DNA of 64,000 bases from Nereocystis luetkeana (Eukaryota; Sar; Phaeophyceae; Laminariales; Laminariaceae). Each line of letters starts with the position of its first letter. Within the stretch, counting starts at the first letter, position 1. Below, in pieces: positions 1 through 64,000 of the stretch. The stretch lies in NCBI GenBank assembly GCA_031213475.1, contig JARUPZ010000019.1, positions 62,001-126,000 on the forward strand, in the 5' to 3' direction. The position numbers and the translations under genes are program-made. The notes beneath the pieces were generated by a model, which did no database searches, was not told the origin of the DNA, and saw nothing but the letters and a program-made list of their open reading frames with translations.

Positions 1-407
1 CTGCTCATGCTACTACTTAAATGGTGTCTGTCACGATATCGGCCGCTCGCCTGAAAAGTTCACCACCGTGGGTCGGTGGTCGTAAGCATTATGCCATTCG
101 ACGTATATGCAGACCCGACAAGAGGATAGACAGCTCTACACTCAAAACAACGGCAGGCAGCAGCAGCAGCAAACACAACCTGACATCGAGGCGATAAATC
201 GGTGCCATACCTGTGGGTTGCTTGCTAAGTCTGAACCACTAATACCACACTACCAAACTACCGCCAACCTGGTGGTCTGATACTACCGTGGCAATGCCAA
301 TGAACGCCCCGCCGCGCTATATATTCAGCGGAAACGAGCATAATAATCCGGAGCCTCCCCCTTTAGACTGACCAAAAATGCGAAAAAGCCCCGACCATAC
401 AAGTAAA
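1..407. other. Intergenic, no gene seen
   Basis: No convincing exon or RNA gene. A short CAG run lies near 151-168. Otherwise unremarkable single-copy-looking sequence. Confidence 0.5.
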
Positions 408-1600
408 CGCCTGTTTGTGGTATGCGGTAGCTTGATACGGGCCTGCGGATATTGGGGGTTTCATATGTTGTGGGGTTTCGTATTATGTATCGGGGCATTA
501 TTTAGTATGCCTCGTGGATGGAGGGATATAGAGCTGCTCCTCCGGGAGCAGTCGCTGATGTTAATGATACGGCCCAGGCTTTGATGATATTGATACTGCC
601 TGTCTATATGTGAGTGGTGCAGCCGGTGACAATCTTGGTGCGGCTTACCTCCTGTGTGTGGATCGTGTTTGATCACAGGAGCTGTCGGATGCGTGCACGT
701 GATACACGCGTGGTCTACATCATGATCGTTCAGGAAGAGCAAATGACATACTAGTTACAATGAGCCAAACACAACACACACCAGGTTGGATCAATACCGT
801 TCTGTCAGAGACCTCATCACATAAACCACATATAGGAGGTAAGCCGCACCAAGATTGTCACCGGCTGCACCACTCACATATAGACAGGCAGTATCAATAT
901 CATCAAAACCTGAAGATGCTATCGGGCGGTACGATATCTATGTGAAGACGGTGTTATTGATTTGGTTTGAAGGTTTTACCAACTTACTTACGAATGTTGG
1001 ATTTGTCCCTTCCCATAGTTACTGTCTTGATATATTTTAAGAGGTTTATACTGGAATCGAGATTGAGAGATGTGGAATTTGGGATTGCCGTTTTACCTTG
1101 GCAACGATGAAGGATGGAATTTGGGGTTGCCGTTTTACCTGATAAGATATTCGAGGCCTATCGTATCGAGCACCGAATAGGGGGGCTGTTTGTGGTATGC
1201 GGTAGCTTGATACGGGTCTGCGGATATTGGGGGTTTCATATGTTGTGGGGTTTCGTATTATGTATCGGGGCATTATTTAGTATGCCTCGTGGATGGAGGG
1301 ATGGAGCTGCTCCTCCGGGAGCAGTCGATGATGTTTATGATACGGCCCAGGCTTTGATGATAATGATACTGCCTGTCTATATGTGAGTGGTGCAGCCGGT
1401 GACAATCTTGGTGCGGCTTACCTCCTGTGTGTGGTTTATGTGATGGGGTCTCTGACAGAACGGTATTGATCCAACCTGGTGTGTGTTGTGTTTGGCTTGT
1501 TGTAACTAGTATTTTATTTGCTCTTCCTCAACGATCATGGTGTAGACCACGCGTGTATCACGTGCACGCGTCCGACAGCTCCTGTGATCAAACAACGCCC
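408..1600. repeat. Nested direct and inverted repeat block
   Basis: A ~250-bp unit at about 408-657 recurs as a near-identical direct copy at about 1187-1437. The end of the unit (about 602-657) is also present inverted at about 835-890. The segment following the first copy (about 660-835) is present inverted after the second copy (about 1437-1600). The arrangement is therefore unit A, X, inverted end of A, spacer, unit A, inverted X. This is what nested or rearranged terminal-inverted-repeat elements leave behind. The open frames here are repeat shadows and no transposase is recognised. Confidence 0.7.
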
Positions 1601-2620
1601 CCCCTTCAAATATATTGGTTGGGCTTAACGTCGGAACTGGCAAGCCGTTTGAGGTAGGGGGTGGATCTGTTTCCGAAGCAGGCAAAGAAGAATGTTGTCA
1701 TAGCATGTGTCGGTCCACGTGTTGTTGCCCAACAGCTGAACAGACATAAACAGACATGATCAGCGGCGGACAGAAAAATAACCTGACACTTAAGAGACAT
1801 TCTCCGACATCAACTGTCACACAGCCACTCGAAGGACGATGTGTACACGTGTTCTATATGAGTATCACGTACCAGGTAGTGGGGCGTGGCGTGTATATCG
1901 GTGTTTTTTCTAGCGCTTGGGGGGGGGGGGGTTGTATCACCCTGAGAGGGAAACAAAAAAACAAAAGATGCTTTCTCCAGAATACCCCCAAACCATCTAG
2001 TAAATACCACCACGAGGTGCCTTTTCACGCTTGCACAATCACTGTACGCCCCGGGGGGGGGGGGTTTACCATCATTGATGCGGTACTTTTATCGCGGGCG
2101 AGTGTCGGAAAAGCCTTGAGTTATTTACGCCGGCGCGACTGGCGTTACGACGCGTCTTTCATAGCAACGCCTGCGCTACTTGGGCTTTTGGTACCACTAC
2201 CACTCACTTGGTGCTGATTAAAATACTTCTTGGGACAATATTTTCAACTTTTCGGACCAATGGAGCTTAACCACTTACTTCGAGGCTTGGTCTGATTTTG
2301 GCTTGGGGCCAGGGCTCGGGTTGCTCTCATGGGCTGAGGGTTAGGCTTACGGTTAGATATATTCGTCTCGTACGTAGTGTTTGTCAACCATCTTCTCGAA
2401 TAAGTGGAAAGCTAGACCCTCTTTCGGACGGTCGATGGGTCTCTTGGCTAAGAGTGACCAGGACAGCGAGGACAATGAGATATGCTACGCTGCAAACAGC
2501 GCACGGGCCCTACGAGTACGACATGTAGTGAGCATAATATCTTGGAGTCGCGGTAAGTAATACCAGTATCGGTATCGCAGGTGCATGGTATCACTGGCTC
2601 TAGAATTGCACGCTGGAATG
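1601..2620. other. Intergenic with G-runs
   Basis: No supported gene. Two long G homopolymers lie near 1919-1931 and 2053-2064. One TACCAGGTA word lies at 1870-1878. A degenerate run of GGGTTAGG-like hexamers near 2335-2356 resembles telomeric sequence but is short. Confidence 0.45.
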
Positions 2621-2624
2621 CACA

Positions 2625-2860
2625 TTTCTTTTTTTTTCGTCATCGCATTTACTTTCCAGCCTATAGTAACTCGTGGGAGGTTTTACCCTCAACGAGCTTC
2701 TGGACAAGCCGTGGTCACAGGTGTCTACCCTTCTCCCCCCCGGTACGTGCCTGTATTTTTTGTCGCGCATAGGGTTCAGCATTCCCACCGCGCGTCGATT
2801 TTCATCGAATGCAGGGGGTGAAATCAGTATCCGTGTACTACTACTGGCTTTCTCAGCACA
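2625..2860 (-). mobile_element. SINE superfamily copy 1a (head missing)
   Basis: Reads on the minus strand; its A-rich tail is the T-run at the left edge. It carries the same body as the copies at 10963 and 29757, including the GTCGCGCATAGGGTTCAGCA core and the TCGTCGATTTTCATCGAAT segment. The tRNA-like head is absent, as in 5'-truncated retroposons. An M2 element follows within about 60 bp. Confidence 0.75.
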
Positions 2861-2915
2861 ATCCCCAATATTTTCGGCATCAATCGTTTCTTCGCCCAGT
2901 TCTCCATATTTCTTA

Positions 2916-3003
2916 ACCCCTTTAGAACCGCAGTCCCATTTTGGGGACAAACCAGTCAATTTTAAGTAGTTTGTCCCCAAAACGGGACTGCGGTTCTAAA
3001 GGT
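2916..3003. mobile_element. M2 palindromic MITE, copy a
   Basis: Near-perfect palindrome: the arm AGAACCGCAGTCCC is followed by TTTTGGGGACAAAC, a short AT-rich centre, then the inverted arm. The left edge is TTAACCCC; the right TTAA is lost. Same family as copies at 25257, 30843, 32607, 48131, 52411, 52505 and 56308. Confidence 0.85.
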
Positions 3004-4179
3004 ACTGAATGTCATCACCATCCCAAACTGTTATCCGCGTGCTCCGCCCTGCCGCCCCGTGGACGAAAAACAAGACCCAGCCGTCAACGCCCACGAAACA
3101 TTTTTAACGAACTCCGCGTGACGGCCGCTCCCTAAGTTACGTAATTAGGAGCGCGTCCCGCAATGGAAGAAACCAATTTGAACGAGGGAGTGTGGGGAGC
3201 TCAAGCTTTATTTTTACCAATCGGCCGGAGGATAAAAATAAAAAGTGACAACAATAAAAGTCGGTTAAGCCGAGGACAAGACTAAGAAAAAGCGCATCCA
3301 TCCCTCCTGTGTCACAGAAACATCAAGCAGGCAGCGAAGCGCATACATATCTAGATAGATAGGAACGCCCAGCTACGAGGAACAGGTCAAGGTGGAACAA
3401 ACGATCTTCTTTCATCCGCCACGCCCCGGCGACGCAAGAAACTCGCCACCCGGACGAAAGACGGTCATCGAAAGTCCGGTGCTGCCAGGCTGAGATCTCT
3501 CTGATCTGTCCACTGTTTCGGTGGAACAAATTGGCGTGCAAGCACAAGAGAGACGGGGGAGGCCGGCGGGAGCGAGGGGGGGGGGGGGGGGGGGAGGGGG
3601 AGGGAGTGCAGACGGGGCGAGGTTAGGCACATTATATCGCTGCACCGCCCCCCCCCCCCCCCCCCCCAACGTTCCATCTAGATGGTCGATCGAGATGTAC
3701 ATATAAAAAAAAAACAATACGAAATCTTCCTCGGAACTTATCTTTGATACCAGTATACCAGGTACATTGTTAGATGAGGGGTGGTGCGAAGCAGAAGTCA
3801 TACCCAGAGAGAAATGACACCACCTGCTAGAGGTACTGCTACGTCAGAAAGAGAATGGTAAAATGGGCCGGTGGAAGCGGGTCCGGAGCCCGGAGCTGGG
3901 TTCAACGCTCGAATTGCACGCTCACGTATACATGTTACTCGTTCGTCCGCGGTCTCACAACTCGAAATGTGCGGGAGGGTCTGAAGATCGTTGGTCGCGT
4001 CTATCAACGTGAGCCGTAAGAGTTGGTCTTGTAATACGCTTCGACGAGTCGAAGGGCATCGCTGCTGCGCTGCCCTTTTCCGTTCCGCACCACAGGCGCT
4101 GCTCCGCCGATGGTCGGGGGGTTCAAGCATAGTCAGAATCATAGCACAAGCACAGCCAAAAAAAAATCACGTTTTCGTC
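3004..4179. other. 3' flank of MCM10
   Basis: No supported exon. Holds the inverted G-run/C-run pair at 3578-3667 and one TACCAGGTA word at 3756-3764. The open frames across the homopolymers are low-complexity artefacts. Confidence 0.45.
3578..3667. repeat. Facing G-run and C-run (potential hairpin)
   Basis: A run of roughly 22 G, broken by a few A, and a run of roughly 19 C are separated by about 45 bp. The two can pair as a hairpin stem, and the G-run could form a G-quadruplex. Confidence 0.8.
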
Positions 4180-7100
4180 TCAACGCTTGCCAACCGACCG
4201 AGCAGCCTCGCGACCGAATCGATCGAGTAAAAAAAAACGCCACCCTGCGTACGCAACTCGCCTTTCGCCACGTTGAAAGACCTGCAACCATCGCGTCGCC
4301 AACCTCGCACACGAATGCGCGCGCCCGCACCGAACGGTAGCACACGGAGTCACGCACACAATAGACACAACACCATTCTCCACAAAACCTCGCGCCAGGC
4401 CATCACACCACACCACGCCACGCCACAATACACCGAACAAACAGACCGAAAAAAGATGCATGGGGATAGAAAGAGAGTGGATAAAAAAAAGCGACGAACG
4501 AACCTCGGACATCGCGGCAACGAAGCGCTTGTCTCGGGCCCCGTCTCCGGGGCCCCTCCCGGGCTGGGCGCCGCACCGCTTCCACGCGTTGTGCTTGCCG
4601 CACCCCTCGCAACCCGTCTGCGGCACGCGGTCCGTGCTGGGCCGTCGGCGCCGGCAGTTGGTGCACTCGAAGAAGCGGAGGGTGGCCTTGACGCCCCGCT
4701 GGGTGTGGCCGAGGTCCCTGCAGCGCTTGCTGAAGCGGCTGCGCTTCGACTTGCACTGCGCCGACGAGGAGCGTAGGTCGCGGTGGGCCACGCGGCGGGG
4801 AAAAAAGCGCGTGAGAGGAAGCGAGTACATCAGGATCAATTGCGCTATAGTACGTCGTATCATAGCACCGAACCTTGGAAAACGCAGGCAAATTACGCGG
4901 GGGGGGGGGGGGGAGGCATACTCCGGTACCCAGAGTGGCCTCAAAAACCCAATGGCGGCGTGGCCAAACAGCTTATGTCTTGCCACACCACGACACCCCC
5001 TTCTCCCGCCCGCCTCGAGCTGCGGCCTGTTTCTTGGCAGCTGAAGTAACCCAATGACGCGTGCTACGGCCAATGACGCGCGCTACGGTACAGGTATCAT
5101 AGCACCTACTATATATTGGAGGCTCCTCAGTTTAGGAGCTCAGTACCTCACTCAACAACCAACATTTATTTTAAAAAGAAAAATGCACGCTTAATAAACC
5201 CGATACATAAATCACACGAGCTACATAGGGCATGCAACGAAAGCGGAGTAAACCTATGGATTGGGTGCAAAGGTATGGGGTAGCTCCTCAGGGCGGAGAG
5301 GAGTTCCCGTCACTGGGATTCTTTTTCGGGGGAGGGGGGGGGGGGGGGTGTACTTAATATCATGCACGGCCGTAGTCGTATGACCAAAGACCCTCGCATA
5401 CCTACAATGCCGGGACGGAGCACGTCGGGTTTCCACCGATCAGGCAGACATTGCTTGCACCAAGCGCGAAGCGCCGTGAGGTGTTGGGCGAGTCGCATGA
5501 AGGGTGAGCTGCATCCTGCTAAGAACCGCTTTAGAGGCGGATTTTCTTGCATATGGATGACAGGATCCATGAAATGGTTTAATTTCTGGTTTGGCCAGTT
5601 TCCAGAGACAGCAATGGGTTTACTACGTAACTGCCTCGCGGGTGTCTCACCATGTACACACTACGTGATACGATCATCCCCCTTGTGCGGAGTGAAGGTT
5701 CTCCCGGCACAACAACAATCTAACTTGACCGCCAGCCGTCGTAAACCGCCAAAAAAAAAAAAAAAAAAAAACGGTACCCTCGCTGTCTAGCTCACGTCGT
5801 GAGAGGCGTTTTTTACAGCGTCGTCGCCAACCGACGCCAACCCTATCTATACATATATATAGAGGAGGGGGGGGGGGGGGGGAGACCCCAAAAAGTGCGA
5901 CGGTCCCTATCGTGGTAAGGCTCTCGTCCCACCTCCTTGCAGTGGAAGACCGTTACGGCCATTTTGGTGACCTCTTCCGCCTTCTCCGCCATCGCCTCTC
6001 GCTGCTCTAGCTTCTGCAAGCCGCGGTCGGCCTCTTTCGCGCGCTCCTGCTCGGCCCCACGACACACGCACACGACACGAAGCGAGAGAAGAAAACAAGA
6101 ATAAAAAAAAGAAAAATGCCCAGGCCGACGACATTGAACTCCCACTCTCGTCATGACGGTACAAAACAGCGAGCGACGCACAGCATCTGGCCGACCTTCG
6201 TCCGTCCCTCTACACAGACTCCATGACCGTTGCGTATATATTTTGGTGCGCGCACGACCCCTGCCCTATCCGGCCTCGGCAGCGCGAAGCGGCGGTAATT
6301 TCACCGCGTGCGTGTTGCACGAGTTTTTGTTGGCGGGACCAAAACTCACCGCCACGTCACAGAACTAAACCCCGGGCAGCGACCACAAAACCACACCTGG
6401 GACGACATTGCGAGGCTGCGACTATTGAGCTCGGAAAATCATGTTTAAAGGGACCAAGTACCACACCGCAGAGGACATCGCAAGGCTACGAGCATCGGAG
6501 TCGGAATCACATGCCGTATACGGCAGTGAGTTGGTTCAACATGAACCAAGAAAAAGAAACGGCGTAAAGAACACAAAGCGGAGGATGGGCCGCGGGTTTT
6601 TCCAAATTCGTGAAAATTGGTGTACACGGGGGTGACGGCGGCGAGTGCTCACCTCCTCCGCCAGTCCTGCATACTTGGACACCCGTCGCAAGAGCAGCTC
6701 TTTCTCCACAGCGCTCAACGTCTGCGGCAAGGGTGCGTGGAGGGAACGCGAGACGGGCGGGCCGCGAGGGTACGGTTTGAACGAGGGAGGGAAGCGGAGC
6801 GGGTCACTCAACACACAAAAAAAGTATCAAACGTCTTGAGGTGCGTGAGGTACTGGTTTGTGTAACACGGTCGTCCCGGGCAAGATTTCCGTAAGCGATG
6901 CTGCCCGGTACACACTCGGGTGGTGCACAGGGGGGGGGGTACCCTCATGGGCGGGGGGGGGGGGGGGGGTGTACTCGATACGAGAGATGTACTCGATCTC
7001 ATGCATGGCCGTAGTCGTATGACCATAGACCCTCGTATCCGTACAATGCCGGGACGGAAGCATGTCGGGTTTTCACCGACCAGGCAGACATTGATTGCAC

Positions 7101-10100
7101 CAAGCGCGAAGCACCGTGAGGTGTTGGGTGAGTCGCATGACGGGTGAGCTGCATCCTACTAAGAACCGCTCGTGAGGCGGACTTGCATATGGATGACAGC
7201 TTCAATGAGGGGGTATACTCATTATCATGCATGCCCCTTGTCTTATGACCAAAGACCCTCGCATCCCTACAACGCCGGGACGGAGAACGTCGAGTTTTCA
7301 CCGACCAGGCGGACATTGCTTGCACCATGTGCGAAGCGCCGTAAGACCAGCCGCACGAAGCCTCCTAGGTTTGTACCGCCGTCAGCTTATGTCCACGATA
7401 CACGCTTCCTACGCGTATCGTCGGGGCTTCCTGCAGCGCCATATCGCGACGGGGATTCTCTTCTGCTACTGCCAAGCCCACCAACTTCCACCATTTCTTC
7501 TCGGGGAAACAGACGACGCGCACAGACAGTTGCGCGATTTCCCAGTCGCCTTCACATTTCCCCTCGAGCGGTGGCCACCCCCCCTCTCCCGGTGCAAGCA
7601 ATGCCTGCCTGGTCGTTGAAAACCCGGCGTGCTCCGTCCCGGCTTTGTAGGGATGCGAGGGTCGAAGGCCATACGACTACGGCCATGCATAACATGGGTA
7701 CACCCCCTCCCCCCCCCCGCCCCCGCCCCCCCTCCGTATGCCCTTCCTTTTCTCTCTCGCGATGGTCTCACCTTAACCTTTTTGGTGAGGGAGTCGCCCC
7801 CCTTACCGGCCCCGCGGATAGAGCCTGCGCCCGCGGCTCCGGATCTCGCGCGCTTACTCCCAGCGCCAAGAATAGCGTTGCTCCTCTTGCCAGGGACAGC
7901 GATGTTGGTGTCTTGAGGCCTTAGCTGGAGGCCTTGGTAGTCGGCCTTCTGCTTGAGAGCGCGCTGCGCCATCATCATCTGAGGAAAATTACAGTTGGGC
8001 GCCGGCGCAGGCACGTGCGTTGGGTCTTTGCTTACTGTAGTGTTCAAGGGGTATGCACCATGCGCTATGCGCGGGAGGAGGCGCAGGCGAGAGGGGTCTC
8101 GGCCGCGGGCTCGTCAATGATGCGTGAAAGTGGAGGGAAGGAGTGCAGGGGGGGGGCGGTGGGGGGGAGGGGGATTCCCTGTCCGCCTTGTCAAAAAAGA
8201 AAGAAACCATGCGGATTTGCAAGATCCATGGGCATCAAAACGACGGTGTATCTGCCCCCATCCCCGGGCTATGTCACGCCATCTACACAGAAAACCCCAA
8301 TGCGGCTGGGTTCATCGTTCAGTATCCCAAGAACCCTCCAGACGTTTTCGTCTGTTTTTTCCTCGCTCACTATGTCGCACACCTCGCCAAGGCCCTGCCG
8401 ATGGCCGGCTTGCTTTCCATTAGTGACCGCCTCCAAGAGATCGACCGTCGGCTGCGGTGTCAGCAATCGCGCCACCCATCACCACCTCGACCCACGTCCA
8501 ACCCGCGCCTTCTATTACGAGGGACCATACCTGGTAGTAAATAGGACCGATGCCACACGCAAAAAAACTATACATTTACCTATTTTTACTAAACATATTT
8601 GGTCCTATTTACTATGGCCGCACGTAACGGATACAGTAAGTCAAGGGGGAGCGAGGCAACACACCCCTTAACCCTCACAACTAGCGCAAAAATTGCAGAA
8701 GTTACCCTACTCTAGTCTCATAGTATTACTATTAATAGGGTGCCCCGAAAACGTGGACGTGATTCAGAAAGGGGCAAATAAAACCCGATCGAAAATGTAC
8801 CGGCGGTAGAGAGTCGTGTTGCCTTTGCTGCGGGAAATTCATCATGGCCATCTTGAGGCGATGGCCTGCGTTATCATGCCACACGCCAGAACTGGCGTGC
8901 GCTGACGACAAATAAAACCACATCCGAACCAGCACAGGCGGCACGATAGGAAACTATGGGGCCTCGCACTAATGTCAGCCCTCGAAATCATCAATGTTAT
9001 TGGGCAGCGCACCGCTGTTTGTGTCTGTGAGTGTTCCACGACGTCACCAAACCTGAGGGATATCCCACGCGGTGAAGGATAGCTATAACCAGAGCGCGGA
9101 CGCCGTCCGATCGGCGCCGCATCCCCTGCGGGTCGTGGGAGCACATCGCGTCCCAAAACGAACGAACGAAGTAACGCACGCACGCATGCACGCACGCACG
9201 CACGCACGAACCTGGACGTCTGCAACCTTCTTCGCGCTCTCGTTCGTCCTGCTCCCGTCCGTATGCATCGCGCACCTCTGCGGCATGGTCAAAAACACGC
9301 TGGACTGCGCGGGCACGACCACCGTGCCGTCCATGTAACCCGCCGGGTGCGCCTGTCTCGGCGATTTTGCGGCAAGGGAAACCCTCGCATCGCTGCCGCC
9401 ATCGCCGCCCCAACCGCCACGGCGGCTGCCACTCTTCCCGCGACTCGTATTTTCATGCGTGCGACCGTTACCCAGACCCGCCTTTGGCTCAAGCGCACCC
9501 TTTGCGCTGTGTTTCGACCCGCCGCCACTGCCCCCCCTCCCTCCCTCGCCGCCACTGCCACCACCGCCACCGCCACCGCCATCGCCGCCGCCGTAAGCCC
9601 ACGGCAACCCCAGAAGGTCCTCCCCACCGCCCGCCGGGGAGGACGACGACGGCCTCCTGCCGCCACTCCTACCGTCGCCACTCCCACCGTCACCACTCCT
9701 GCTCCCAATGTCGCCACGATCACCGCCGCCACCGCCGGAGCCGCCGCCGTCACTGCCGCCCGAGCGGCCCCCCTTACCGCTGCCGCTGCCGGCGGCAGCA
9801 TTCGAACCGCCGGCGTCGCCCCCAGGTTCGCCCGGTTTTCTCCGTGGCGGGCCGGAGGAGTTAGCCGCCGGAACAACCCTACTACCCCGGGCAGCCGAGG
9901 GGATCGAGGAAAGCTTCGTCGTGCGGCCGGCCGCTCGCGAATCCGAAGGGCGGAGGATTTTTGCGTCGCTGCTCGGCGGTCGAATTTTCGCCGCGGAGCC
10001 GAACCGCGCCGTCCCGATGTCCTCCCTGCGCCTCGCCCCGGCCCCGATTATGCCCGACAGGCTGGGCGCGGGCCCGCGTGGCGCCGCAGGCTGTGGGCGT

Positions 10101-13100
10101 CCCAAAACGTTCGCCATGGCGATCGTCGCTTTAAAGGCCTGGAAAGAGTTCGGGTTTTGGTTCATGCGGCCTGCGAGAGGGAGGGACCACGCACAAAATT
10201 TAAAGTCCAGAGGTTGGGTGAAGGAGTGCTCTATGTATGTATGCATGTATGTATGTATGTATGTATGCACGTAGCTCTATCTAAAGCAGCAGACATGTTC
10301 TTGAACGGCGCAGGCACATGGAAGGGCGGACGCAAGGACGGGGCGGGACAGCCCGACCAGACCTCAACCTTGTGCAGCGTGCGTCGGGTGATTCCGTGTT
10401 GGGTTATTGCGCTGCAGACGCACGCACGCGGGTTGAGCCTCACGCCGGTACATACTACATGATAGCACTGCTGTTGTTCCCGCCAAGGACACACCTGACA
10501 TGGCGCTTCCATTGTTGCCGTTGTTTTTGTTGTTGTTGTTGTTGTTGTTGTTATTCTTGTTGCTATTGTTGCCCGCGTTCGCTTTGTTCTGCAGGGGGTT
10601 CTGGCGCTGGGCGCGGTTGAAGGCTGCGACGACGTGGAACTCGCAGTACCCGCCGCCCTCCACCTTGTTGACCGGCATCGTGCACGGCTTGCCGTCCTTG
10701 CGCGTGCCCTTGCAGAGGGCGTAGTCCATCGACATGCCCACTTTGCTCATCTGGTACAGGCGGTGAGCAGTATTGCAGGATACACACGGAGAAAGCGAAA
10801 CGTGAACAGGGGCAGGTTGACCTAAGAAACGGCTGGCTTTGATTGGCGGGTCGTGTTGAATATATCGCGGGTTTGCTGGATAGGAGGTGTACCTTACTAG
10901 CCTCCCAAGGTAACCAAACACTACGAGAGTTACATACCTGAATATCAGGTACTGAAGATCACTTATTTATTTTTTCCTCATCACTGCTGTTACTTTCCAG
11001 CTGCTGAACTCGTTGGAGGTTTTTCCCTCAGCGATTTTCTGGACAAGCCGTGGCAACAGGTATCGTCCCTTTTCCCCCCGGGTACGTGTATTCATTTTTA
11101 TCGCGCATAGGGTTCAACACTCCCACTGCTCGTCGATTTTTATCGAGTGTTGCTAACTCACACTCTCGCGCTTTCCGCTAGTCAATTTTCAAGCGAGAAC
11201 AAGTACCTGCGAGCATGCACTCGGCAAGACTTTAACTCACGAAATTGATCTTGGTAGTAGGCACGCGGACCACCTACCAAGCCACCGGGGACCATGTACG
11301 TATATAGCGTGGTTTGCTCCGGTGAACTGCAGCAGTACGACAAAAATAGGTTGGGCAACGCAGTACCCTGGACGACGCTGTGGCTCCTCCTTGGTCGATC
11401 GTGCGGATGGCAAACACGAAGCTCAAAGTGGACGACCGCCTGTCCCGCACATTAGCTCGGGCTCGGGCAACAAGGGGACCTGCAAGCATACTGACTGCTG
11501 TTGGACTGTTCACCACTGTTCTTCCCGTGACTGATGGCATGCATCGCCCAGGTGGAACTCACGCAACAACAGCAGGCACACATGGGCAGTAGCGTGGTAA
11601 TTCCTTTAAAATTCCGCGATATTCTGCCATCGCTACCGCTGTTTCGCGGTTACAGCAGCCATCGCTATACTGCTGACCGACATTGCGGCAGCAGTATTAC
11701 GGGGGACCATAGTTAATAGGACCAAATATTGTTAGTAAAAATGGTTCAATATATAGTTTTTATGTATACCATAGGTCCTATTAACTATGGTCCCCCGTAA
11801 TAAATGTATTACCAGGTATGTGTTGTAAATTTAGGCAGCGTTCAGTACCCAACGTTTTACAGCAGTCCGTCCGTCGATCGACGTCAGCCCTTTCGCGGCC
11901 TCTGAGATCGCTTCGTCCGATAACTACTGCTGTGAGAGCCGCATGACCCTCGCTTTCAACACAATCAATGTTATGTTTCGCCGTTCACAGCAGTTTCAGT
12001 CGTTCCTCGTTGAATCATGCCTGGTAGGTACCTGGTACCAGGTATCAGTTTCAAAATTCCGGTCTACCTGATAAGTGACGCGTGGCATCCCCACAGATCT
12101 CCCACGCTATTAATAGTATGGTATCGTCTTCAAGTTTTCTGACTTGTTTAACGTTCTCTCGTTGTATCATATTTAGCGATACGTGAAAAAGCAATTCCAG
12201 TCTTTGGGTCGTTCAAATAACAACGTGTTCCACGTCTAGACTACCCATGCAACACATAATGCCCTCTCCGGTGCCCAGATGCAAGCTCGGCGATACGCTT
12301 GGTGATTAGAATCCGTTCATTGTAAATATGTGCGGCCTTGGGCTCGATTCAATGAGCGGGCGTCGTCAGACGCAAACCCTTGTTTGCATCTCTAAAACAC
12401 TTCACTTGACGAAGTGCCCCATCTCCCATTTATGTATATACCTCCAGAGTATCATTTGGCCGCTTGCTTGCTCATAGCTTTACGAGCGCACATCATGAGC
12501 GCCACGAAACACATTGTCATGTACTCGTGTTGCTCTACCTCGTACCTCGTACTTACAGGTGGAGCGGTATACCAGGTATGGTACACACGTATCATACCCT
12601 ACGTGCCAAATATATACCAGTACCAGGTACCTGGTACGCCGCTACTGGCTGCTGTACTGGCACAAAACGACCATACATACCTGCCAGGGAGAGTCAACCG
12701 AGAACGCCAGCTTCTGAGCATTGTTGCCGCCACCACCACCACTACGGCCGTCGTCCTTGGGCGGCAAGACCTTGGCGCTGAGCACCGCCACCAGCGTCCC
12801 CAGGCACGTCGTCCAGTGCGAGCTCAGCGCCTCCTGGAACAGAAATACCGACACGTCATTCTCCTTCCGAGACAGGTCGCTCAGCGTCCAGATGGAGTAG
12901 CTGCCTCCGTTCGCCGCCTGCCGCCGAGGCGACTTCGACACCAGCACTCCGAGCACCGCCCACGCGTCGGAAGGCTCCTGGCTCTCGAGGGCCCGGATCG
13001 GGACCGAGCTCAGCCCGGCCAGCCGATGCACCTTGCGGCCCTTCATACGTACCCGCATATCTTCCGCCGAGAGAAGGCGGTTGCGTACTCGCAAGCCCGA

Positions 13101-13487
13101 GAAGGTCTCCGTGAAGTCCGCTTGGTGCGGCGGCGGCGGCGGCGACCCGGCCTTCTTCCTGGGGGCGGGAGATGCTGTCCCCTGTCGAGCGGCGCAGGGC
13201 TGTCCATTGGATAGTAGTACTCCGGATGGTTTGTGTTGTTGCTGCTGATGCTGTTGCTGCTGCTGCTGCTGTGTGTCGTTGCCAGCCTGAGGTGCAGTAG
13301 AGCGCCGCAGCAGTTGTTGCTGTGGTGCTTGTCGGTGAGGTGCTACTGCTGTACTTGAGGCAGTAGGTCGGGCGTTGGCTTCGTCTCGTCGAGCGTGGTG
13401 GTTAGTTGGCGGCGGCGGCGGTGAGTCGCCATGGTCGTTGGAGAAGAAGTCGAGCAGGTCGATGTCTTCGTCGGCGATGTCTCCCAT
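4180..13487 (-). CDS. MCM10: MCM10 replication initiation factor, 8 exons
   Basis: Nuclear DNA-binding scaffold that loads onto MCM2-7/CDC45 at origins and helps recruit DNA polymerase alpha (family knowledge). Minus-strand exons: 13487-12681, 10750-10495, 10170-9212, 7978-7772, 6721-6653, 6046-5933, 4755-4504, 4281-4180. All junctions are GT-AG and phases match (0,1,0,0,0,0,0), giving about 921 aa. Exon 1 carries a Gln run and the OB fold (about residues 140-262, with SIWTLSDL and HWTTCLGTLVAVL). Exon 2 completes it with the CCCH finger (Cys282, Cys292, Cys305, His308), then a poly-Asn run. Exon 3 is a Gly/Ser-rich linker. Exons 6-7 hold the C-terminal zinc domain, Cys802/805/816-His821 and Cys835/838/853/856; the first pair is split across the exon 6/7 junction. 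The start is the first ATG before GDIADEDID. Intron 7 (222 nt) has no in-frame stop, so the last exon is the least certain. Introns are full of repeats. Confidence 0.93.
5331..5575 (-). mobile_element. M3 repeat, G/C-terminated, copy 1
   Basis: Begins in a run of about 15 G, then TGTACTTAATATCATGCACG and the family core GCCGTAGTCGTATGACC, the GCCGGGACGGAGC segment and the AAGAACCGCT hairpin-like end. It lies in MCM10 intron 6. The other copies are at 6938, 7213, 7589, 36556, 39440 and 62880. Confidence 0.75.
6938..7212 (-). mobile_element. M3 repeat, copy 2
   Basis: Most complete copy. A G-run leads into TGTACTCGAT, a duplicated GAGATGTACTCGATCTCATG, the GCCGTAGTCGTATGACC core and the AAGAACCGCTCGTGAGGCGG end. 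This copy provides the uninterrupted reference for the M1 insertion seen at 39486. It lies in MCM10 intron 4. Confidence 0.75.
7213..7350 (-). mobile_element. M3 repeat, copy 3 (partial)
   Basis: Directly abuts copy 2 in the same orientation. It begins with a short GGGGG, then the ATCATGCATGCC and TATGACCAAAGACCCTCGCA segments, and stops after GCGAAGCGCCGTAAGACC. Confidence 0.65.
7589..7735 (+). mobile_element. M3 repeat, copy 4
   Basis: Inverted relative to copies 1-3. It runs from GTGCAAGCAATGCCTGCC through CCATACGACTACGGCCATGC and ends in a C-rich run broken by T and G. It lies in MCM10 intron 4, a few dozen bases from exon 4. Confidence 0.7.
8197..8500. other. Possible coding relic inside MCM10 intron 3
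   Basis: About 300 bp is open on both strands and reads like protein on each. The plus frame contains CKIHGHQND and PGLCHAIYTENPNAAGFI; the minus frame contains VDLLEAVTNGKQAGHRQGLG and ENVWRVLGILNDEPSRIG. Neither frame has clear splice signals that would join it to MCM10 exons in phase. A fragment of a transposon gene or a retrocopy is possible. I do not recognise either translation. Confidence 0.25.
8516..8628. mobile_element. M1 MITE copy 1
   Basis: Terminal inverted repeats of the TTACGGGGGACCATAG type (here TTACGAGGG at left, decayed at right). The left arm is interrupted at 8528-8536 by TACCTGGTA where other copies have only TA. Lies in MCM10 intron 3. Confidence 0.85.
8528..8536. repeat. 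TA-CCTGG-TA micro-insertion in M1 copy 1
   Basis: M1 copy 10 reads GGACCATAGTAAATAGG at this point. This copy reads GGACCA-TACCTGGTA-GTAAATAGG, so seven bases (CCTGG plus one TA) have been gained. Confidence 0.85.
10232..10270. repeat. (ATGT)n microsatellite
   Basis: About nine tetranucleotide units with one variant, in MCM10 intron 2 about 60 bp upstream of the exon 3 acceptor. Confidence 0.9.
10963..11292 (-). mobile_element. SINE superfamily copy 1b, full length
   Basis: Minus-strand retroposon. The tRNA-like head is at the right: GGTGGCTTGGTAGGTGG acts as A box, and a degraded B box, GAGTTAAAGTC, follows. Then come the body with the ATAGGGTTCAACACTCCCAC core and an A-rich tail at the left. 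It lies in MCM10 intron 1. Confidence 0.8.
11697..11800. mobile_element. M1 MITE copy 2, intact
   Basis: A 104-bp element with near-perfect inverted arms (TTACGGGGGACCATAG at each end), flanked on both sides by TA, the expected target duplication. No coding capacity. Lies in MCM10 intron 1. Confidence 0.92.
12029..12044. repeat. Chained TACCTGGTA/TACCAGGTA words
   Basis: TA-CCTGG-TA-CCAGG-TA: two copies of the word in opposite orientation share the central TA. Lies in MCM10 intron 1. Confidence 0.9.
12621..12636. repeat. Chained TACCAGGTA/TACCTGGTA words
   Basis: TA-CCAGG-TA-CCTGG-TA, about 45 bp downstream (gene sense) of the MCM10 exon 1 donor. A single word at 12570-12578 lies close by. 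Confidence 0.9.
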
Positions 13488-14469
13488 CCTCCTCCCGCGT
13501 CCTTGGCTGCTGAGGCGTGGGGCGTACGGCGCGCGGTCGCACAAGTACAGGGGACACTGGCTGAACGACCCCGGAAATTTAAAATCCAGACATGCTATCC
13601 GGATCATCACACGATCTATTTTTAAATCGCGTACGACTTACGAGTACACCCTGGTATATCCAAAAAACAAGCAAAATGGGAACAGCAGAACAGAGTAGAC
13701 TCTCAACTCGAAATCTACGTCTTCTTTCTATATCCAGTGTCTATACGATTGTGTTCGTACGCACAACGCACGCGCCACCGCCGCGGCACCCAACGCGTCG
13801 TCGAACCATCCAGCGGCGGCTGCATCTCGCGGGGGACTTGGTATTTCTCTGCCAGAGCGCTCCATACATAGCAGCGGTGTAGTATTCGGGTATACCTGGT
13901 AGTGCGTAATATATGCATGTGTGGGTTTGAATTGAAGCTCTCACACCTCGCACGGATCATGATCCACAGCAGATCATCTATCTTTACTGTCTACTACTGT
14001 ATGCACGAAACAACACAGCAACGGTTGCTTGTTGTACAGTACGTAGTTCTTCACCTACTTGCCTGCCCTTATGAGAGGTTGTGCAGGATCTTCTGCACAG
14101 CAGTACATATCTAACCCAGGAAATATGTGCTATAGATTGTGCGCGATCATAATACGGGTTCCACTCGGCAACATGATGAGTAGTTACGCTGTAGATAGGT
14201 CACATGCAAGATCGGGATTAGACCTGCCTTGAAACATCTACTGCTGTTGGAGGTCATGATATCATGATGAAGGGAGAATCGATCTGCTGTCCGAGGTGTG
14301 GATGACTAAACGAATTGCCCTACGCAGGATCCAAAGCTACCAGGTAACAACGATTAAGATTTGCCCCAAACCGTCTTGCATTACAATCTTCGTCCAGAGA
14401 ATTACGCACTTATTTGTGTCCAATGTGATGGAGTAGCATATTTATCTTATAGGAACGTACATAATTACC
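13488..14469. other. 5' flank of MCM10
   Basis: No further exon was supported. It presumably contains the MCM10 promoter, but no TATA box or other named site can be assigned. TACCWGGTA words lie at 13893 and 14338. The stretch 14100-14180 resembles sequence near 35230 and 62500. Confidence 0.4.
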
Positions 14470-14618
14470 CGTTTGCGAATCTTATACGGTCAAGCGTAGC
14501 GTTTTGGGAAGCATACCAGTTTGCGAATCTTAAACGGTTTCGCATAGCGTTTTGGGAACATACCCGTATACTCTGGTACGAATCTTGTACGGCTACACGT
14601 GCGTAGCGCTTGGGGAAT
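14470..14618. repeat. ~50-bp tandem repeat, three units
   Basis: Units start near 14470, 14519 and 14575. Each contains GCGAATCTTATACGG followed by GCGTAGCGTTTTGGGAA, with point differences. Lies just upstream of the gypsy relic. Confidence 0.8.
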
Positions 14619-14752
14619 CTTGATCTTCTGTATGGGAATGCTCGTATTTGCATACCAGGCTAGTTTCGGTTGACATCTGGGCTGAGTTGTATCCCTGGCG
14701 AAGCCCACTATGATGTCGCTCACTCGAGTTCTCTCCCCTTCTCTCAACTCAT

Positions 14753-17086
14753 TTGAGGAGCGAAGCTCGTGAACTACAAGCAGCGTGCTCTACTCACCAC
14801 CGACATCCCTGTGCCCCTTACCAGCTTATATATCTGCCCCCTCTTCACATTTGGCGTCGTCAAAAGGACACGAACCTGCGCGTGAACGAGACCCTGGACT
14901 CTTTGGGCAAAGGATGCATCTTCTCCCTGTTCGACCTCGTCTCCTCCTTCCACCAGGTCACCATCGATAAGGGCACGATTCCCCTCACGGCCTTCTGCAC
15001 GCCCAATAGGCTATTAGAGTGGCCCGTCATACCGCAGGGCAGCAGCGGCGCCCCCGGCTGGCACGTCAAGGTGATCAACGGGGTCATCAAAGGCTTGGAA
15101 CGCGCCGCCACCGTTTACCTTGACGACATCATCGTCTACGATGCGGATCCCGCAGCCCACACCGCCAACATCCAAGCCCTCTTCCAACGCCTTCGTCTCC
15201 ACAACCTCAAGCTCTCCGCCGCCAGGACCAGGATTGGCGCCACCAAGGCCGACTTCGTGGGACATACGATCTCCCCCGCTGGCGTTAGCCCTAACGCCGA
15301 CAAGGTCGTTGCTTTGACCAAGATAAGGTTGCCGTCGAACGTGAAGCAAACCCCCGCGCTCATTGGCGGAAATGGCTACTACCGCAAATTCCTCGGGAAC
15401 CTCTCCACATGCCTACGCCCCGTCACGGCCCTGCTCAAGCAAGGGGCCAAATTCCTTTTCACCCCGGCCATGGAAGCGACCGTCCGCGAGATTCACCGCG
15501 AGCTCGCCACTCCTTCGATCCTGGTTTTCCCGGACTACGACGCTGTCGTCGACAACTCCCGCCCCTTCCGCTTGTACTGTGATGCCAGCCGCGACGGCCT
15601 CGGAGCCACTCTCGAGCAGGAAAAACCAGGCGGCTCCGTCCGACCCATCCTGTTCATCAGCCGCGCCACCTTAGACTCTGAACGTTCTTGGACCCCCCTC
15701 GACCTTGAACCCGGTAGCATCGGTTGGCCCATCATGCGGCTACGCGGTCACCTGTCGTCCTCCAAGTTTGTTACCTACTCCGACCACAAGGCTCTCGAGA
15801 ATATCGCCAAAGTAGGCGAGCACAACGCCCGCGTGCAGCGTTGGTTGGAGTTCCACTCCGCCTACACATACACGCTGGAGTACCGGAAAGGTACGGCCAA
15901 TGGCAACGCCGACTTCCTCTCCCGCCTTCTCCAGCCAGCCACCGACGCCGACCGCACTGGATCCAACCGCCTGACCAGCCCCGACACCGTGGGCATCTAC
16001 CTTATCCGTCCCTGCGGCTTCACGCCTTGCAAACCCTCCATACCGGGCATCGGCTTCGGTGGGCTCGTACTAACTCCCTCCCTTCCCATCCCGGTCATCC
16101 GACCGACCCCCTTCACTGACGACGACTACGGCGACTTCCGCCGACTTGGACCCTCCATGGGTTCCTCCGGGCCTTCCTCGGCCCCCGAACCCTTTGTTGG
16201 GTCTATTTCGACCCACGACAACGCCGCCGGGTCCATCGCCAGATCCGCGAACTGCGCCGTGGACGCTGGCGCTCCTCTTGGCTTGGCTTTCAGGCTGCCC
16301 TTCGTCTCTCCACCGCCCACCATTGGCGCCACAACTCCAGCTCCTACGGACCTGATCTCTTCGCGGACCCGCCATCGCGCCGCCGCCGCCGCCGCTGGCA
16401 TCCCCTGCGCTACCGCCGACTATGGTTGCGGCCGCCGAGCAACGGTGACCACACACCCAAAGTCTGCGCCTACCCGCCCCCGCGCACCCGCAGCCATGGA
16501 CAAGGGACCACCACATCCTTCCGAACCAACAACCCCCCAGGCCGTGCCGCCCGAGCCACCAGCGCAGCCGGCGCTGCGAGCGTCCATGGGCTCAAGATCG
16601 CCTTCGGCATCATCTTCTTCCCCACCTAGGCCCCACACCCCCGAGCCTGCCGTCGCGCCCAACAACGGTCTTCCAAGACCGGCTTCAGCACGACCTCTTC
16701 CACGATCTCCGGTGTCGCCCTCCCTTCTCCTGCCGGAGTTTGCCGACGACAACCCCCACTTCCTCTCCTGTTTGGAGCACTTTACGCACACGGACTGGGC
16801 GCGCGAACAAGGCGTCGAGCCCCTCTGCTCCGGTACCCTACACTACCTTTCCGTGCACTCCCCGGCCCCCCCGCCGCCCGGCCTCCTGGATCCATTCCAG
16901 CCGTCTCGGCGCCCGTCGCTTCCAGATGTGCTTGCCCTCGCAGGAAAAATCCAACTCCACCGCACCGACGACAACACCGTTCTCCTGGTTCGACAACCAC
17001 TTAAGCCTCACCACACCGGAACCAGCTGCACATCCTCCACCGCACCACCCCCGCGCATCTACGTTCCGATGTTGATGCGCCCTTAG
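14753..17086 (+). pseudogene. Gypsy RT-RNase H segment
   Basis: The recognisable match begins around ETLDSLGKGCIFSLFDLVSS (about residue 44), so the N-terminal RT fingers are absent. The RT active-site box YLDDIIVYD is intact near residue 121. RNase H carries YCDASRDGLGATLEQ near residue 275, with the expected Glu and Asp-containing segments downstream, and DHKALENI follows near residue 343. From about residue 425 the frame is a Pro/Ser/Ala-rich spacer without recognised domains. It ends at a TAG; the same frame continues directly into the integrase, so a single substitution or a read-through stop separates the two. Confidence 0.88.
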
Positions 17087-18905
17087 GTGCTGCACACCTG
17101 CCACGCCACCGCTTCCTGCCAGTTGGGAGTCTCCCGCACGGTCAGCATGCTCGCGCGATTCTTCTGGTGGATCGGCATGGATATCTCCGCCCGCTGGTGG
17201 ACCCGGCGCTGTCTCAAGTGCCAGGCGCGTAAGACCTCGCGCCAAACCATCCGCTTGCCAACCCTTTCCCTGCCCCTACCTAACGGCCCCGGTATCACCG
17301 TCAGCGTCGACTACTTCGGCCCGCTGCCCCTTACCCCACACGCCAACTCCAACATCCTCCTCTTCCCCGACCGCTTCGGCCGCCGCGCCGACATGTACGC
17401 AGTGGCAGCAGCCCAGATCACCGCCGTCGGCACTGCCGATGTCCTAATCGACCAGTACACCCCTCTGTGGGGGTGCCCCGTCACCCTCACCTCCGACAAC
17501 GGGCTGCACTCCACCTCGAAGCTCTCCAACGCCATCTTCGAACGCCTTGGCATCAACAAGATCAACACCAGCTCGTACCACTCCTGCACCAATGGCAGTG
17601 CCGAGCGCGTCAACCACACCATGGGCCAAATGCTCTCCATGGGCAGCAACGAGCGACAAGACAACTGTGCCGAGCTGCTTCCGCACGTCGAATCCACCTG
17701 CAACAACTCGGTCAACGCCTCTACTAGGCTGGCGCCTAACGAAGTCCACATAGGCTTCCTTCCGCGTCAGCCCCTTTCGGCCTTCGACTCCCCCAACATT
17801 GGCGGCCACCAGAGCCTGGACCGAGACCACCTGGCCTATTGCAACCTCGCCACCGAGCGCCAACAACGCGCCTATCGCCTCGTCCGCGAACACCACGCCA
17901 TCACCGCTTCATGTCTGGCCCGCCGCAACAACCCCATCATGGATGCCCTTCGCCTTTCACCCCCGTACACCGTGGGCGGCTGGGCATGGGTCTTACACTC
18001 TGCCCACTATCCGCCAAGGTGCCAAGAAAGACACCGACACCACCGTGCTCAAGACCAAGATTTCCCTCAACTAGATTTTACCGTTAAAGGTTCTCGCCGT
18101 GGGCCCAGCGCCGGCCTCCGACGTCCCCGACAACCGACCCCTCTACGACAAACGCCTCTTCCTCGACATACCCTCCGATCAACCTGGACGGGACTCCAAA
18201 CGTCGCGTCTCCACCGAGCGCTGCACGCCGTGCCGGAGCCCCAACGACACCAACGACATGCCCAAGTACCTACCGACCTCACCAAGTACGTGCTAAACTC
18301 CTTCACCAGCAAACCCCCTCCCTTCCACGTCACCTTCGACGACGTCTAACTTCCGCCGAACACCTCGAGGTCGAACAGATCACGGGCCACCAACTCGTTC
18401 GCCGCCGTGGCGGGGTTATCGCGGTCCTATACGAGACTCATTGGGTCGGACTCTTTAGCCCTTCCTGAGAGCGGGAACTCGATCTCTAATACTCCAGACG
18501 CCACATCCTCCTCTACTGGTCCGGCACCCCAACACAACACCACCAAGCTAACCGCCTCTACCGACAGACGCGCATCGGTCCCACGCAACGCGAGCTATCG
18601 CGTTCTAAAGGCCAAATCTTCCTCGCCTCCGGCTACACCCTCGTTTCCCGCAATCTCTGGCCACGCTCCTTCAGCTCCACCGTACTTCCAACGGAAGCAC
18701 ACCTTTGGTGCAAGGCTCGCGATGGCCTATGGTGGCTGGGCAAGATTGCCAATCGCGTCCCCTCGGACTCTCCTTCGGACAACACCTACATCATCCGGTT
18801 TCTCGACGACCCTGGACCGGTCAAGATCAACCTCCGGCCGGCAAACTGCACAACCTCCTGCATCGCCATCTACGAATCGTGGTGTTTACAACGCCATAAG
18901 ACTGG
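17087..18905 (+). pseudogene. Gypsy integrase segment, broken
   Basis: Begins with a His/Cys zinc-binding region ending in CLKCQ. The catalytic core follows with its three acidic residues visible in SVDYFGPLP, TSDNGLHS and GSAERVNHT. Reading frame is lost near 18000, resumes in another frame (KKDTDTTVLKTK), then meets a stop near 18072. Later fragments reach WCKARDGLWWLGKIA and end near YESWCLQRHK at about 18897. Not expressible as one protein. Confidence 0.85.
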
Positions 18906-18960
18906 GAGCCTAGCTCGCGGGGTAATACGCAGTTCTGACGGGCCCAGTGGGCCTCTGACT

Positions 18961-19189
18961 GTCTCTCTTGGCCCCCATGAGTAGCCTCCTTTAGCATGGA
19001 GTATTTCTTCGGATCGTTTGGGTGCGTTGACCTTCGTTTTGCGACCCTAGTACGCCGCCCCCTTTTTAGGTCTAGTTTCCCGCTGATTCAGGTCTAGCAC
19101 TACGTGTACGGTTTTTCTGCATTCCTTCTACTTCGAGGTGTATTGATTCGCTCCTTCCAATCTGACCACCGCCAGTTCCGTCGACTCTT
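18961..19189. other. Flank of the gypsy relic
   Basis: Nothing recognised. No second copy of this stretch exists upstream of the pol region, so it cannot be shown to be an LTR. Confidence 0.4.
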
Positions 19190-19860
19190 TAAATAAAGCC
19201 GCCGAACTGTCGTGGTATTGTACGTTCGGACGTATTGGTTAATTTCTTTGGTGTACTTTTTGTTTTTGGGCTGTTCCTTCACAGAACAGAGTTGCACTTT
19301 CGGAAGCGTTGGCCTTCTGCTTTCAATCTCTCACTGGCGGTCCCGTTCGCTTTCTCTAGCGAAGGCAGCCGAACTGCCGTGGTATTGTCTTTTCGGGTGT
19401 GTTGCTCTGCTGTTTTCATTCTACCGCTACCGGTTTCGTTCGCTTTTTCCACCAAAGTCCCCGAACTTTCGTGGTATTGTCTTCTCGGGTGTGCTGGTCT
19501 GTCTGCTGTTTCCATCCTACCGCTACCGGTTTCGTTCGCTTTTTATCAACGACAGTAGCCGAAATGTCGTGGTATTGTACCTTCGGAAAATGGGCTTCGG
19601 TTGTTCACTGGGTTTCGGTTATTCACTCTTCCACTGCCGGTTCCGCTTGCCTTTTCGATCGAAGGACGCCGAACTGTCGTGGTATCGCCCCTTTGGGATT
19701 GTTTGCGATCGGGTGATTGTTTCTACTTTCTGCTGAATATACCACTCGAAAATCGTGGTATTGTGAAAAGGACGCTTTCGTGTTATTTATTCAATTTTCT
19801 GCCTCCGTTTCCACCAGCCTGCTCTTCGTGAAGGCCGCCGAATCGTGGTGCTACAGTATT
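19190..19860. repeat. Degenerate ~80-170-bp repeat array
   Basis: The segment GCCGAACTGTCGTGGTATTG recurs with changes near 19200, 19369, 19458, 19557, 19669, 19747 and 19836. The spacers share TACCGCTACCGGTTTCGTTC. The open frames seen here are a product of the repeat. Confidence 0.75.
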
Positions 19861-20339
19861 TCTACCATGGGTTTTTGCCTATTTATTTTCCCGCTTTTTC
19901 TATTTTTCTTATCCTGCGTATTGGGTTTACAATTGCTTTCTACTTTCTGGTTTGTTTTCAGCGTACGATACTTGCTTTAGATTCCACGCTACTGCTGTTG
20001 AAGCTTTCCAGGCGTTTCCTTTGGCCCCCGTTTATCGGCATACTTGTTTTGCCGCCACCAGCCTTGCAACGGCCTACATTTTCCGCTTACTTTGTAGTAT
20101 ATGAGGCATTCCCTTATGCCTTCGGTTTTTTTAGCGTATGTCCTTTCGGAGGAACGACCCTGTCACCTTCCGGTTTGTGCTAGTGTGTCTACCAGCTGGC
20201 CGTCCGGGGTCCCACGTCTTGGCCCATCTCTCCACGTTCTCGTCAGCCTCGAGTCCCCATGTTGTAGACCCCCGAATCATTTTTATATTTTCTCTTACAA
20301 GCTTTGCGGCGTACTCCCCGCTAACGTATTTCGCTTTGG
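19861..20339. other. T-rich stretch without recognised gene
   Basis: Pyrimidine-rich sequence with open frames on the plus strand, none recognised and none with convincing splice context. Confidence 0.4.
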
Positions 20340-20510
20340 GTTTTAGCCAAAATCAGGTATACCAGGCCACTTTTCGGCCAAAATCACTTACCAGGTACAT
20401 ACTAAAAACAAGGACAAAACACACCCCAGGAGCCCTGCTATTGGCCACAGGCTGAAATCGTAACTGATTTTGGCTCGAAAAGGCCAAGGTATACCTGATA
20501 TTTTCTACTC
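20340..20510. repeat. Small fold-back element (CTGATTTTGGC arms)
   Basis: GCCAAAATCAGGTATACC at about 20346 faces GATTTTGGCTCG and GGTATACCTGAT at about 20463-20500. A related short palindromic unit at about 25446-25477 reads TACCTGATTTTGGC to GGATCAGGTA, flanked by TA. It may belong to a TA-targeting family. Confidence 0.55.
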
Positions 20511-20828
20511 TGTCTAGCTTTCAGCTAATTTTGGCCAACTTTAAACCAATCAGAGAGACCATACGTACACTGTGTTCTCTCTCCGTATGCGTCTGCCCTC
20601 CCTCGGTTGAAATTCTCCTGTGTTAACGAATAAACTCTGTACTGATACGTCCTACGCGAAAGTGCGTATTTATACATGCATACATGCGCACGCTGGTTTC
20701 ACTTTTTCTTCTTTGGGGTGTGCGATGTGCTTCAGTCAGTTGCTGTGATGTGTATGATACTCTGTTGTTTTCTATGGTCACAGCAGTCTATACACGTATT
20801 AGTATCTCCGTGGCGTAGTATTGTGACC

Positions 20829-21090
20829 TGTTGACTGTGCTCAAGAACACGATCCGTAAGATCCATCGTAGATTGAGGAGTTCCATGCTGAACAGGGATT
20901 CTGGTGGTAGGGTATTGGGATGTCGGGGTAACGTGTACCCCACCAATACCACTCGATAGATGTAGCTCAATATGAGGCGAGTCAGCTCGACAGCTCGGAT
21001 GTATAATATAAGATGAGTTCCGTGTTATTGTCTGGAGCAACCACGCGTTCCCGTGCCAGTTGCGTCTATACCTTTAGAGATCAATCAACA
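20829..21090. repeat. Left LTR
   Basis: 262 bp, TG...CA, identical to the right copy. No convincing tRNA primer-binding match is obvious immediately after it (CACTAGTGAAAAACCGG). Confidence 0.92.
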
Positions 21091-22730
21091 CACTAGTGAA
21101 AAACCGGTGATCTTCTATTGGCAAGCGTGGCCCAGGCCAACCTAGAGAGGTGGGAACCTTCCGGCATGTCTGGTTTAGATGACGTGTCTAGTCTGGAAGC
21201 CAACGTGGGAAATTAGTAGAATATGCATGTATATGCATGTAGAGAAGCTGCTGCTGCGGATGATCCCGGAGAGGATCGAGGTCCTGGTGGAAAGGATGTA
21301 AGAGAAGAAGAAGAAGATGCCGCACCAGAAGCAGCAGCGATCCCAGCAGGGCCAAGTTTGAGCCGGACCTGGTAGATTCGCTTGGCACTGGTGGCGAAGG
21401 CTCTGGAGAGCAGCAGTTGCAGGGGCAACAGCACCTCCAGTAGCACCGTCGCAACAGCAGCAGTCAGAGGACTGCTGCGCCTGTTGCGACGATGAAGCGC
21501 ACGCAGCAACCACCGTCATCGCCGCCGCCGTCACCACCGCCGCCGCAACCGCCGTCTTCGCTACCGCCGCTGCCGCCGCCGTCGTCTCGACCGCCGCGTT
21601 TCCGTCGATGCTGCAACACCCCAGGAGAGCCAGGTATCTGCCTGAATCTATCTGTGGGTTCGTTTCGCGCTGGCGAAGTAGAAGTAGAAACTAATAAGAA
21701 TATATGAGAGGGTGAAGGACGCGTATGTGTATCGCCGGGAGGAGCCGGGTGGAAGGTGGAGACCGCGGGTGGAAGCTGAAAGTGTTTTTGGGCAAAATCG
21801 TTTTCCTGGACTGCTGAAACACAGCGCCCGCAGGTGGTTGATGGAGGGGGGACGTTGCCCCCGAGGAAGGAGATGAAGGAGAGTGAGGATGGGCGCACGG
21901 GGGGGAATCTGCATCTGCTGTTCGGGATCAGCGCACGGGCGCGACAGGATGCACTGCCCCAAGCGAGAGAGGGTGAAAGAGAAGAGACCGAGGCGCCACC
22001 AGCAAGGACTTACGTCCGCAACAGGCACGTTTGACTTTGTTGATTGTTTGCTGTCGGTAATTTCCGTTTTTAGATTGATTTTATATCGATTTAAGAGTGG
22101 AAGATAATATCCGAACATTGCGATTGAGAATTGAGAATGTTGGAATTAGAATGAAATGCACGGACGTGTTCGTATATAGCTTCCCTCACTGAAGTTATTA
22201 TGTAGACGATTGCAGGACAATGACGTCTGTCTGTTTTATAGTTGACTGGTCGAGGGCTCTGGTTGGGCATCGATGCGAGTGCGAGTACTTGTACGAGATG
22301 AAAGTAAAGTATATGCGAAAGCGTAAAATTCGAGTTGTGGCTGAGAATTCGGGGGAGAATGAAGTATCGAAGACAAGTGCACAAAGTTGGCGCCGAGTTA
22401 AGTTGCATTGATGTACTGGGCATGGAAGCCGATACGCGCTGATGCTGGATGTTTTTTTTTTTTATTGAGTTGTTTGCCCAGCACAGGACTATCATGCCCA
22501 TCGCGTTGCTCGGCCTGCGGAGCACCACAATGTCAAGTTGTATCTGGTACAAGCATCTGTCTGTATTTTATGCAACCATTGAAGAATGAACAATGAAGAA
22601 TTTCGTTATGATATTCATACTGCTGTATCCCTGCGACCGATGCATGGCGTTCATTTTATATGGCGTAAAAACGTATGTCTTTCAGCTCTTGCCTATCCAA
22701 CCCTTTTTCCCCCCATCTAGCAGTGACTGA

Positions 22731-22838
22731 GTAGCTCAGTGGTCCATTCCTTTTAAGTTACGCGGAATGAGTGGTCTAGCAGGTAGTGCTGTATAATTCC
22801 CAAGGGTGGGTCGGGGGTTCGAATCTCGCCGAATTTCG
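22731..22838 (+). other. tRNA-like sequence inside the LTR element
   Basis: TAGCTCAGTGGTC at 22731 and a second A-box-like GTCTAGCAGGTAGTGC near 22773 are followed by a B-box-like GGGGTTCGAATCTC near 22812. No acceptor stem pairs convincingly, so this is a tRNA-derived (SINE-type) fragment rather than a working tRNA gene. Confidence 0.45.
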
Positions 22839-24595
22839 TAATTTGTGCTTTTCGAGCGTGCGCGCTGGAGACAATACGAATGATTATGATAGTGTGCCTC
22901 CAGACACCAGTGTAGCGATTGCCGAGGGGAGGGCCCCGGAGATCACTGTTACCTAGTTGGGAAAATATGGGCATGAGATGCAGGTTACAGTATTGTCTGA
23001 TCATCTATGTATGTGTTGAACCCTTGAGCCCAACTACGTACAGCAACACGTGAGTTGAGACTCCGTTAGTTTGCGGCATTCCACATATTTATATCTTTAT
23101 ACGCGGACATCTCGTTTTTAAGTTTTTGAGTTGATGTGTAGGACCACCCATGTTACTTGATACGTACGTACCAAAAGGCGAGATGCTCGTATGTATGCGA
23201 ACGGGGTAATATTCAATAAGAGTACAGCAGCAGAAGTAGAATGGAAAGAGAAACATCCGGGTATACCTGGTATGTATTTAGTGGTCGAGGAATACATGGA
23301 TTTTATGTGGGACCAGATATTCTCGTTGACAAGCATCTGTTTATTTACAGTCGCATTTGAAACTTTAGTGGTAAAGAGGAGTTGGAAAGCTGTTAACACA
23401 TGGGAAGAGCAAAACACCCAATGCAGACCTAATCGCTCGATTGCACGCCCCATCCCTTGTGTGTGTCGGGTCATTACTGCGGAGGCGACGTTTGATTCAC
23501 CCAGGAGGATAAGCTGGATGACCCGAGCTGCGGCGACGCCACGAGACCGGACGGAGAGGCAGCCGCGGCGGAGGCAACAGCAGTAGTGTCTGGGGTATCG
23601 GGGTGGTTTCTAATGAAATGTGATTGCCTGTGAATCTGAATGAATGATTTCATTGTTTTTTGTTTTTGAATTGTGTTTCCGGTCGATTTGGATTCCACGA
23701 GAGTTTTTGGTATTTTCCGAGTGGTCGCAACGTCAAATATTCTTCTAGTGGGGAAACCTATGTGCTATCTCGCATTACCGTCGCGATCTGTGTATCTATG
23801 GCGGGAGTAGGGGATAAGGGGAGACTCTTGTCCGGAGGAACGGGGTTCCTCGCGATCTCTGGCATTAAGTTTCTTGACTTGATTTTTTTATTGGCATGAC
23901 CACTCCTGTGGTATTTTTCTGATGATACTTGTGATTTACCTGGTAGGTTTTTGACAAGGCTGAAGTGAGACTAGGAAGCGCCTGGGGGCGTGTGCGGTCC
24001 ACATAAAAATGTTTTCTGACGAGGGAAGGTTTGGATAGAAGTTCGGAATACTGAGAGAGAGGTTGGTAGGACTGAACACTGAAATGCCAGGGGGTGCATA
24101 CGGTTCGGATTGAATACTTTTCGTTTTCGGTTTTTGGTAACTAACACGCTGATTATTTGTCGACAGGATTGGAATTTCTACAATTACGTTCGAGTCGATT
24201 TGCGTTTTACATTTTCTTGAAAGTGGACGAATATACTTGGATCAATTCCGCGGACAACGCCGTTTTACCTGGCTGAATCCCGAGAAGAGTGCCGTTTTAC
24301 CTGGCATTGGATTTCGAGAGTTTTACATGTTTGGAACAGAGAGGCTTTGGATTTGATCGTTTGAATAATTATATGACGATTTGAGTGTTGATTCGAGGAC
24401 TTGATTTTTGAGTTGCAGATTGGAGTTTTGAGTTTCTGAGTTTGGTATGAGGTGATTCTGATATTGCGATCTATCAACCCTGCTATTTCGTGCCTTGTCA
24501 TGCACCGGAACAGGGGGGACATTGGTAGGGTCGTGTACAGTGTTACCGACCTGGGGGGATATTGGAGTATGGTCGTGTATAGTGAGCAGGGGGGA

Positions 24596-24857
24596 TGTTG
24601 ACTGTGCTCAAGAACACGATCCGTAAGATCCATCGTAGATTGAGGAGTTCCATGCTGAACAGGGATTCTGGTGGTAGGGTATTGGGATGTCGGGGTAACG
24701 TGTACCCCACCAATACCACTCGATAGATGTAGCTCAATATGAGGCGAGTCAGCTCGACAGCTCGGATGTATAATATAAGATGAGTTCCGTGTTATTGTCT
24801 GGAGCAACCACGCGTTCCCGTGCCAGTTGCGTCTATACCTTTAGAGATCAATCAACA
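24596..24857. repeat. Right LTR
   Basis: 262 bp, identical to the left LTR. Before it, purine tracts recur three times (AGGGGGGACATTGG, TGGGGGGATATTGG, AGGGGGGATGTTG). They look like repeated polypurine-tract modules, the last one abutting the LTR. Confidence 0.92.
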
Positions 24858-25256
24858 TGACCACATAACTTGTATCTCTCCAGGATTGAAGAATCGGCAC
24901 AGGCACTGGTTGTGCTGGATGTCGGCGGGTAGAAAGAACGGTTTAATGCGAAGAACACACACATACAGCACCATGGTCACACGGCATTTCGTCTGCGCCA
25001 CCCCGCGTCGAGGTGGTCTCTGGCTTGGTACGGCAAGATGATTTCGTGCCGAGTAGGCGGTTCCGCGAGGACGGTTCGGAAGATTTAAAGCTGTCAACGG
25101 GGGGGGGGCGCCAGAGAAAATACTCTTGGCGCTCCCGCCGTGGCGAAACAAACGAAGCCTATCAATAGTGACTCTCTACAGGTCCAAGTGGAGCCCGTGG
25201 TACCTACACCCTAAAGAAAACAAAACAATTCAGATTGTGGAGGCCATCTGGCACCC
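24858..25256. other. Spacer without recognised gene
   Basis: Begins with the TGACC target duplication. Nothing else recognised. Confidence 0.4.
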
Positions 25257-25354
25257 TTAACCCTTTTAGGACCGCAGTCCCGTTTTGGGGACAAACCTGT
25301 CAAATTATAAGTAGTTTGTCCCCAAAACGGGGCTGCGGTTCTAAAAGGGGTTAA
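25257..25354. mobile_element. M2 palindromic MITE, copy b (intact)
   Basis: TTAA-CCCTTTTAGGACCGC at left and the inverted arm ending CTAAAAGGGG-TTAA at right. Both TTAA sites are retained, which is the piggyBac-type target signature. Confidence 0.9.
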
Positions 25355-27140
25355 TGTTTTATTCATTTGGCGCATTCTTTTTTTACCGGATTTTCTTGGA
25401 CGTAACACCGCTCGTGGCGCGCGTTTTTTATTTGGTTTTAGCTTGTACCTGATTTTGGCTCAAACGGATCAGGTATAACTGATTTTGGCCGCAGTCTCCT
25501 GACGATTTCAAGGGTGTAAAAAGGGTGTAGGTGTATAGAGATGTGGGCGGCTGCTTCTTTACGTGCCCCATAGTACAAGTGGGGTCTGGGCCATCCTCGG
25601 GCATTCTGGCGGGTTTTTTACTGATCTGTAGGCATGCATGTGACATGAATACCTACTGGGCAACATATTTTCGCTTGAATTGTGCTACCTGCGTGTGCTT
25701 CCGCGAGTCCGCCTGTTTCGCCGGGTGAGCAGCGGTGGGGCACGCAAAGAGAGGGCCCCCTACACCTCCACACTCATACCCTTGAACACAGTAGGCGCCC
25801 GGAGCCAGCATCGCTGCACACCGGTACATACCCGGCTAGACAGGTGGGCTCGCGCAGATGCACACATAAAGTAGCAAAAATACAGAGTGATACTATATTA
25901 TTTGGTGACATCTAAGCAGGTGTGTATCCATGTCGTATGCATGCCTACATATCAGTAGGAAACCCGCTGATATATATTAGAATGGCCCACAGACGCCACA
26001 AACACCGAATAGGCGCTGCCGGGAAATAAATGAGCGTTTTTTTATTCATGGGTGTGCTTCGGTATGTGGGCCGTGTAGCACGTGGTACTGTAAATTTACT
26101 GTGATTTGTGTGTGTGTGTGTCTGTCTGTCTGTCTGTCTGTCTGTGCGAGTACCGTGAAGAGCGTTGAAGTCGCACTGGGGTAGTTGCGATCGCCTTTCA
26201 ACGGCGCGCGTTTCCTCGACGACAATGGTAGGGATGCTGAAGCTGAACGTTATATTTTGGGAAGGCTCTCTCTCGATCAGATCTTTACCGAAAACACCTT
26301 AATAATGTTGTTCGGTATAGGCCACCTCAACCTTCGCGTTCTGGAGAGACTGCGTGACTGAAAAAAAGATCGCGTCCCCGTGCGAACTCAACGGCCATTA
26401 CGGTCGTTGCTGACGGTGGCCGGCGCTGTGTAAATAAGTGCGGGTCAATCATCCCTGAGCGTGATGAAGTAAGGGTTTATATATTATACACCATCAAGTG
26501 CTTGTTAGGATAAATGAACTATTGAGAGAAGATCTCACACGCAACATGTAACAACGAACCGTCTTTTTGTGCCTACATTAGTTATCTCTACTAGAAATGG
26601 GAGGGGGGGCGGGGGAGGAACCGTTCCCTCCTACGCAATGTGTGTACTGTATGCGTGCGATCTCTGTATAAAACGGGGGGAGCGGCGGGCGCTATCCCCC
26701 CTCCCACGTAAAATGTATGCATACGGTGGTACCGCTGCCTTTGTAGACACAGTTCTCTGTCCGACTCAATAGGGAGGTTAGCCCTCCGTTGGTACTCCGA
26801 GACTGTTGTGGCCCCGGGCGCGTGCCCGCGCACGAAGGAAAGACCCTCACCCCGGCATTGCCGTCCTATCCCTTACTCCATTGTGCCGAAGGCGGGTAAT
26901 CGCTATTCGCGCTCGCAGTGCGTGGTATAGTCTACACGTGCGTACGTGCATATGCACCGCTCCTATGTTGTGCAGCTACGAGATTGTCAAGTGTCCCGAG
27001 CGATTTCACAAACTACAACGAGGAGTGAACAAATGCGTTTCCCGAGGGGGGGGGGGGGGGGGAGGGGTGCACCATGTACGGACTACCACGTATCGTGTAG
27101 ATATATGTGTGTGTCACCTGGCATGGGTTATAGGTGATCT
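25355..27140. other. Repeat-poor spacer with microsatellite
   Basis: No gene supported. A compound (GT)n(TCTG)n microsatellite lies near 26108-26144, and a G-run near 27048-27064. Confidence 0.4.
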
Positions 27141-27149
27141 GAATGATGC

Positions 27150-27203
27150 GATAGTTGCAGAATGCCAGATTTTTTCAAAGCACAGCCCGGGGTTCGAACC
27201 TCC
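27150..27203 (+). other. tRNA-like B box fragment
   Basis: CCCGGGGTTCGAACCTCC near 27187 is a textbook B box. The matching A box upstream is weak. Probably a SINE relic. Confidence 0.3.
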
Positions 27204-27371
27204 TCTAGGTTTTTCTTGTCCTTTCCCCCCCCATAAGTCACGGAAAATACGGAAGCACACGCCTGAAAGTCACATGACACACACTTCCCGGCAAGGAGAA
27301 GCGCCATAACCCCGCCTGTACGAGGGGCGACGCTAACTTAAAGGAATGACAATCCGTGGGGTAAACGTCCG

Positions 27372-27458
27372 AGGTCCGGCCTTAACAGCCAGACAGAGAC
27401 CCCGGGCTGTGTGCTTTGTTAGATATAAACCATAACCACTGAGCTATACTGGCTCGGT
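27372..27458 (-). other. tRNA-like sequence (minus strand)
   Basis: The reverse complement contains TATAGCTCAGTGGTTATGG (A box) and a degraded B box (CGGGGTCTCTG). Stems do not close well; a tRNA-derived repeat or tRNA pseudogene. Confidence 0.4.
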
Positions 27459-29756
27459 GGTTGTGGTGAATATCCAACACAGAAGTTAGGATTGTTGCTG
27501 CTGTAGTGCAGATCTCGACAGCGTGCTGCGGTACTTGTCGTAGTATCGGCCGACCTCCCCTGGACGAGAAAAGCTCGACAAAACAGATTGTGACCAAGCT
27601 CAGCGTTTCGATGAAATGCCGACTACCGGGCGCCATTTTGCGACCCGACGCCTTATTGTGTACTCGCGCGCGGCATGTTTCTTGCCCACAAAGTAGCTAC
27701 TCTCGACTCCGATGAAGTTCATAGGTTTGTGCACCCATAGAACATTCAGAATGGTCGCCCAAACAAAACTCGTCACCAAAGACGACGACTTCGACCCAAG
27801 AAACCTCCTTGCGCTCGCATGAAGCGGCTCGTGGTCGAACTTGGGGTTCTCGTTATCGATAGGGTTAGGGATAAGCTTAGAGTTGGTGCTGGGGCTAGGG
27901 TTTAGGTTGGGTCGGGTCGGCCAAAGGCCCATTTGACAAATACTGTACAGTTCAACGAGTTTTGTCGAGCTTCGCTCAGAGGGCCTAGACCACGCAGTCA
28001 CGTGGCTTAGTAGGCCAGTGGGTGGTGCTATATTACCGAACCGAACACCGTCGACCTTGCGCACGCGCTCCTACTAATAGGACGGAGCTCAATCTTAAAC
28101 CGAACCTTCTGGATGTATGCAATGTTAGCTTCGGGCGGAATCATAGGGTACGGCCAGGTCAGCGCCACCTGCAGACAGTGCGGACTACGGCGGCAGCAGT
28201 CACGATGCCCAAGCTACACCTTGGCAGAAAAATTAACCTAAAACGAATACGGTACCCCAAAAAATCCTCCACAGCTTACAAGGAATCCTTGCACCAAAAC
28301 CAGAACATCCTTTACGGAAAACTACGACTATAGGCTCTGGGAAACGGCATACTTCCAGAGATGAATATCCCCGGTGCGTATTGGTGCCAACAATGCTACC
28401 TTTGTTTGATCTCCTAAGTTACGACGACAGCGTGCTCAAAGAGGGAACCCTTTTGGAGCTGACAAGGCAACTTCGCTGAGCTCGCATAGGACGCAAGGAA
28501 CCAGTGTGCACTCATGACGCGCTCAAGGCAGATTGGCGCGGCCCTTCCTTGATCCACCCGCTAGTAGCAACACCAAGTCGAGGCAGACGCTCTTCATCTC
28601 GCGCTTTCTTCTTCGGGCATCCCACCAAATTCGAAGGTGTGCATCTGCAGGGGTACAATAGCGGTGCGTGTGCAGGCATACCAAGCAGGTGACAAGAGGA
28701 GTGGCAATGGTTGGTCCGTAGAACTCCAGGTATATATATATTTGAAAAAACAAATGCGGCCGGAATGATGCGCACATTTGCACAGGCGTCAGAGTCTTCT
28801 TTCGTACCGGTTATGTTCCAACTAAACACAGAGAAAGCTGTTCAAGTTTTCGGCTGAAACGTGTCGCGCTCGGTGTCAACCTCTTCCTGCACTTCCTACG
28901 GCGTGCTACTCCTGCTAGAGCCCCTTTTCTGCCAGGTACCGAGGGGTACGGGTAAAGGTTACGTTCATTAACACGGGCGACCGCACGACAAACATAACAT
29001 ATCATCTGGACAAAAAAACATTGTTTTCAACCACACGCTTCACGCTTGACAATCGCGTGCCATTAAAAGTTTTTCGGCCTGCTTCTGACCCACGCCAGCA
29101 GCGGCATTCGACGATCAAACGAAGATCTTCAAGGGAGAGCGGGAGGGGGGGGGGGGGGGGGGGGGGTTGCTCAAAGACGCGCCACGACTCTACCGCACAA
29201 CGACGACTGTTCGGGAGGTGTAGCTCGGTCAGCTTTCAACCCCAATCCCGTGGAAAAAAGAGCCCCTCTTTCGGAAAGTGCACGCCGTCAGAAGCAAAAA
29301 TACTACTGTAGGGAGACTTTGGCAGTGAAAATCGCCACATACCAGGCACCAGGTATCAGGTATATCATACCAACGTGCGTGTCTGCCGGTATCTTGTGAG
29401 GGGTATGGTGGGCGGGTATACTTCGGAGGATGTGTACTTCGCGCGGCGAAACATGTTCCGCCCCACCAAAATGCAACTTTCGATTAAAAAACAAAAAATC
29501 AAACAAACAAACTACCAGGGTAGCAAACAAATCGTGCGCAAACAAATCTTCGTAGAGGTTTGTTTACGCGGAGGCCAAGTGTCCCTTCTTGCCTTCACCG
29601 CCACCGCCGGAGACTTTCTTCGAGCGCTCTCTTGCTCTCGCCGGTGTCGCCACTCCTGGCGTTTTTCACAAGGTGAGGGGGGGGGGGGGCAATGTTCAAC
29701 CAGACGACTGGAGATATGCGGCACATACATATACGTAGCTTGTTTTCGCCTTTGCT
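27459..29756. other. Intergenic, no gene assigned
   Basis: No exon could be supported with splice signals. Contains degenerate GGGTTAGG-like hexamers near 27855-27915, a G-run at about 29146-29166 and a G-run at 29680-29691. Confidence 0.4.
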
Positions 29757-30090
29757 GCATTTTTTTTTTATCATCACTTTCACTTTCCAGCCTAACTCGT
29801 AGGAGGTTTTACCCTCGACGAGCTTCTGGACAAGCCGTGGTCACAGGTGTCTACCCTTCTTCTCCCCCCCGGGTTCGTGCCTTTATTTTTTGTCGCGCAT
29901 AGGGTTCAGCATCCCCGCTGCTCGTCGATTTTCATCGAATGTAGCTATAACTCACGCTCTCGCGCTTTCCGCCAATCAATTTCTTTCATGCAAGAAAAAG
30001 CCCCTTTTTACGAGCATGCACTCGGGGGGACTTGAACCCACGAAATTGATCTCGATAGGCACGCGGACCACCTACCAAGCCACCGGGGAC
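29757..30090 (-). mobile_element. SINE superfamily copy 1c, full length
   Basis: Best copy. The head on the minus strand has GGTGGCTTGGTAGGTGG as A box and GTGGGTTCAAGTCCC as B box. The body carries ATAGGGTTCAGCATCCCCGC and CTCGCGCTTTCCGCC. The left edge is an A-tail (T10 on plus strand). It is tRNA-derived, with the 5' end at 30090. Confidence 0.85.
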
Positions 30091-30842
30091 GCCTGAAAAA
30101 CCGTGTGGACGGGAGGATACAATCTTGTTTCTCTGAGGGTACAGTCTTGTTACCAGAAGTGGGCACCAGTTTACGCCAACACGTTCGCCGTCGTGCAATA
30201 CCGGTCGAAAACATGCCACCACGAGGGGGGGGGGGGATCATAGTATTCAGGACCCGCGACGAACCCAAACAGGGGGGGGTCATACTGACCTCAGGGCCCG
30301 CAAAGGAGCCAAGAACCAGGTATCTCCCTACGCGTACACGCCATACTACAGGTACAGGTACAGGTAGATTGTGATCGCTTCGGTTCCCCCCGCACGCTTG
30401 ATAGGAGGCCGGTTTCCTTCGGCGCGTCGGGGCCCCCTTCGGCCCTCTTCTGCTGGTTTCAGCGGAGGAGGGCAGTCAAGGGGGTCAAACCGCCGTCCCC
30501 CACTGCTGTAGCCTTCTTGTTCGATAGCGGTCAGCGCAGACCACGGAGTTGGTGGATGGGGGGCGGCGGGAGGGGGGGGGGGGCAGGGTTCTCCTTCCGC
30601 TACATTTATTTCATCATGCCGTGGCGTGCGCGGGAGACCGAAGCACAGCGCTCAATGAATCGCGCGCTTGAGGAACGAAATCAGACAAATAAAAACCATC
30701 CGTAAGCTGGGTTGGGTTCTTCAGCCTACGTAAATGGGTCAGCTTTATTTACCCTTCTACTGACTGCAAAGAATACTCCTCATCGTTTCCAAGCATTTTT
30801 GACCCAAAACATGTGGGTGACAGTTCCAAAAAAAAGGGGTTA
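30091..30842. other. Intergenic, no gene assigned
   Basis: Nothing recognised beyond G-runs near 30224 and 30573. Confidence 0.4.
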
Positions 30843-30958
30843 ACCTGACCCTTTTAGTGCAAACTTCAGTCCCGTTTTGGGGACAAACCACTCAAAATTC
30901 GAGGTACAGAGCGGTCTGTCTCCAAAACGGGACTGCGGTGGTCCTAAAAGGGGCTAAG
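30843..30958. mobile_element. M2 palindromic MITE, copy c
   Basis: Arms CAGTCCCGTTTTGGGGACAA and its inverse TCCAAAACGGGACTGCGG, with a longer centre than usual. TTAACC lies just left at 30840. Confidence 0.8.
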
Positions 30959-31234
30959 GTGCCATCATGTTGTGCGAGTCCAGAGAACTTTCACACCAAA
31001 AAGGAGCAACAAAAACGAAGCGCGTTTTGTTCAAACCACGGGCGGAAAATTCGATTTTGTCTATCTTTACTCGTACGCGGCTCCCTTTTGACGGGTGAGT
31101 GAACGTACGTTCCGCGAGCACGGCAGTACGCAACACAAAAACAGGTTGCCTCCTCCCCCTCCCCCCCCGCACCGGCATCAGCGGCCTTCCTGCGCGCCCT
31201 GGTGCCCAAGAGCCGTAAAAACATTTCAGGCAAC

Positions 31235-31277
31235 AGACAGATCAGATCAGATCAGATCAGATCAGATCAGATCAGAT
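31235..31277. repeat. (AGATC)n microsatellite
   Basis: About eight units of a five-base repeat. Confidence 0.9.
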
Positions 31278-32606
31278 CACCCCGATTTCATTTTCTAGAG
31301 CCTTCGGGGCAGATAAATAGACCCCTTACTTATGTGCATATATGATATGCACGGTCTATTGTACTGCGAAGAGCACATTTTTTATTCCCGGTTGGATCTG
31401 CTAAGACACGGCCACTGTCGCGCATGCATGTCGGGTGGGGTCTGTACGAAACGGCTCGCGCGCAACATCTCCTACGTATATAGCGGCGCAAGCATATGTT
31501 AAGAAAATAATTTGAAAACAGCAACAGCTGTGAGATGCGAGGATTTCGTCGAAACTCATCTCTGCAAGCTGTTTGCGATACTTCGATCGCGCGTACTATA
31601 TACGGGTTTTCTATATACCAGACAAGCGATGGGGGACCTAGATGGTCTGGATCGGGATCTGTCGGATGTGTGAATCGCTCTGCTCATTCTCGCACCCTCA
31701 CCTTTGCCCGAACCATGAGGCAGTCCTGTTTTTCTTTGCGCCCCTATTTGCAAAATCTTATAACGGCAAATGTAGGATCTCCATGATCTGCCTGGTAGAT
31801 TGTGATCTACATGTCCGATGTCTGATTTGTTCTGCTGTTTCTCATATCTTTGCGTTCACCCCGAGAACCATGGCGGCATCTTCCCTTTGCGACGCAACAT
31901 CTCCTCGCGGCAAACACAAGAAAGGGCCTAGACGGTCTAAGACCGTGATATGTTTGATTTTATGAATCGTTCTGCTCAATACATCTCTTATCCTCTCACC
32001 TTTGCCCGAACCATCGCAATTCTGAGGCTAACGGGCAACTGGGGCTGGACCTCCTGCCCCCCACCCGGCGGTGCGCTAGCACTCCTCCGGCGCCAAGAGC
32101 TGTACCCTTCTGTCAGCCGTTGGGCCTGAAGTAATCCAAGAAACAGAGAGATAGAGAGAGAGATCTATTCTTTTCTTGCGCTGATGCGTGGTTCGACAGG
32201 GTCAGCAATCTATTTTTTCTCGAGCCTCCTTCACTTGAGGATCTCCGTACCTCACCCGAAAAACTGGCTTTCGAGAAGATGTGTACCTGGTATGCTTTTA
32301 AACCCGATACACAATCCCATGACGTATACCGGGTAGATGCTATCACCAACGAAAAAATATTGAGCTACCCAAACGGGATATGGCATGCCTCGTAAGTGTC
32401 ATGCCTTATTGGATACCAGGTAGTCCCTCAGGTGAGAACCTCCACCAGGCCCAGTGACAGTTTAGCCGAAAGGTGCTATAATATGGCATCGAGGCGATAA
32501 GGCATGTCCTATCGTGGCACCAGTCCGCTACGAAAACTGCTGCCTTCTCGTCGAAGCTTCTCAAAGCTACGGTGTTGAAAGGTTGACACAAACTGCAGCA
32601 GTGGTT
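31278..32606. other. Intergenic, GATCT-rich
   Basis: No gene. Two related ~250-bp segments (about 31560-31760 and 31780-32020) share GGTCTGGATC-like and CCTTTGCCCGAACCAT sequence, an old duplication. TACCWGGTA words lie at 32284 and 32414. Confidence 0.4.
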
Positions 32607-32702
32607 TAACCCCTGGACGTGCAGTCCCGTTTTGTGGACACACCACTCAATTTCTAAGTAGTTTTCCCCCGTAACGGAACTGCAGTCCTAAAAGGGCCAA
32701 GG
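32607..32702. mobile_element. M2 palindromic MITE, copy d
   Basis: Decayed arms (GTGCAGTCCCGTTTTGTGG and inverse). Lies two bases from M1 copy 3. Confidence 0.75.
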
Positions 32703-32704
32703 TG

Positions 32705-32817
32705 TTACGGGGGACCATATTAAATAAGACCTACCTGGTACGGTAAAAACAAAAACCCATATATATTCAGCTATTTTTACATGCAATATTTGGTCCTATT
32801 TACCATGGTCCCCCGTA
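32705..32817. mobile_element. M1 MITE copy 3
   Basis: TTACGGGGGACCATAT at left, ATGGTCCCCCGTA at right. It carries a TACCTGGTA insertion at 32732-32740. Confidence 0.88.
32732..32740. repeat. TA-CCTGG-TA micro-insertion in M1 copy 3
   Basis: Sister copies read GACCTACGGTA here (33848, 35516, 58708). This copy reads GACC-TACCTGGTA-CGGTA, so CCTGGTA has been added after a pre-existing TA. Confidence 0.88.
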
Positions 32818-33823
32818 GCAGTAGCAGCAGCCATCGAGTCGCTGCTGCTCGGTGACAACAAATCGTCTGGCGTATACATACATGTAGCCGAAAGCTGTAC
32901 ACGCTTGAACGTTGGTACACGCGCCGTATTTAAGCATATATACTTCGTATGCACGTAGATGCCGTCAGGCAGTTGACTTGGCTGTGTTTGCAACTTGCCG
33001 CGAACCCCACAACCCGCACCAAGCAGCACATTCACAACAAACGCCGCAAAAAATATCGTAGCTCAACACCGAGTGCACGGGGGAACGGAAAACCACGCGG
33101 TGGGAACGCTCGGGCGCGTGCTCGCGCGCGCGTGTTGCAACCGAGTTCAGGCCGGTGCGAACACTCCGCACTTGACACCCCAAGGCAGGCTCTAAGGCAA
33201 ACGATATTATACGCGCGGCATTTAATGACCCGCCGCCGGACCAGGAGACGGCTCACCTTCTCGCGCTGCTCCGGGCCTAGGACGACCGATGTTGCTCGGC
33301 CCTTTTTGAGGTGGTGGCAGGTAGATATCCAGCCGGAGAGGAAGAGAACCACACAGAAACATGGAAAAAAAGCGGGGCAAGCAAGGATTTTGATTTTTAG
33401 CTTTCCCCTTTTTTTTTGTCTCCTTTTGGGTTTTTCTTTTTTTCCTGCTGGCTACGTCTGTGTGAGGGATCGAGATTTTTTAGCTGGATAAAAATAGTGG
33501 AGGGCAGATACAATAAACACGATAATGAGATGACTCAGAAACGTCAATCCGGGCCTTGCTGCACCTTACATCGCCGTGCAACTCGTACGTGGAACGAGGC
33601 ACAACGCACGACCCCAACAAAATCAGCTGCAGAGCAATGGCAACGCCTGTGCTGGGTCCCGGCCTGGTGAGGTATACAGCCACGGCCCTTCCAAGAGGCA
33701 GAAGACGCAGCTCTCCTCGCCAAAAAATAGACAACCCTAATACCGCTCTGGGGCGCGAAACATAACGGACGCTTGGTCTTCTGGGTACGAGTAGTGTCTA
33801 AACGATCCTCATGTTTACGCCTA
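32818..33823. other. Intergenic, no gene assigned
   Basis: One donor-like GAGAAG|GTGAGC on the minus strand near 33260 follows a short open segment, but no partner exon in phase was found. Confidence 0.35.
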
Positions 33824-33920
33824 CTACGGGGGGACCACAGTAAATGGGACCTACGGTAGACACAAAAACCTACACGTTTACCTATTTTTACTAACAATAT
33901 TTGGTCCTATTTGACAGCGC
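33824..33920. mobile_element. M1 MITE copy 4 (right arm decayed)
   Basis: TACGGGGGGACCACAGTAAA at left and the internal GGACCTACGGTAGACAC segment are clear. The right end has been lost into GACAGCGCCCCCTC. Confidence 0.8.
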
Positions 33921-35495
33921 CCCCTCTTTGGTGGGGACGCCAATAAAATTGGATCAAGAAATCGAGCTCAGCGGCAAGCGCTACTCTATTATTAGACCCT
34001 TCCTGGTGTGTATCAGCCCATGTTCAAGGTTGTCCAAGAACTGCGTCATATGAGAAAAGGTTTTCTCAGGCTTGCTGAGGCTTCCTCAGATCGTGGGTGT
34101 CTCTTTGTTGGCGGGCCCGTACCGTGCCACGTAGACCCCACAGTAGTTTCACCCGAAAAACATGAACATAAAACTGAATGACTACTAGCACGTCCGTTCG
34201 TAAAAAACGACAGCCGGAATCCACGTTCCCGAGGACTGCATTCATTTTCACTTGTGCGCGCTGTTTGCTTGAGGTTGCCCCGCAGGAAGCAGTGCGCTAC
34301 GTGGTGCTTTCTCTCTCTCTGTTTTTTTAGGTTGTACGGATAGACGAATAGAGTGTTTGGATTGCGAGACTCACCTGGTCGGAGGCTGAAGCGGCCTGGC
34401 CCACGAGAGGGAGCTTCGTCGTAGGCTGCGCTCAATGCGCAGTATTTAGGGTGATTTTTTACACATGAAGACACAAATAAATAAGGAAAGGAAAAGCAAG
34501 AAAGTTAGGAGCAGCAAGAAGGTTAAGAGCAGGGGGGGGGGAGGGTAGGGGCGGAGGGGGGATAAGAGACAGGGGTAGGTGCTTTGCATACTCCGAAGGC
34601 ACAACTTGCTTTAACTCGAGGTGGATCGATAGTATCTACCTCGTCACGTTCGGGTTGCAACAGCATACTCGGTACCTGGTGTCCATCTTTCCTCGGTTTA
34701 CATCGGTACTCCATAAAGTGCGACCGGTAATGCTGTATATACTCGCATTACACGTCATGGTGGGATTGGTCCTTGTTTCTACGAGCATGAATGTTATACG
34801 TGTGTGTGCGCACGTATACTGCCGGTGTGCCCCGTTGGGGTAAAGCTCGTACGGACCTGTAGGTCCATGGGGCCTCCTCGCTGCTGCTGCAGAGGGCACT
34901 TCAAGCGCATGGTCATCTTTCGATCGTCTTCGAAGGCTCGCCTACGCGCCCCCCATGACGGCAAAGCAGCGAAAATCGACGCGCAGTGGGCGGGTTAGAG
35001 AAGTCAAAAGACAGGGGGAAAAGATGCCAATGATTTTTTGTTCGTTAGAATAAAAATATGCTATATATACTTCACGCCTCGGTCAGATGATCGATTCCCA
35101 CGTACGTGCTGACTTAGATCCTTCAGAGCAGATGATCTGTACGATCTGTGTGATCTGTATGATTTAGCTCGTTTTGCCGGTTGGGAGCCGTATCATCTGA
35201 ACGATCTATCTATATGGCACACATGTTTCCTGGGTTGGATCTGTACTGGAGAGATCCTGCACAACGTCTCATATCGGCAGGTAGGCGAGGAACTAGATGA
35301 TCTTCGGCAGATCGTGATTTGTCCGAGGCGTGAAATATTGATATTGGGAAACGTTTTTGTGTTTGGGGTACACCAAGGCCTCTTTTGGCCTGAACGTACC
35401 GTTTTTTAGTGTTGGACGGCGGTCAACCATCGAGGGGTTACGCGGGCGCTCGCACCCTTTGGTATCAAGCTCGGCTGCAAGGAACTCTGCTATCC
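33921..35495. other. Intergenic, 3' side of TTLL gene
   Basis: No gene. A G-run lies at 34532-34541. The stretch 35090-35300 is rich in GATCTGTATGAT-like words shared with 60150-60330 and 62100-62200. Confidence 0.35.
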
Positions 35496-35597
35496 AGGGG
35501 GGGCATATTGAATAGGACCTACGGTACGCACGAAAACCTACATATTTCGCTATTTCTACTGACAATGTTTGGTCCTATTTACTACGGTCCCCCGTAG
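35496..35597. mobile_element. M1 MITE copy 5
   Basis: Decayed left arm (GGGGGGGCATATTGAATAGG), intact right arm (ACTACGGTCCCCCGTA). Confidence 0.82.
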
Positions 35598-35941
35598 TAC
35601 CTAGCCCCAACAGGTACCACTTAGGGATTATAAGGACTGCTTGGTCTTCATGCTAACGCTTAAACGTTCCTCGTCATGGTCGGCTTTAAGGAACTTGCAG
35701 TAGCTGCTTAGCCCAGCAGGCAGGCAGGCAGGCAGGTGGCCGGAAAGAGAAAGACCGCTTGATCTTCGTGTTCGTGTCTAAACGCTTCTTCTATTCCCGC
35801 TCAGAGTGGTGCTTCGTATATAGTCATTGCTCCTGCTAAAAAAACACAAAAATAACGCCTTGAAGCTGCTCGACGCTTTTTTGTTTTGCACTTTAGTTGG
35901 TTTGGGTCCCCTCGTGGTCGGCAGGCAATGGATGAATCACG

Positions 35942-35979
<38 letters not shown>

Positions 35980-36555
35980 TGCGGCATGGACCAACCCCAG
36001 AGAGAGAACGTGCGGCATGGACCAACCCCCTTGGCAAGCCGACTAGTCGTCGTGCCGCCCTCCGATAACAAGCATGATAGCGCTGCATTATCACATCAGA
36101 TGGGGTGAGAAGGACGTCCCCCAAAACGCGACAAAATTGACCACACAATGGCACCAGGTGCCTGGTATATATGTATATATATAACACATGCCTCCGGGTA
36201 AGTGCGTTCACTTTTGCTCTCGTGTCGGGGGGTTTTCCTTGCAGTGTAGACCTGCCATGCAATAATAGTAGACGTATCGCACGCGCCGTCGCTCGCTATT
36301 CTAGCCTTTGTCGGTGCTGTTGGTAGAGACAAAGAGGGGGATCCCTGAATACAGGGGGTGGCCAGAACATCTCCTGCTGTTCCCATGGACGGTTGCAGTA
36401 TCCCTCCTTACCGGTTTAGCCCCCACGCGTGTGATGAAGATAATGCAGTCATGTCTCGTTATAGACTCGTACCGTTTTGGACCCGTGGGTGCAAACAAAG
36501 CGTTCCACACTATATAGTAGTACTGAAACTGCCCCCCTCCCCCAATGTCTTCCTG
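35598..36555. other. Intergenic with (GA)n and short tandem duplication
   Basis: (AG)n at about 35947-35977. A ~26-bp tandem duplication (AACGTGCGGCATGGACCAAC twice) follows at about 35976-36028. A (GGCA)n run lies near 35718. Confidence 0.5.
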
Positions 36556-36664
36556 GTCAACGAAAACCCGACGTGTTCCGTCCCGGCATTGTATGTACGG
36601 GTGCGAGGGCCCATGGTCATAGCGACTACGGCCATGCATGACGTGAGTACCCCCCCCCCCTCCT
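36556..36664 (+). mobile_element. M3 repeat, copy 5
   Basis: Runs from TGGTCAACGAAAACCCGACG through GCGACTACGGCCATGCATGA to a C11 terminus. It lies just beyond the TTLL stop codon. Confidence 0.7.
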
Positions 36665-36683
36665 CCAAGACCTACTGTATATC

Positions 36684-39600
36684 TCACTGGATCATCGTCT
36701 CGACGGAAGCAGACTTCCTTCTTCTTCGGCCGTCCTTCAAGCCACCGCCGCCGCCGCCATGACCAACATCCGCGCTACCGCTGCCCGATCTGTGCGCGTT
36801 CCCGCCACCATCGGCCGCTTGGGTGGGTGCCGGGGCCTGCGGTGGCATCGCGTCCAGTTTCCGCCTGTTCCCTTGCCCGACGTTTTCTCCCAGCGAGGTT
36901 TTGGTCGAAGCTCCTCCGACTCTGATAGTCAAGTTCTCGGGAGGGTACAGCCGCTCCCACCCCTTCAGAAGCTCCGTTTCCCGTGATAAAACTTCGGTGT
37001 CGTGCTGCGAGAGAGGGAAGACATCATAGAAAGGGGGTTAGACGACCACCAAAACGCGTTGTAGAAAACATATTTCGAGCTTCCAGGTACCACGCAATAA
37101 TTACCGGTATATCATATTAGCCGCTAGGGCTACACTTGTTCGTAGCGCGCGGGGATTAACTCGAGCATTATGTGCGCAATTATACCGTTGATACTACAAC
37201 ACTATCGTTGACGGTGTCGTGCTGCGAGAGAGGGAGAGGACAACAAAAAAGGAGGACCTTTAACAATCTGGGAGGAGGGATCTTTAGGTTGGTAGGCTGT
37301 TCAGGTGTTTTGGTTCCTGTTGGGATCAAGGTACGGGCGAAGACCCGACCCAACCCCTGACTCTAACCCTAACCCTAACCCTAACCCTAACCCTGACCCC
37401 AAAACGAAGCCAAAACGGGCCAAAACTCGCCACAAACGCGGCTGCGCCGCGTTTGCATCGAACCAGGAAATTTCTCAGATGGGGGCGACGATTCCGAAGT
37501 GCAGACCACGGGACGCATTTTTCAAGTCAAGAATATCCCTAAAGATCCCTTCTCCCAGATTGCTAAACCTACTCCAAAAAAGGGGGAGAGACGAACATAT
37601 TTCGAGCTACCAGGTACCATAAAACTGTTACGGATACATCTTATATTATTGGCCGCTAGAGCCGCATTAGTTCGTAGCGCGCAAGGGTTACCTCGAGCAT
37701 TTTTGTGCGTACCATATAATACCGTTGATACCACCACACCGTCGTTGTTGCAGTGCCGTTGATATCACCACAATACACCGTCGGCGTTACAGTTTGTAGG
37801 CGCCACGTACCCTATCAACGAAAATATCCCTCCCGCCCGCCCCCCGTCCATCCACAAGCATCACCGAAACGCAACACATCTCCTCTTTTTCGATCTTAAG
37901 CTTTCCCAGTGACATTTTCGAATGCTGCTTGTAGGTCCAGCTACCTCTGTTGCCAGGATTGGCGGGGACGTGGGCGTGAGAACAGGAGCAGAAGACGCAA
38001 TATGTGCCTCTTCCTTGCTGCCTTTCTTCCACGGCGCCCCGGCGGCGCCTTGCGAATCCGCTGCTTGGAGAGGGGGGCAGCTCCCGGACCGAATCTCGAC
38101 CTCCGGACCCTCGTCCCGGGCGGCAATCTGAGGGAGACAATCAGCGCAGGCTAGATGATTAGGGTCCGATCGGGGGAGGGTAGATGCGTAGGAACCCAAT
38201 TAGGGCAGGCTAGATGCTTGGGGGTCCAATCAGCGCAGGATAAATGATCAAGGGTCCAATCAGGGCAGGGTAGTTGGGTAGGGACCCAATCGGGGAAGGC
38301 TTGGTGCGGATAGATCCGATCAGCGCAGGGCTAGATGCTTAGGGATCCAATCAGCGTAAGCTATCGATGATTTTTCGTAAGGAGGAAAAGCGTAGTTTTG
38401 TTTTCGGTGAGGAGGCTTGATTGATCAACCAGTGGTGCCAATGGTATGTGGAGACAGTCGGTTTGAGCGGTGCATTGTACGTACAAAACACGCGGGGGAG
38501 GGGAGAATTGGTCTATCGCAGTACATGCGATGCTGATGACGACTTCTGGTTGCGGTCCGATCTCCACACGTTTTTACGCGGAACTGAGGTGGTTGGCTGC
38601 AGCGGGACCGAAGGGCACGCTGCAGATAATGCGAGCGGTATGACCACCTTGGAGTATGCGAGCGTACTCGAGCAAGCGTTTGCCCCCAACAAGGTCGTAA
38701 TAACAGCGACGATTTCACGCATTCATCACACCCTCAACGAGGGAGTACCGGAAGTTCCGCATGACCGGCGACGTACAGATCGACACATTACCATAGTTCA
38801 AGTCTCCGCCGCTCCTGGCGAATAGTCCGGCCCTTCTAGTCACGTACGGGGGCGGGTAAAAGAATCTGGGTGCATTATGTTGCCCGGCTCGACGATTAAG
38901 CGCCCGCCTCCTTCAAACGTAACCTATTAACCATTTGATTGGGTTTGCCGTATCCCCCCCCCGCCCCCCAGGAAGGGGATACTATTAGTGAAATGTTTTT
39001 ATGTAAGATATGGGAACGACGTGACGGGCGCCCAACCGTTTGGGGTACCTCTGTTACGTGTAGGAACGGTGCTCCGTCTCGAAAGGGATGCGTGGCCAAT
39101 GATCAAACGACTAAGGCAAGCAATGCGTGAGTACCCCCCCCCCTCCCCCCTATAGGTTGGGTTGAGGTCGGTTGGTAACGGTACTGTAAAGTATGCCGCT
39201 CACTACTTGAGCTAGACAACCAGGGTACCGTTTTTCTTCTTTCTGTTTTTTTGACGGGCGCCCACAGCTGATGGTCGAGTTAGATCATTTGTGCGAGGTG
39301 AAGAACCTTTACTCCGCACAAGGGAAATGATCTGATCACTTACTGTAGTATTTATGGTAAGGTACCCAAGAGGCAGTTACATAGTAGCCCCATTACTGTC
39401 GCTGGAAGTGGCTGCACCGGAAAATAATTTCACCCATTGAAGCTGCCATCCACGCGCAAGTCCGCCTCACAAGCGGTTCTTAGTATTACGGGGGACCATG
39501 GAAAATAAGACCGAATATTGACAGTAAAAATAGCCAAATAAACAGTTTTTTGTGTTCCCCACAGGTTCTATTTACTATGGTCCCCCGTAATAGGATGAAG

Positions 39601-42600
39601 CGCACCCTACATGCGACTCACCAGACACCTGACGGCGCTTCGCGCTTGGTGTAAGCGATGTCTGCCTGGTCGGTGAAAACCCGACGTGCTCCGTACCGGC
39701 ATTTTACGGATGCGAGGGTCGATGGTCATACGACTACGGCCATGCGTGATATCGAGTACACCCCCCTCCCCCGCCGACCACCAGCCTAATAGAACCCACC
39801 TGTCGCTCGGCTGGGTCCAAGATAGGCTCAACAAGGTCGTGTGGAGGCTCTGCTTCTTCTGCAGCTTCTCTCGCAACACTGCCGTGCGCAGGAGCAGCGG
39901 ACTGCACTTGCCCCTCCCCGCCCCCATCGCACGGAGTCGCCCCCGCCCCCCCAGCTCCACCACTTTCTCGAACTTGCGCATTGTTTTGTTTTGGAGGGGA
40001 GGAATGGGGAGGGGGAAAAGGGGAGGGGGGGGAGATAATTCCTTGTGTTATCGTGGAGAACACAAGTCGACACGAGCAGTATGGTGGAGAGGTGGTAGGT
40101 GAGGCGCTCATAATGGGGAGGGGGGCGAAGGGCAAGCTCCGCCGACCCACGAGTTAACGCCAGGCTATATAAACCCGGCCGTAATCCCCCCCCGTCCAGC
40201 CGACTTTTGCAATCGATGAAAAAAAGGGCCCAGCAGTTCGGTGGGCTTATCTGGTCGCGCTATTTTTTTCTTCATCATGCTGCTTTCACCTGGGTCAACA
40301 TATTTCCGGCGAACCAGCCGCAACAGCTTGCCCTCGTTTCCTGCGTATCTGGCCAACAGGCCGTCCACCTTGCTGATCTTGTGTGGAGCGAATCGCAGGT
40401 AAATAGCAGATACCTGTTTCGGTCGAAGCAAACAAAGCAACAGGAGCAGCAGAACATGTACACACGTACCAGATTCTTTGTCATTCAGCATCTCAAAAAT
40501 CAAGAACTGCGAGATTTTGACGGTCGAAGTCGCGAAAGGGACTGAGGTAATCTTGGCCGAAACGTCAAGCGGAAAGCTCGCGTAGGGACGAAAGAAAGAC
40601 AGAGGGGGCGGCATAAAATCGTGAGCCGAAAAATTGAAATCGTCAGCCAATCGTGTACCACACTACTACTTGTACGATCTGATATCCGCTACCAGGTATC
40701 AATTTTGTCTCACGGCGGGGTCGTCTGTAAAAAACGTAATGCCTTTACGAACACGAGGTTATCGAGAACAGCGCTGAGACTCTGGCGATGTCTCCTTTTT
40801 TTTTCTGGGCATGCGGTCGACACTCGCTGCTGCTGCTTATGATAGCGTGCTTGGTTCGCCGATTTGACGTCGAATTTCCAGCATCCGCAAACGAAAAAAA
40901 ACAGAAAAGCGGTATCTTTTGGCCCGCAAAGGCCTCGTTTGGTCTCAAGATACTTTTTTTGGTGTAGGGGGTGGTCAGTCAGGGGGTCAAACCAACATAT
41001 CCAACGATAGGAGTTTTTCTAAAACACGAAGAAGAGATGTTTTTCACTGGAATGCGCTAACGTTGCCCCTCGTGTCGGGTCAGGCTCTAGCTCTCACTTC
41101 TTTCCTTGACAATGAAACCACGCTCTTCGCAAAGATTTTGCAAAATTATACTGGTAAGAAACACGTCAGGTGTTCGACCGATGGAGTGGTTAATAGTCAG
41201 TATTCTAAGCTGCGTGCTACATCGCGAAGCGAGTGAGGCTTCGCCTTGCAGTACTTGCACTATTAATAGTACCGTCGGTTTATATTTGCGAAATAACGAC
41301 GAAACACACGCGTTACCTTTTTGCGTGTGGCAGCCACAGCCGCCTCCGCCTCCGCCTCCTTCCGCTCCTGCTCCTTCAGCAGAGACCCAGTGGCCGCGTT
41401 ATCGGGATTATACAGCCGGTTCTGCGCGTCCCTCTTCTCGTTCTCCTCGAACCGCCTCTTGTCGTCAGGCCTGGCGAGAAGGACGGAGAGGGTCGTGGCG
41501 ATGACCTGCGACTTTATCCGCTTGTCCATCGGCGAGTCTGTCGCGAAGCTAGGCAGATGGTTGACCTCGATCAACCATGGCTTAAGCGCCGCGTCGATCA
41601 TGAAATCGAACCCGAGGACCTCGACACAGCGAGAACCTTCAACCCCTCCACCCTCCCCCACGCCCCCCCCCCCCTCCTCGCCCCCCCGCAGAGGTTCCGC
41701 TTCCATCAAGGTGTTCATTGTGCAAGCCCGGCCCTCCACCTAGCCCCCCTTTTCCCTCCGCTCGATGGCACTCTCTAGTAGCATTCTTCGTACGGTCGTG
41801 TGTTGGGCTGTTCTCCCGACCGACTTGGGGAAATTCTCCCCCTGCGTCTCCGAGAGGAAGAGGAGATGAGGTGTCCTGCTTCCCTTCGACACCGTTTACC
41901 TGGGGGAATGGGTCCGCTGGTGCGTGCCCAAGGTTGTTGTTGGTAGCTGCGTTTTCTGAGGCAAGTTTGTCTCCGGCTCCTCCTTGGCGCTCGGCGGTAT
42001 GTTTTTCGCTGCGGCTACTTTCGGGTGGGGGCATATCCTTGTCAGGGCCGAAGGTGAGAAGATAGTCTCGCTGGAGCGTCGGAAGGACGGAAATCAGCGT
42101 CTTCACGATGGCGTTGCCCATTTTTCGCCACAGCGTGTCCGCCTTATCCTGGCCGCGTTCCGAAGCCACCCACCCCAGTAGCCAGCGCAGGCTACGCTTG
42201 CTCCCGATGTCGTCTCGGTCGGTGTCGTCGTTGGTGACGAAGTTGTTCGAGCGCTTGTTCACGGCGTAGTTGGTGAGATGCATGCACCGGTCGCCGAGGT
42301 TGTCGCTAGCGGCCCGGGTGTACTCCTCGGTACAGAAGCGGGCGAGGCCGTCCTCGAAGACGTACACGCGCAGGGGGGTCACGCTGGTGACGAGGACGTA
42401 CATGCGAAGGTCGAACTTGAACCCCTCGATGAGGAGCGGTTTCTGGATGTACAGCTGCGCCACCTGGCTCTCGATGGCGGCCACGCGCTCGAGGTCTTGA
42501 GTAAGGAAGATTCCTCTGCCCTGGCAGCCACTGTCCGGCTTGACGATGAAGGTTCGGGTCGACTTCCCGCTCCCGTCGAACTCTATCTTGAACCCTCCCC

Positions 42601-43946
42601 ACTCTGCGGGAAGAACCCACGTCCTCGGGTAGAAGCTGTACTCCTGGGGAAACGAGCGTCTCATACGGTCGAGGTTTTGCGCGAGGCGTCCCTTGCGAGC
42701 GACGTTTGACATGCCCGGGAAGTGGTTGATCCGTTGCCATCGGTGGAGTTGCTGCGTGCGCTCGACGATGGCGGGCACGTCGACCCAGTATACGTGGCAC
42801 TTTCGGGCGGTCGATTCTGGGTCTTCGTCCACGAGCTTCCAGCCCCTTGCCCGAGCCGCGTCTCGCACTGCGTCATACTTGCAGTCTGCGATACACATCA
42901 ACACCTGAGGAACGGAGAGATGAAGGAAAGGAAAGGAAAGGAAAGGAAAGGACGGGGTAGGAAAGGAAAGGAAAGGATGTGGACACCACCAGTGTGCGCT
43001 GTGGATAAAGAGCGTGCGCAACGTCGGAAGCGTGCAGGGTTGCTTCGGATGACATGTCTTGGAGACAATGTGGACAGGTCCGATTTTCAGGAAACGTACA
43101 GGCGCAGGCGATTGAGTGGTTCTCCAGCTCTATGCAGCATCCTCATATCCTCATACGAAGTACGAGGGAGGAGAGGCGGGTGTCCAGGGCTTTGAAAGCT
43201 CCGACGTTGTCGGCGTGCTGCCGGTACTGTTCAAGGTGGCAGCAACGGGAGGGCGCCGACAACGTCGGAGCTTTCAACCCCCGAGACACTCGTCTTTCCT
43301 CCCTCTTCTGATATCTTAGAGGTATGTACATAAACATGTACCAGGTATACAGCATGAGTCAAATCAACGTTACACTTGACATTGCATTTGCTAATCTTTT
43401 TTTTGTGCAATGTTCCTTCTAATTTTTGCCTCGCAGTTTGTGACCACAGAGCTGACGCCTCTCGATGGCGAAGAATCAGCACAAACACTGAGCGTGCTGG
43501 ATATCGATGGATAGGTGAAGGGGACTTCAACGGGAAACAAAACGTCGGATTTTCTTCAGACGATTACAGCGTTCGTCACAAGAAGCAAGCCAGGTGGCAG
43601 CTGAGCTACAGCACTACCTGGTACCTGGTATACATGAAGGGGTTGCTGCTGAGCTACTGTGTCAGTATGTATAAGGGGTTACGCCTGAACTACGTGAGGT
43701 AAAATACAAGGAGATCTCCAACGCGCGCCCAGCATGGTACTACAGCAGTTTTGCCATCGTACTGCTGCGTGTTCCCAATCCATGATAGATAGTTGATGAG
43801 ACCGACTCTGTAACATTGATTTGGTTGCTCAGTACATGGATCCCAAGATAGCACACACATACACACACCTCGGAGGAGTTCGGCGGCTTCTTCCTGGATC
43901 TTTTGAATGACACCGCCCGAGCTTGAGGTGCAGGACTGGTTGTCAT
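36684..43946 (-). CDS. TTLL tubulin polyglutamylase, 7 exons
   Basis: Adds glutamate chains to tubulin tails; acts on flagellar or cytoplasmic microtubules (family knowledge; nearest type TTLL6/13). Minus-strand exons: 43946-43869, 42904-41900, 41739-41317, 40413-40290, 39972-39800, 38127-37945, 37004-36684. Phases agree at every junction, giving about 768 aa. The TTL domain shows INHFPGM (85-91), KPDSGCQGRGIFL (148-160), GFKFDLRMYVLVTS (187-200) and, after a ~90-residue low-complexity insert, GFDFMIDAALKPWLIEVN with Asp406, Glu419 and Asn421 as likely metal ligands. Exon 4 carries a conserved IYLRFAPHKISKVDGLLARY-type motif. The last exon has the WERLYPP segment that resembles the conserved end of TTLL proteins. 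The stop TGA (36684-36686) overlaps a GTGAGA donor-like site, so a further exon is possible. The weakest junction is the acceptor at 41740, which lacks a pyrimidine tract. Confidence 0.9.
37358..37397 (+). repeat. Interstitial telomere-like (CCCTAA)n
   Basis: About five hexamers of CCCTAA, preceded by CTGACT and followed by CCCTGACCCC. It lies within TTLL intron 6. Confidence 0.85.
38137..38362. repeat. ~36-bp minisatellite, about six units
   Basis: Degenerate units containing GCAGGCTAGATGCTTAGGG and TCCAATCAGCG. It lies in TTLL intron 5, ending (gene sense) about 10 bp before the exon 6 acceptor at 38127. Confidence 0.8.
39055..39145. repeat. M4 repeat copy
   Basis: GGAACGGTGCTCCGTC, GGATGCGTGGCCAATG and ACTAAGGCAAGCAATG also occur at 62785-62850 with point changes. 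Ends at GAGTACCCCCCCCCC, the same terminus type as M3. Confidence 0.6.
39440..39775 (+). mobile_element. M3 repeat, copy 6, split by an M1 insertion
   Basis: The left part (GTCCGCCTCACAAGCGGTTC) is interrupted at TA by M1 copy 6 and resumes at GGATGAAGCGCACCC. It then continues through CATACGACTACGGCCATGCG to a C-rich terminus. Lies in TTLL introns 4-5, clear of exons. Confidence 0.82.
39486..39590. mobile_element. M1 MITE copy 6, nested in M3
   Basis: 105 bp, TTACGGGGGACCATGG at left and CATGGTCCCCCGTAA-type arm at right, flanked by TA on both sides. The uninterrupted M3 copy at about 7155 supplies the empty site (complement of CTTAGTAGGATG). Confidence 0.93.
42922..42975. repeat. (GGAAA)n microsatellite serving as pyrimidine tract
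   Basis: On the coding (minus) strand this is (TTTCC)n directly upstream of the TTLL exon 2 acceptor CTCAG|GTGTTG. Confidence 0.85.
43150..43312. repeat. Fold-back element in TTLL intron 1
   Basis: The perfect inner arms TTGAAAGCTCCGACGTTGTC and inverse lie at about 43190-43213 and 43258-43281. Imperfect outer arms extend this (GGGAGGAGAGGCGGGTGTCC against its complement). Confidence 0.8.
43615..43630. repeat. Chained TACCTGGTA words (same orientation)
   Basis: TA-CCTGG-TA-CCTGG-TA in TTLL intron 1. Another single word lies at 43339. Confidence 0.9.
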
Positions 43947-45593
43947 GGGGAAGGCGTCAAGGCGTCAACGACGAGCCCTGTGCCGTACCCCTCTGAATTG
44001 CATGCGTGTAGGGGTAGACCGCATGCAACAGCCACGCACTCAACTAACGTGGACGCCGCTGGGCCGGCTCAACGCTGTGACGGACAACAAATCTGTGTTG
44101 ATACTCTCACGCGGACTGATGCTGATGCGTGCTGTGCATGGATCCTCCTCTCCGAAACCGGAAAGCAAAACACGCCTGATCTCGTGTGTTCTATGCCGGC
44201 CGTAATATGCTCGTGCGCCCGGCTTGCATTGACCTGCTCACCGTTGCCTGGCGCGTACTCGGCACCTGGATAGGGCAATTGGGCTGCAGCGGCTGCGAGG
44301 CAAAGACAAAATAACGGCCCACCCCGATAATCTTTGGGAGAATCTTGGATTGGAAAACATTCCCTTTTTGCCCCTACTGGAACTCCCGTCGAGGTCTCGC
44401 CGCAGAATTCAACGTAATCGGGATACACCTCGCATCAATTGTATCACTGTCCCAACCTGCGACATGAAGCGTGCGAGTGAAAGCTAGACCTCCACTAGCA
44501 GGGGTATATACAGAGTAGAAGCTCGAACGATGTGTACAAAGGAGTTGCCAGAGCAAGGAGAAGGAAATGGAGATGGTTGAAACATCTGTATATCCGCACG
44601 AAGTACGTAAAATACGTATTGACACACGTATGGACAAGATTCCCGTCTACTCCAGTTTGTACGTACAACACGTGCTGTAGTTCAAGTCAAGTCTATTAAT
44701 AATAGTCTTGCTCACGATGACATGGGCTTGTATCGCTCGCGTCGTACCCTCCTGACCAACTGTGTCACAAGGTACAGCTGTGGCTCGTGAGCAGCAGCAG
44801 TAGACTACCAGGTATATGAGTATATCTATAATAATACACAGCAGCAGTACTCCTACGAAGGATGAAATCAGCGGGGATACTTGTGGTGGATATCGACGGG
44901 CGAGAAATAACGGAGAAACACACACGCAGCTGAGAGACTAGAGACCTAGGATTTTGACTGGATATTTATTTCCTCCGCAACTTTTGACTTTTTGAACTCA
45001 AACCATCACTATATACGTCTGTATCATAAAAATTCATACCCACGTTTGTTGTTGTTGTTGTAGGTACCAGTTTTTTTTTTTTTTTTTTTTTGGTACCAGG
45101 TATAATGATACCCGGTATGAGAGTACGTATACCCAAGACATCTCATATCATACGTAGAAAACAATTTTTTACCTGATGATGACCATACGCGGCACACGAG
45201 TCACTGCAAATCACAGCACCATAAACACAACAGATCACAAAGCAGCATCTGGTCCGAGCGAACCCACCCACCCACCAACCCAGGCACCCACGCATCCACC
45301 CCCAACCACACCAGCTTCAGCAGTGGCAACGACGCTTCGCGTGGTGAGTGCCGTCTAGACGACAGCAGAGGTGCGGCGGTGCCAAGTAGAGGTGAACAGC
45401 CCGTCCGTGATACATACTGCTGCTGAAATAATCAATCAATCACAGACCACAGAGTGGGTGAAAAAAGGCATGGATACCGCTGTCCGTGAATGTAAGTAGC
45501 TTTCTTCAAGTAATTTACAAACAAAACGCTCCTTAAATGTATGGACATAAGGGTATGCTGTAGTGTATGTACAACCTGGTACCTGTCCGAACA
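43947..45593. other. 5' flank of TTLL, no further gene
   Basis: No additional exon supported. At 45061-45102 GGTACCAG, a T23 run and TGGTACCAGGTA form a small palindrome-flanked homopolymer. A TACCAGGTA word lies at 44806. Confidence 0.4.
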
Positions 45594-45780
45594 TCACTCG
45601 CGCACAATTCGTTGCGAGTCGACGAGGGAAGAAAAAGGCTGAAATCTTCTCGCGATAAAAATGAAGGCACGTACCATAGCGGGAAGGGGGTAGAAGAGCC
45701 TGCTATGTGACCCCGGATCTGAGTTACGAGTTGGAAGGAGAGAGAGAGAAGAAGATGTGCGAAGATAATAAATGGGATGT
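45594..45780 (+). mobile_element. SINE superfamily copy 2a (head missing)
   Basis: Reads plus strand. Shares AGTCGACGAGGGAAGAAAA, TCTCGCGATAAAAATGAA and GTGACCCCGGATCTGAGTTA with the copy at 48294. It has no tRNA head at left and ends in a short purine-rich region. Confidence 0.78.
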
Positions 45781-46976
45781 ATGTGAGCAAAAACCACGGA
45801 CGGCGTCCGTCCACGCTCTGTTTTCTCCAGCGCGCAGGCGGAAGGAATCGAAAGATGGCCGCATCACATGAGCTGGCTGCTTGCTGCTGTGCTCGCAGAG
45901 AAGTCTAAAGCGCGTCTGTCTCGTAGCTCGTTCTGCGACAGCAGTAGCACGTTTTGCCTTGTCTTGTGTCTGCGGTCGGGTCTCTTCGTGTCGTGGCTCG
46001 TCGATCGATGATGTTTGCCGAATTCTGATCGACTTGTTCACACAAACGAAACGAGCGATTTTATTTTATTTTGATCTGATTTTTTCGATCTCCAATCAAC
46101 CAACATGCAGTGGAAGACAGGTCTCACGACGGTCTTCCCGCTGGACGCCGGGCATACTATACTGCTCTGCCGTTACTCGTAGCTGTGCCACCTGGGACCT
46201 TTCCCACCTTGCTGTATGACCAAGTACCCGGTACTTTTCGTTCAAGTGTGTTCGTCGGAGCGCACCTGAGCTGTACGTAGGGAGGGGGGGTAGTTGTTTG
46301 GTGCTGCATCATCTCTACACAGTAAATAAATGCAGTATACCACCAGCACTACTTGCCAGCTATGACACGAGTACAACATCCCACCACACAGCAGCATGGC
46401 GTTGCGTTGTCTACTCTACTTTTATACTTGCGTTTTTTTACAAAGCAGTCTCACAGATGTGTCGTTTTTGTGACCAGAGCTTTCATCCCCCCAGGCAGGA
46501 TGAGGAATCGTCGCGGACACTGGTGTGCTGGATGTCGACGAGTACTATTACTATTAATATTAATATTTAGTACTCGTACGATATAGAAAGAACGGAAAAC
46601 ACACACATTTTACAACTACGAACTCACAGCTGACGTATTTCATCATTTTATAAAACTACGAGTACTACCGCAGTCAGTAGTACTTGTACACGACTCAAAC
46701 GCGAGAGACAGCGGCAAGCAGTAGCGGCAGAAGCCCAACAGCAGTTTGAGTGTCGTGTTCATCGTGCTTTTGTGGGTGTGGGCAGGAAGCTTTCTGGTGG
46801 AGACAATAATAATATTTCCTGGTACCTGTGAAGGTACCTGGTGGCCTCTACCACGTATTACACCAACCAATACCAAGGCATCTGTTGTTTCGTTGATATT
46901 TTTATAGCCACAAAAGTGCCATCGGCCATCGGTATACTCGTACACGTAATATTCGTACGCTGCACGCATATAATGT
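45781..46976. other. Intergenic, no gene assigned
   Basis: Nothing recognised. It holds a TACCTGTGAAGGTACCTGG cluster near 46830, a variant of the TACCWGGTA word. Confidence 0.4.
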
Positions 46977-47405
46977 TGTTGTTCTCACATTAACTCACAA
47001 TTCAATGCAGTCCGTGGTCGCAGGACAGGCTCCAATATCTCTGGAGTGGAAGAAATACCTCAAGTAAAAACAGAGGCAAAAACAAAAAACAAGCATACGC
47101 ACTCCACCACTGCGGACACCAGGGAAGCAAAAAGGAGACTATTAATAGCAGACAAAAACCTAAAAAAAGAAGATGAAGCCAAGCAAAAAAAACAAAACAA
47201 AACAAAAACAGACGCAGATAGCAAAACGCAAAAAAAAAAGGCAAAACGGACCATACTAACAAAGACACAAAGAGGTACAAACGGGAATGAAAGAAAAAGG
47301 AAAAAAAAACCCAAAAAAACCTGGCAGTGAGTTCCAGGGTGACAGTGAAATGATACTTTCAAAAAAGGAAGAACGACGCGCGAGTTATGTACGGCCACGG
47401 TAGAA

Positions 47406-47449
<44 letters not shown>

Positions 47450-48108
47450 AGACAAAACTGGGAAGAAATCTCCTTTTCTGCTTTTATTATCTATCATCTA
47501 TTATTAATACTTCCAAGATTTTTCTCGCCAAAACGTGGGTCGAGGGGAGGCCGAACTATTTTTTGGCGGGGTTGAAGATCTGAAAACATCCCAGCTGCCC
47601 AGATGGTCGTTAACGTTTGACGTCTTCGGTCGCGATGCAACGTGGTCCTCAATTGCGCGGTGAGCGGTGGGTCGCCAGAAGATAAATACCGATATCCAAA
47701 GTAAAATACCTTTCGTATTTTTCTTCCCCCCCCGCCCGTGATTGTCGCTTTTTTGTCCCTTCTTTTTTTCATTTTTCTGTCATTATTCCCGTTTGTACCT
47801 CGTACCTCTTTGTGTCTTTGTTAGTATGGTCCGTTTTGCCTTTTTTTGCGTTTTGCTATCTGCTGCTGTTTTTTTTTTTTTTTTTTTTTTTGCTCCGCTT
47901 CATCTTCTTTTTTAGGTTTTTGTCTGCTACTAATAGTTTCCTTTTTGCTTCCCTGGTGTCCGCAGTGGTGGAGTGCGTATGCTTGTTTTTTGTTTTTGCC
48001 TCTGTTTTACTTGAGTTATCTCTTCCACTCCAGAGTTATTGGAGCCTGTCCTGCGACCACGGACTGCATCGTATTGTGAGTTAATTAATGTGAGAACAAC
48101 AACAACAA
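46977..48108. mobile_element. Long terminal inverted-repeat (fold-back) element
   Basis: Left arm about 46977-47290 and right arm about 47783-48108 are inverted copies of roughly 315-325 bp with few differences. The extreme ends are (GTT)n-CTCACATTAA and TTAATGTGAG-(AAC)n. The ~490-bp centre holds a (CA)n microsatellite (47409-47449) and no recognised transposase. The end sequence is shared with the elements starting at 48553 and 49907. Confidence 0.85.
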
Positions 48109-48130
48109 ACAACCAGGTATAAAACACCTG

Positions 48131-48226
48131 GTTAACCCTTTAGGACCGCAGTCCCGTTTTGGAGACAAACAATTCACATTCCAAGTAGTTTGTCCCCGAA
48201 ACGGGACTGCGGTTCTAAAAGGTTAA
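48131..48226. mobile_element. M2 palindromic MITE, copy e
   Basis: GG-TTAA-CCCTTTAGGACC at left and TTCTAAAAGG-TTAA at right. Both TTAA sites are present. Lies 20 bp from the end of the fold-back element. Confidence 0.9.
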
Positions 48227-48293
48227 TCATCACTTCATTCAAAGTGGGACCCGTGAAAATGCTGTACCGCCACGAGTATATATATCGGTGGGT

Positions 48294-48497
48294 AGGCACA
48301 ATTCGATGCGAGTCGACGAGGGAAGAAAAGGCTGAAATCTTCTCGCGATAAAAATGAAAGGCACGTACCGTAGCGGGAAGGGGGGAGAAGAGCCTGCTAT
48401 GTGACCCCGGATCTGAGTTACGAGTTGGAAGGAGAGAGAGAAGAAGATGTGCGAAGATAATGAATGGGATGAAAAAAAAAAAAAAAAAAAAAAAAAA
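48294..48497 (+). mobile_element. SINE superfamily copy 2b with poly(A) tail
   Basis: Headless body nearly identical to copy 2a, ending GAATGGGATG followed by a run of about 25 A (48472-48496). The terminal poly(A) supports LINE-type retroposition. Confidence 0.85.
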
Positions 48498-48552
48498 TCG
48501 GTTTCCCATATAGTGCGGTACCGCAGTTGCCCGGGATATTTATACATCGAGA

Positions 48553-48594
<42 letters not shown>

Positions 48595-49906
48595 CTCACA
48601 TTAACTCTCTGACGAAGGAGTCCGTGGTCACACAAAGGTGCTGGAGCCCTAGAAAGATCCGAAAAACAAAAAAAATCGAAAATTCGACTGCCTCAAAATA
48701 CACGAGACGGAAAAAGCGCACACAAGATAAAACCAATGTGCAAAACTGAACTAACATGGCCGCGGGTATATCCTCTCAACTATAATATAGAAGAGTACCC
48801 CCGTTCCCACCACTAACCAACTCGTGGCTGCTGACTACAGCGGATGCTGTCTGAAGTGCTGCCTGCACCGTACGAAACGCACGGTAGTCGTGAAAACGAA
48901 AGAGGAACACACCTGCCTGCTATCTGGAGTGCTGTCAGAGTGAAGACTCGCGGATATGCAGTGAAAAAAGGAGCAATCGAACCTTACTGCCACACGAATA
49001 TCAACGATCGCCATCTCTTCCTGGACTGTCTGACACAAAAAGGTGCAGCACAGTTATGATACCACGTCCCTGATAGTTGCGTAGGTTATTCCCCATGAAG
49101 GGTATACAACTCGTTAAACTACAAAAACCAGTGACGAGTACCGGTAGATACTATTCTGCCTCGTGAAAAACAAAACCAGGAAAAAACAAACTATGACTGC
49201 TTCTCTCGTGATGATAGTGTGCGCGCAAATCATGGGTCTCCATGCACCGTCTTCCTGCCGCTCTTCATGGCCGCATCATCGCCTTGGCCCAATCCACCCG
49301 CTCCTTTGCGCGTGCACTCGTTGTCATTCCCTTCCAGTCGATTCCCTTTCTCCGTCATCCTGAAAAACAAAATGCTCCTCGCACTTGCGGTTCTGATCTG
49401 GGAAATAAAAATTCTCGCGCAGGGGGAGGTCAATCCGTCTCTTCCCCGCACGTCGACGCTCAGTCTCCCTCCTCCCTCGTCGTCGAATCCAGCCTCCTAC
49501 CGGCGCAATAGACTGTGCCGTAGTGTGGCCTGTGGTGGCGCCTGCCTCCGCGCATGGACACCCCGATTGAGCATTGCTGCTCTGCCGCAGCTGCCTAAAA
49601 AGACGCGCGAATCGTAGGTCTCCGTGCCTGACGCATCACGTACGACCCAACTCTACTGCCGCCTGAGCCTCGGGGCCACAGGCAGCAGCAAGAAGGTATC
49701 ACTCCTTGGGGGTGAGTCCGGCCTTACACCCGCCAGAAAGACCTACCCCACTCGCTATTAGCCTGAAAGGGCATGCCTCGCAGCATTCCTTGCCGAGGCA
49801 GCGAGGGGAACGGAAGAGAATTATATACCTTCGAGTCTATTTTACCATTTCCTGCTGGTCCCCTATTCCGCCGTTACCCACGTACACCCGGGAGTAACTC
49901 TATACC
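48553..49906. mobile_element. TIR element unit 1 (right end missing)
   Basis: Starts with a (GTT)n run (about 48553-48593), then CTCACATTAACTCTCTGACG. The body 48756-49820 is duplicated at 50893-51947 at about 97% identity. It lacks the inverted right end present in unit 2. Open frames are short and unrecognised. Confidence 0.75.
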
Positions 49907-50081
49907 TTGTCGTTGTTGTTGTTCTCACATGAACTCTCTGACGAAGGAGTCCGTGGTCACACAAAGGTGCTGGAGCCCTGGGAAGATCTGAAAAACAAAA
50001 AAATCGAAAATTCGGCTGCCTCAAAATGCACGAGACGAAGAAAGCGCACACGAGCTAAAACCAATATGCAAACTGAACTAA

Positions 50082-50891
50082 GGGCCGGTCTTATCGAGGG
50101 CAAAAAAAACGAAAAAAAAACCGAAATAAAACGAACAGACTTTCGTTTTTCGCAAAAAACAGCAGGTTGAGTCCTAACGAGGGCAAAAAAAACGAAAAAA
50201 AAAACGAAACAAAAATAAGAAGCCGAGTCGAATTTTTACGCGGTGCGATTTTTCGGAATGACTCAACCGCCACAGCACGTGGTTCCCGGCGATAGCGCTC
50301 GACAGCGACGGTGGATAGACACAACTCGCACACGTAAGGCACCCTCCACAGCAGGCGGTTCTCGTGGTCCAACCCGCTCCCCACGGAGTGCTCTAGAACT
50401 TGTGTATCGGCCATCGCAGTTCTATGGCAGACGTTTGAATGTTGTGTGGGACTCATGTCCATAAATATACCGCCACAGCCACTTCCTGATCCCCTGGTTT
50501 TTTACGAGGGCACCCCATGGTGATTCCCTACCCATATGTGCTCGCGCCGCCAGCAGACAAGCCGCGTGGCAGCCACATGCACTACCTCGGCCATCGTGCG
50601 CTTGCCAACCGGTCGTAGAAACTTTATCGGAACTTCATCCCAACGCGTCGAGCCCCTCCTATGTTCCTCTTCGACCCTGGGTATCCCATATTTCGTTTAT
50701 TTGGCACCCATTTCGTTTTTTTTTAAGTCCTCTGGGACTTAAAAAAACGAAATGTGAAAACGGAGGTATCGGGATCTCTACTTCTAATTTGTACAATTTG
50801 ACCAATAAAACTCACGTACTCTTTAGTTCTGTTTTTCGTTTTTTCATTTCGTTTTTTTTTTCGTTTATTTTGCCCTCGATAAGACCGGCCC
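50082..50891. mobile_element. Harbinger-like non-autonomous DNA transposon
   Basis: 810 bp with perfect 23-bp-plus inverted ends starting GGGCCGGTCTTATCGAGGGC. It is flanked by TAA on both sides (50079-50081 and 50892-50894). Unit 1 holds the empty site (GAACTAACATGG, 48748-48759). A 3-bp TAA duplication and a GGGCC start are typical of PIF/Harbinger (family assignment is inference). The 51-70% A/T interior has oligo-A/T runs and no transposase. Confidence 0.9.
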
Positions 50892-51964
50892 TAACATGGC
50901 CGCGGGTATATCCTCTCAACTATAACATAGAGTACCCCCGTTCCCACCACTAACCAACTCGTGGCTGCTGACTACAGCGGATGCTGTCTGAAGTGCTGCC
51001 TGCACCGTACGAAACGCACGGTAGTCGTGAAAACGAAAGAGGAACACACCTGCCTGCTACCTGGAGTGCTGTCAGAGTGAAGACTCGCGGATATGCAGTG
51101 AAAAAAGGAGCAATCGAACCTTACTGCCACACGAATATCAACGATCGCCATCTCTTCCTGGACTGTCTGACACAAAAAGGTGCAGCACAGTTATGATACC
51201 ACGTCCCTGATAGTTGCGTAGGTTATTCCCCATGAAGGGTATACAACTCGTTAAACTACAAAGACCAGTGACGAGTACCGGTAGATACTATTCTGCCTCG
51301 TGAAAAACAATACCAGGAAAAAACAAACTATGACTGCTTCTCTCGTGTTGATAGTGTGCGCGCAAATCATGGGTCTCCATGCACCGTCTTCCTGCCGCTC
51401 TTCATGGCCGCCTCATCGCCTTGGCCCAATCCACCCGCTCCTTTGCGCGTGCACTCGTTGTCATTCCCTTCCAGTCGATTCCCTTTCTCCGTCATCCTGA
51501 AAAACAAAATGCTCCTCGCACTTGCGGTTCTGATCTGAAAAATAAAAATTCTCGCGCAGGGTGAGGTCAATCCGTCTCTTCCCCGCACGTCGACGCTCAG
51601 TCTCCCTCCTCCCTCGTCGTCGAATCCAGCCTCCTACCGGCGCAATAGACTGTGCCGTAGTGTGGCCTGTGGTGGCGCCTGCCTCCGCGCACGGACACCC
51701 CGATTGAGCATTGCTGCTCTGCCGCAGCGGCCTAAAAAAGACGCGCGAATCGTAGGTCTCCGTGCCTGACGCATCACGTACGACCCAACTCTACTGCCGC
51801 CTGAGCCTCGCGGCCTCAGGCAGCAGCAAGAAGGTATCACTCCTTGAGGGTGCGTCTGGCCTTACACCCGCCAGAAAGACCTACCCCACTCGCTATCAGC
51901 CTGAAAGGGCATGCCTCGCAGCATTCCTTGCCGAGGCAGCGAGGGGAACGAAATCTATTAGGTA

Positions 51965-51980
51965 TACCAGGTACCTGGTA
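51965..51980. repeat. Chained TACCAGGTA/TACCTGGTA words in an arm of unit 2
   Basis: The right arm, read inverted, has CAAC-TACCAGGTACCTGGTA where the left arms have CAACTATAA. This is a third case where a TA appears expanded. Confidence 0.8.
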
Positions 51981-52410
51981 GTTGATAGGATATACCCGCG
52001 GCCTGTTACAGCAGTATTATTATTATTATTATTAAATAGTTCAGTTTGCACATTGATTTCATCTTCTGTGCGCCTTCTTCGTCATAAATGGTTTTTCGGA
52101 TCTTCCTAGGGCTCCAGCACCTTTTGTGCGACCTCAGACTCCTTCCTCCCTTGAAAACAACACTCCCTACAACAGAGGAAATTATGTACCAGGTAGGCCG
52201 CCTCGATGGCGTCTTTGTCGGCCCTGCGGGCGGGCATGGTGTCGCGGGTGCTTGCACGGAAACTTCTAGCGCGGTGGGGCGTCGGCCATCTGAGAGGTGA
52301 TAACACTCTGCCTGTCTTTGTGCAGGTTCTGCTGCCCCTCACTAGGTCCCCCCTGTACTGAGCTGCAGGATGTAGAGAGCGGCAGAGCGGGGTGACGGCC
52401 CCCCGCTTAA

Positions 52411-52506
52411 AACCCTTTTTAGAACCGCAGTCCCGTTTTGGGGACAACCCACTCAATTTCTGAGTAATTTGTCCCCAAAGCGGGACTGCCGTTCTAAAAG
52501 GGTCAA
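52411..52506. mobile_element. M2 palindromic MITE, copy f
   Basis: Arms AGAACCGCAGTCCCGTTTTG and inverse, immediately followed by copy g. Confidence 0.85.
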
Positions 52507-52600
52507 CCCTTCTAGGACCCCAGTCCCGTTTTGGGGACGAACCACTGATATTTTGAGTGCTTTGTCCCCACATATGGGAGTGCGGTGCTAAAAGGTTTAA
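52505..52600. mobile_element. M2 palindromic MITE, copy g
   Basis: Variant subfamily with GGACCCCAGTCCCG at left and CCACATATGGGAGTGCGGTG at right. The variant right arm is shared with copy h at 56308. Confidence 0.82.
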
Positions 52601-52856
52601 GTGCGGTGCCCGCACTATTGAACGGCCGGTCCCGCTATAGTGCTCGAGCCGCACTACCGTGGGCCGTGGGACGAAGTCGTGCTTGAGGATTTCCCCCCCG
52701 CACTAAAGTGGGGCCCCGCACAAATGAGTGCCGCACTTTGCGGGACCATAATACTGATGTGCCTCGTTGCGTGTCCAATGCTGGTTACATCTTTTGCCGC
52801 AGACTCCGGGGTATTTGCTTCCGCTCTTTTCTTTGCTATACTCGTACTATTTACTA

Positions 52857-52961
52857 TTACGGGAGACCATAGTTAACAGGACCTATGGTACACATAAAAA
52901 CCTATATGTTTAACCATTTTTACTCACAATATTTGGTCCTGTTAACTACGGCCCCCCGTAA
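52857..52961. mobile_element. M1 MITE copy 7
   Basis: 105 bp, TTACGGGAGACCATAG at left and inverse at right, flanked by TA on both sides. Confidence 0.9.
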
Positions 52962-52963
52962 TA

Positions 52964-54166
52964 GGCGCTTCGCTCCGCGGGCGGCCTACGCCGCCCGCTA
53001 CGCTCGCTCAGGAAGGAAAAAAGTACATCAAATTATGCGAAGCGAACAGAGGTCCACGATTGAGTTTTAGTTTTTTCTAGGATCGTAATTGCAAACCGGC
53101 GACAAGAGTCCCGCCGCCATGCTTCAGGGAAAAACGGCTCCGACGTCAGCTTGGATGCCACATAGTACGCTTCGCGTCGCGGATGTCGTACTGTACGTAC
53201 ATACCCCAGGTAGGGTACTACTGTCTGTACTTATTTTCTTCTCTCGATATGCTCTTATGTCTGTACTGTATGTACGAAGAAAGCGAAAGCACAGCACGGC
53301 ACAGCAGCAAAAACAATGAAAATGAAACCGAAAACTCGGAAAGGAAAAAAAATCCCCGTCCCCTCTCGTGTATCTGGTAATATTTTTCTGCCTGATTGGA
53401 ACACCTTACACCCGGTCGAAAAGAAGAAAAGAAAAAATCGCACAGAAGAGCTTCTCTCTCAGCCTCGTACGCCGCCCGCCCCTCTCGCGACCACCTCGCT
53501 ACCAATTCGGTACGGGTAAAGCTTTTTATCACTCTCTGCCACAATCAGCCCCGTCGCCCGCCTCGCGTGAAGCCCGGTGCTCACCGTGGCCGTCGTTCGC
53601 CAGCTCGATAACGTTGGTGTTCAAACTGCACACCTCGCTCTTTCAACTTTAGCGTGGTCGCAAAAATAAGCACCGCTTGAATATTATCTTGCCCTCCCGA
53701 ACGACCTTCATAACTCGTACATACTCTACCAACAATCATAAATCGAAGCCAGACAAAGCCCGTTCATGCATCCCTCATGTCTCGAGGCACACGCGACGCC
53801 TAGGCACGAAAGCGGCGACCGCGTTCCTTGCAACCCCCCCTCTACACGCCAGCACCCGCTGACACCCGCCACGGTGCCGGGTCCTCCCGCGATGCCGTGC
53901 TCGGAGAACACGCACGCACACCAAACGAAAGAAGAAAAAAGGAAGGAAGGACCGAGAAAACAAAGAACTGCTGGAAAGGTCCGGTAAGTACATGAAAGGA
54001 GGCGGTTTGGAAGTGGGAGCTCTGAGAGGCCAGGGATGCACCAACCGAGCACGCTCAGGGGTTGTGATCTAAGTATGTAGTTCTAGTATGAATGTTAATA
54101 GCACAGGCAGTATTCGGATTATTTATTCGGACTATTGGCTTTTGCTATTTGCTTCTTCGTGTCGAA
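52964..54166. other. Intergenic, no gene assigned
   Basis: No exon supported with splice signals; open frames on both strands are not recognised. Confidence 0.35.
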
Positions 54167-55735
54167 AGCAGGGCTGTTCGTGGTTCAGGTTAAATCTCAC
54201 GGATCGGGTCGGGTCGGATCGGGTCGGGTCAGCTGACTCCACCCGCACTCGACCCAACCCAACCCAACCCGCGATTATTTTGAAATGCCTTGACCTGACC
54301 GACGACCTGACCCACGAGATTTTGGAAACCTCCTGACCCAACCTGGCCCAACACGTGAGATTTGAACACCTTCTGACCCGACCCGACCCGACCTGACCCT
54401 TGATACTTCGAACGCCTCCTTACCCGGCCAGACCCGCCAGATTCCAATTGACCCTTGAGCTACGGGTCATGGGGGTCGGGTTACCTCAACCCGCCAGACC
54501 ATTTATCGCGACCCGCGGTTCGACCCGCGAATCCCGCCCGTGGGTCGACACTTCAAAAATATTTTCATGTTCATTTTTGGACTTGTACCCCGCAGCGATA
54601 TGTGACCTGGCTGTAGTGGGTCTGGATGTAAGCAGACATGCGTATTTCGCGGAGTTTTAATGTTTGAATATTGCCAGGGCTATTCGCGGGTCAGGTCAAA
54701 TATCATGGGTCAGGTCGGATCGGGTCAGCCGACCTGACCCGGCCCGCGACAGTTGTAGATGTACCCTCGACAGTTTTTAGATGTCTTGACCCGACCCGAT
54801 GCGACCCGCGAGATTTTGGAAACCTCCTGACCCGACCCGTTCCGACCCTACCTGCCCCGCCCCGTCCCGACCCAATCCGACCCGTGATGTTTGAAAACCT
54901 TTGACCTGACCCGACCCGACCCGCGATATTTGCGAAACCCCTTGACACGATCCGACTCGACCGATGAGATGTGAAAAGCTCTTGACCCGACCCGACCTGA
55001 CCCGTGAGACTTTAAACACCTCCTCAACCGACCCGACCCGACGCGACCCGCCAGATTCCGATTGACCCGTGAAATACGGGTCATACCGCAGGTCGGGTCA
55101 CCTCGACCCTCGAATCCATTTTGGCTCGATCCGCGGGTCTGACTCACGGATGCGACGTTCAAAAACAGTGCTGTCTTCATTTTTTGTACCCCGCAGTTTG
55201 AAGCCTGACTGTATATAGAAACAAGCAAGTATGGATGAATGCGGGCAGTGTCTTGATGTTTGAATAGATACGAAATGAGTGTTGTTGATTTCAACGAGAG
55301 AAAGCCTTCGGGCGTAAGGCCGGAGGTTTTTATTTCTGTCGGATACGCGGGCCGGATCAGCGGATCTGACCACCGGGTCAGCAGAAAAACACTCGCGGGT
55401 CATGCTGGCCCGACCCGCGAATTACCCGTTTCTCGCGGGTCCATACCCGACCCATGAGCTTTTCATCACCTCTTGACCCGACCTGAATCGACCCGTGATA
55501 TTTGAAGACTTCTTGACCCGACCCGATCCGTGAGATTTGAAAAATCTTGACCCGACCCGACCAGACCCGCGAGATTCGAAAAAGGCTTGACCTGACCTGA
55601 CCTGACCCGACCCGCGATATTTCTGAGATGTTGAGATTTTGATCACTTTCTGACCCGACCTGACCCGACCCGTGGCATTTTTGGACGCCCCCCGACCCGA
55701 CCCGCGGGTCGGGTCATGACCCGCGAACAGCCCGG
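54167..55735. mobile_element. GGGTC/GACCC repeat block with hAT-like ends
   Basis: Dozens of GACCC pentamers grouped in clusters and separated by GCGAGATTTTGAAAACC-like spacers, about every 40-60 bp. Orientation flips near each apparent start (CAGGGCTGTTCG at 54171, CAGGGCTATTCGCGGGTCAG at 54677). The block closes with GGGTCATGACCCGCGAACAG at about 55706. CAGGG termini with GGGTC subterminal repeats resemble non-autonomous hAT elements, probably two nested or adjacent copies. No clear 8-bp target duplication found. Confidence 0.6.
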
Positions 55736-56307
55736 TAGAATACCCAGTGGTGCCGTTTTTTCTCGCAGAGAATGTTCCTACGTATGCATCCGCGGGTGCG
55801 TGGGTGCGTAGAAACTGACAATCACGTCTGTTAATACGTACCGGTACAAGGCTTCTTCGCTGACGCGCATCCCTTGTACATACTGAAATCGACCCCAAGG
55901 CCATTGGACAACGTTAGGATCGACGAATGAATGAACGTGTCATGATCTACGTACACTCGTCTCGTAGAAAGGGCGCGGCTTCAAATATCTGAGGACCGGA
56001 CGAAGCATTTCGTCGAAACTCATGTTTGCAAGCTGTGTACTTTTGAGTACGTCCAATATGACACTCCGATCGACCCTACGTTATGTTATTATGTTACGCA
56101 GCAGCAGCAGCAGTACTTGTGTTAACGTAGTCGTACCCACTTACTAATCGTACGTTTTCACCCTAGAATCGATACGTGCTGGGAGTGCCCATTCCAATTT
56201 GCGGCTACTGAACACGCAAGGCAGGGGTTGAGGTAGGCCAGGGTGAGAGAGTGCCTAACCGTATGATGATGCGGGGTCAGCGCAAACGCCTGGAACTTGA
56301 AAAGTCG
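55736..56307. other. Intergenic, no gene assigned
   Basis: A CAG run near 56099-56113 only. Confidence 0.4.
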
Positions 56308-56407
56308 TTAACCCCTCTAGGGACCCCAGCCCCGTTTTGGGGACAATTTTACTTATAATTTGAGTACTTATGTCCCCACAGATGGGAGTGCGGTACTGAA
56401 AAGGTTT
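56308..56407. mobile_element. M2 palindromic MITE, copy h
   Basis: TTAACCCCTCTAGGGACCCC at left. The variant right arm (CCCACAGATGGGAGTGCGGT) ends near TTTTTAA. Confidence 0.8.
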
Positions 56408-56519
56408 TTAACGTCAGCAGTTTTTTTTTTCGCTCTTCTTGACCTCGAGATTTTTTTTGCTCGCTCCATTCGTTGTGTATCTGCCTTTTGCACGGGCGTC
56501 AGCGGCAGTGGCGCTGAGC

Positions 56520-56640
56520 ACGAAGCTTTTCTCATCGATTTGTCGCAAATATGTCACGTAACCTTGTGAAGGTGCTTACCTACTGAGCTATAGGGGTAAA
56601 AGAACGATCGATTACCCAGCCCAGTGTTTTCCTTATAGCC
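56520..56640 (-). other. tRNA-like repeat, copy 1 (decayed)
   Basis: The reverse complement has CTATAGCTCAGTAGGTAAGC. The flanking sequence CGATCGATTACCCAGCCCAG is shared with the copy about 280 bp downstream. Confidence 0.45.
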
Positions 56641-56745
56641 CTCCCACCCCCCCCTCTGACCGGCGGGGTTCTTGGGGTGTCGGTACCGTGCACGGCGGTG
56701 CGCTGGCCTACCCGCTTCGTTTCACTACCACGGGAACCAGGGAGA

Positions 56746-56761
56746 TACCTGGTACCTGGTA
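56746..56761. repeat. Chained TACCTGGTA words (same orientation)
   Basis: TA-CCTGG-TA-CCTGG-TA. Confidence 0.9.
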
Positions 56762-56799
56762 TGTTTTTAGGGACGCACGCGCAAGCGTTTCAATAAAAG

Positions 56800-56912
56800 A
56801 AACGTTCGAAGTGAGTGTCGAACCCGTGTCCTCGACGACGTCGAACGTGAGGGTGCTACCTGCTGAGCTACAGGGGGAACATATCGATCGATTACCCAGC
56901 CCAGGGTAAATC
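56800..56912 (-). other. tRNA-like repeat, copy 2
   Basis: The reverse complement reads CCTGTAGCTCAGCAGGTAGC (A box) and ACACGGGTTCGACACTC (B box) at normal tRNA spacing. The 3' acceptor strand does not pair, so a SINE head rather than a tRNA gene is likely. Confidence 0.5.
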
Positions 56913-56999
56913 CCTACGTGTGGCACATCTGTGAGGCTAGGATCCAAACTTTGTTGAGAGATACAACCGCCTCTTCTCGCCTGCTTATTAATGCCTGCC

Positions 57000-57236
57000 A
57001 CGGGGGGGGCATTGTAATCAGAACCGACGATGGGCCCCAAAACCAGGTGCCCCCCTATATGCCTACACAACATATTATAACCACAATGATGACAGCAGTG
57101 GCCCCTCTATATAAAGTGCCGGCTGCCCGCTCTAGCGCTGGTTTTACGAGGGGCCATAGAAATTAGAACCCACCATGGGCCCAAACACTACGTATCCCCC
57201 TGTGTATACTCACCATATTTTGGTTTCTGATTACTA
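57000..57236. repeat. M1-related variant elements
   Basis: GGGGGGGCATTGTAATCAGA and TTACGAGGGGCCATAGAAAT resemble the M1 end. The inner segment CCGACGATGGGCCC / CCCACCATGGGCCC is shared with the duplication at 60747. A sister subfamily of M1 is likely. Confidence 0.5.
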
Positions 57237-57341
57237 TTACGGGGCACCACAGTAAATAGGACCTTCGGTACTCACGAAAACCTATGTATTTACCCATTTT
57301 TACTGACAGTATTTGGTCCTATTTAATATGGCCCCCCGTAA
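57237..57341. mobile_element. M1 MITE copy 8
   Basis: 105 bp, TTACGGGGCACCACAG at left, ATATGGCCCCCCGTAA at right, flanked by TA on both sides. Confidence 0.9.
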
Positions 57342-57343
57342 TA

Positions 57344-57732
57344 TTGTTCATTCCCCGGTAGTATTAATAGTACATTATCATTCCCCTTCGTATACTCGTA
57401 CAGCAATCGAGGAGGGAAAGAGCGGGGGGCGGGGGGGGGGGGGCGCGGCAAAGCATGTATTTAACGCCCGGAGCCCGTGAGGCGGGCACACGTTATGTTT
57501 CATGGTGGCCTGACAAGGGAGCGGGGCGGTTCGCGGACTTCTGAAAGGGGCGATAAAACACACACACGCACCTCGGGTTATTATCAGGAGCCTGAATCTG
57601 TACTTGATACCACGTAGAGCTCGACCAACGAACAACTTCATAACTAACTGACAGTCCCGTTTTCCCGCTCTCACGGCGCCGCAACGAAAACGCTGCACAC
57701 TGCAACAGCAAGCAGTGCAGAGCGCTTCACCA
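57344..57732. other. 5' flank of the Pro-rich gene
   Basis: The frame of exon 1 is open upstream to a TGA at 57649-57651, so an earlier exon joined near CTGCAACAG (57700-57708) cannot be excluded. A G-run lies at 57431-57442. Confidence 0.4.
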
Positions 57733-58341
57733 ATGGGTGCAGACCGGGTACCCCCAGCGCTTCCCTCCAGGCGGCCGGCAGCAGCGCGGGTCGGTCCGCG
57801 CGCCGACGCAGGCGGAGCACCTCCAGACCTCCCCCCCAGGCGTCACACGCTAGGGGGCGATGCTCAACCCGTGCATGGCGCGGGCGGTCAGGCGCCCCCA
57901 GACCTCCCTCCCAGGCGGCACACGGTAGAGAGGGATCTCGCACCCATGCACGAGGCAGGCCCGGCACCGCCGCCGCGTCCCATTAGCCGGCAAGTGCTGG
58001 CGAGAAGCGCTCCTTCTCCGCCGACGGACGAAGGCCTCCAACAACGACCCCCGGCGCCTCTCCCTAGGCCGCAACCGGCTTCTTCGCGGAGCGCAAAACC
58101 CACGGCCGCACCCCTGCCGCCCCCGCGGGTTCCCGCTAGGCGGCCAGTAGCGCTGAGCGTTGCCCCCTCGCCAGGCGCAGGGCAGGCACCACCCCCACCG
58201 GTTCCTCTCAGGCCAGACCCTATCCCCACCTCTTCTTCTTCTTCCTCGGGAGCCCCTCCTCCTCCTCTTCCTCGTCAGCGCGTATCGGAAGGGGGAAAGG
58301 CGCCACGCGTGGGCCCTCCTTCTGCTCCTACTTATTATGGC

Positions 58342-58376
<35 letters not shown>

Positions 58377-61300
58377 TGGCGGTGGCGGTGGTGGTGGTGG
58401 TGGTGGTGGTGGAGGTGATGCGCCCCACTCGACACCCTCCTCTCAGCCGCCGCCCCCCAACTACGGCGAGTGGGCCGGAGATGATAGCAAGGGCCCCAAG
58501 TACGCCGACGAGGCCGGAGACAATGGCAAGGGGCCTTCTGCGGTGGGTGGTGGTGGTGGTGGTGGTGTCGGCGGCTTGCTCAAGGGCATTGTAGGCGGGA
58601 AATCGTCCGGGGGAAAAGACTCGGGCGAGGATGATAGGGTGTCCCAGATGGAGAACAAGAGGTATGATATTTATACGTACACTATTTAGGGGGGACCGTA
58701 GTAAATGGGACCTACGGTATACACAAAAACCTATATATTTACCTGTTTTTACTATCAGTATTGGTGCTCTTTACTATGGTCCTCCCGTAATAGTACCAGT
58801 ATACGCACGTTCCGGTCCACGTGTCGTGTTGTCGATCCGTTTTTGACTGCAACAGCTCGCCGCCCGAAACGTGCCATCGGTCCGCTTTGTATGTCAGACC
58901 TCCGTGGTTGGCATGCTCCTTCCATCGCGTCTGTCCATACTCGTAGAAACCTACGTAATGGTGATTTTCTGCAAGGCTTTCTCTCTGTATTCATCAGGTA
59001 TATATATCTCGATCTCTCTCTACAATATATATACATTTCTCGACTTCCCTTCCCTTCCCTTCCCTTCCCTTTTTTTTCCATGCCCTTTATTTTCCTCGCC
59101 CTACTCTCCCGCTCGCTACCAGTAGTAACTCAAATCCGGGGTCGCATAGCGGGCGCCCCCCCCCTCCTCTCCACTACGGTTCGTGCCTTGGCAGGCGTTT
59201 TTATCGCGGGAAGAATTCAGCATTTTTTCTCTCCTCGTCGACTCGCGCCGAATTTTGCAAAATCTCGCGCTGGCGCTTTCTGCCATTTTTTTTTATTCAC
59301 AAGAAAAAATCCGTCTTGGCTCGACTCGAAATCACGACCTTGCCGTTAGTAGTCACGAGGTCTAACCACTACACTACATCTCGATCCTGATCTCGGGAGA
59401 AAGAGAGATGCCCACCAACACGCATGCTGCAAGAAAGGATGCCCCCGTATATAGTTTTTTTTCGAACCTTTTTTCTTTTTGTACTTCTTAGCGTCTCGTC
59501 GGTTCATGCCTGTTGGCTACATGTACTTCTGGTCGGATCATATGCCTGGTTGGCTGTATATACAACCCCACACCGCCGCCGTCAGTCTTTTCGTGATTGA
59601 CCGCAGTGCAATACTTTCCGAAGTAGCGTCTCGTCGTTCCCACTGCGTAAAAACCTTGCCGTGCTATACGTAGTCTACGTACAGGTGGCAGGATCAAGAT
59701 GGCGACCTGTCCGGTTTTTTGGCTAATCTTTTATACAGAGGACCGAAACCGTCTAAACCTACAGCAGTAGATATGTGATGCGCGATTCCTCGTGCACCCC
59801 CACAGCAATGTAGTCTATACATGGGGTGCGTTTTTTTCTTCTTTTTCTAAACATTTTTTTTTTTTTTGATTTGTGTCGCCATGGACCGCTCTTCTGCTGT
59901 CGTGGTGCGCCTGGCAGGGACAATCTCCAAATCTTCGAATACATTATCAATGGCGCCGACTACGCGCAAGAATTTCGGGGCTACGCGGACATGGCCGAGC
60001 AGGGAGCCGAGGTGGGTGAAACGACCCGACACGACTGATGACCGTTGCAGGGACACATTAGAGTACAGGGAATCCTTGCACAACCTCTCGGACAGACAGA
60101 TCAGATCGCCGAGCCCCACGGTTCATAATCTATCTGTGCGAGGATCTTTCAGGGCAGATTTATTCCCGATTTTGTATGATTTGTATGATTTGTATGATTT
60201 GTATGATCTACGTGTATATGGGTCACGTTGCCTGGTGGGAGCCGTATGATATAAAGCTGCGTGATGTTCTGCTGCGTGTATGAAGCGGACCCTGCATAGA
60301 GTATCTCACAGAGGCAGGTGAGGATGTACAAAAACGTTTTGCTTGGGCCCAGTCAGTCATCGGAGGGTATTACTGCTGGATTTCGGGGGGGGGGGGGGAG
60401 GGGGGGGTACGTACGAAGAATTGAAAAAAAAACACAAAACAACGCAAAACGCAGCCGTGATGATGATATCGATTTTTTTATTCCAAACTCATTTTCGCAA
60501 GCGTTGGTGTCATCAAAAATTCGACCGCGCGGTATACGGGGTATGTACGTACCAGTAGGTTTTTCGAGAGTTGTCTACGAATTCTTACAGGTTACTGAAA
60601 GCAACGGAATGGCTATATATACGTCGTATGCCTACTGCGAAATATGCCATAAAAGGGCGACTGCTGTACTTACTCCCTGTAGGTGTTGCTCTGGTTCGTG
60701 CCTGCTCAACGTACTATTAATAGTAGTTACAGCAGAACCAACTACGGTGGGTAAGCGTAGGAGGATACATGGTTCTAGGGCCCATCGTGGGTTCTGATTC
60801 TATGACATATTCCCCCCCTGTAATGTTGAAGCTGATCGTAGTTTTTTATGCAATTATGTACACCTCGGGACAGATCATGATCTATCTATCTATGTGGGTA
60901 AGCATGGGAGGATACATGTCGTTCTAGGGCCCATCGTGGGTTCTGATTCTATGACATATCCCCCCCCTGTAATGTTGAAGCTGATCGTAGTTTTTAATAC
61001 AATTATGTACACCTCGGGACAGATCATGATCTATCTATCTATCTATCTACAGATCGATCATCTAGTTCCATCACCTGCCGCTGTGAGAGGTTGAGCAGGG
61101 TCTGCATATTACATGCCAGGTATCGAACTACAGTATTAGCGATAGATCATGCAGATTTGTACGGGTCCCACCCGGAAGCTCGAGCTGGATCGTATACAAC
61201 ATCGGGAATATATCCGCCTTTCAAGGAAAAATATCTAGATCCACGATGGAGTGGAAATGGGTGACCTGCCCCGAATACGTCAGGTGTGAGTTCGACGGGT

Positions 61301-63800
61301 CGAGTGGTCGATACTCAGCTTCGCATGCTGTGTGATACATCGGTAACCTGGTCGGGGCACAATTGTGTTGTGGTGAGTAAAAAAAGTTCCACGCTTCGTG
61401 TACAGAGTGGAGTAGTTCGTCCGTCTGCCTGTTCAAGACATGGCCTGTGCGAGGTTAGTTTCCCGTTCTAAAAACGTTTTTCGTTTTTCGTTTTTTTTTT
61501 TTTTCGGTGTCACATACCGGTGGCAGTAGTACTACAAGGTGCCCCCCCCCATCTTCCCCCCCGCCGCCGTTTATCGAATCGTTTGCTTGCGAACGGATGG
61601 CAAGGTCGTTGAGCTAGGTGCTGCGCTGACGCAAGAGGCTGCCGACCTCGGAGAGGTCGACTTGAATCAGGCGGGAGAGGGACTCCAAGCCGTTTCAAAC
61701 GAAGCAGAAGTTGCCGCAGCGGTAGCAGAGACCACGGCAGCTTTGGAGGGGGCGGCCGCAGATGAGATTGTTGACGGCCACAAATACCACGAGTGAGTGC
61801 GTTGTTTTCACCCCCAGTTATTAAATGACAGTTACAAAATACGTCGGCTGTGCGAGCACGACCAACTATTGAATAGTGAGTATATTCTTTTCAACACTCT
61901 TTATAAAAAAAAAATCCCGTCAGCTGTGAAATCATCCCGATCCGTCAACCACTCCTTTTTTTTTTTGCAAGCTAGGCGGGTGATGCATCGGCCGTTTTTT
62001 TTTTCTTCAAAAAGATTATACCGGTATGATATGTATACTCGTACGACCAAAAAATCACCGTCGTGCCGGCGGCCGGGGTACCGTTCCCCGCGCTCTTGAC
62101 TTATTGAGTGTCGCACAACCTCGGGCAGATTATCTACAGATAAGCTGTAGATAGATCATGATCTACCGTATCCATCTACTGTAGGTAATCGAGTTCCTCA
62201 CCTACCTGCCGTTGCGAGGGGATGCATGGTGCGCCTCGGATGACCTAGCTCAGCTCGAGGCCAGCACACATCTGTGCCACTCGACGTGAAGTAAGAGATG
62301 CACAAGTTTATTACAAGACCAAAAAGAGTGACAGCTGTGGGCAATGTTTCCCAGCAACAAGGACGCAACATCCGTTATACCCCAAGATCCATATATACAT
62401 ATACCATGTATATAGGAAACCCGGGGATGCCCCCCGGATGCCCCCTGGCGACCACAGCCCCCCCCTCCCAGATCTGCACAGTACAGCAGTACAGATCCAA
62501 CCAACCCAGGAAACATGCCCTATGAATATGCATAGATTATACGGGTCCCTAACATACAGGCCCAAAATGGAGGGGGGGGGGGGGGGAGGGAGGATTCCTA
62601 GAATATCCACGAAGAACGCAAATGTTGTCATCGATGGAAAGCCTATCATCAACCGCGTATTTTGCACAAGACAACGCTTCGATTTGTGCAGTAGGTCTTG
62701 AGATAGAACACCTTAAAGCGGGTGCTTTGGGGCTATTTTTGGGCCTATTTATCACGGACCTCCGTGGTATTAATAGGAGTAGGAACGGGTGCTCCGTCCA
62801 GAAAAGGATGCGTGGTCAACGGTCAAATGACTTAAGGCAAGCAACAAATGAGGACGAGGTCGAGCTACCCCCCCCCCCCCTCTCCCCCTCTCCCCATTGT
62901 CTCTGGTCATACGACTACGGCCATGCATGATGAGTACGCCCCCCCCCCCTCTTTCCCCCCCTCCCCTCCCCCCCCCCCCCCCTCCTTACGCGCGACCATG
63001 CTGTTCCCGTGTGGTAGTGGCCCCTCGATGGTGGCGGTGTGTGCCAGCCAGATAAACCGATACGACTGCCAAAACCGGAACCACTCCTCCGGCTTGGTTA
63101 GTATATACCAGTAGGTTTTAGTATCGGGGTGAAAAAATCGCGTCCGATGTTAGTATGGGCACTATCATATCACGGCAGCCGGCATACTACTGAGAGACCG
63201 CTAGTTTTGCTGGATTTTGTCTTGTCGAATCCAGAAAATAAATGATCCCCCCCGCAAATATGTCTGTGTATGTGTGTGTGTGTTTTTTTACCTCACGACA
63301 AGAAGACACCCGTACGTATCTTTCTCTCCACGCCTCGTGTCAATTTCTTCTTCTTCTTCTTTTGTCGTAAACGTTGTCGTTGTCGTACGTTTTTTTTTTT
63401 TTTTTTTTAATATATATATACGTATTTATATTTTGTGCTTTCTCGTGACAGGTGCATCGACGATACCTGCCTCGAAGAGCCCGTCAAGTGCGTCGCGGAG
63501 AACTGCGCGATCCCCATGTACAAGTTTCTCGGGGAGACCTGCTGCCGCTGCTGCTGCAGCAGCGGGGGTGCTGAAAACGTCGAGAACACCAGACAGGTGA
63601 GATAATGAGTGAGCGAGCGAGTAAGGAGAAAAGGACGCAGGGAGGGGCAGCCACGTCTAATAATGCCATTTTTTGTTGTTGTTGTTGTTGTTGTTGGTAT
63701 TCTCACTCACGCGGCGATCCAACCACGACTTTTTTTTTGCGGGCAGGTTCTTGAAAAAAAAAGTTCGCCTGCGCGGGCACTTTTACGCCGGCTGAAATAA
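57733..63800 (+). CDS. Unrecognised Pro-rich, poly-Gly, Cys-rich protein, 5 exons
   Basis: Function not recognised. Exons: 57733-58661, 59918-60011, 61539-61792, 63452-63596, 63747-63800. Phases are 2, 0, 2, 0 and all fit, giving about 491 aa ending in TAA. Residues 1-200 are Pro/Arg-rich with SH3- or WW-type ligands (PPDLPPRRHT occurs twice, with PPPPLPRQR later). A glycine run of about 25 follows near residue 205. Next comes a charged, probably helical part (DNLQIFEYIINGADYAQEF, then Ala/Glu-rich ALTQEAADLGEVDL). The Cys-rich exon 4 has CIDDTCLEEPVKC and a CCRCCC cluster, and a basic tail (ARALLRRLK) ends the protein. No signal peptide or membrane segment. Exon 3 may instead start at 61605 (same phase, 22 aa shorter), which avoids a poly-Pro-like start. 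The start ATG is the first in frame, but an upstream exon is possible. A scaffold or adaptor role is only inference. Confidence 0.68.
58687..58790. mobile_element. M1 MITE copy 9
   Basis: TTTAGGGGGGACCGTAGTAA at left, CTATGGTCCTCCCGTAA at right. It lies 25 bp into intron 1 of the Pro-rich gene. Confidence 0.87.
59066..59395 (-). mobile_element. SINE superfamily copy 2c, full length
   Basis: Minus strand. The head at the right has ATGTAGTGTAGTGGTTAG (A box) and GATTTCGAGTCGAGCC (B box), a different tRNA type from copies 1b and 1c. The body shares GGTTCGTGCCTT, TTTTTATCGCG, TTCAGCATTTT and CTCGCGCTGGCGCTTTC with the other copies. An A-rich tail and (CCCTT)n lie at the left. Lies in intron 1 of the Pro-rich gene. 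Confidence 0.8.
60080..60330. repeat. GATCT-rich interspersed repeat (M6)
   Basis: AGATCAGATCGC, four TTTGTATGAT units and GGGAGCCGTATGAT. The last two features are shared with 35120-35200, and related pieces occur at 61020-61160, 62100-62210 and 14050-14170. Lies in intron 2 of the Pro-rich gene. Confidence 0.45.
60747..61040. repeat. 147-bp tandem duplication
   Basis: Units 60747-60893 and 60894-61040 both run from GTGGGTAAGC through GGGCCCATCGTGGGTTCTGA to (TATC)n, with only a few differences. The junction lies in a TATC microsatellite. Confidence 0.88.
62770..62975 (+). repeat. M4 and M3 fragments ending in C-runs
   Basis: GGAACGGGTGCTCCGTCC to AAGGCAAGCAAC matches the M4 copy at 39055. 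TCATACGACTACGGCCATGC followed by GAGTACGCCCCC is the end of an M3 copy. Lies in intron 3 of the Pro-rich gene. Confidence 0.65.
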
Positions 63801-63868
63801 TTGCTACCTGGTATATATATGCGTTCGCTACTATCAAAGTGAACGAACTTGTTCAGCCACAACCATTG

Positions 63869-63956
63869 CGGGGGGACCATAGTAAATAGGACCTACGGTG
63901 CACAAAACCTATGTATTTCGCTATTTTTACTAACAGTGTTTGGTCCCCCCGTAAAA
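63869..63956. mobile_element. M1 MITE copy 10
   Basis: GGGGGGACCATAGTAAATAG at left, GGTCCCCCCGTAAAA at right; part of the right arm is deleted. Its left arm is the clean reference for the insertion in copy 1. Lies just past the Pro-rich gene. Confidence 0.87.
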
Positions 63957-64000
63957 TTAATGATGTGAGCCAAGCGCGTTATTCCCTGTCAAGTGTAATG

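Follow-up and report, generated by a model that had tools for sequence, protein, structure and literature searches.

An abundant TA-CCWGG-TA word in the Nereocystis luetkeana genome as a probable transposon excision footprint

What has placed the same nine-base word, TACCWGGTA, time after time in the window, by which we mean the whole stretch of 64,000 nucleotides analysed here? An earlier note had interpreted the word as the excision footprint of a transposon, and all 30 exact copies that it reported are indeed present, each precisely where it had been placed. Markov models predict 0.34 (order 1), 0.60, 0.63 or 1.26 (order 4) for the window, and the order-5 expectation of 5.1 is inflated by the word itself. 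It ranks first among the dispersed words of the window. Since TACCTGGTA and TACCAGGTA are reverse complements of each other, we are dealing with a single word seen on two strands.

Distribution of the word

The positions in the window are as follows.

1870..1878, unstranded: word TACCAGGTA, exact match
3756..3764, unstranded: word TACCAGGTA, shorter unit TACCAG immediately upstream at 3748
8512..8627, unstranded: M1 MITE copy with the word at 8528-8536, from sister-copy comparison
11810..11818, unstranded: word TACCAGGTA, adjoining an M1 MITE
12029..12044, unstranded: two-unit chain (CCTGG, CCAGG), one-sided unit immediately upstream
12570..12578, unstranded: word, exact match
12621..12636, unstranded: two-unit chain (CCAGG, CCTGG), shorter unit TACCAG upstream at 12615
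13893..13901, unstranded: word, exact match
14338..14346, unstranded: word, exact match
20389..20397, unstranded: word, sister C1:84687-84835 with TA there
23264..23272, unstranded: word, exact match
23937..23945, unstranded: word, exact match
32284..32292, unstranded: word, exact match
32414..32422, unstranded: word, exact match
32705..32817, unstranded: M1 MITE copy with the word at 32732-32740, sister copies with TA
37608..37616, unstranded: word, sister 37067 with mutated word
40690..40698, unstranded: word, exact match
43339..43347, unstranded: word, exact match
43615..43630, unstranded: two-unit chain, same orientation, exact match
44806..44814, unstranded: word, exact match
45094..45102, unstranded: word, exact match
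51965..51980, unstranded: two-unit chain in inverted arm, sister arms 48767 and 50907 with plain TA
52187..52195, unstranded: word, exact match
56746..56761, unstranded: two-unit chain, same orientation, exact match
63805..63813, unstranded: word, exact match

The word is sharply defined. In a scan of spacers of up to 25 nt in the window, TACC-N1-GGTA was found 33 times, the form with no spacer 5 times and other spacers 0-8 times, and the one-mismatch neighbours, with the reverse complement excluded, occur 0-5 times each. The genome-wide count proposed as a check gave 182,395 occurrences in the assembly of 465,085,209 bases (465 Mb) that contains the window and that protein homology places among the brown algae. 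The backward-written control gave 1,744, so the excess is 105-fold, at a density of about 1 per 2.5 kb.

Other statements of the note fared less evenly. That no word falls in an assigned exon holds for five Pfam-supported ORFs (MCM10 pieces, a gypsy-like pol and TTL), which have no word inside, among 10 ORFs tested. We find no support for its longer footprint candidates near 10938 and 46830, and the A/T ratio cannot bear on its suggestion that a mismatch resolves to either base, since the word and its reverse complement differ only at W.

Empty sites, chains and target preference

Repeat families with copies that have and lack the word are the most direct guide to its origin. For the M1 copies with words at 8528 and 32732 the pre-insertion TA claimed earlier is confirmed by sister copies; at 8528-8536 most of these show plain TA and two show CA. 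The arm at 51965-51980 is confirmed in the same way, two copies (48767 and 50907) having plain TA, which makes the gain 14 bp. For the word at 20389, a sister at C1:84687-84835 (C1 is another contig of the same assembly) has TA, with 24/26 identical across the junction; 25403-25489 had been an ambiguous empty site for this word, and the C1 sister resolves the matter. The empty site proposed for 37608 was rejected, as its sister at 37067 already bears a mutated word.

A search for sisters covered 81 word loci in 264 kb (the window and DNA from C1), an empty site being a listed match of at least 19/26 across the collapsed TA junction with no gap. Such a match was listed for 18 of the 81 loci, and as the word at 45094 in the window matches its own place there are 17 left, of which some are weak and three (C1:61225, 92260 and 94926) depend on a single empty sister. 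The strongest cases are C1:184079 (26/26), C1:61225 (25/26) and a chain of two units at C1:38770, which matches its empty site at 23/26, with 97.9% identity across the alignment. The alignment of repeat families to look for 7-bp gains, also suggested in the note, gave a gain of exactly TA plus 5 nt at a TA, or a two-unit chain.

Chaining of words through a shared TA is likewise borne out, with 5 chains in the window, where 0.28 would be expected if TA were chosen at random, and 8 in the 264 kb, 3 in the same and 5 in opposite orientation; the other 73 of the 81 loci have single units. The flanks show a two-fold symmetric preference for certain bases at +6 to +8, counted from the TA, both in the window and in C1. 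At +7 the base is A or T in 43 of the 50 flanks in the window (binomial p 2.7e-7) and in 96 of the 112 in C1 (four-base chi-square, p 1.9e-11); in both sets T is overrepresented at +6 and A at +8. Duplication of TA upon insertion, as seen in the sister copies, and a two-fold symmetric preference around TA are both features of the Tc1/mariner superfamily. PiggyBac elements target TTAA and excise seamlessly, whereas here the gain is at TA and 7 bp are left.

Variants and the mechanism they suggest

The extra-G variant TACCWGGGTA has 13,000 sites genome-wide against 771 for its control, and 93 of the 100 sites listed (all within the first 5.9 Mb of C1, with 8 of the 93 in one tandem array) have CCAGGG and not CCTGGG. 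It thus appears that the A and the extra G have the same strand of origin, as though a single-stranded overhang 5'-CCAGG(G) had been retained. The 50 distinct TACCWWGGTA sites listed of 5,159, all in C1, comprise 35 with CCATGG, 5 with CCTAGG and 10 with CCAAGG or CCTTGG. TACCGGTA has 12 distinct occurrences in the 264 kb against 3.0 expected. TACCAGCTGGTA, which 4-nt overhangs would give if joined unpaired, accounts for 7 and TACCTGCAGGTA for 3 of the 50 distinct TACCWGCWGGTA sites listed, from a total of 273. CCAGGCCTGG was found 10 times and CCTGGCCAGG once, with 16 others in the same orientation; some of this class may be chains in which the middle TA has been lost. Divergence, estimated from the one-mismatch neighbours, is about 7.5% per site.

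In our view TA-CCWGG-TA is quite probably the excision footprint of a TA-targeting DDE-type (Tc1/mariner-like) transposon with 5'-CCAGGG ends and 5-nt (sometimes 6-nt) overhangs. The case for its being a footprint is strong but indirect; the transposase type, stagger polarity and overhang length we infer, as we do that the source element is rare, diverged or gone. Insertion of the element would duplicate TA. On excision the strand that bears the 5' end of the element would be cut at a point 5 nt (sometimes 6 nt) within the element, so that each flank keeps a CCAGG overhang. The two overhangs could anneal, with four G-C pairs and an A:A mismatch in the middle, to give CCWGG between two TAs; the overhangs of Sleeping Beauty and Frog Prince also pair with a central mismatch. 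Both TAs of the scar would suit the target preference of the element and could thus be hit again, giving chains.

It is rather unlikely, though to be taken seriously, that the word is a footprint of a cut only 3 nt inside 5'-CCA ends, as in ordinary Tc1/mariner elements. CCWGG would then be the main product, by loss of the terminal A or by A:A abutment, and CCATGG would be the unpaired join. The excess of CCATGG, A-first by 35 to 5 among the sites listed, is more simply derived from a 3-nt overhang CCA than from the 5-nt cut, and the excess of TACCGGTA also favours it. However the 13,000 TACCWGGGTA sites, A-linked in nearly all of those listed, would be left unexplained, and a joint with a one-nucleotide mismatch would have to be dominant by a wide margin.

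We give very little weight to the idea of a very small unit, 7 bp long, that moves by itself or is templated and is inserted by a transposase or repair polymerase with no full element: the source element was not found in the DNA searched, as this would predict, but TA duplication, symmetric preference and strand-linked variants are what element excision predicts, and we know of no way in which a mobile unit of 5 bp could work. Selection that spread a conserved palindromic motif, for protein binding or some other function, would account for the palindromic word and symmetric flanks, but gains from TA to word within MITE copies, the empty sites in general, the mixed-orientation chains and the level of divergence make it less credible still. 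Least credible is that a 7-bp unit grew by slippage or as a microsatellite, which could give chains but does not explain them in mixed orientation, and is contradicted by the predominance of single units, the gains at TA without a prior unit and the single-unit empty sites.

The source element and known systems

The note had postulated a TA-targeting element with CCAGG or CCTGG ends. The 7-bp gain at TA, the symmetric preference, the genome-wide excess and a variant polarity fitting CCAGG support it, but the element itself was not found in the DNA searched. Scans of the window and C1 for TA-flanked inverted repeats had, among the candidates listed, none starting CCAGG or CCTGG except the words themselves, and there were no TA-bounded pairs of CCAGGG and CCCTGG within 9 kb of each other in 332 kb. 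The 92 one-sided words in the 264 kb have no common continuation, bar three copies of an internal repeat, and the chained one-sided places (14 + 19 + 20 sampled of 1,299 + 122) gave extra-G variants or unrelated continuations with no common end. A search for filled sites in the 264 kb gave mostly tandem families, and one further case did not hold.

Several candidates were set aside. The TTAA MITE D3 was dropped as source, most of its 16 ends being like TTAA followed by CCCTTTTAGG. The continuation TACCAGGGT has the letters of an extra-G scar and then TA, with 7 of 14 cases in one repeat family, and three one-sided words with GGTATGTA in common lie inside a repeat and not at an element end. Each of the nine viral contigs in which a chained word occurs has 2-3 words, so none of them is rich in it; the M1 and D3 patterns had no match in viral contigs, and no viral relative was found for the TTL protein. 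The dispersed word family that ranks next in the window, built around CTATTAATAG, is consistent with an M1 MITE footprint, which makes a footprint word for another family plausible here.

A profile search with PF13358 gave no match. PF03184 (DDE_1) has 28 matches in the assembly; none of 13 DDE_1 loci examined (covering 14 of the 28) has CCAGG ends, and the three with clear TA-flanked ends have CAGT ends. These pogo-like elements, with ends of TA followed by CAGTACCGGCCCGC (those listed bracket 5 of the 28 matches), resemble the proposed source in their TA-flanked inverted repeats and transposase match, but CAGT ends should leave TAC(A/T)GTA, unlike CCWGG. A CCWGG unit lies beside only 2 of 97 such ends, close to the roughly 1.6% that we estimated by hand for TAs in general.

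Sleeping Beauty and Frog Prince (Tc1/mariner), with footprint C(A/T)GTA, share with our case a duplicated TA and a short uniform palindromic scar from the element end, but there the element is known and the overhang, as for Tc1/mariner generally, is 2-3 nt (PMC3878927), whereas here 5, sometimes 6, nt of CCAGG(G) seem to be kept. Tc1/mariner footprints are given as 2-4 bp (PMC7913693), and the 5 nt (in a minority 6) between our TAs fall outside that range. Stowaway and Osmar5 of grasses also leave TA-flanked inverted-repeat remnants after excision, and reinsertion into a TA belonging to an earlier footprint has been reported (PMC1925063). Their fragments vary from 1-4 bp by each TA, for Stowaway 2-4 bp at one and 1-2 bp at the other (PMC1925063), together reaching the length seen here, in contrast to our one dominant scar in about 182,000 copies. 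The TA-targeting superfamily is abundant in the brown alga Ectocarpus, with 17 families and almost 12,000 copies of Mariner-Tc1 elements and MITEs, and the words "footprint" and "excision" do not occur in the main text of that study (PMC12477816).

Among the titles listed from one open-licence collection none deals with such footprints in brown algae, and of the 217 papers there that contain the word as text the 20 listed titles concern unrelated matters. Excision marks can be ragged, and a comparison in rice found no more than 8 perfect cases among 94 putative excisions (PMC4423477); here, in contrast, there is one clean scar type throughout the genome at about 1 per 2.5 kb. This raises the question of how a transposon leaves so many scars and so few copies. 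A possible answer, which we offer tentatively and with some doubt, is that a transposase specific for TA, with a stagger of 5-6 nt that would be unusual, moved a small number of elements very conservatively, or was adopted by the host to clear them out, leaving some 180,000 near-identical scars and almost no element. If so, there would be orders of magnitude more scars than sources, and the genome would be a dense record of excision events. The scar would account for a large class of 7-bp insertions probably missed by repeat annotation, and would allow end-joining outcomes, target choice and transposon turnover to be measured from sequence alone.

The word and its empty sites

The word TACCWGGTA, which we read as the probable excision scar (TA-CCWGG-TA) of a TA-targeting cut-and-paste transposon, occurs exactly 30 times in the window, as the earlier note had counted and placed it. 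That note had also proposed a genome-wide count, and in the assembly (465,085,209 bases, 1,987 contigs) there are 182,395 words, against 1,744 for the control, the same pattern read backwards. TACCTGGTA is TACCAGGTA on the opposite strand, and the two are thus one single word. Among 8- to 12-letter words ranked with similar contexts collapsed, TACCAGGTA came first in the window, with 20 distinct contexts for the 30 copies and 1.27 expected. Clustering of its loci is mild (p about 0.01 for the median nearest-neighbour distance). The other features of the window are as follows; 264 kb refers to the window plus 200 kb of C1, another contig of the assembly.

Other features of the window
11695-11802, 39484-39592, 52855-52963, 57235-57343 and others, also in C1: copies of the MITE M1, TA target, structure TA-TTACGGGGGACC...GGTCCCCCGTAA-TA, about 105 bp
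2912-3003, 25256-25352, 48130-48226, 52411-52601: palindromic MITE that looks piggyBac-like, its ends often resembling TTAA-CCCTTTTAGGACCGCAG
8729, 12107, 41260, 47139, 60714 (5 exact), 57362 and 62768 (near variants): palindromic word CTATTAATAG
12536, 12543, 47796, and across the 264 kb: other TA-x-TA words in excess, TACGAGTA (45 distinct, 12.7 expected), TACCTCGTA (13, 2.6 expected) and TACAGCAGTA (22, 1.7 expected)
14714-18349: Gypsy-like retrotransposon pol, with reverse transcriptase, RNase H and integrase zinc finger
41639-43129: TTL-family gene, 98% and 95% identical to two proteins and 83% to a Hapterophycus canaliculatus protein, which points to a brown alga
54169-55622: degenerate GACCCGACC-type repeat arrays

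The note had held that the word is gained at a TA, and its cases stand: the words at 8528 and 32732 have a plain TA in sister M1 copies, and the chain of units sharing a TA at 51965-51980, within an inverted arm, has a plain TA in both sister arms (48767, 50907). When the word was replaced by a single TA (the collapsed site) and gap-free matches with at least 19 of 26 letters identical across the junction were sought, matches were listed for 18 of the 81 word loci in the 264 kb, or 17 after W:45094 was dropped, its match being its own place. The best is C1:184079 (26/26), followed by C1:61225 (25/26) and by W:8528, W:20389, C1:92260 and C1:94926 (24/26 each); C1:61225, 92260 and 94926 have one empty sister in common. 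The two-unit chain C1:38770 matches a collapsed TA at 23/26, and the weaker matches may be chance or low complexity. Two of the 40 groups of 4-20 nt indels between window repeats (8528, 32732) have the TA-CCWGG-TA form; a 7-bp difference at 47796-47808, TA-CCTCG-TA, may be a tandem duplication.

Age was gauged from one-mismatch neighbours of the word, which are about 64 above expectation in the 264 kb, against 89 intact words, giving a divergence of roughly 7.5% per site. Between M1 copies in the window, differences are mostly 10-28%.

Target imprint, chains and by-products

At collapsed sites, with flank positions numbered away from the TA, A or T occupies position 7 in 43/50 flanks in the window (22/25 left and 21/25 right, in agreement) and 96/112 in C1, and in both position 6 is rich in T and position 8 in A. 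C1 positions 1-4 also deviate (p 0.0001 to 0.014), without significance in the smaller window sample. Such a pattern would be expected from an insertion complex with two-fold symmetry. Counting from each of its TAs, a word itself supplies T at position 6 and A at position 7, and scars should therefore be good targets; their TAs average the 88th percentile of window TAs in target score, a figure that is partly circular as the outer flanks of these very loci served to train the score.

The 5 chains in the window, against 0.28 expected if TAs were chosen randomly, fit with scars being good targets. Slippage could be proposed as the origin of the chains, but it does not predict their mixed orientation (3 same and 5 opposite among 8 in the 264 kb). 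TACCWGGGTA is found at 6,505 + 6,495 sites genome-wide, against 771 for the control. If its extra G came from G slippage the A and T forms should be affected alike, but among the first 100 sites listed, which all lie in the first 5.9 Mb of C1, CCAGGG accounts for 93 and CCTGGG for 7, 8 of the 93 coming from one tandem array (C1:1304145-1308353). The units of this array are mostly spaced at 528 bp and include TACCAGGGTA. Pairing of a 6-nt overhang CCAGGG with a 5-nt overhang CCAGG would link the extra G to A. As the word is strand-symmetric apart from its centre, the source strand can be read only from such asymmetric by-products. CCATGG likewise outnumbers CCTAGG, 35 to 5 in the 50 distinct TACCWWGGTA sites listed (5,159 in all), and CCAGGCCTGG outnumbers CCTGGCCAGG 10 to 1 among 27 sites. 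All three by-products (CCAGGG, CCATGG and CCAGGCCTGG) point to a retained strand that begins CCA..., the simplest form being 5'-CCAGG(G). We infer the overhang length, since CCATGG could also arise directly from a 3-nt overhang.

Search for the source element

Words aside, no end starting with CCAGG or CCTGG was found among 74 window candidates in a scan for TA-flanked inverted repeats, nor in a second scan (147 C1 and 60 window candidates) among the candidates listed, which were those with dissimilar outer flanks. There were no TA-CCAGGG...CCCTGG-TA pairs up to 9 kb apart in 332 kb, and the 92 units in the 264 kb with TA at one side only have no continuation in common except an internal repeat. 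At 1,299 places (control 6) what comes after a chained word is not TA, nor one letter away from TA; 122 further places have CCAGGGA (control 0). Sequence was inspected at 14 + 19 + 20 of these: all 14 are extra-G scars, 2 of the 19 have two extra G, and the remainder are chains that have decayed or that run on into unrelated sequence, with no end in common.

A transposase search with PF13358 gave no matches and one with PF03184 (DDE_1) gave 28, of which 14 lie in the 13 loci that we sampled (L093-L105). The note had proposed a search for a CCAGG- or CCTGG-ended element with a DDE/D transposase, but the clear TA-flanked repeats, in L100, L105 and L095, all have CAGT ends. In the other sampled loci, L101 apart, inverted repeats are weak or absent, and one locus, when extended, had nothing convincing as element ends. 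L101 is a large inverted duplication (704-2591 and 4205-6092, arms 99.5% identical) in which no element ends could be defined; the stretch holds two PF03184 matches. L100 (609-2586) and L105 (723-2954) are low-copy pogo-like DDE_1 elements whose inverted repeats, TA-CAGTACCGGCCCGC, are near-perfect. CCAGGTA closes the left flank in 2 of the 3 clear elements, as an intact word in L100 and a decayed one in L095. The L100 family has 97 ends genome-wide, of which 2 adjoin a CCWGG unit, near the 1.6% estimated by hand for any TA, and we therefore do not link this family to the word.

As end scans, one-sided words, chained places and DDE_1 loci gave no such element, the source of the scars is probably rare, very diverged or gone. 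The missing element is the main gap in reading the word as a scar.

A second word and known footprints

The next dispersed word family in the window after TACCWGGTA is (A)CTATTAATAG, which includes TA-TTAA-TA. A 3-nt TTA overhang pairing via its TA would give TA-TTAA-TA, and the sequences suggest that CTATTAATAG is possibly the excision footprint of M1. This makes it plausible that, in this genome, a TA-targeting family that has been identified left a footprint word. A bacterial Phycisphaera sp. MAG contig, JALZVY010000272.1, ends (about 7416-7898) in DNA carrying an M1 copy, which probably makes it a chimera with algal DNA.

Minos leaves a footprint of 4 nt. Overhangs in Tc1/mariner are 2-3 nt (PMC3878927) and footprints 2-4 bp (PMC7913693), Passer leaves 0-4 bp (PMC9976928), and Stowaway and Osmar5 leave fragments of 1-4 bp next to TAs (PMC1925063), excision in rice being mostly imperfect (PMC4423477). 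The main text of a paper on Ectocarpus transposons does not use the words "footprint" or "excision" (PMC12477816). Given the published sizes, the length of the scar does not by itself exceed all known cases; what goes beyond known systems is the uniformity of the scars, their number and the inferred 5-nt stagger.
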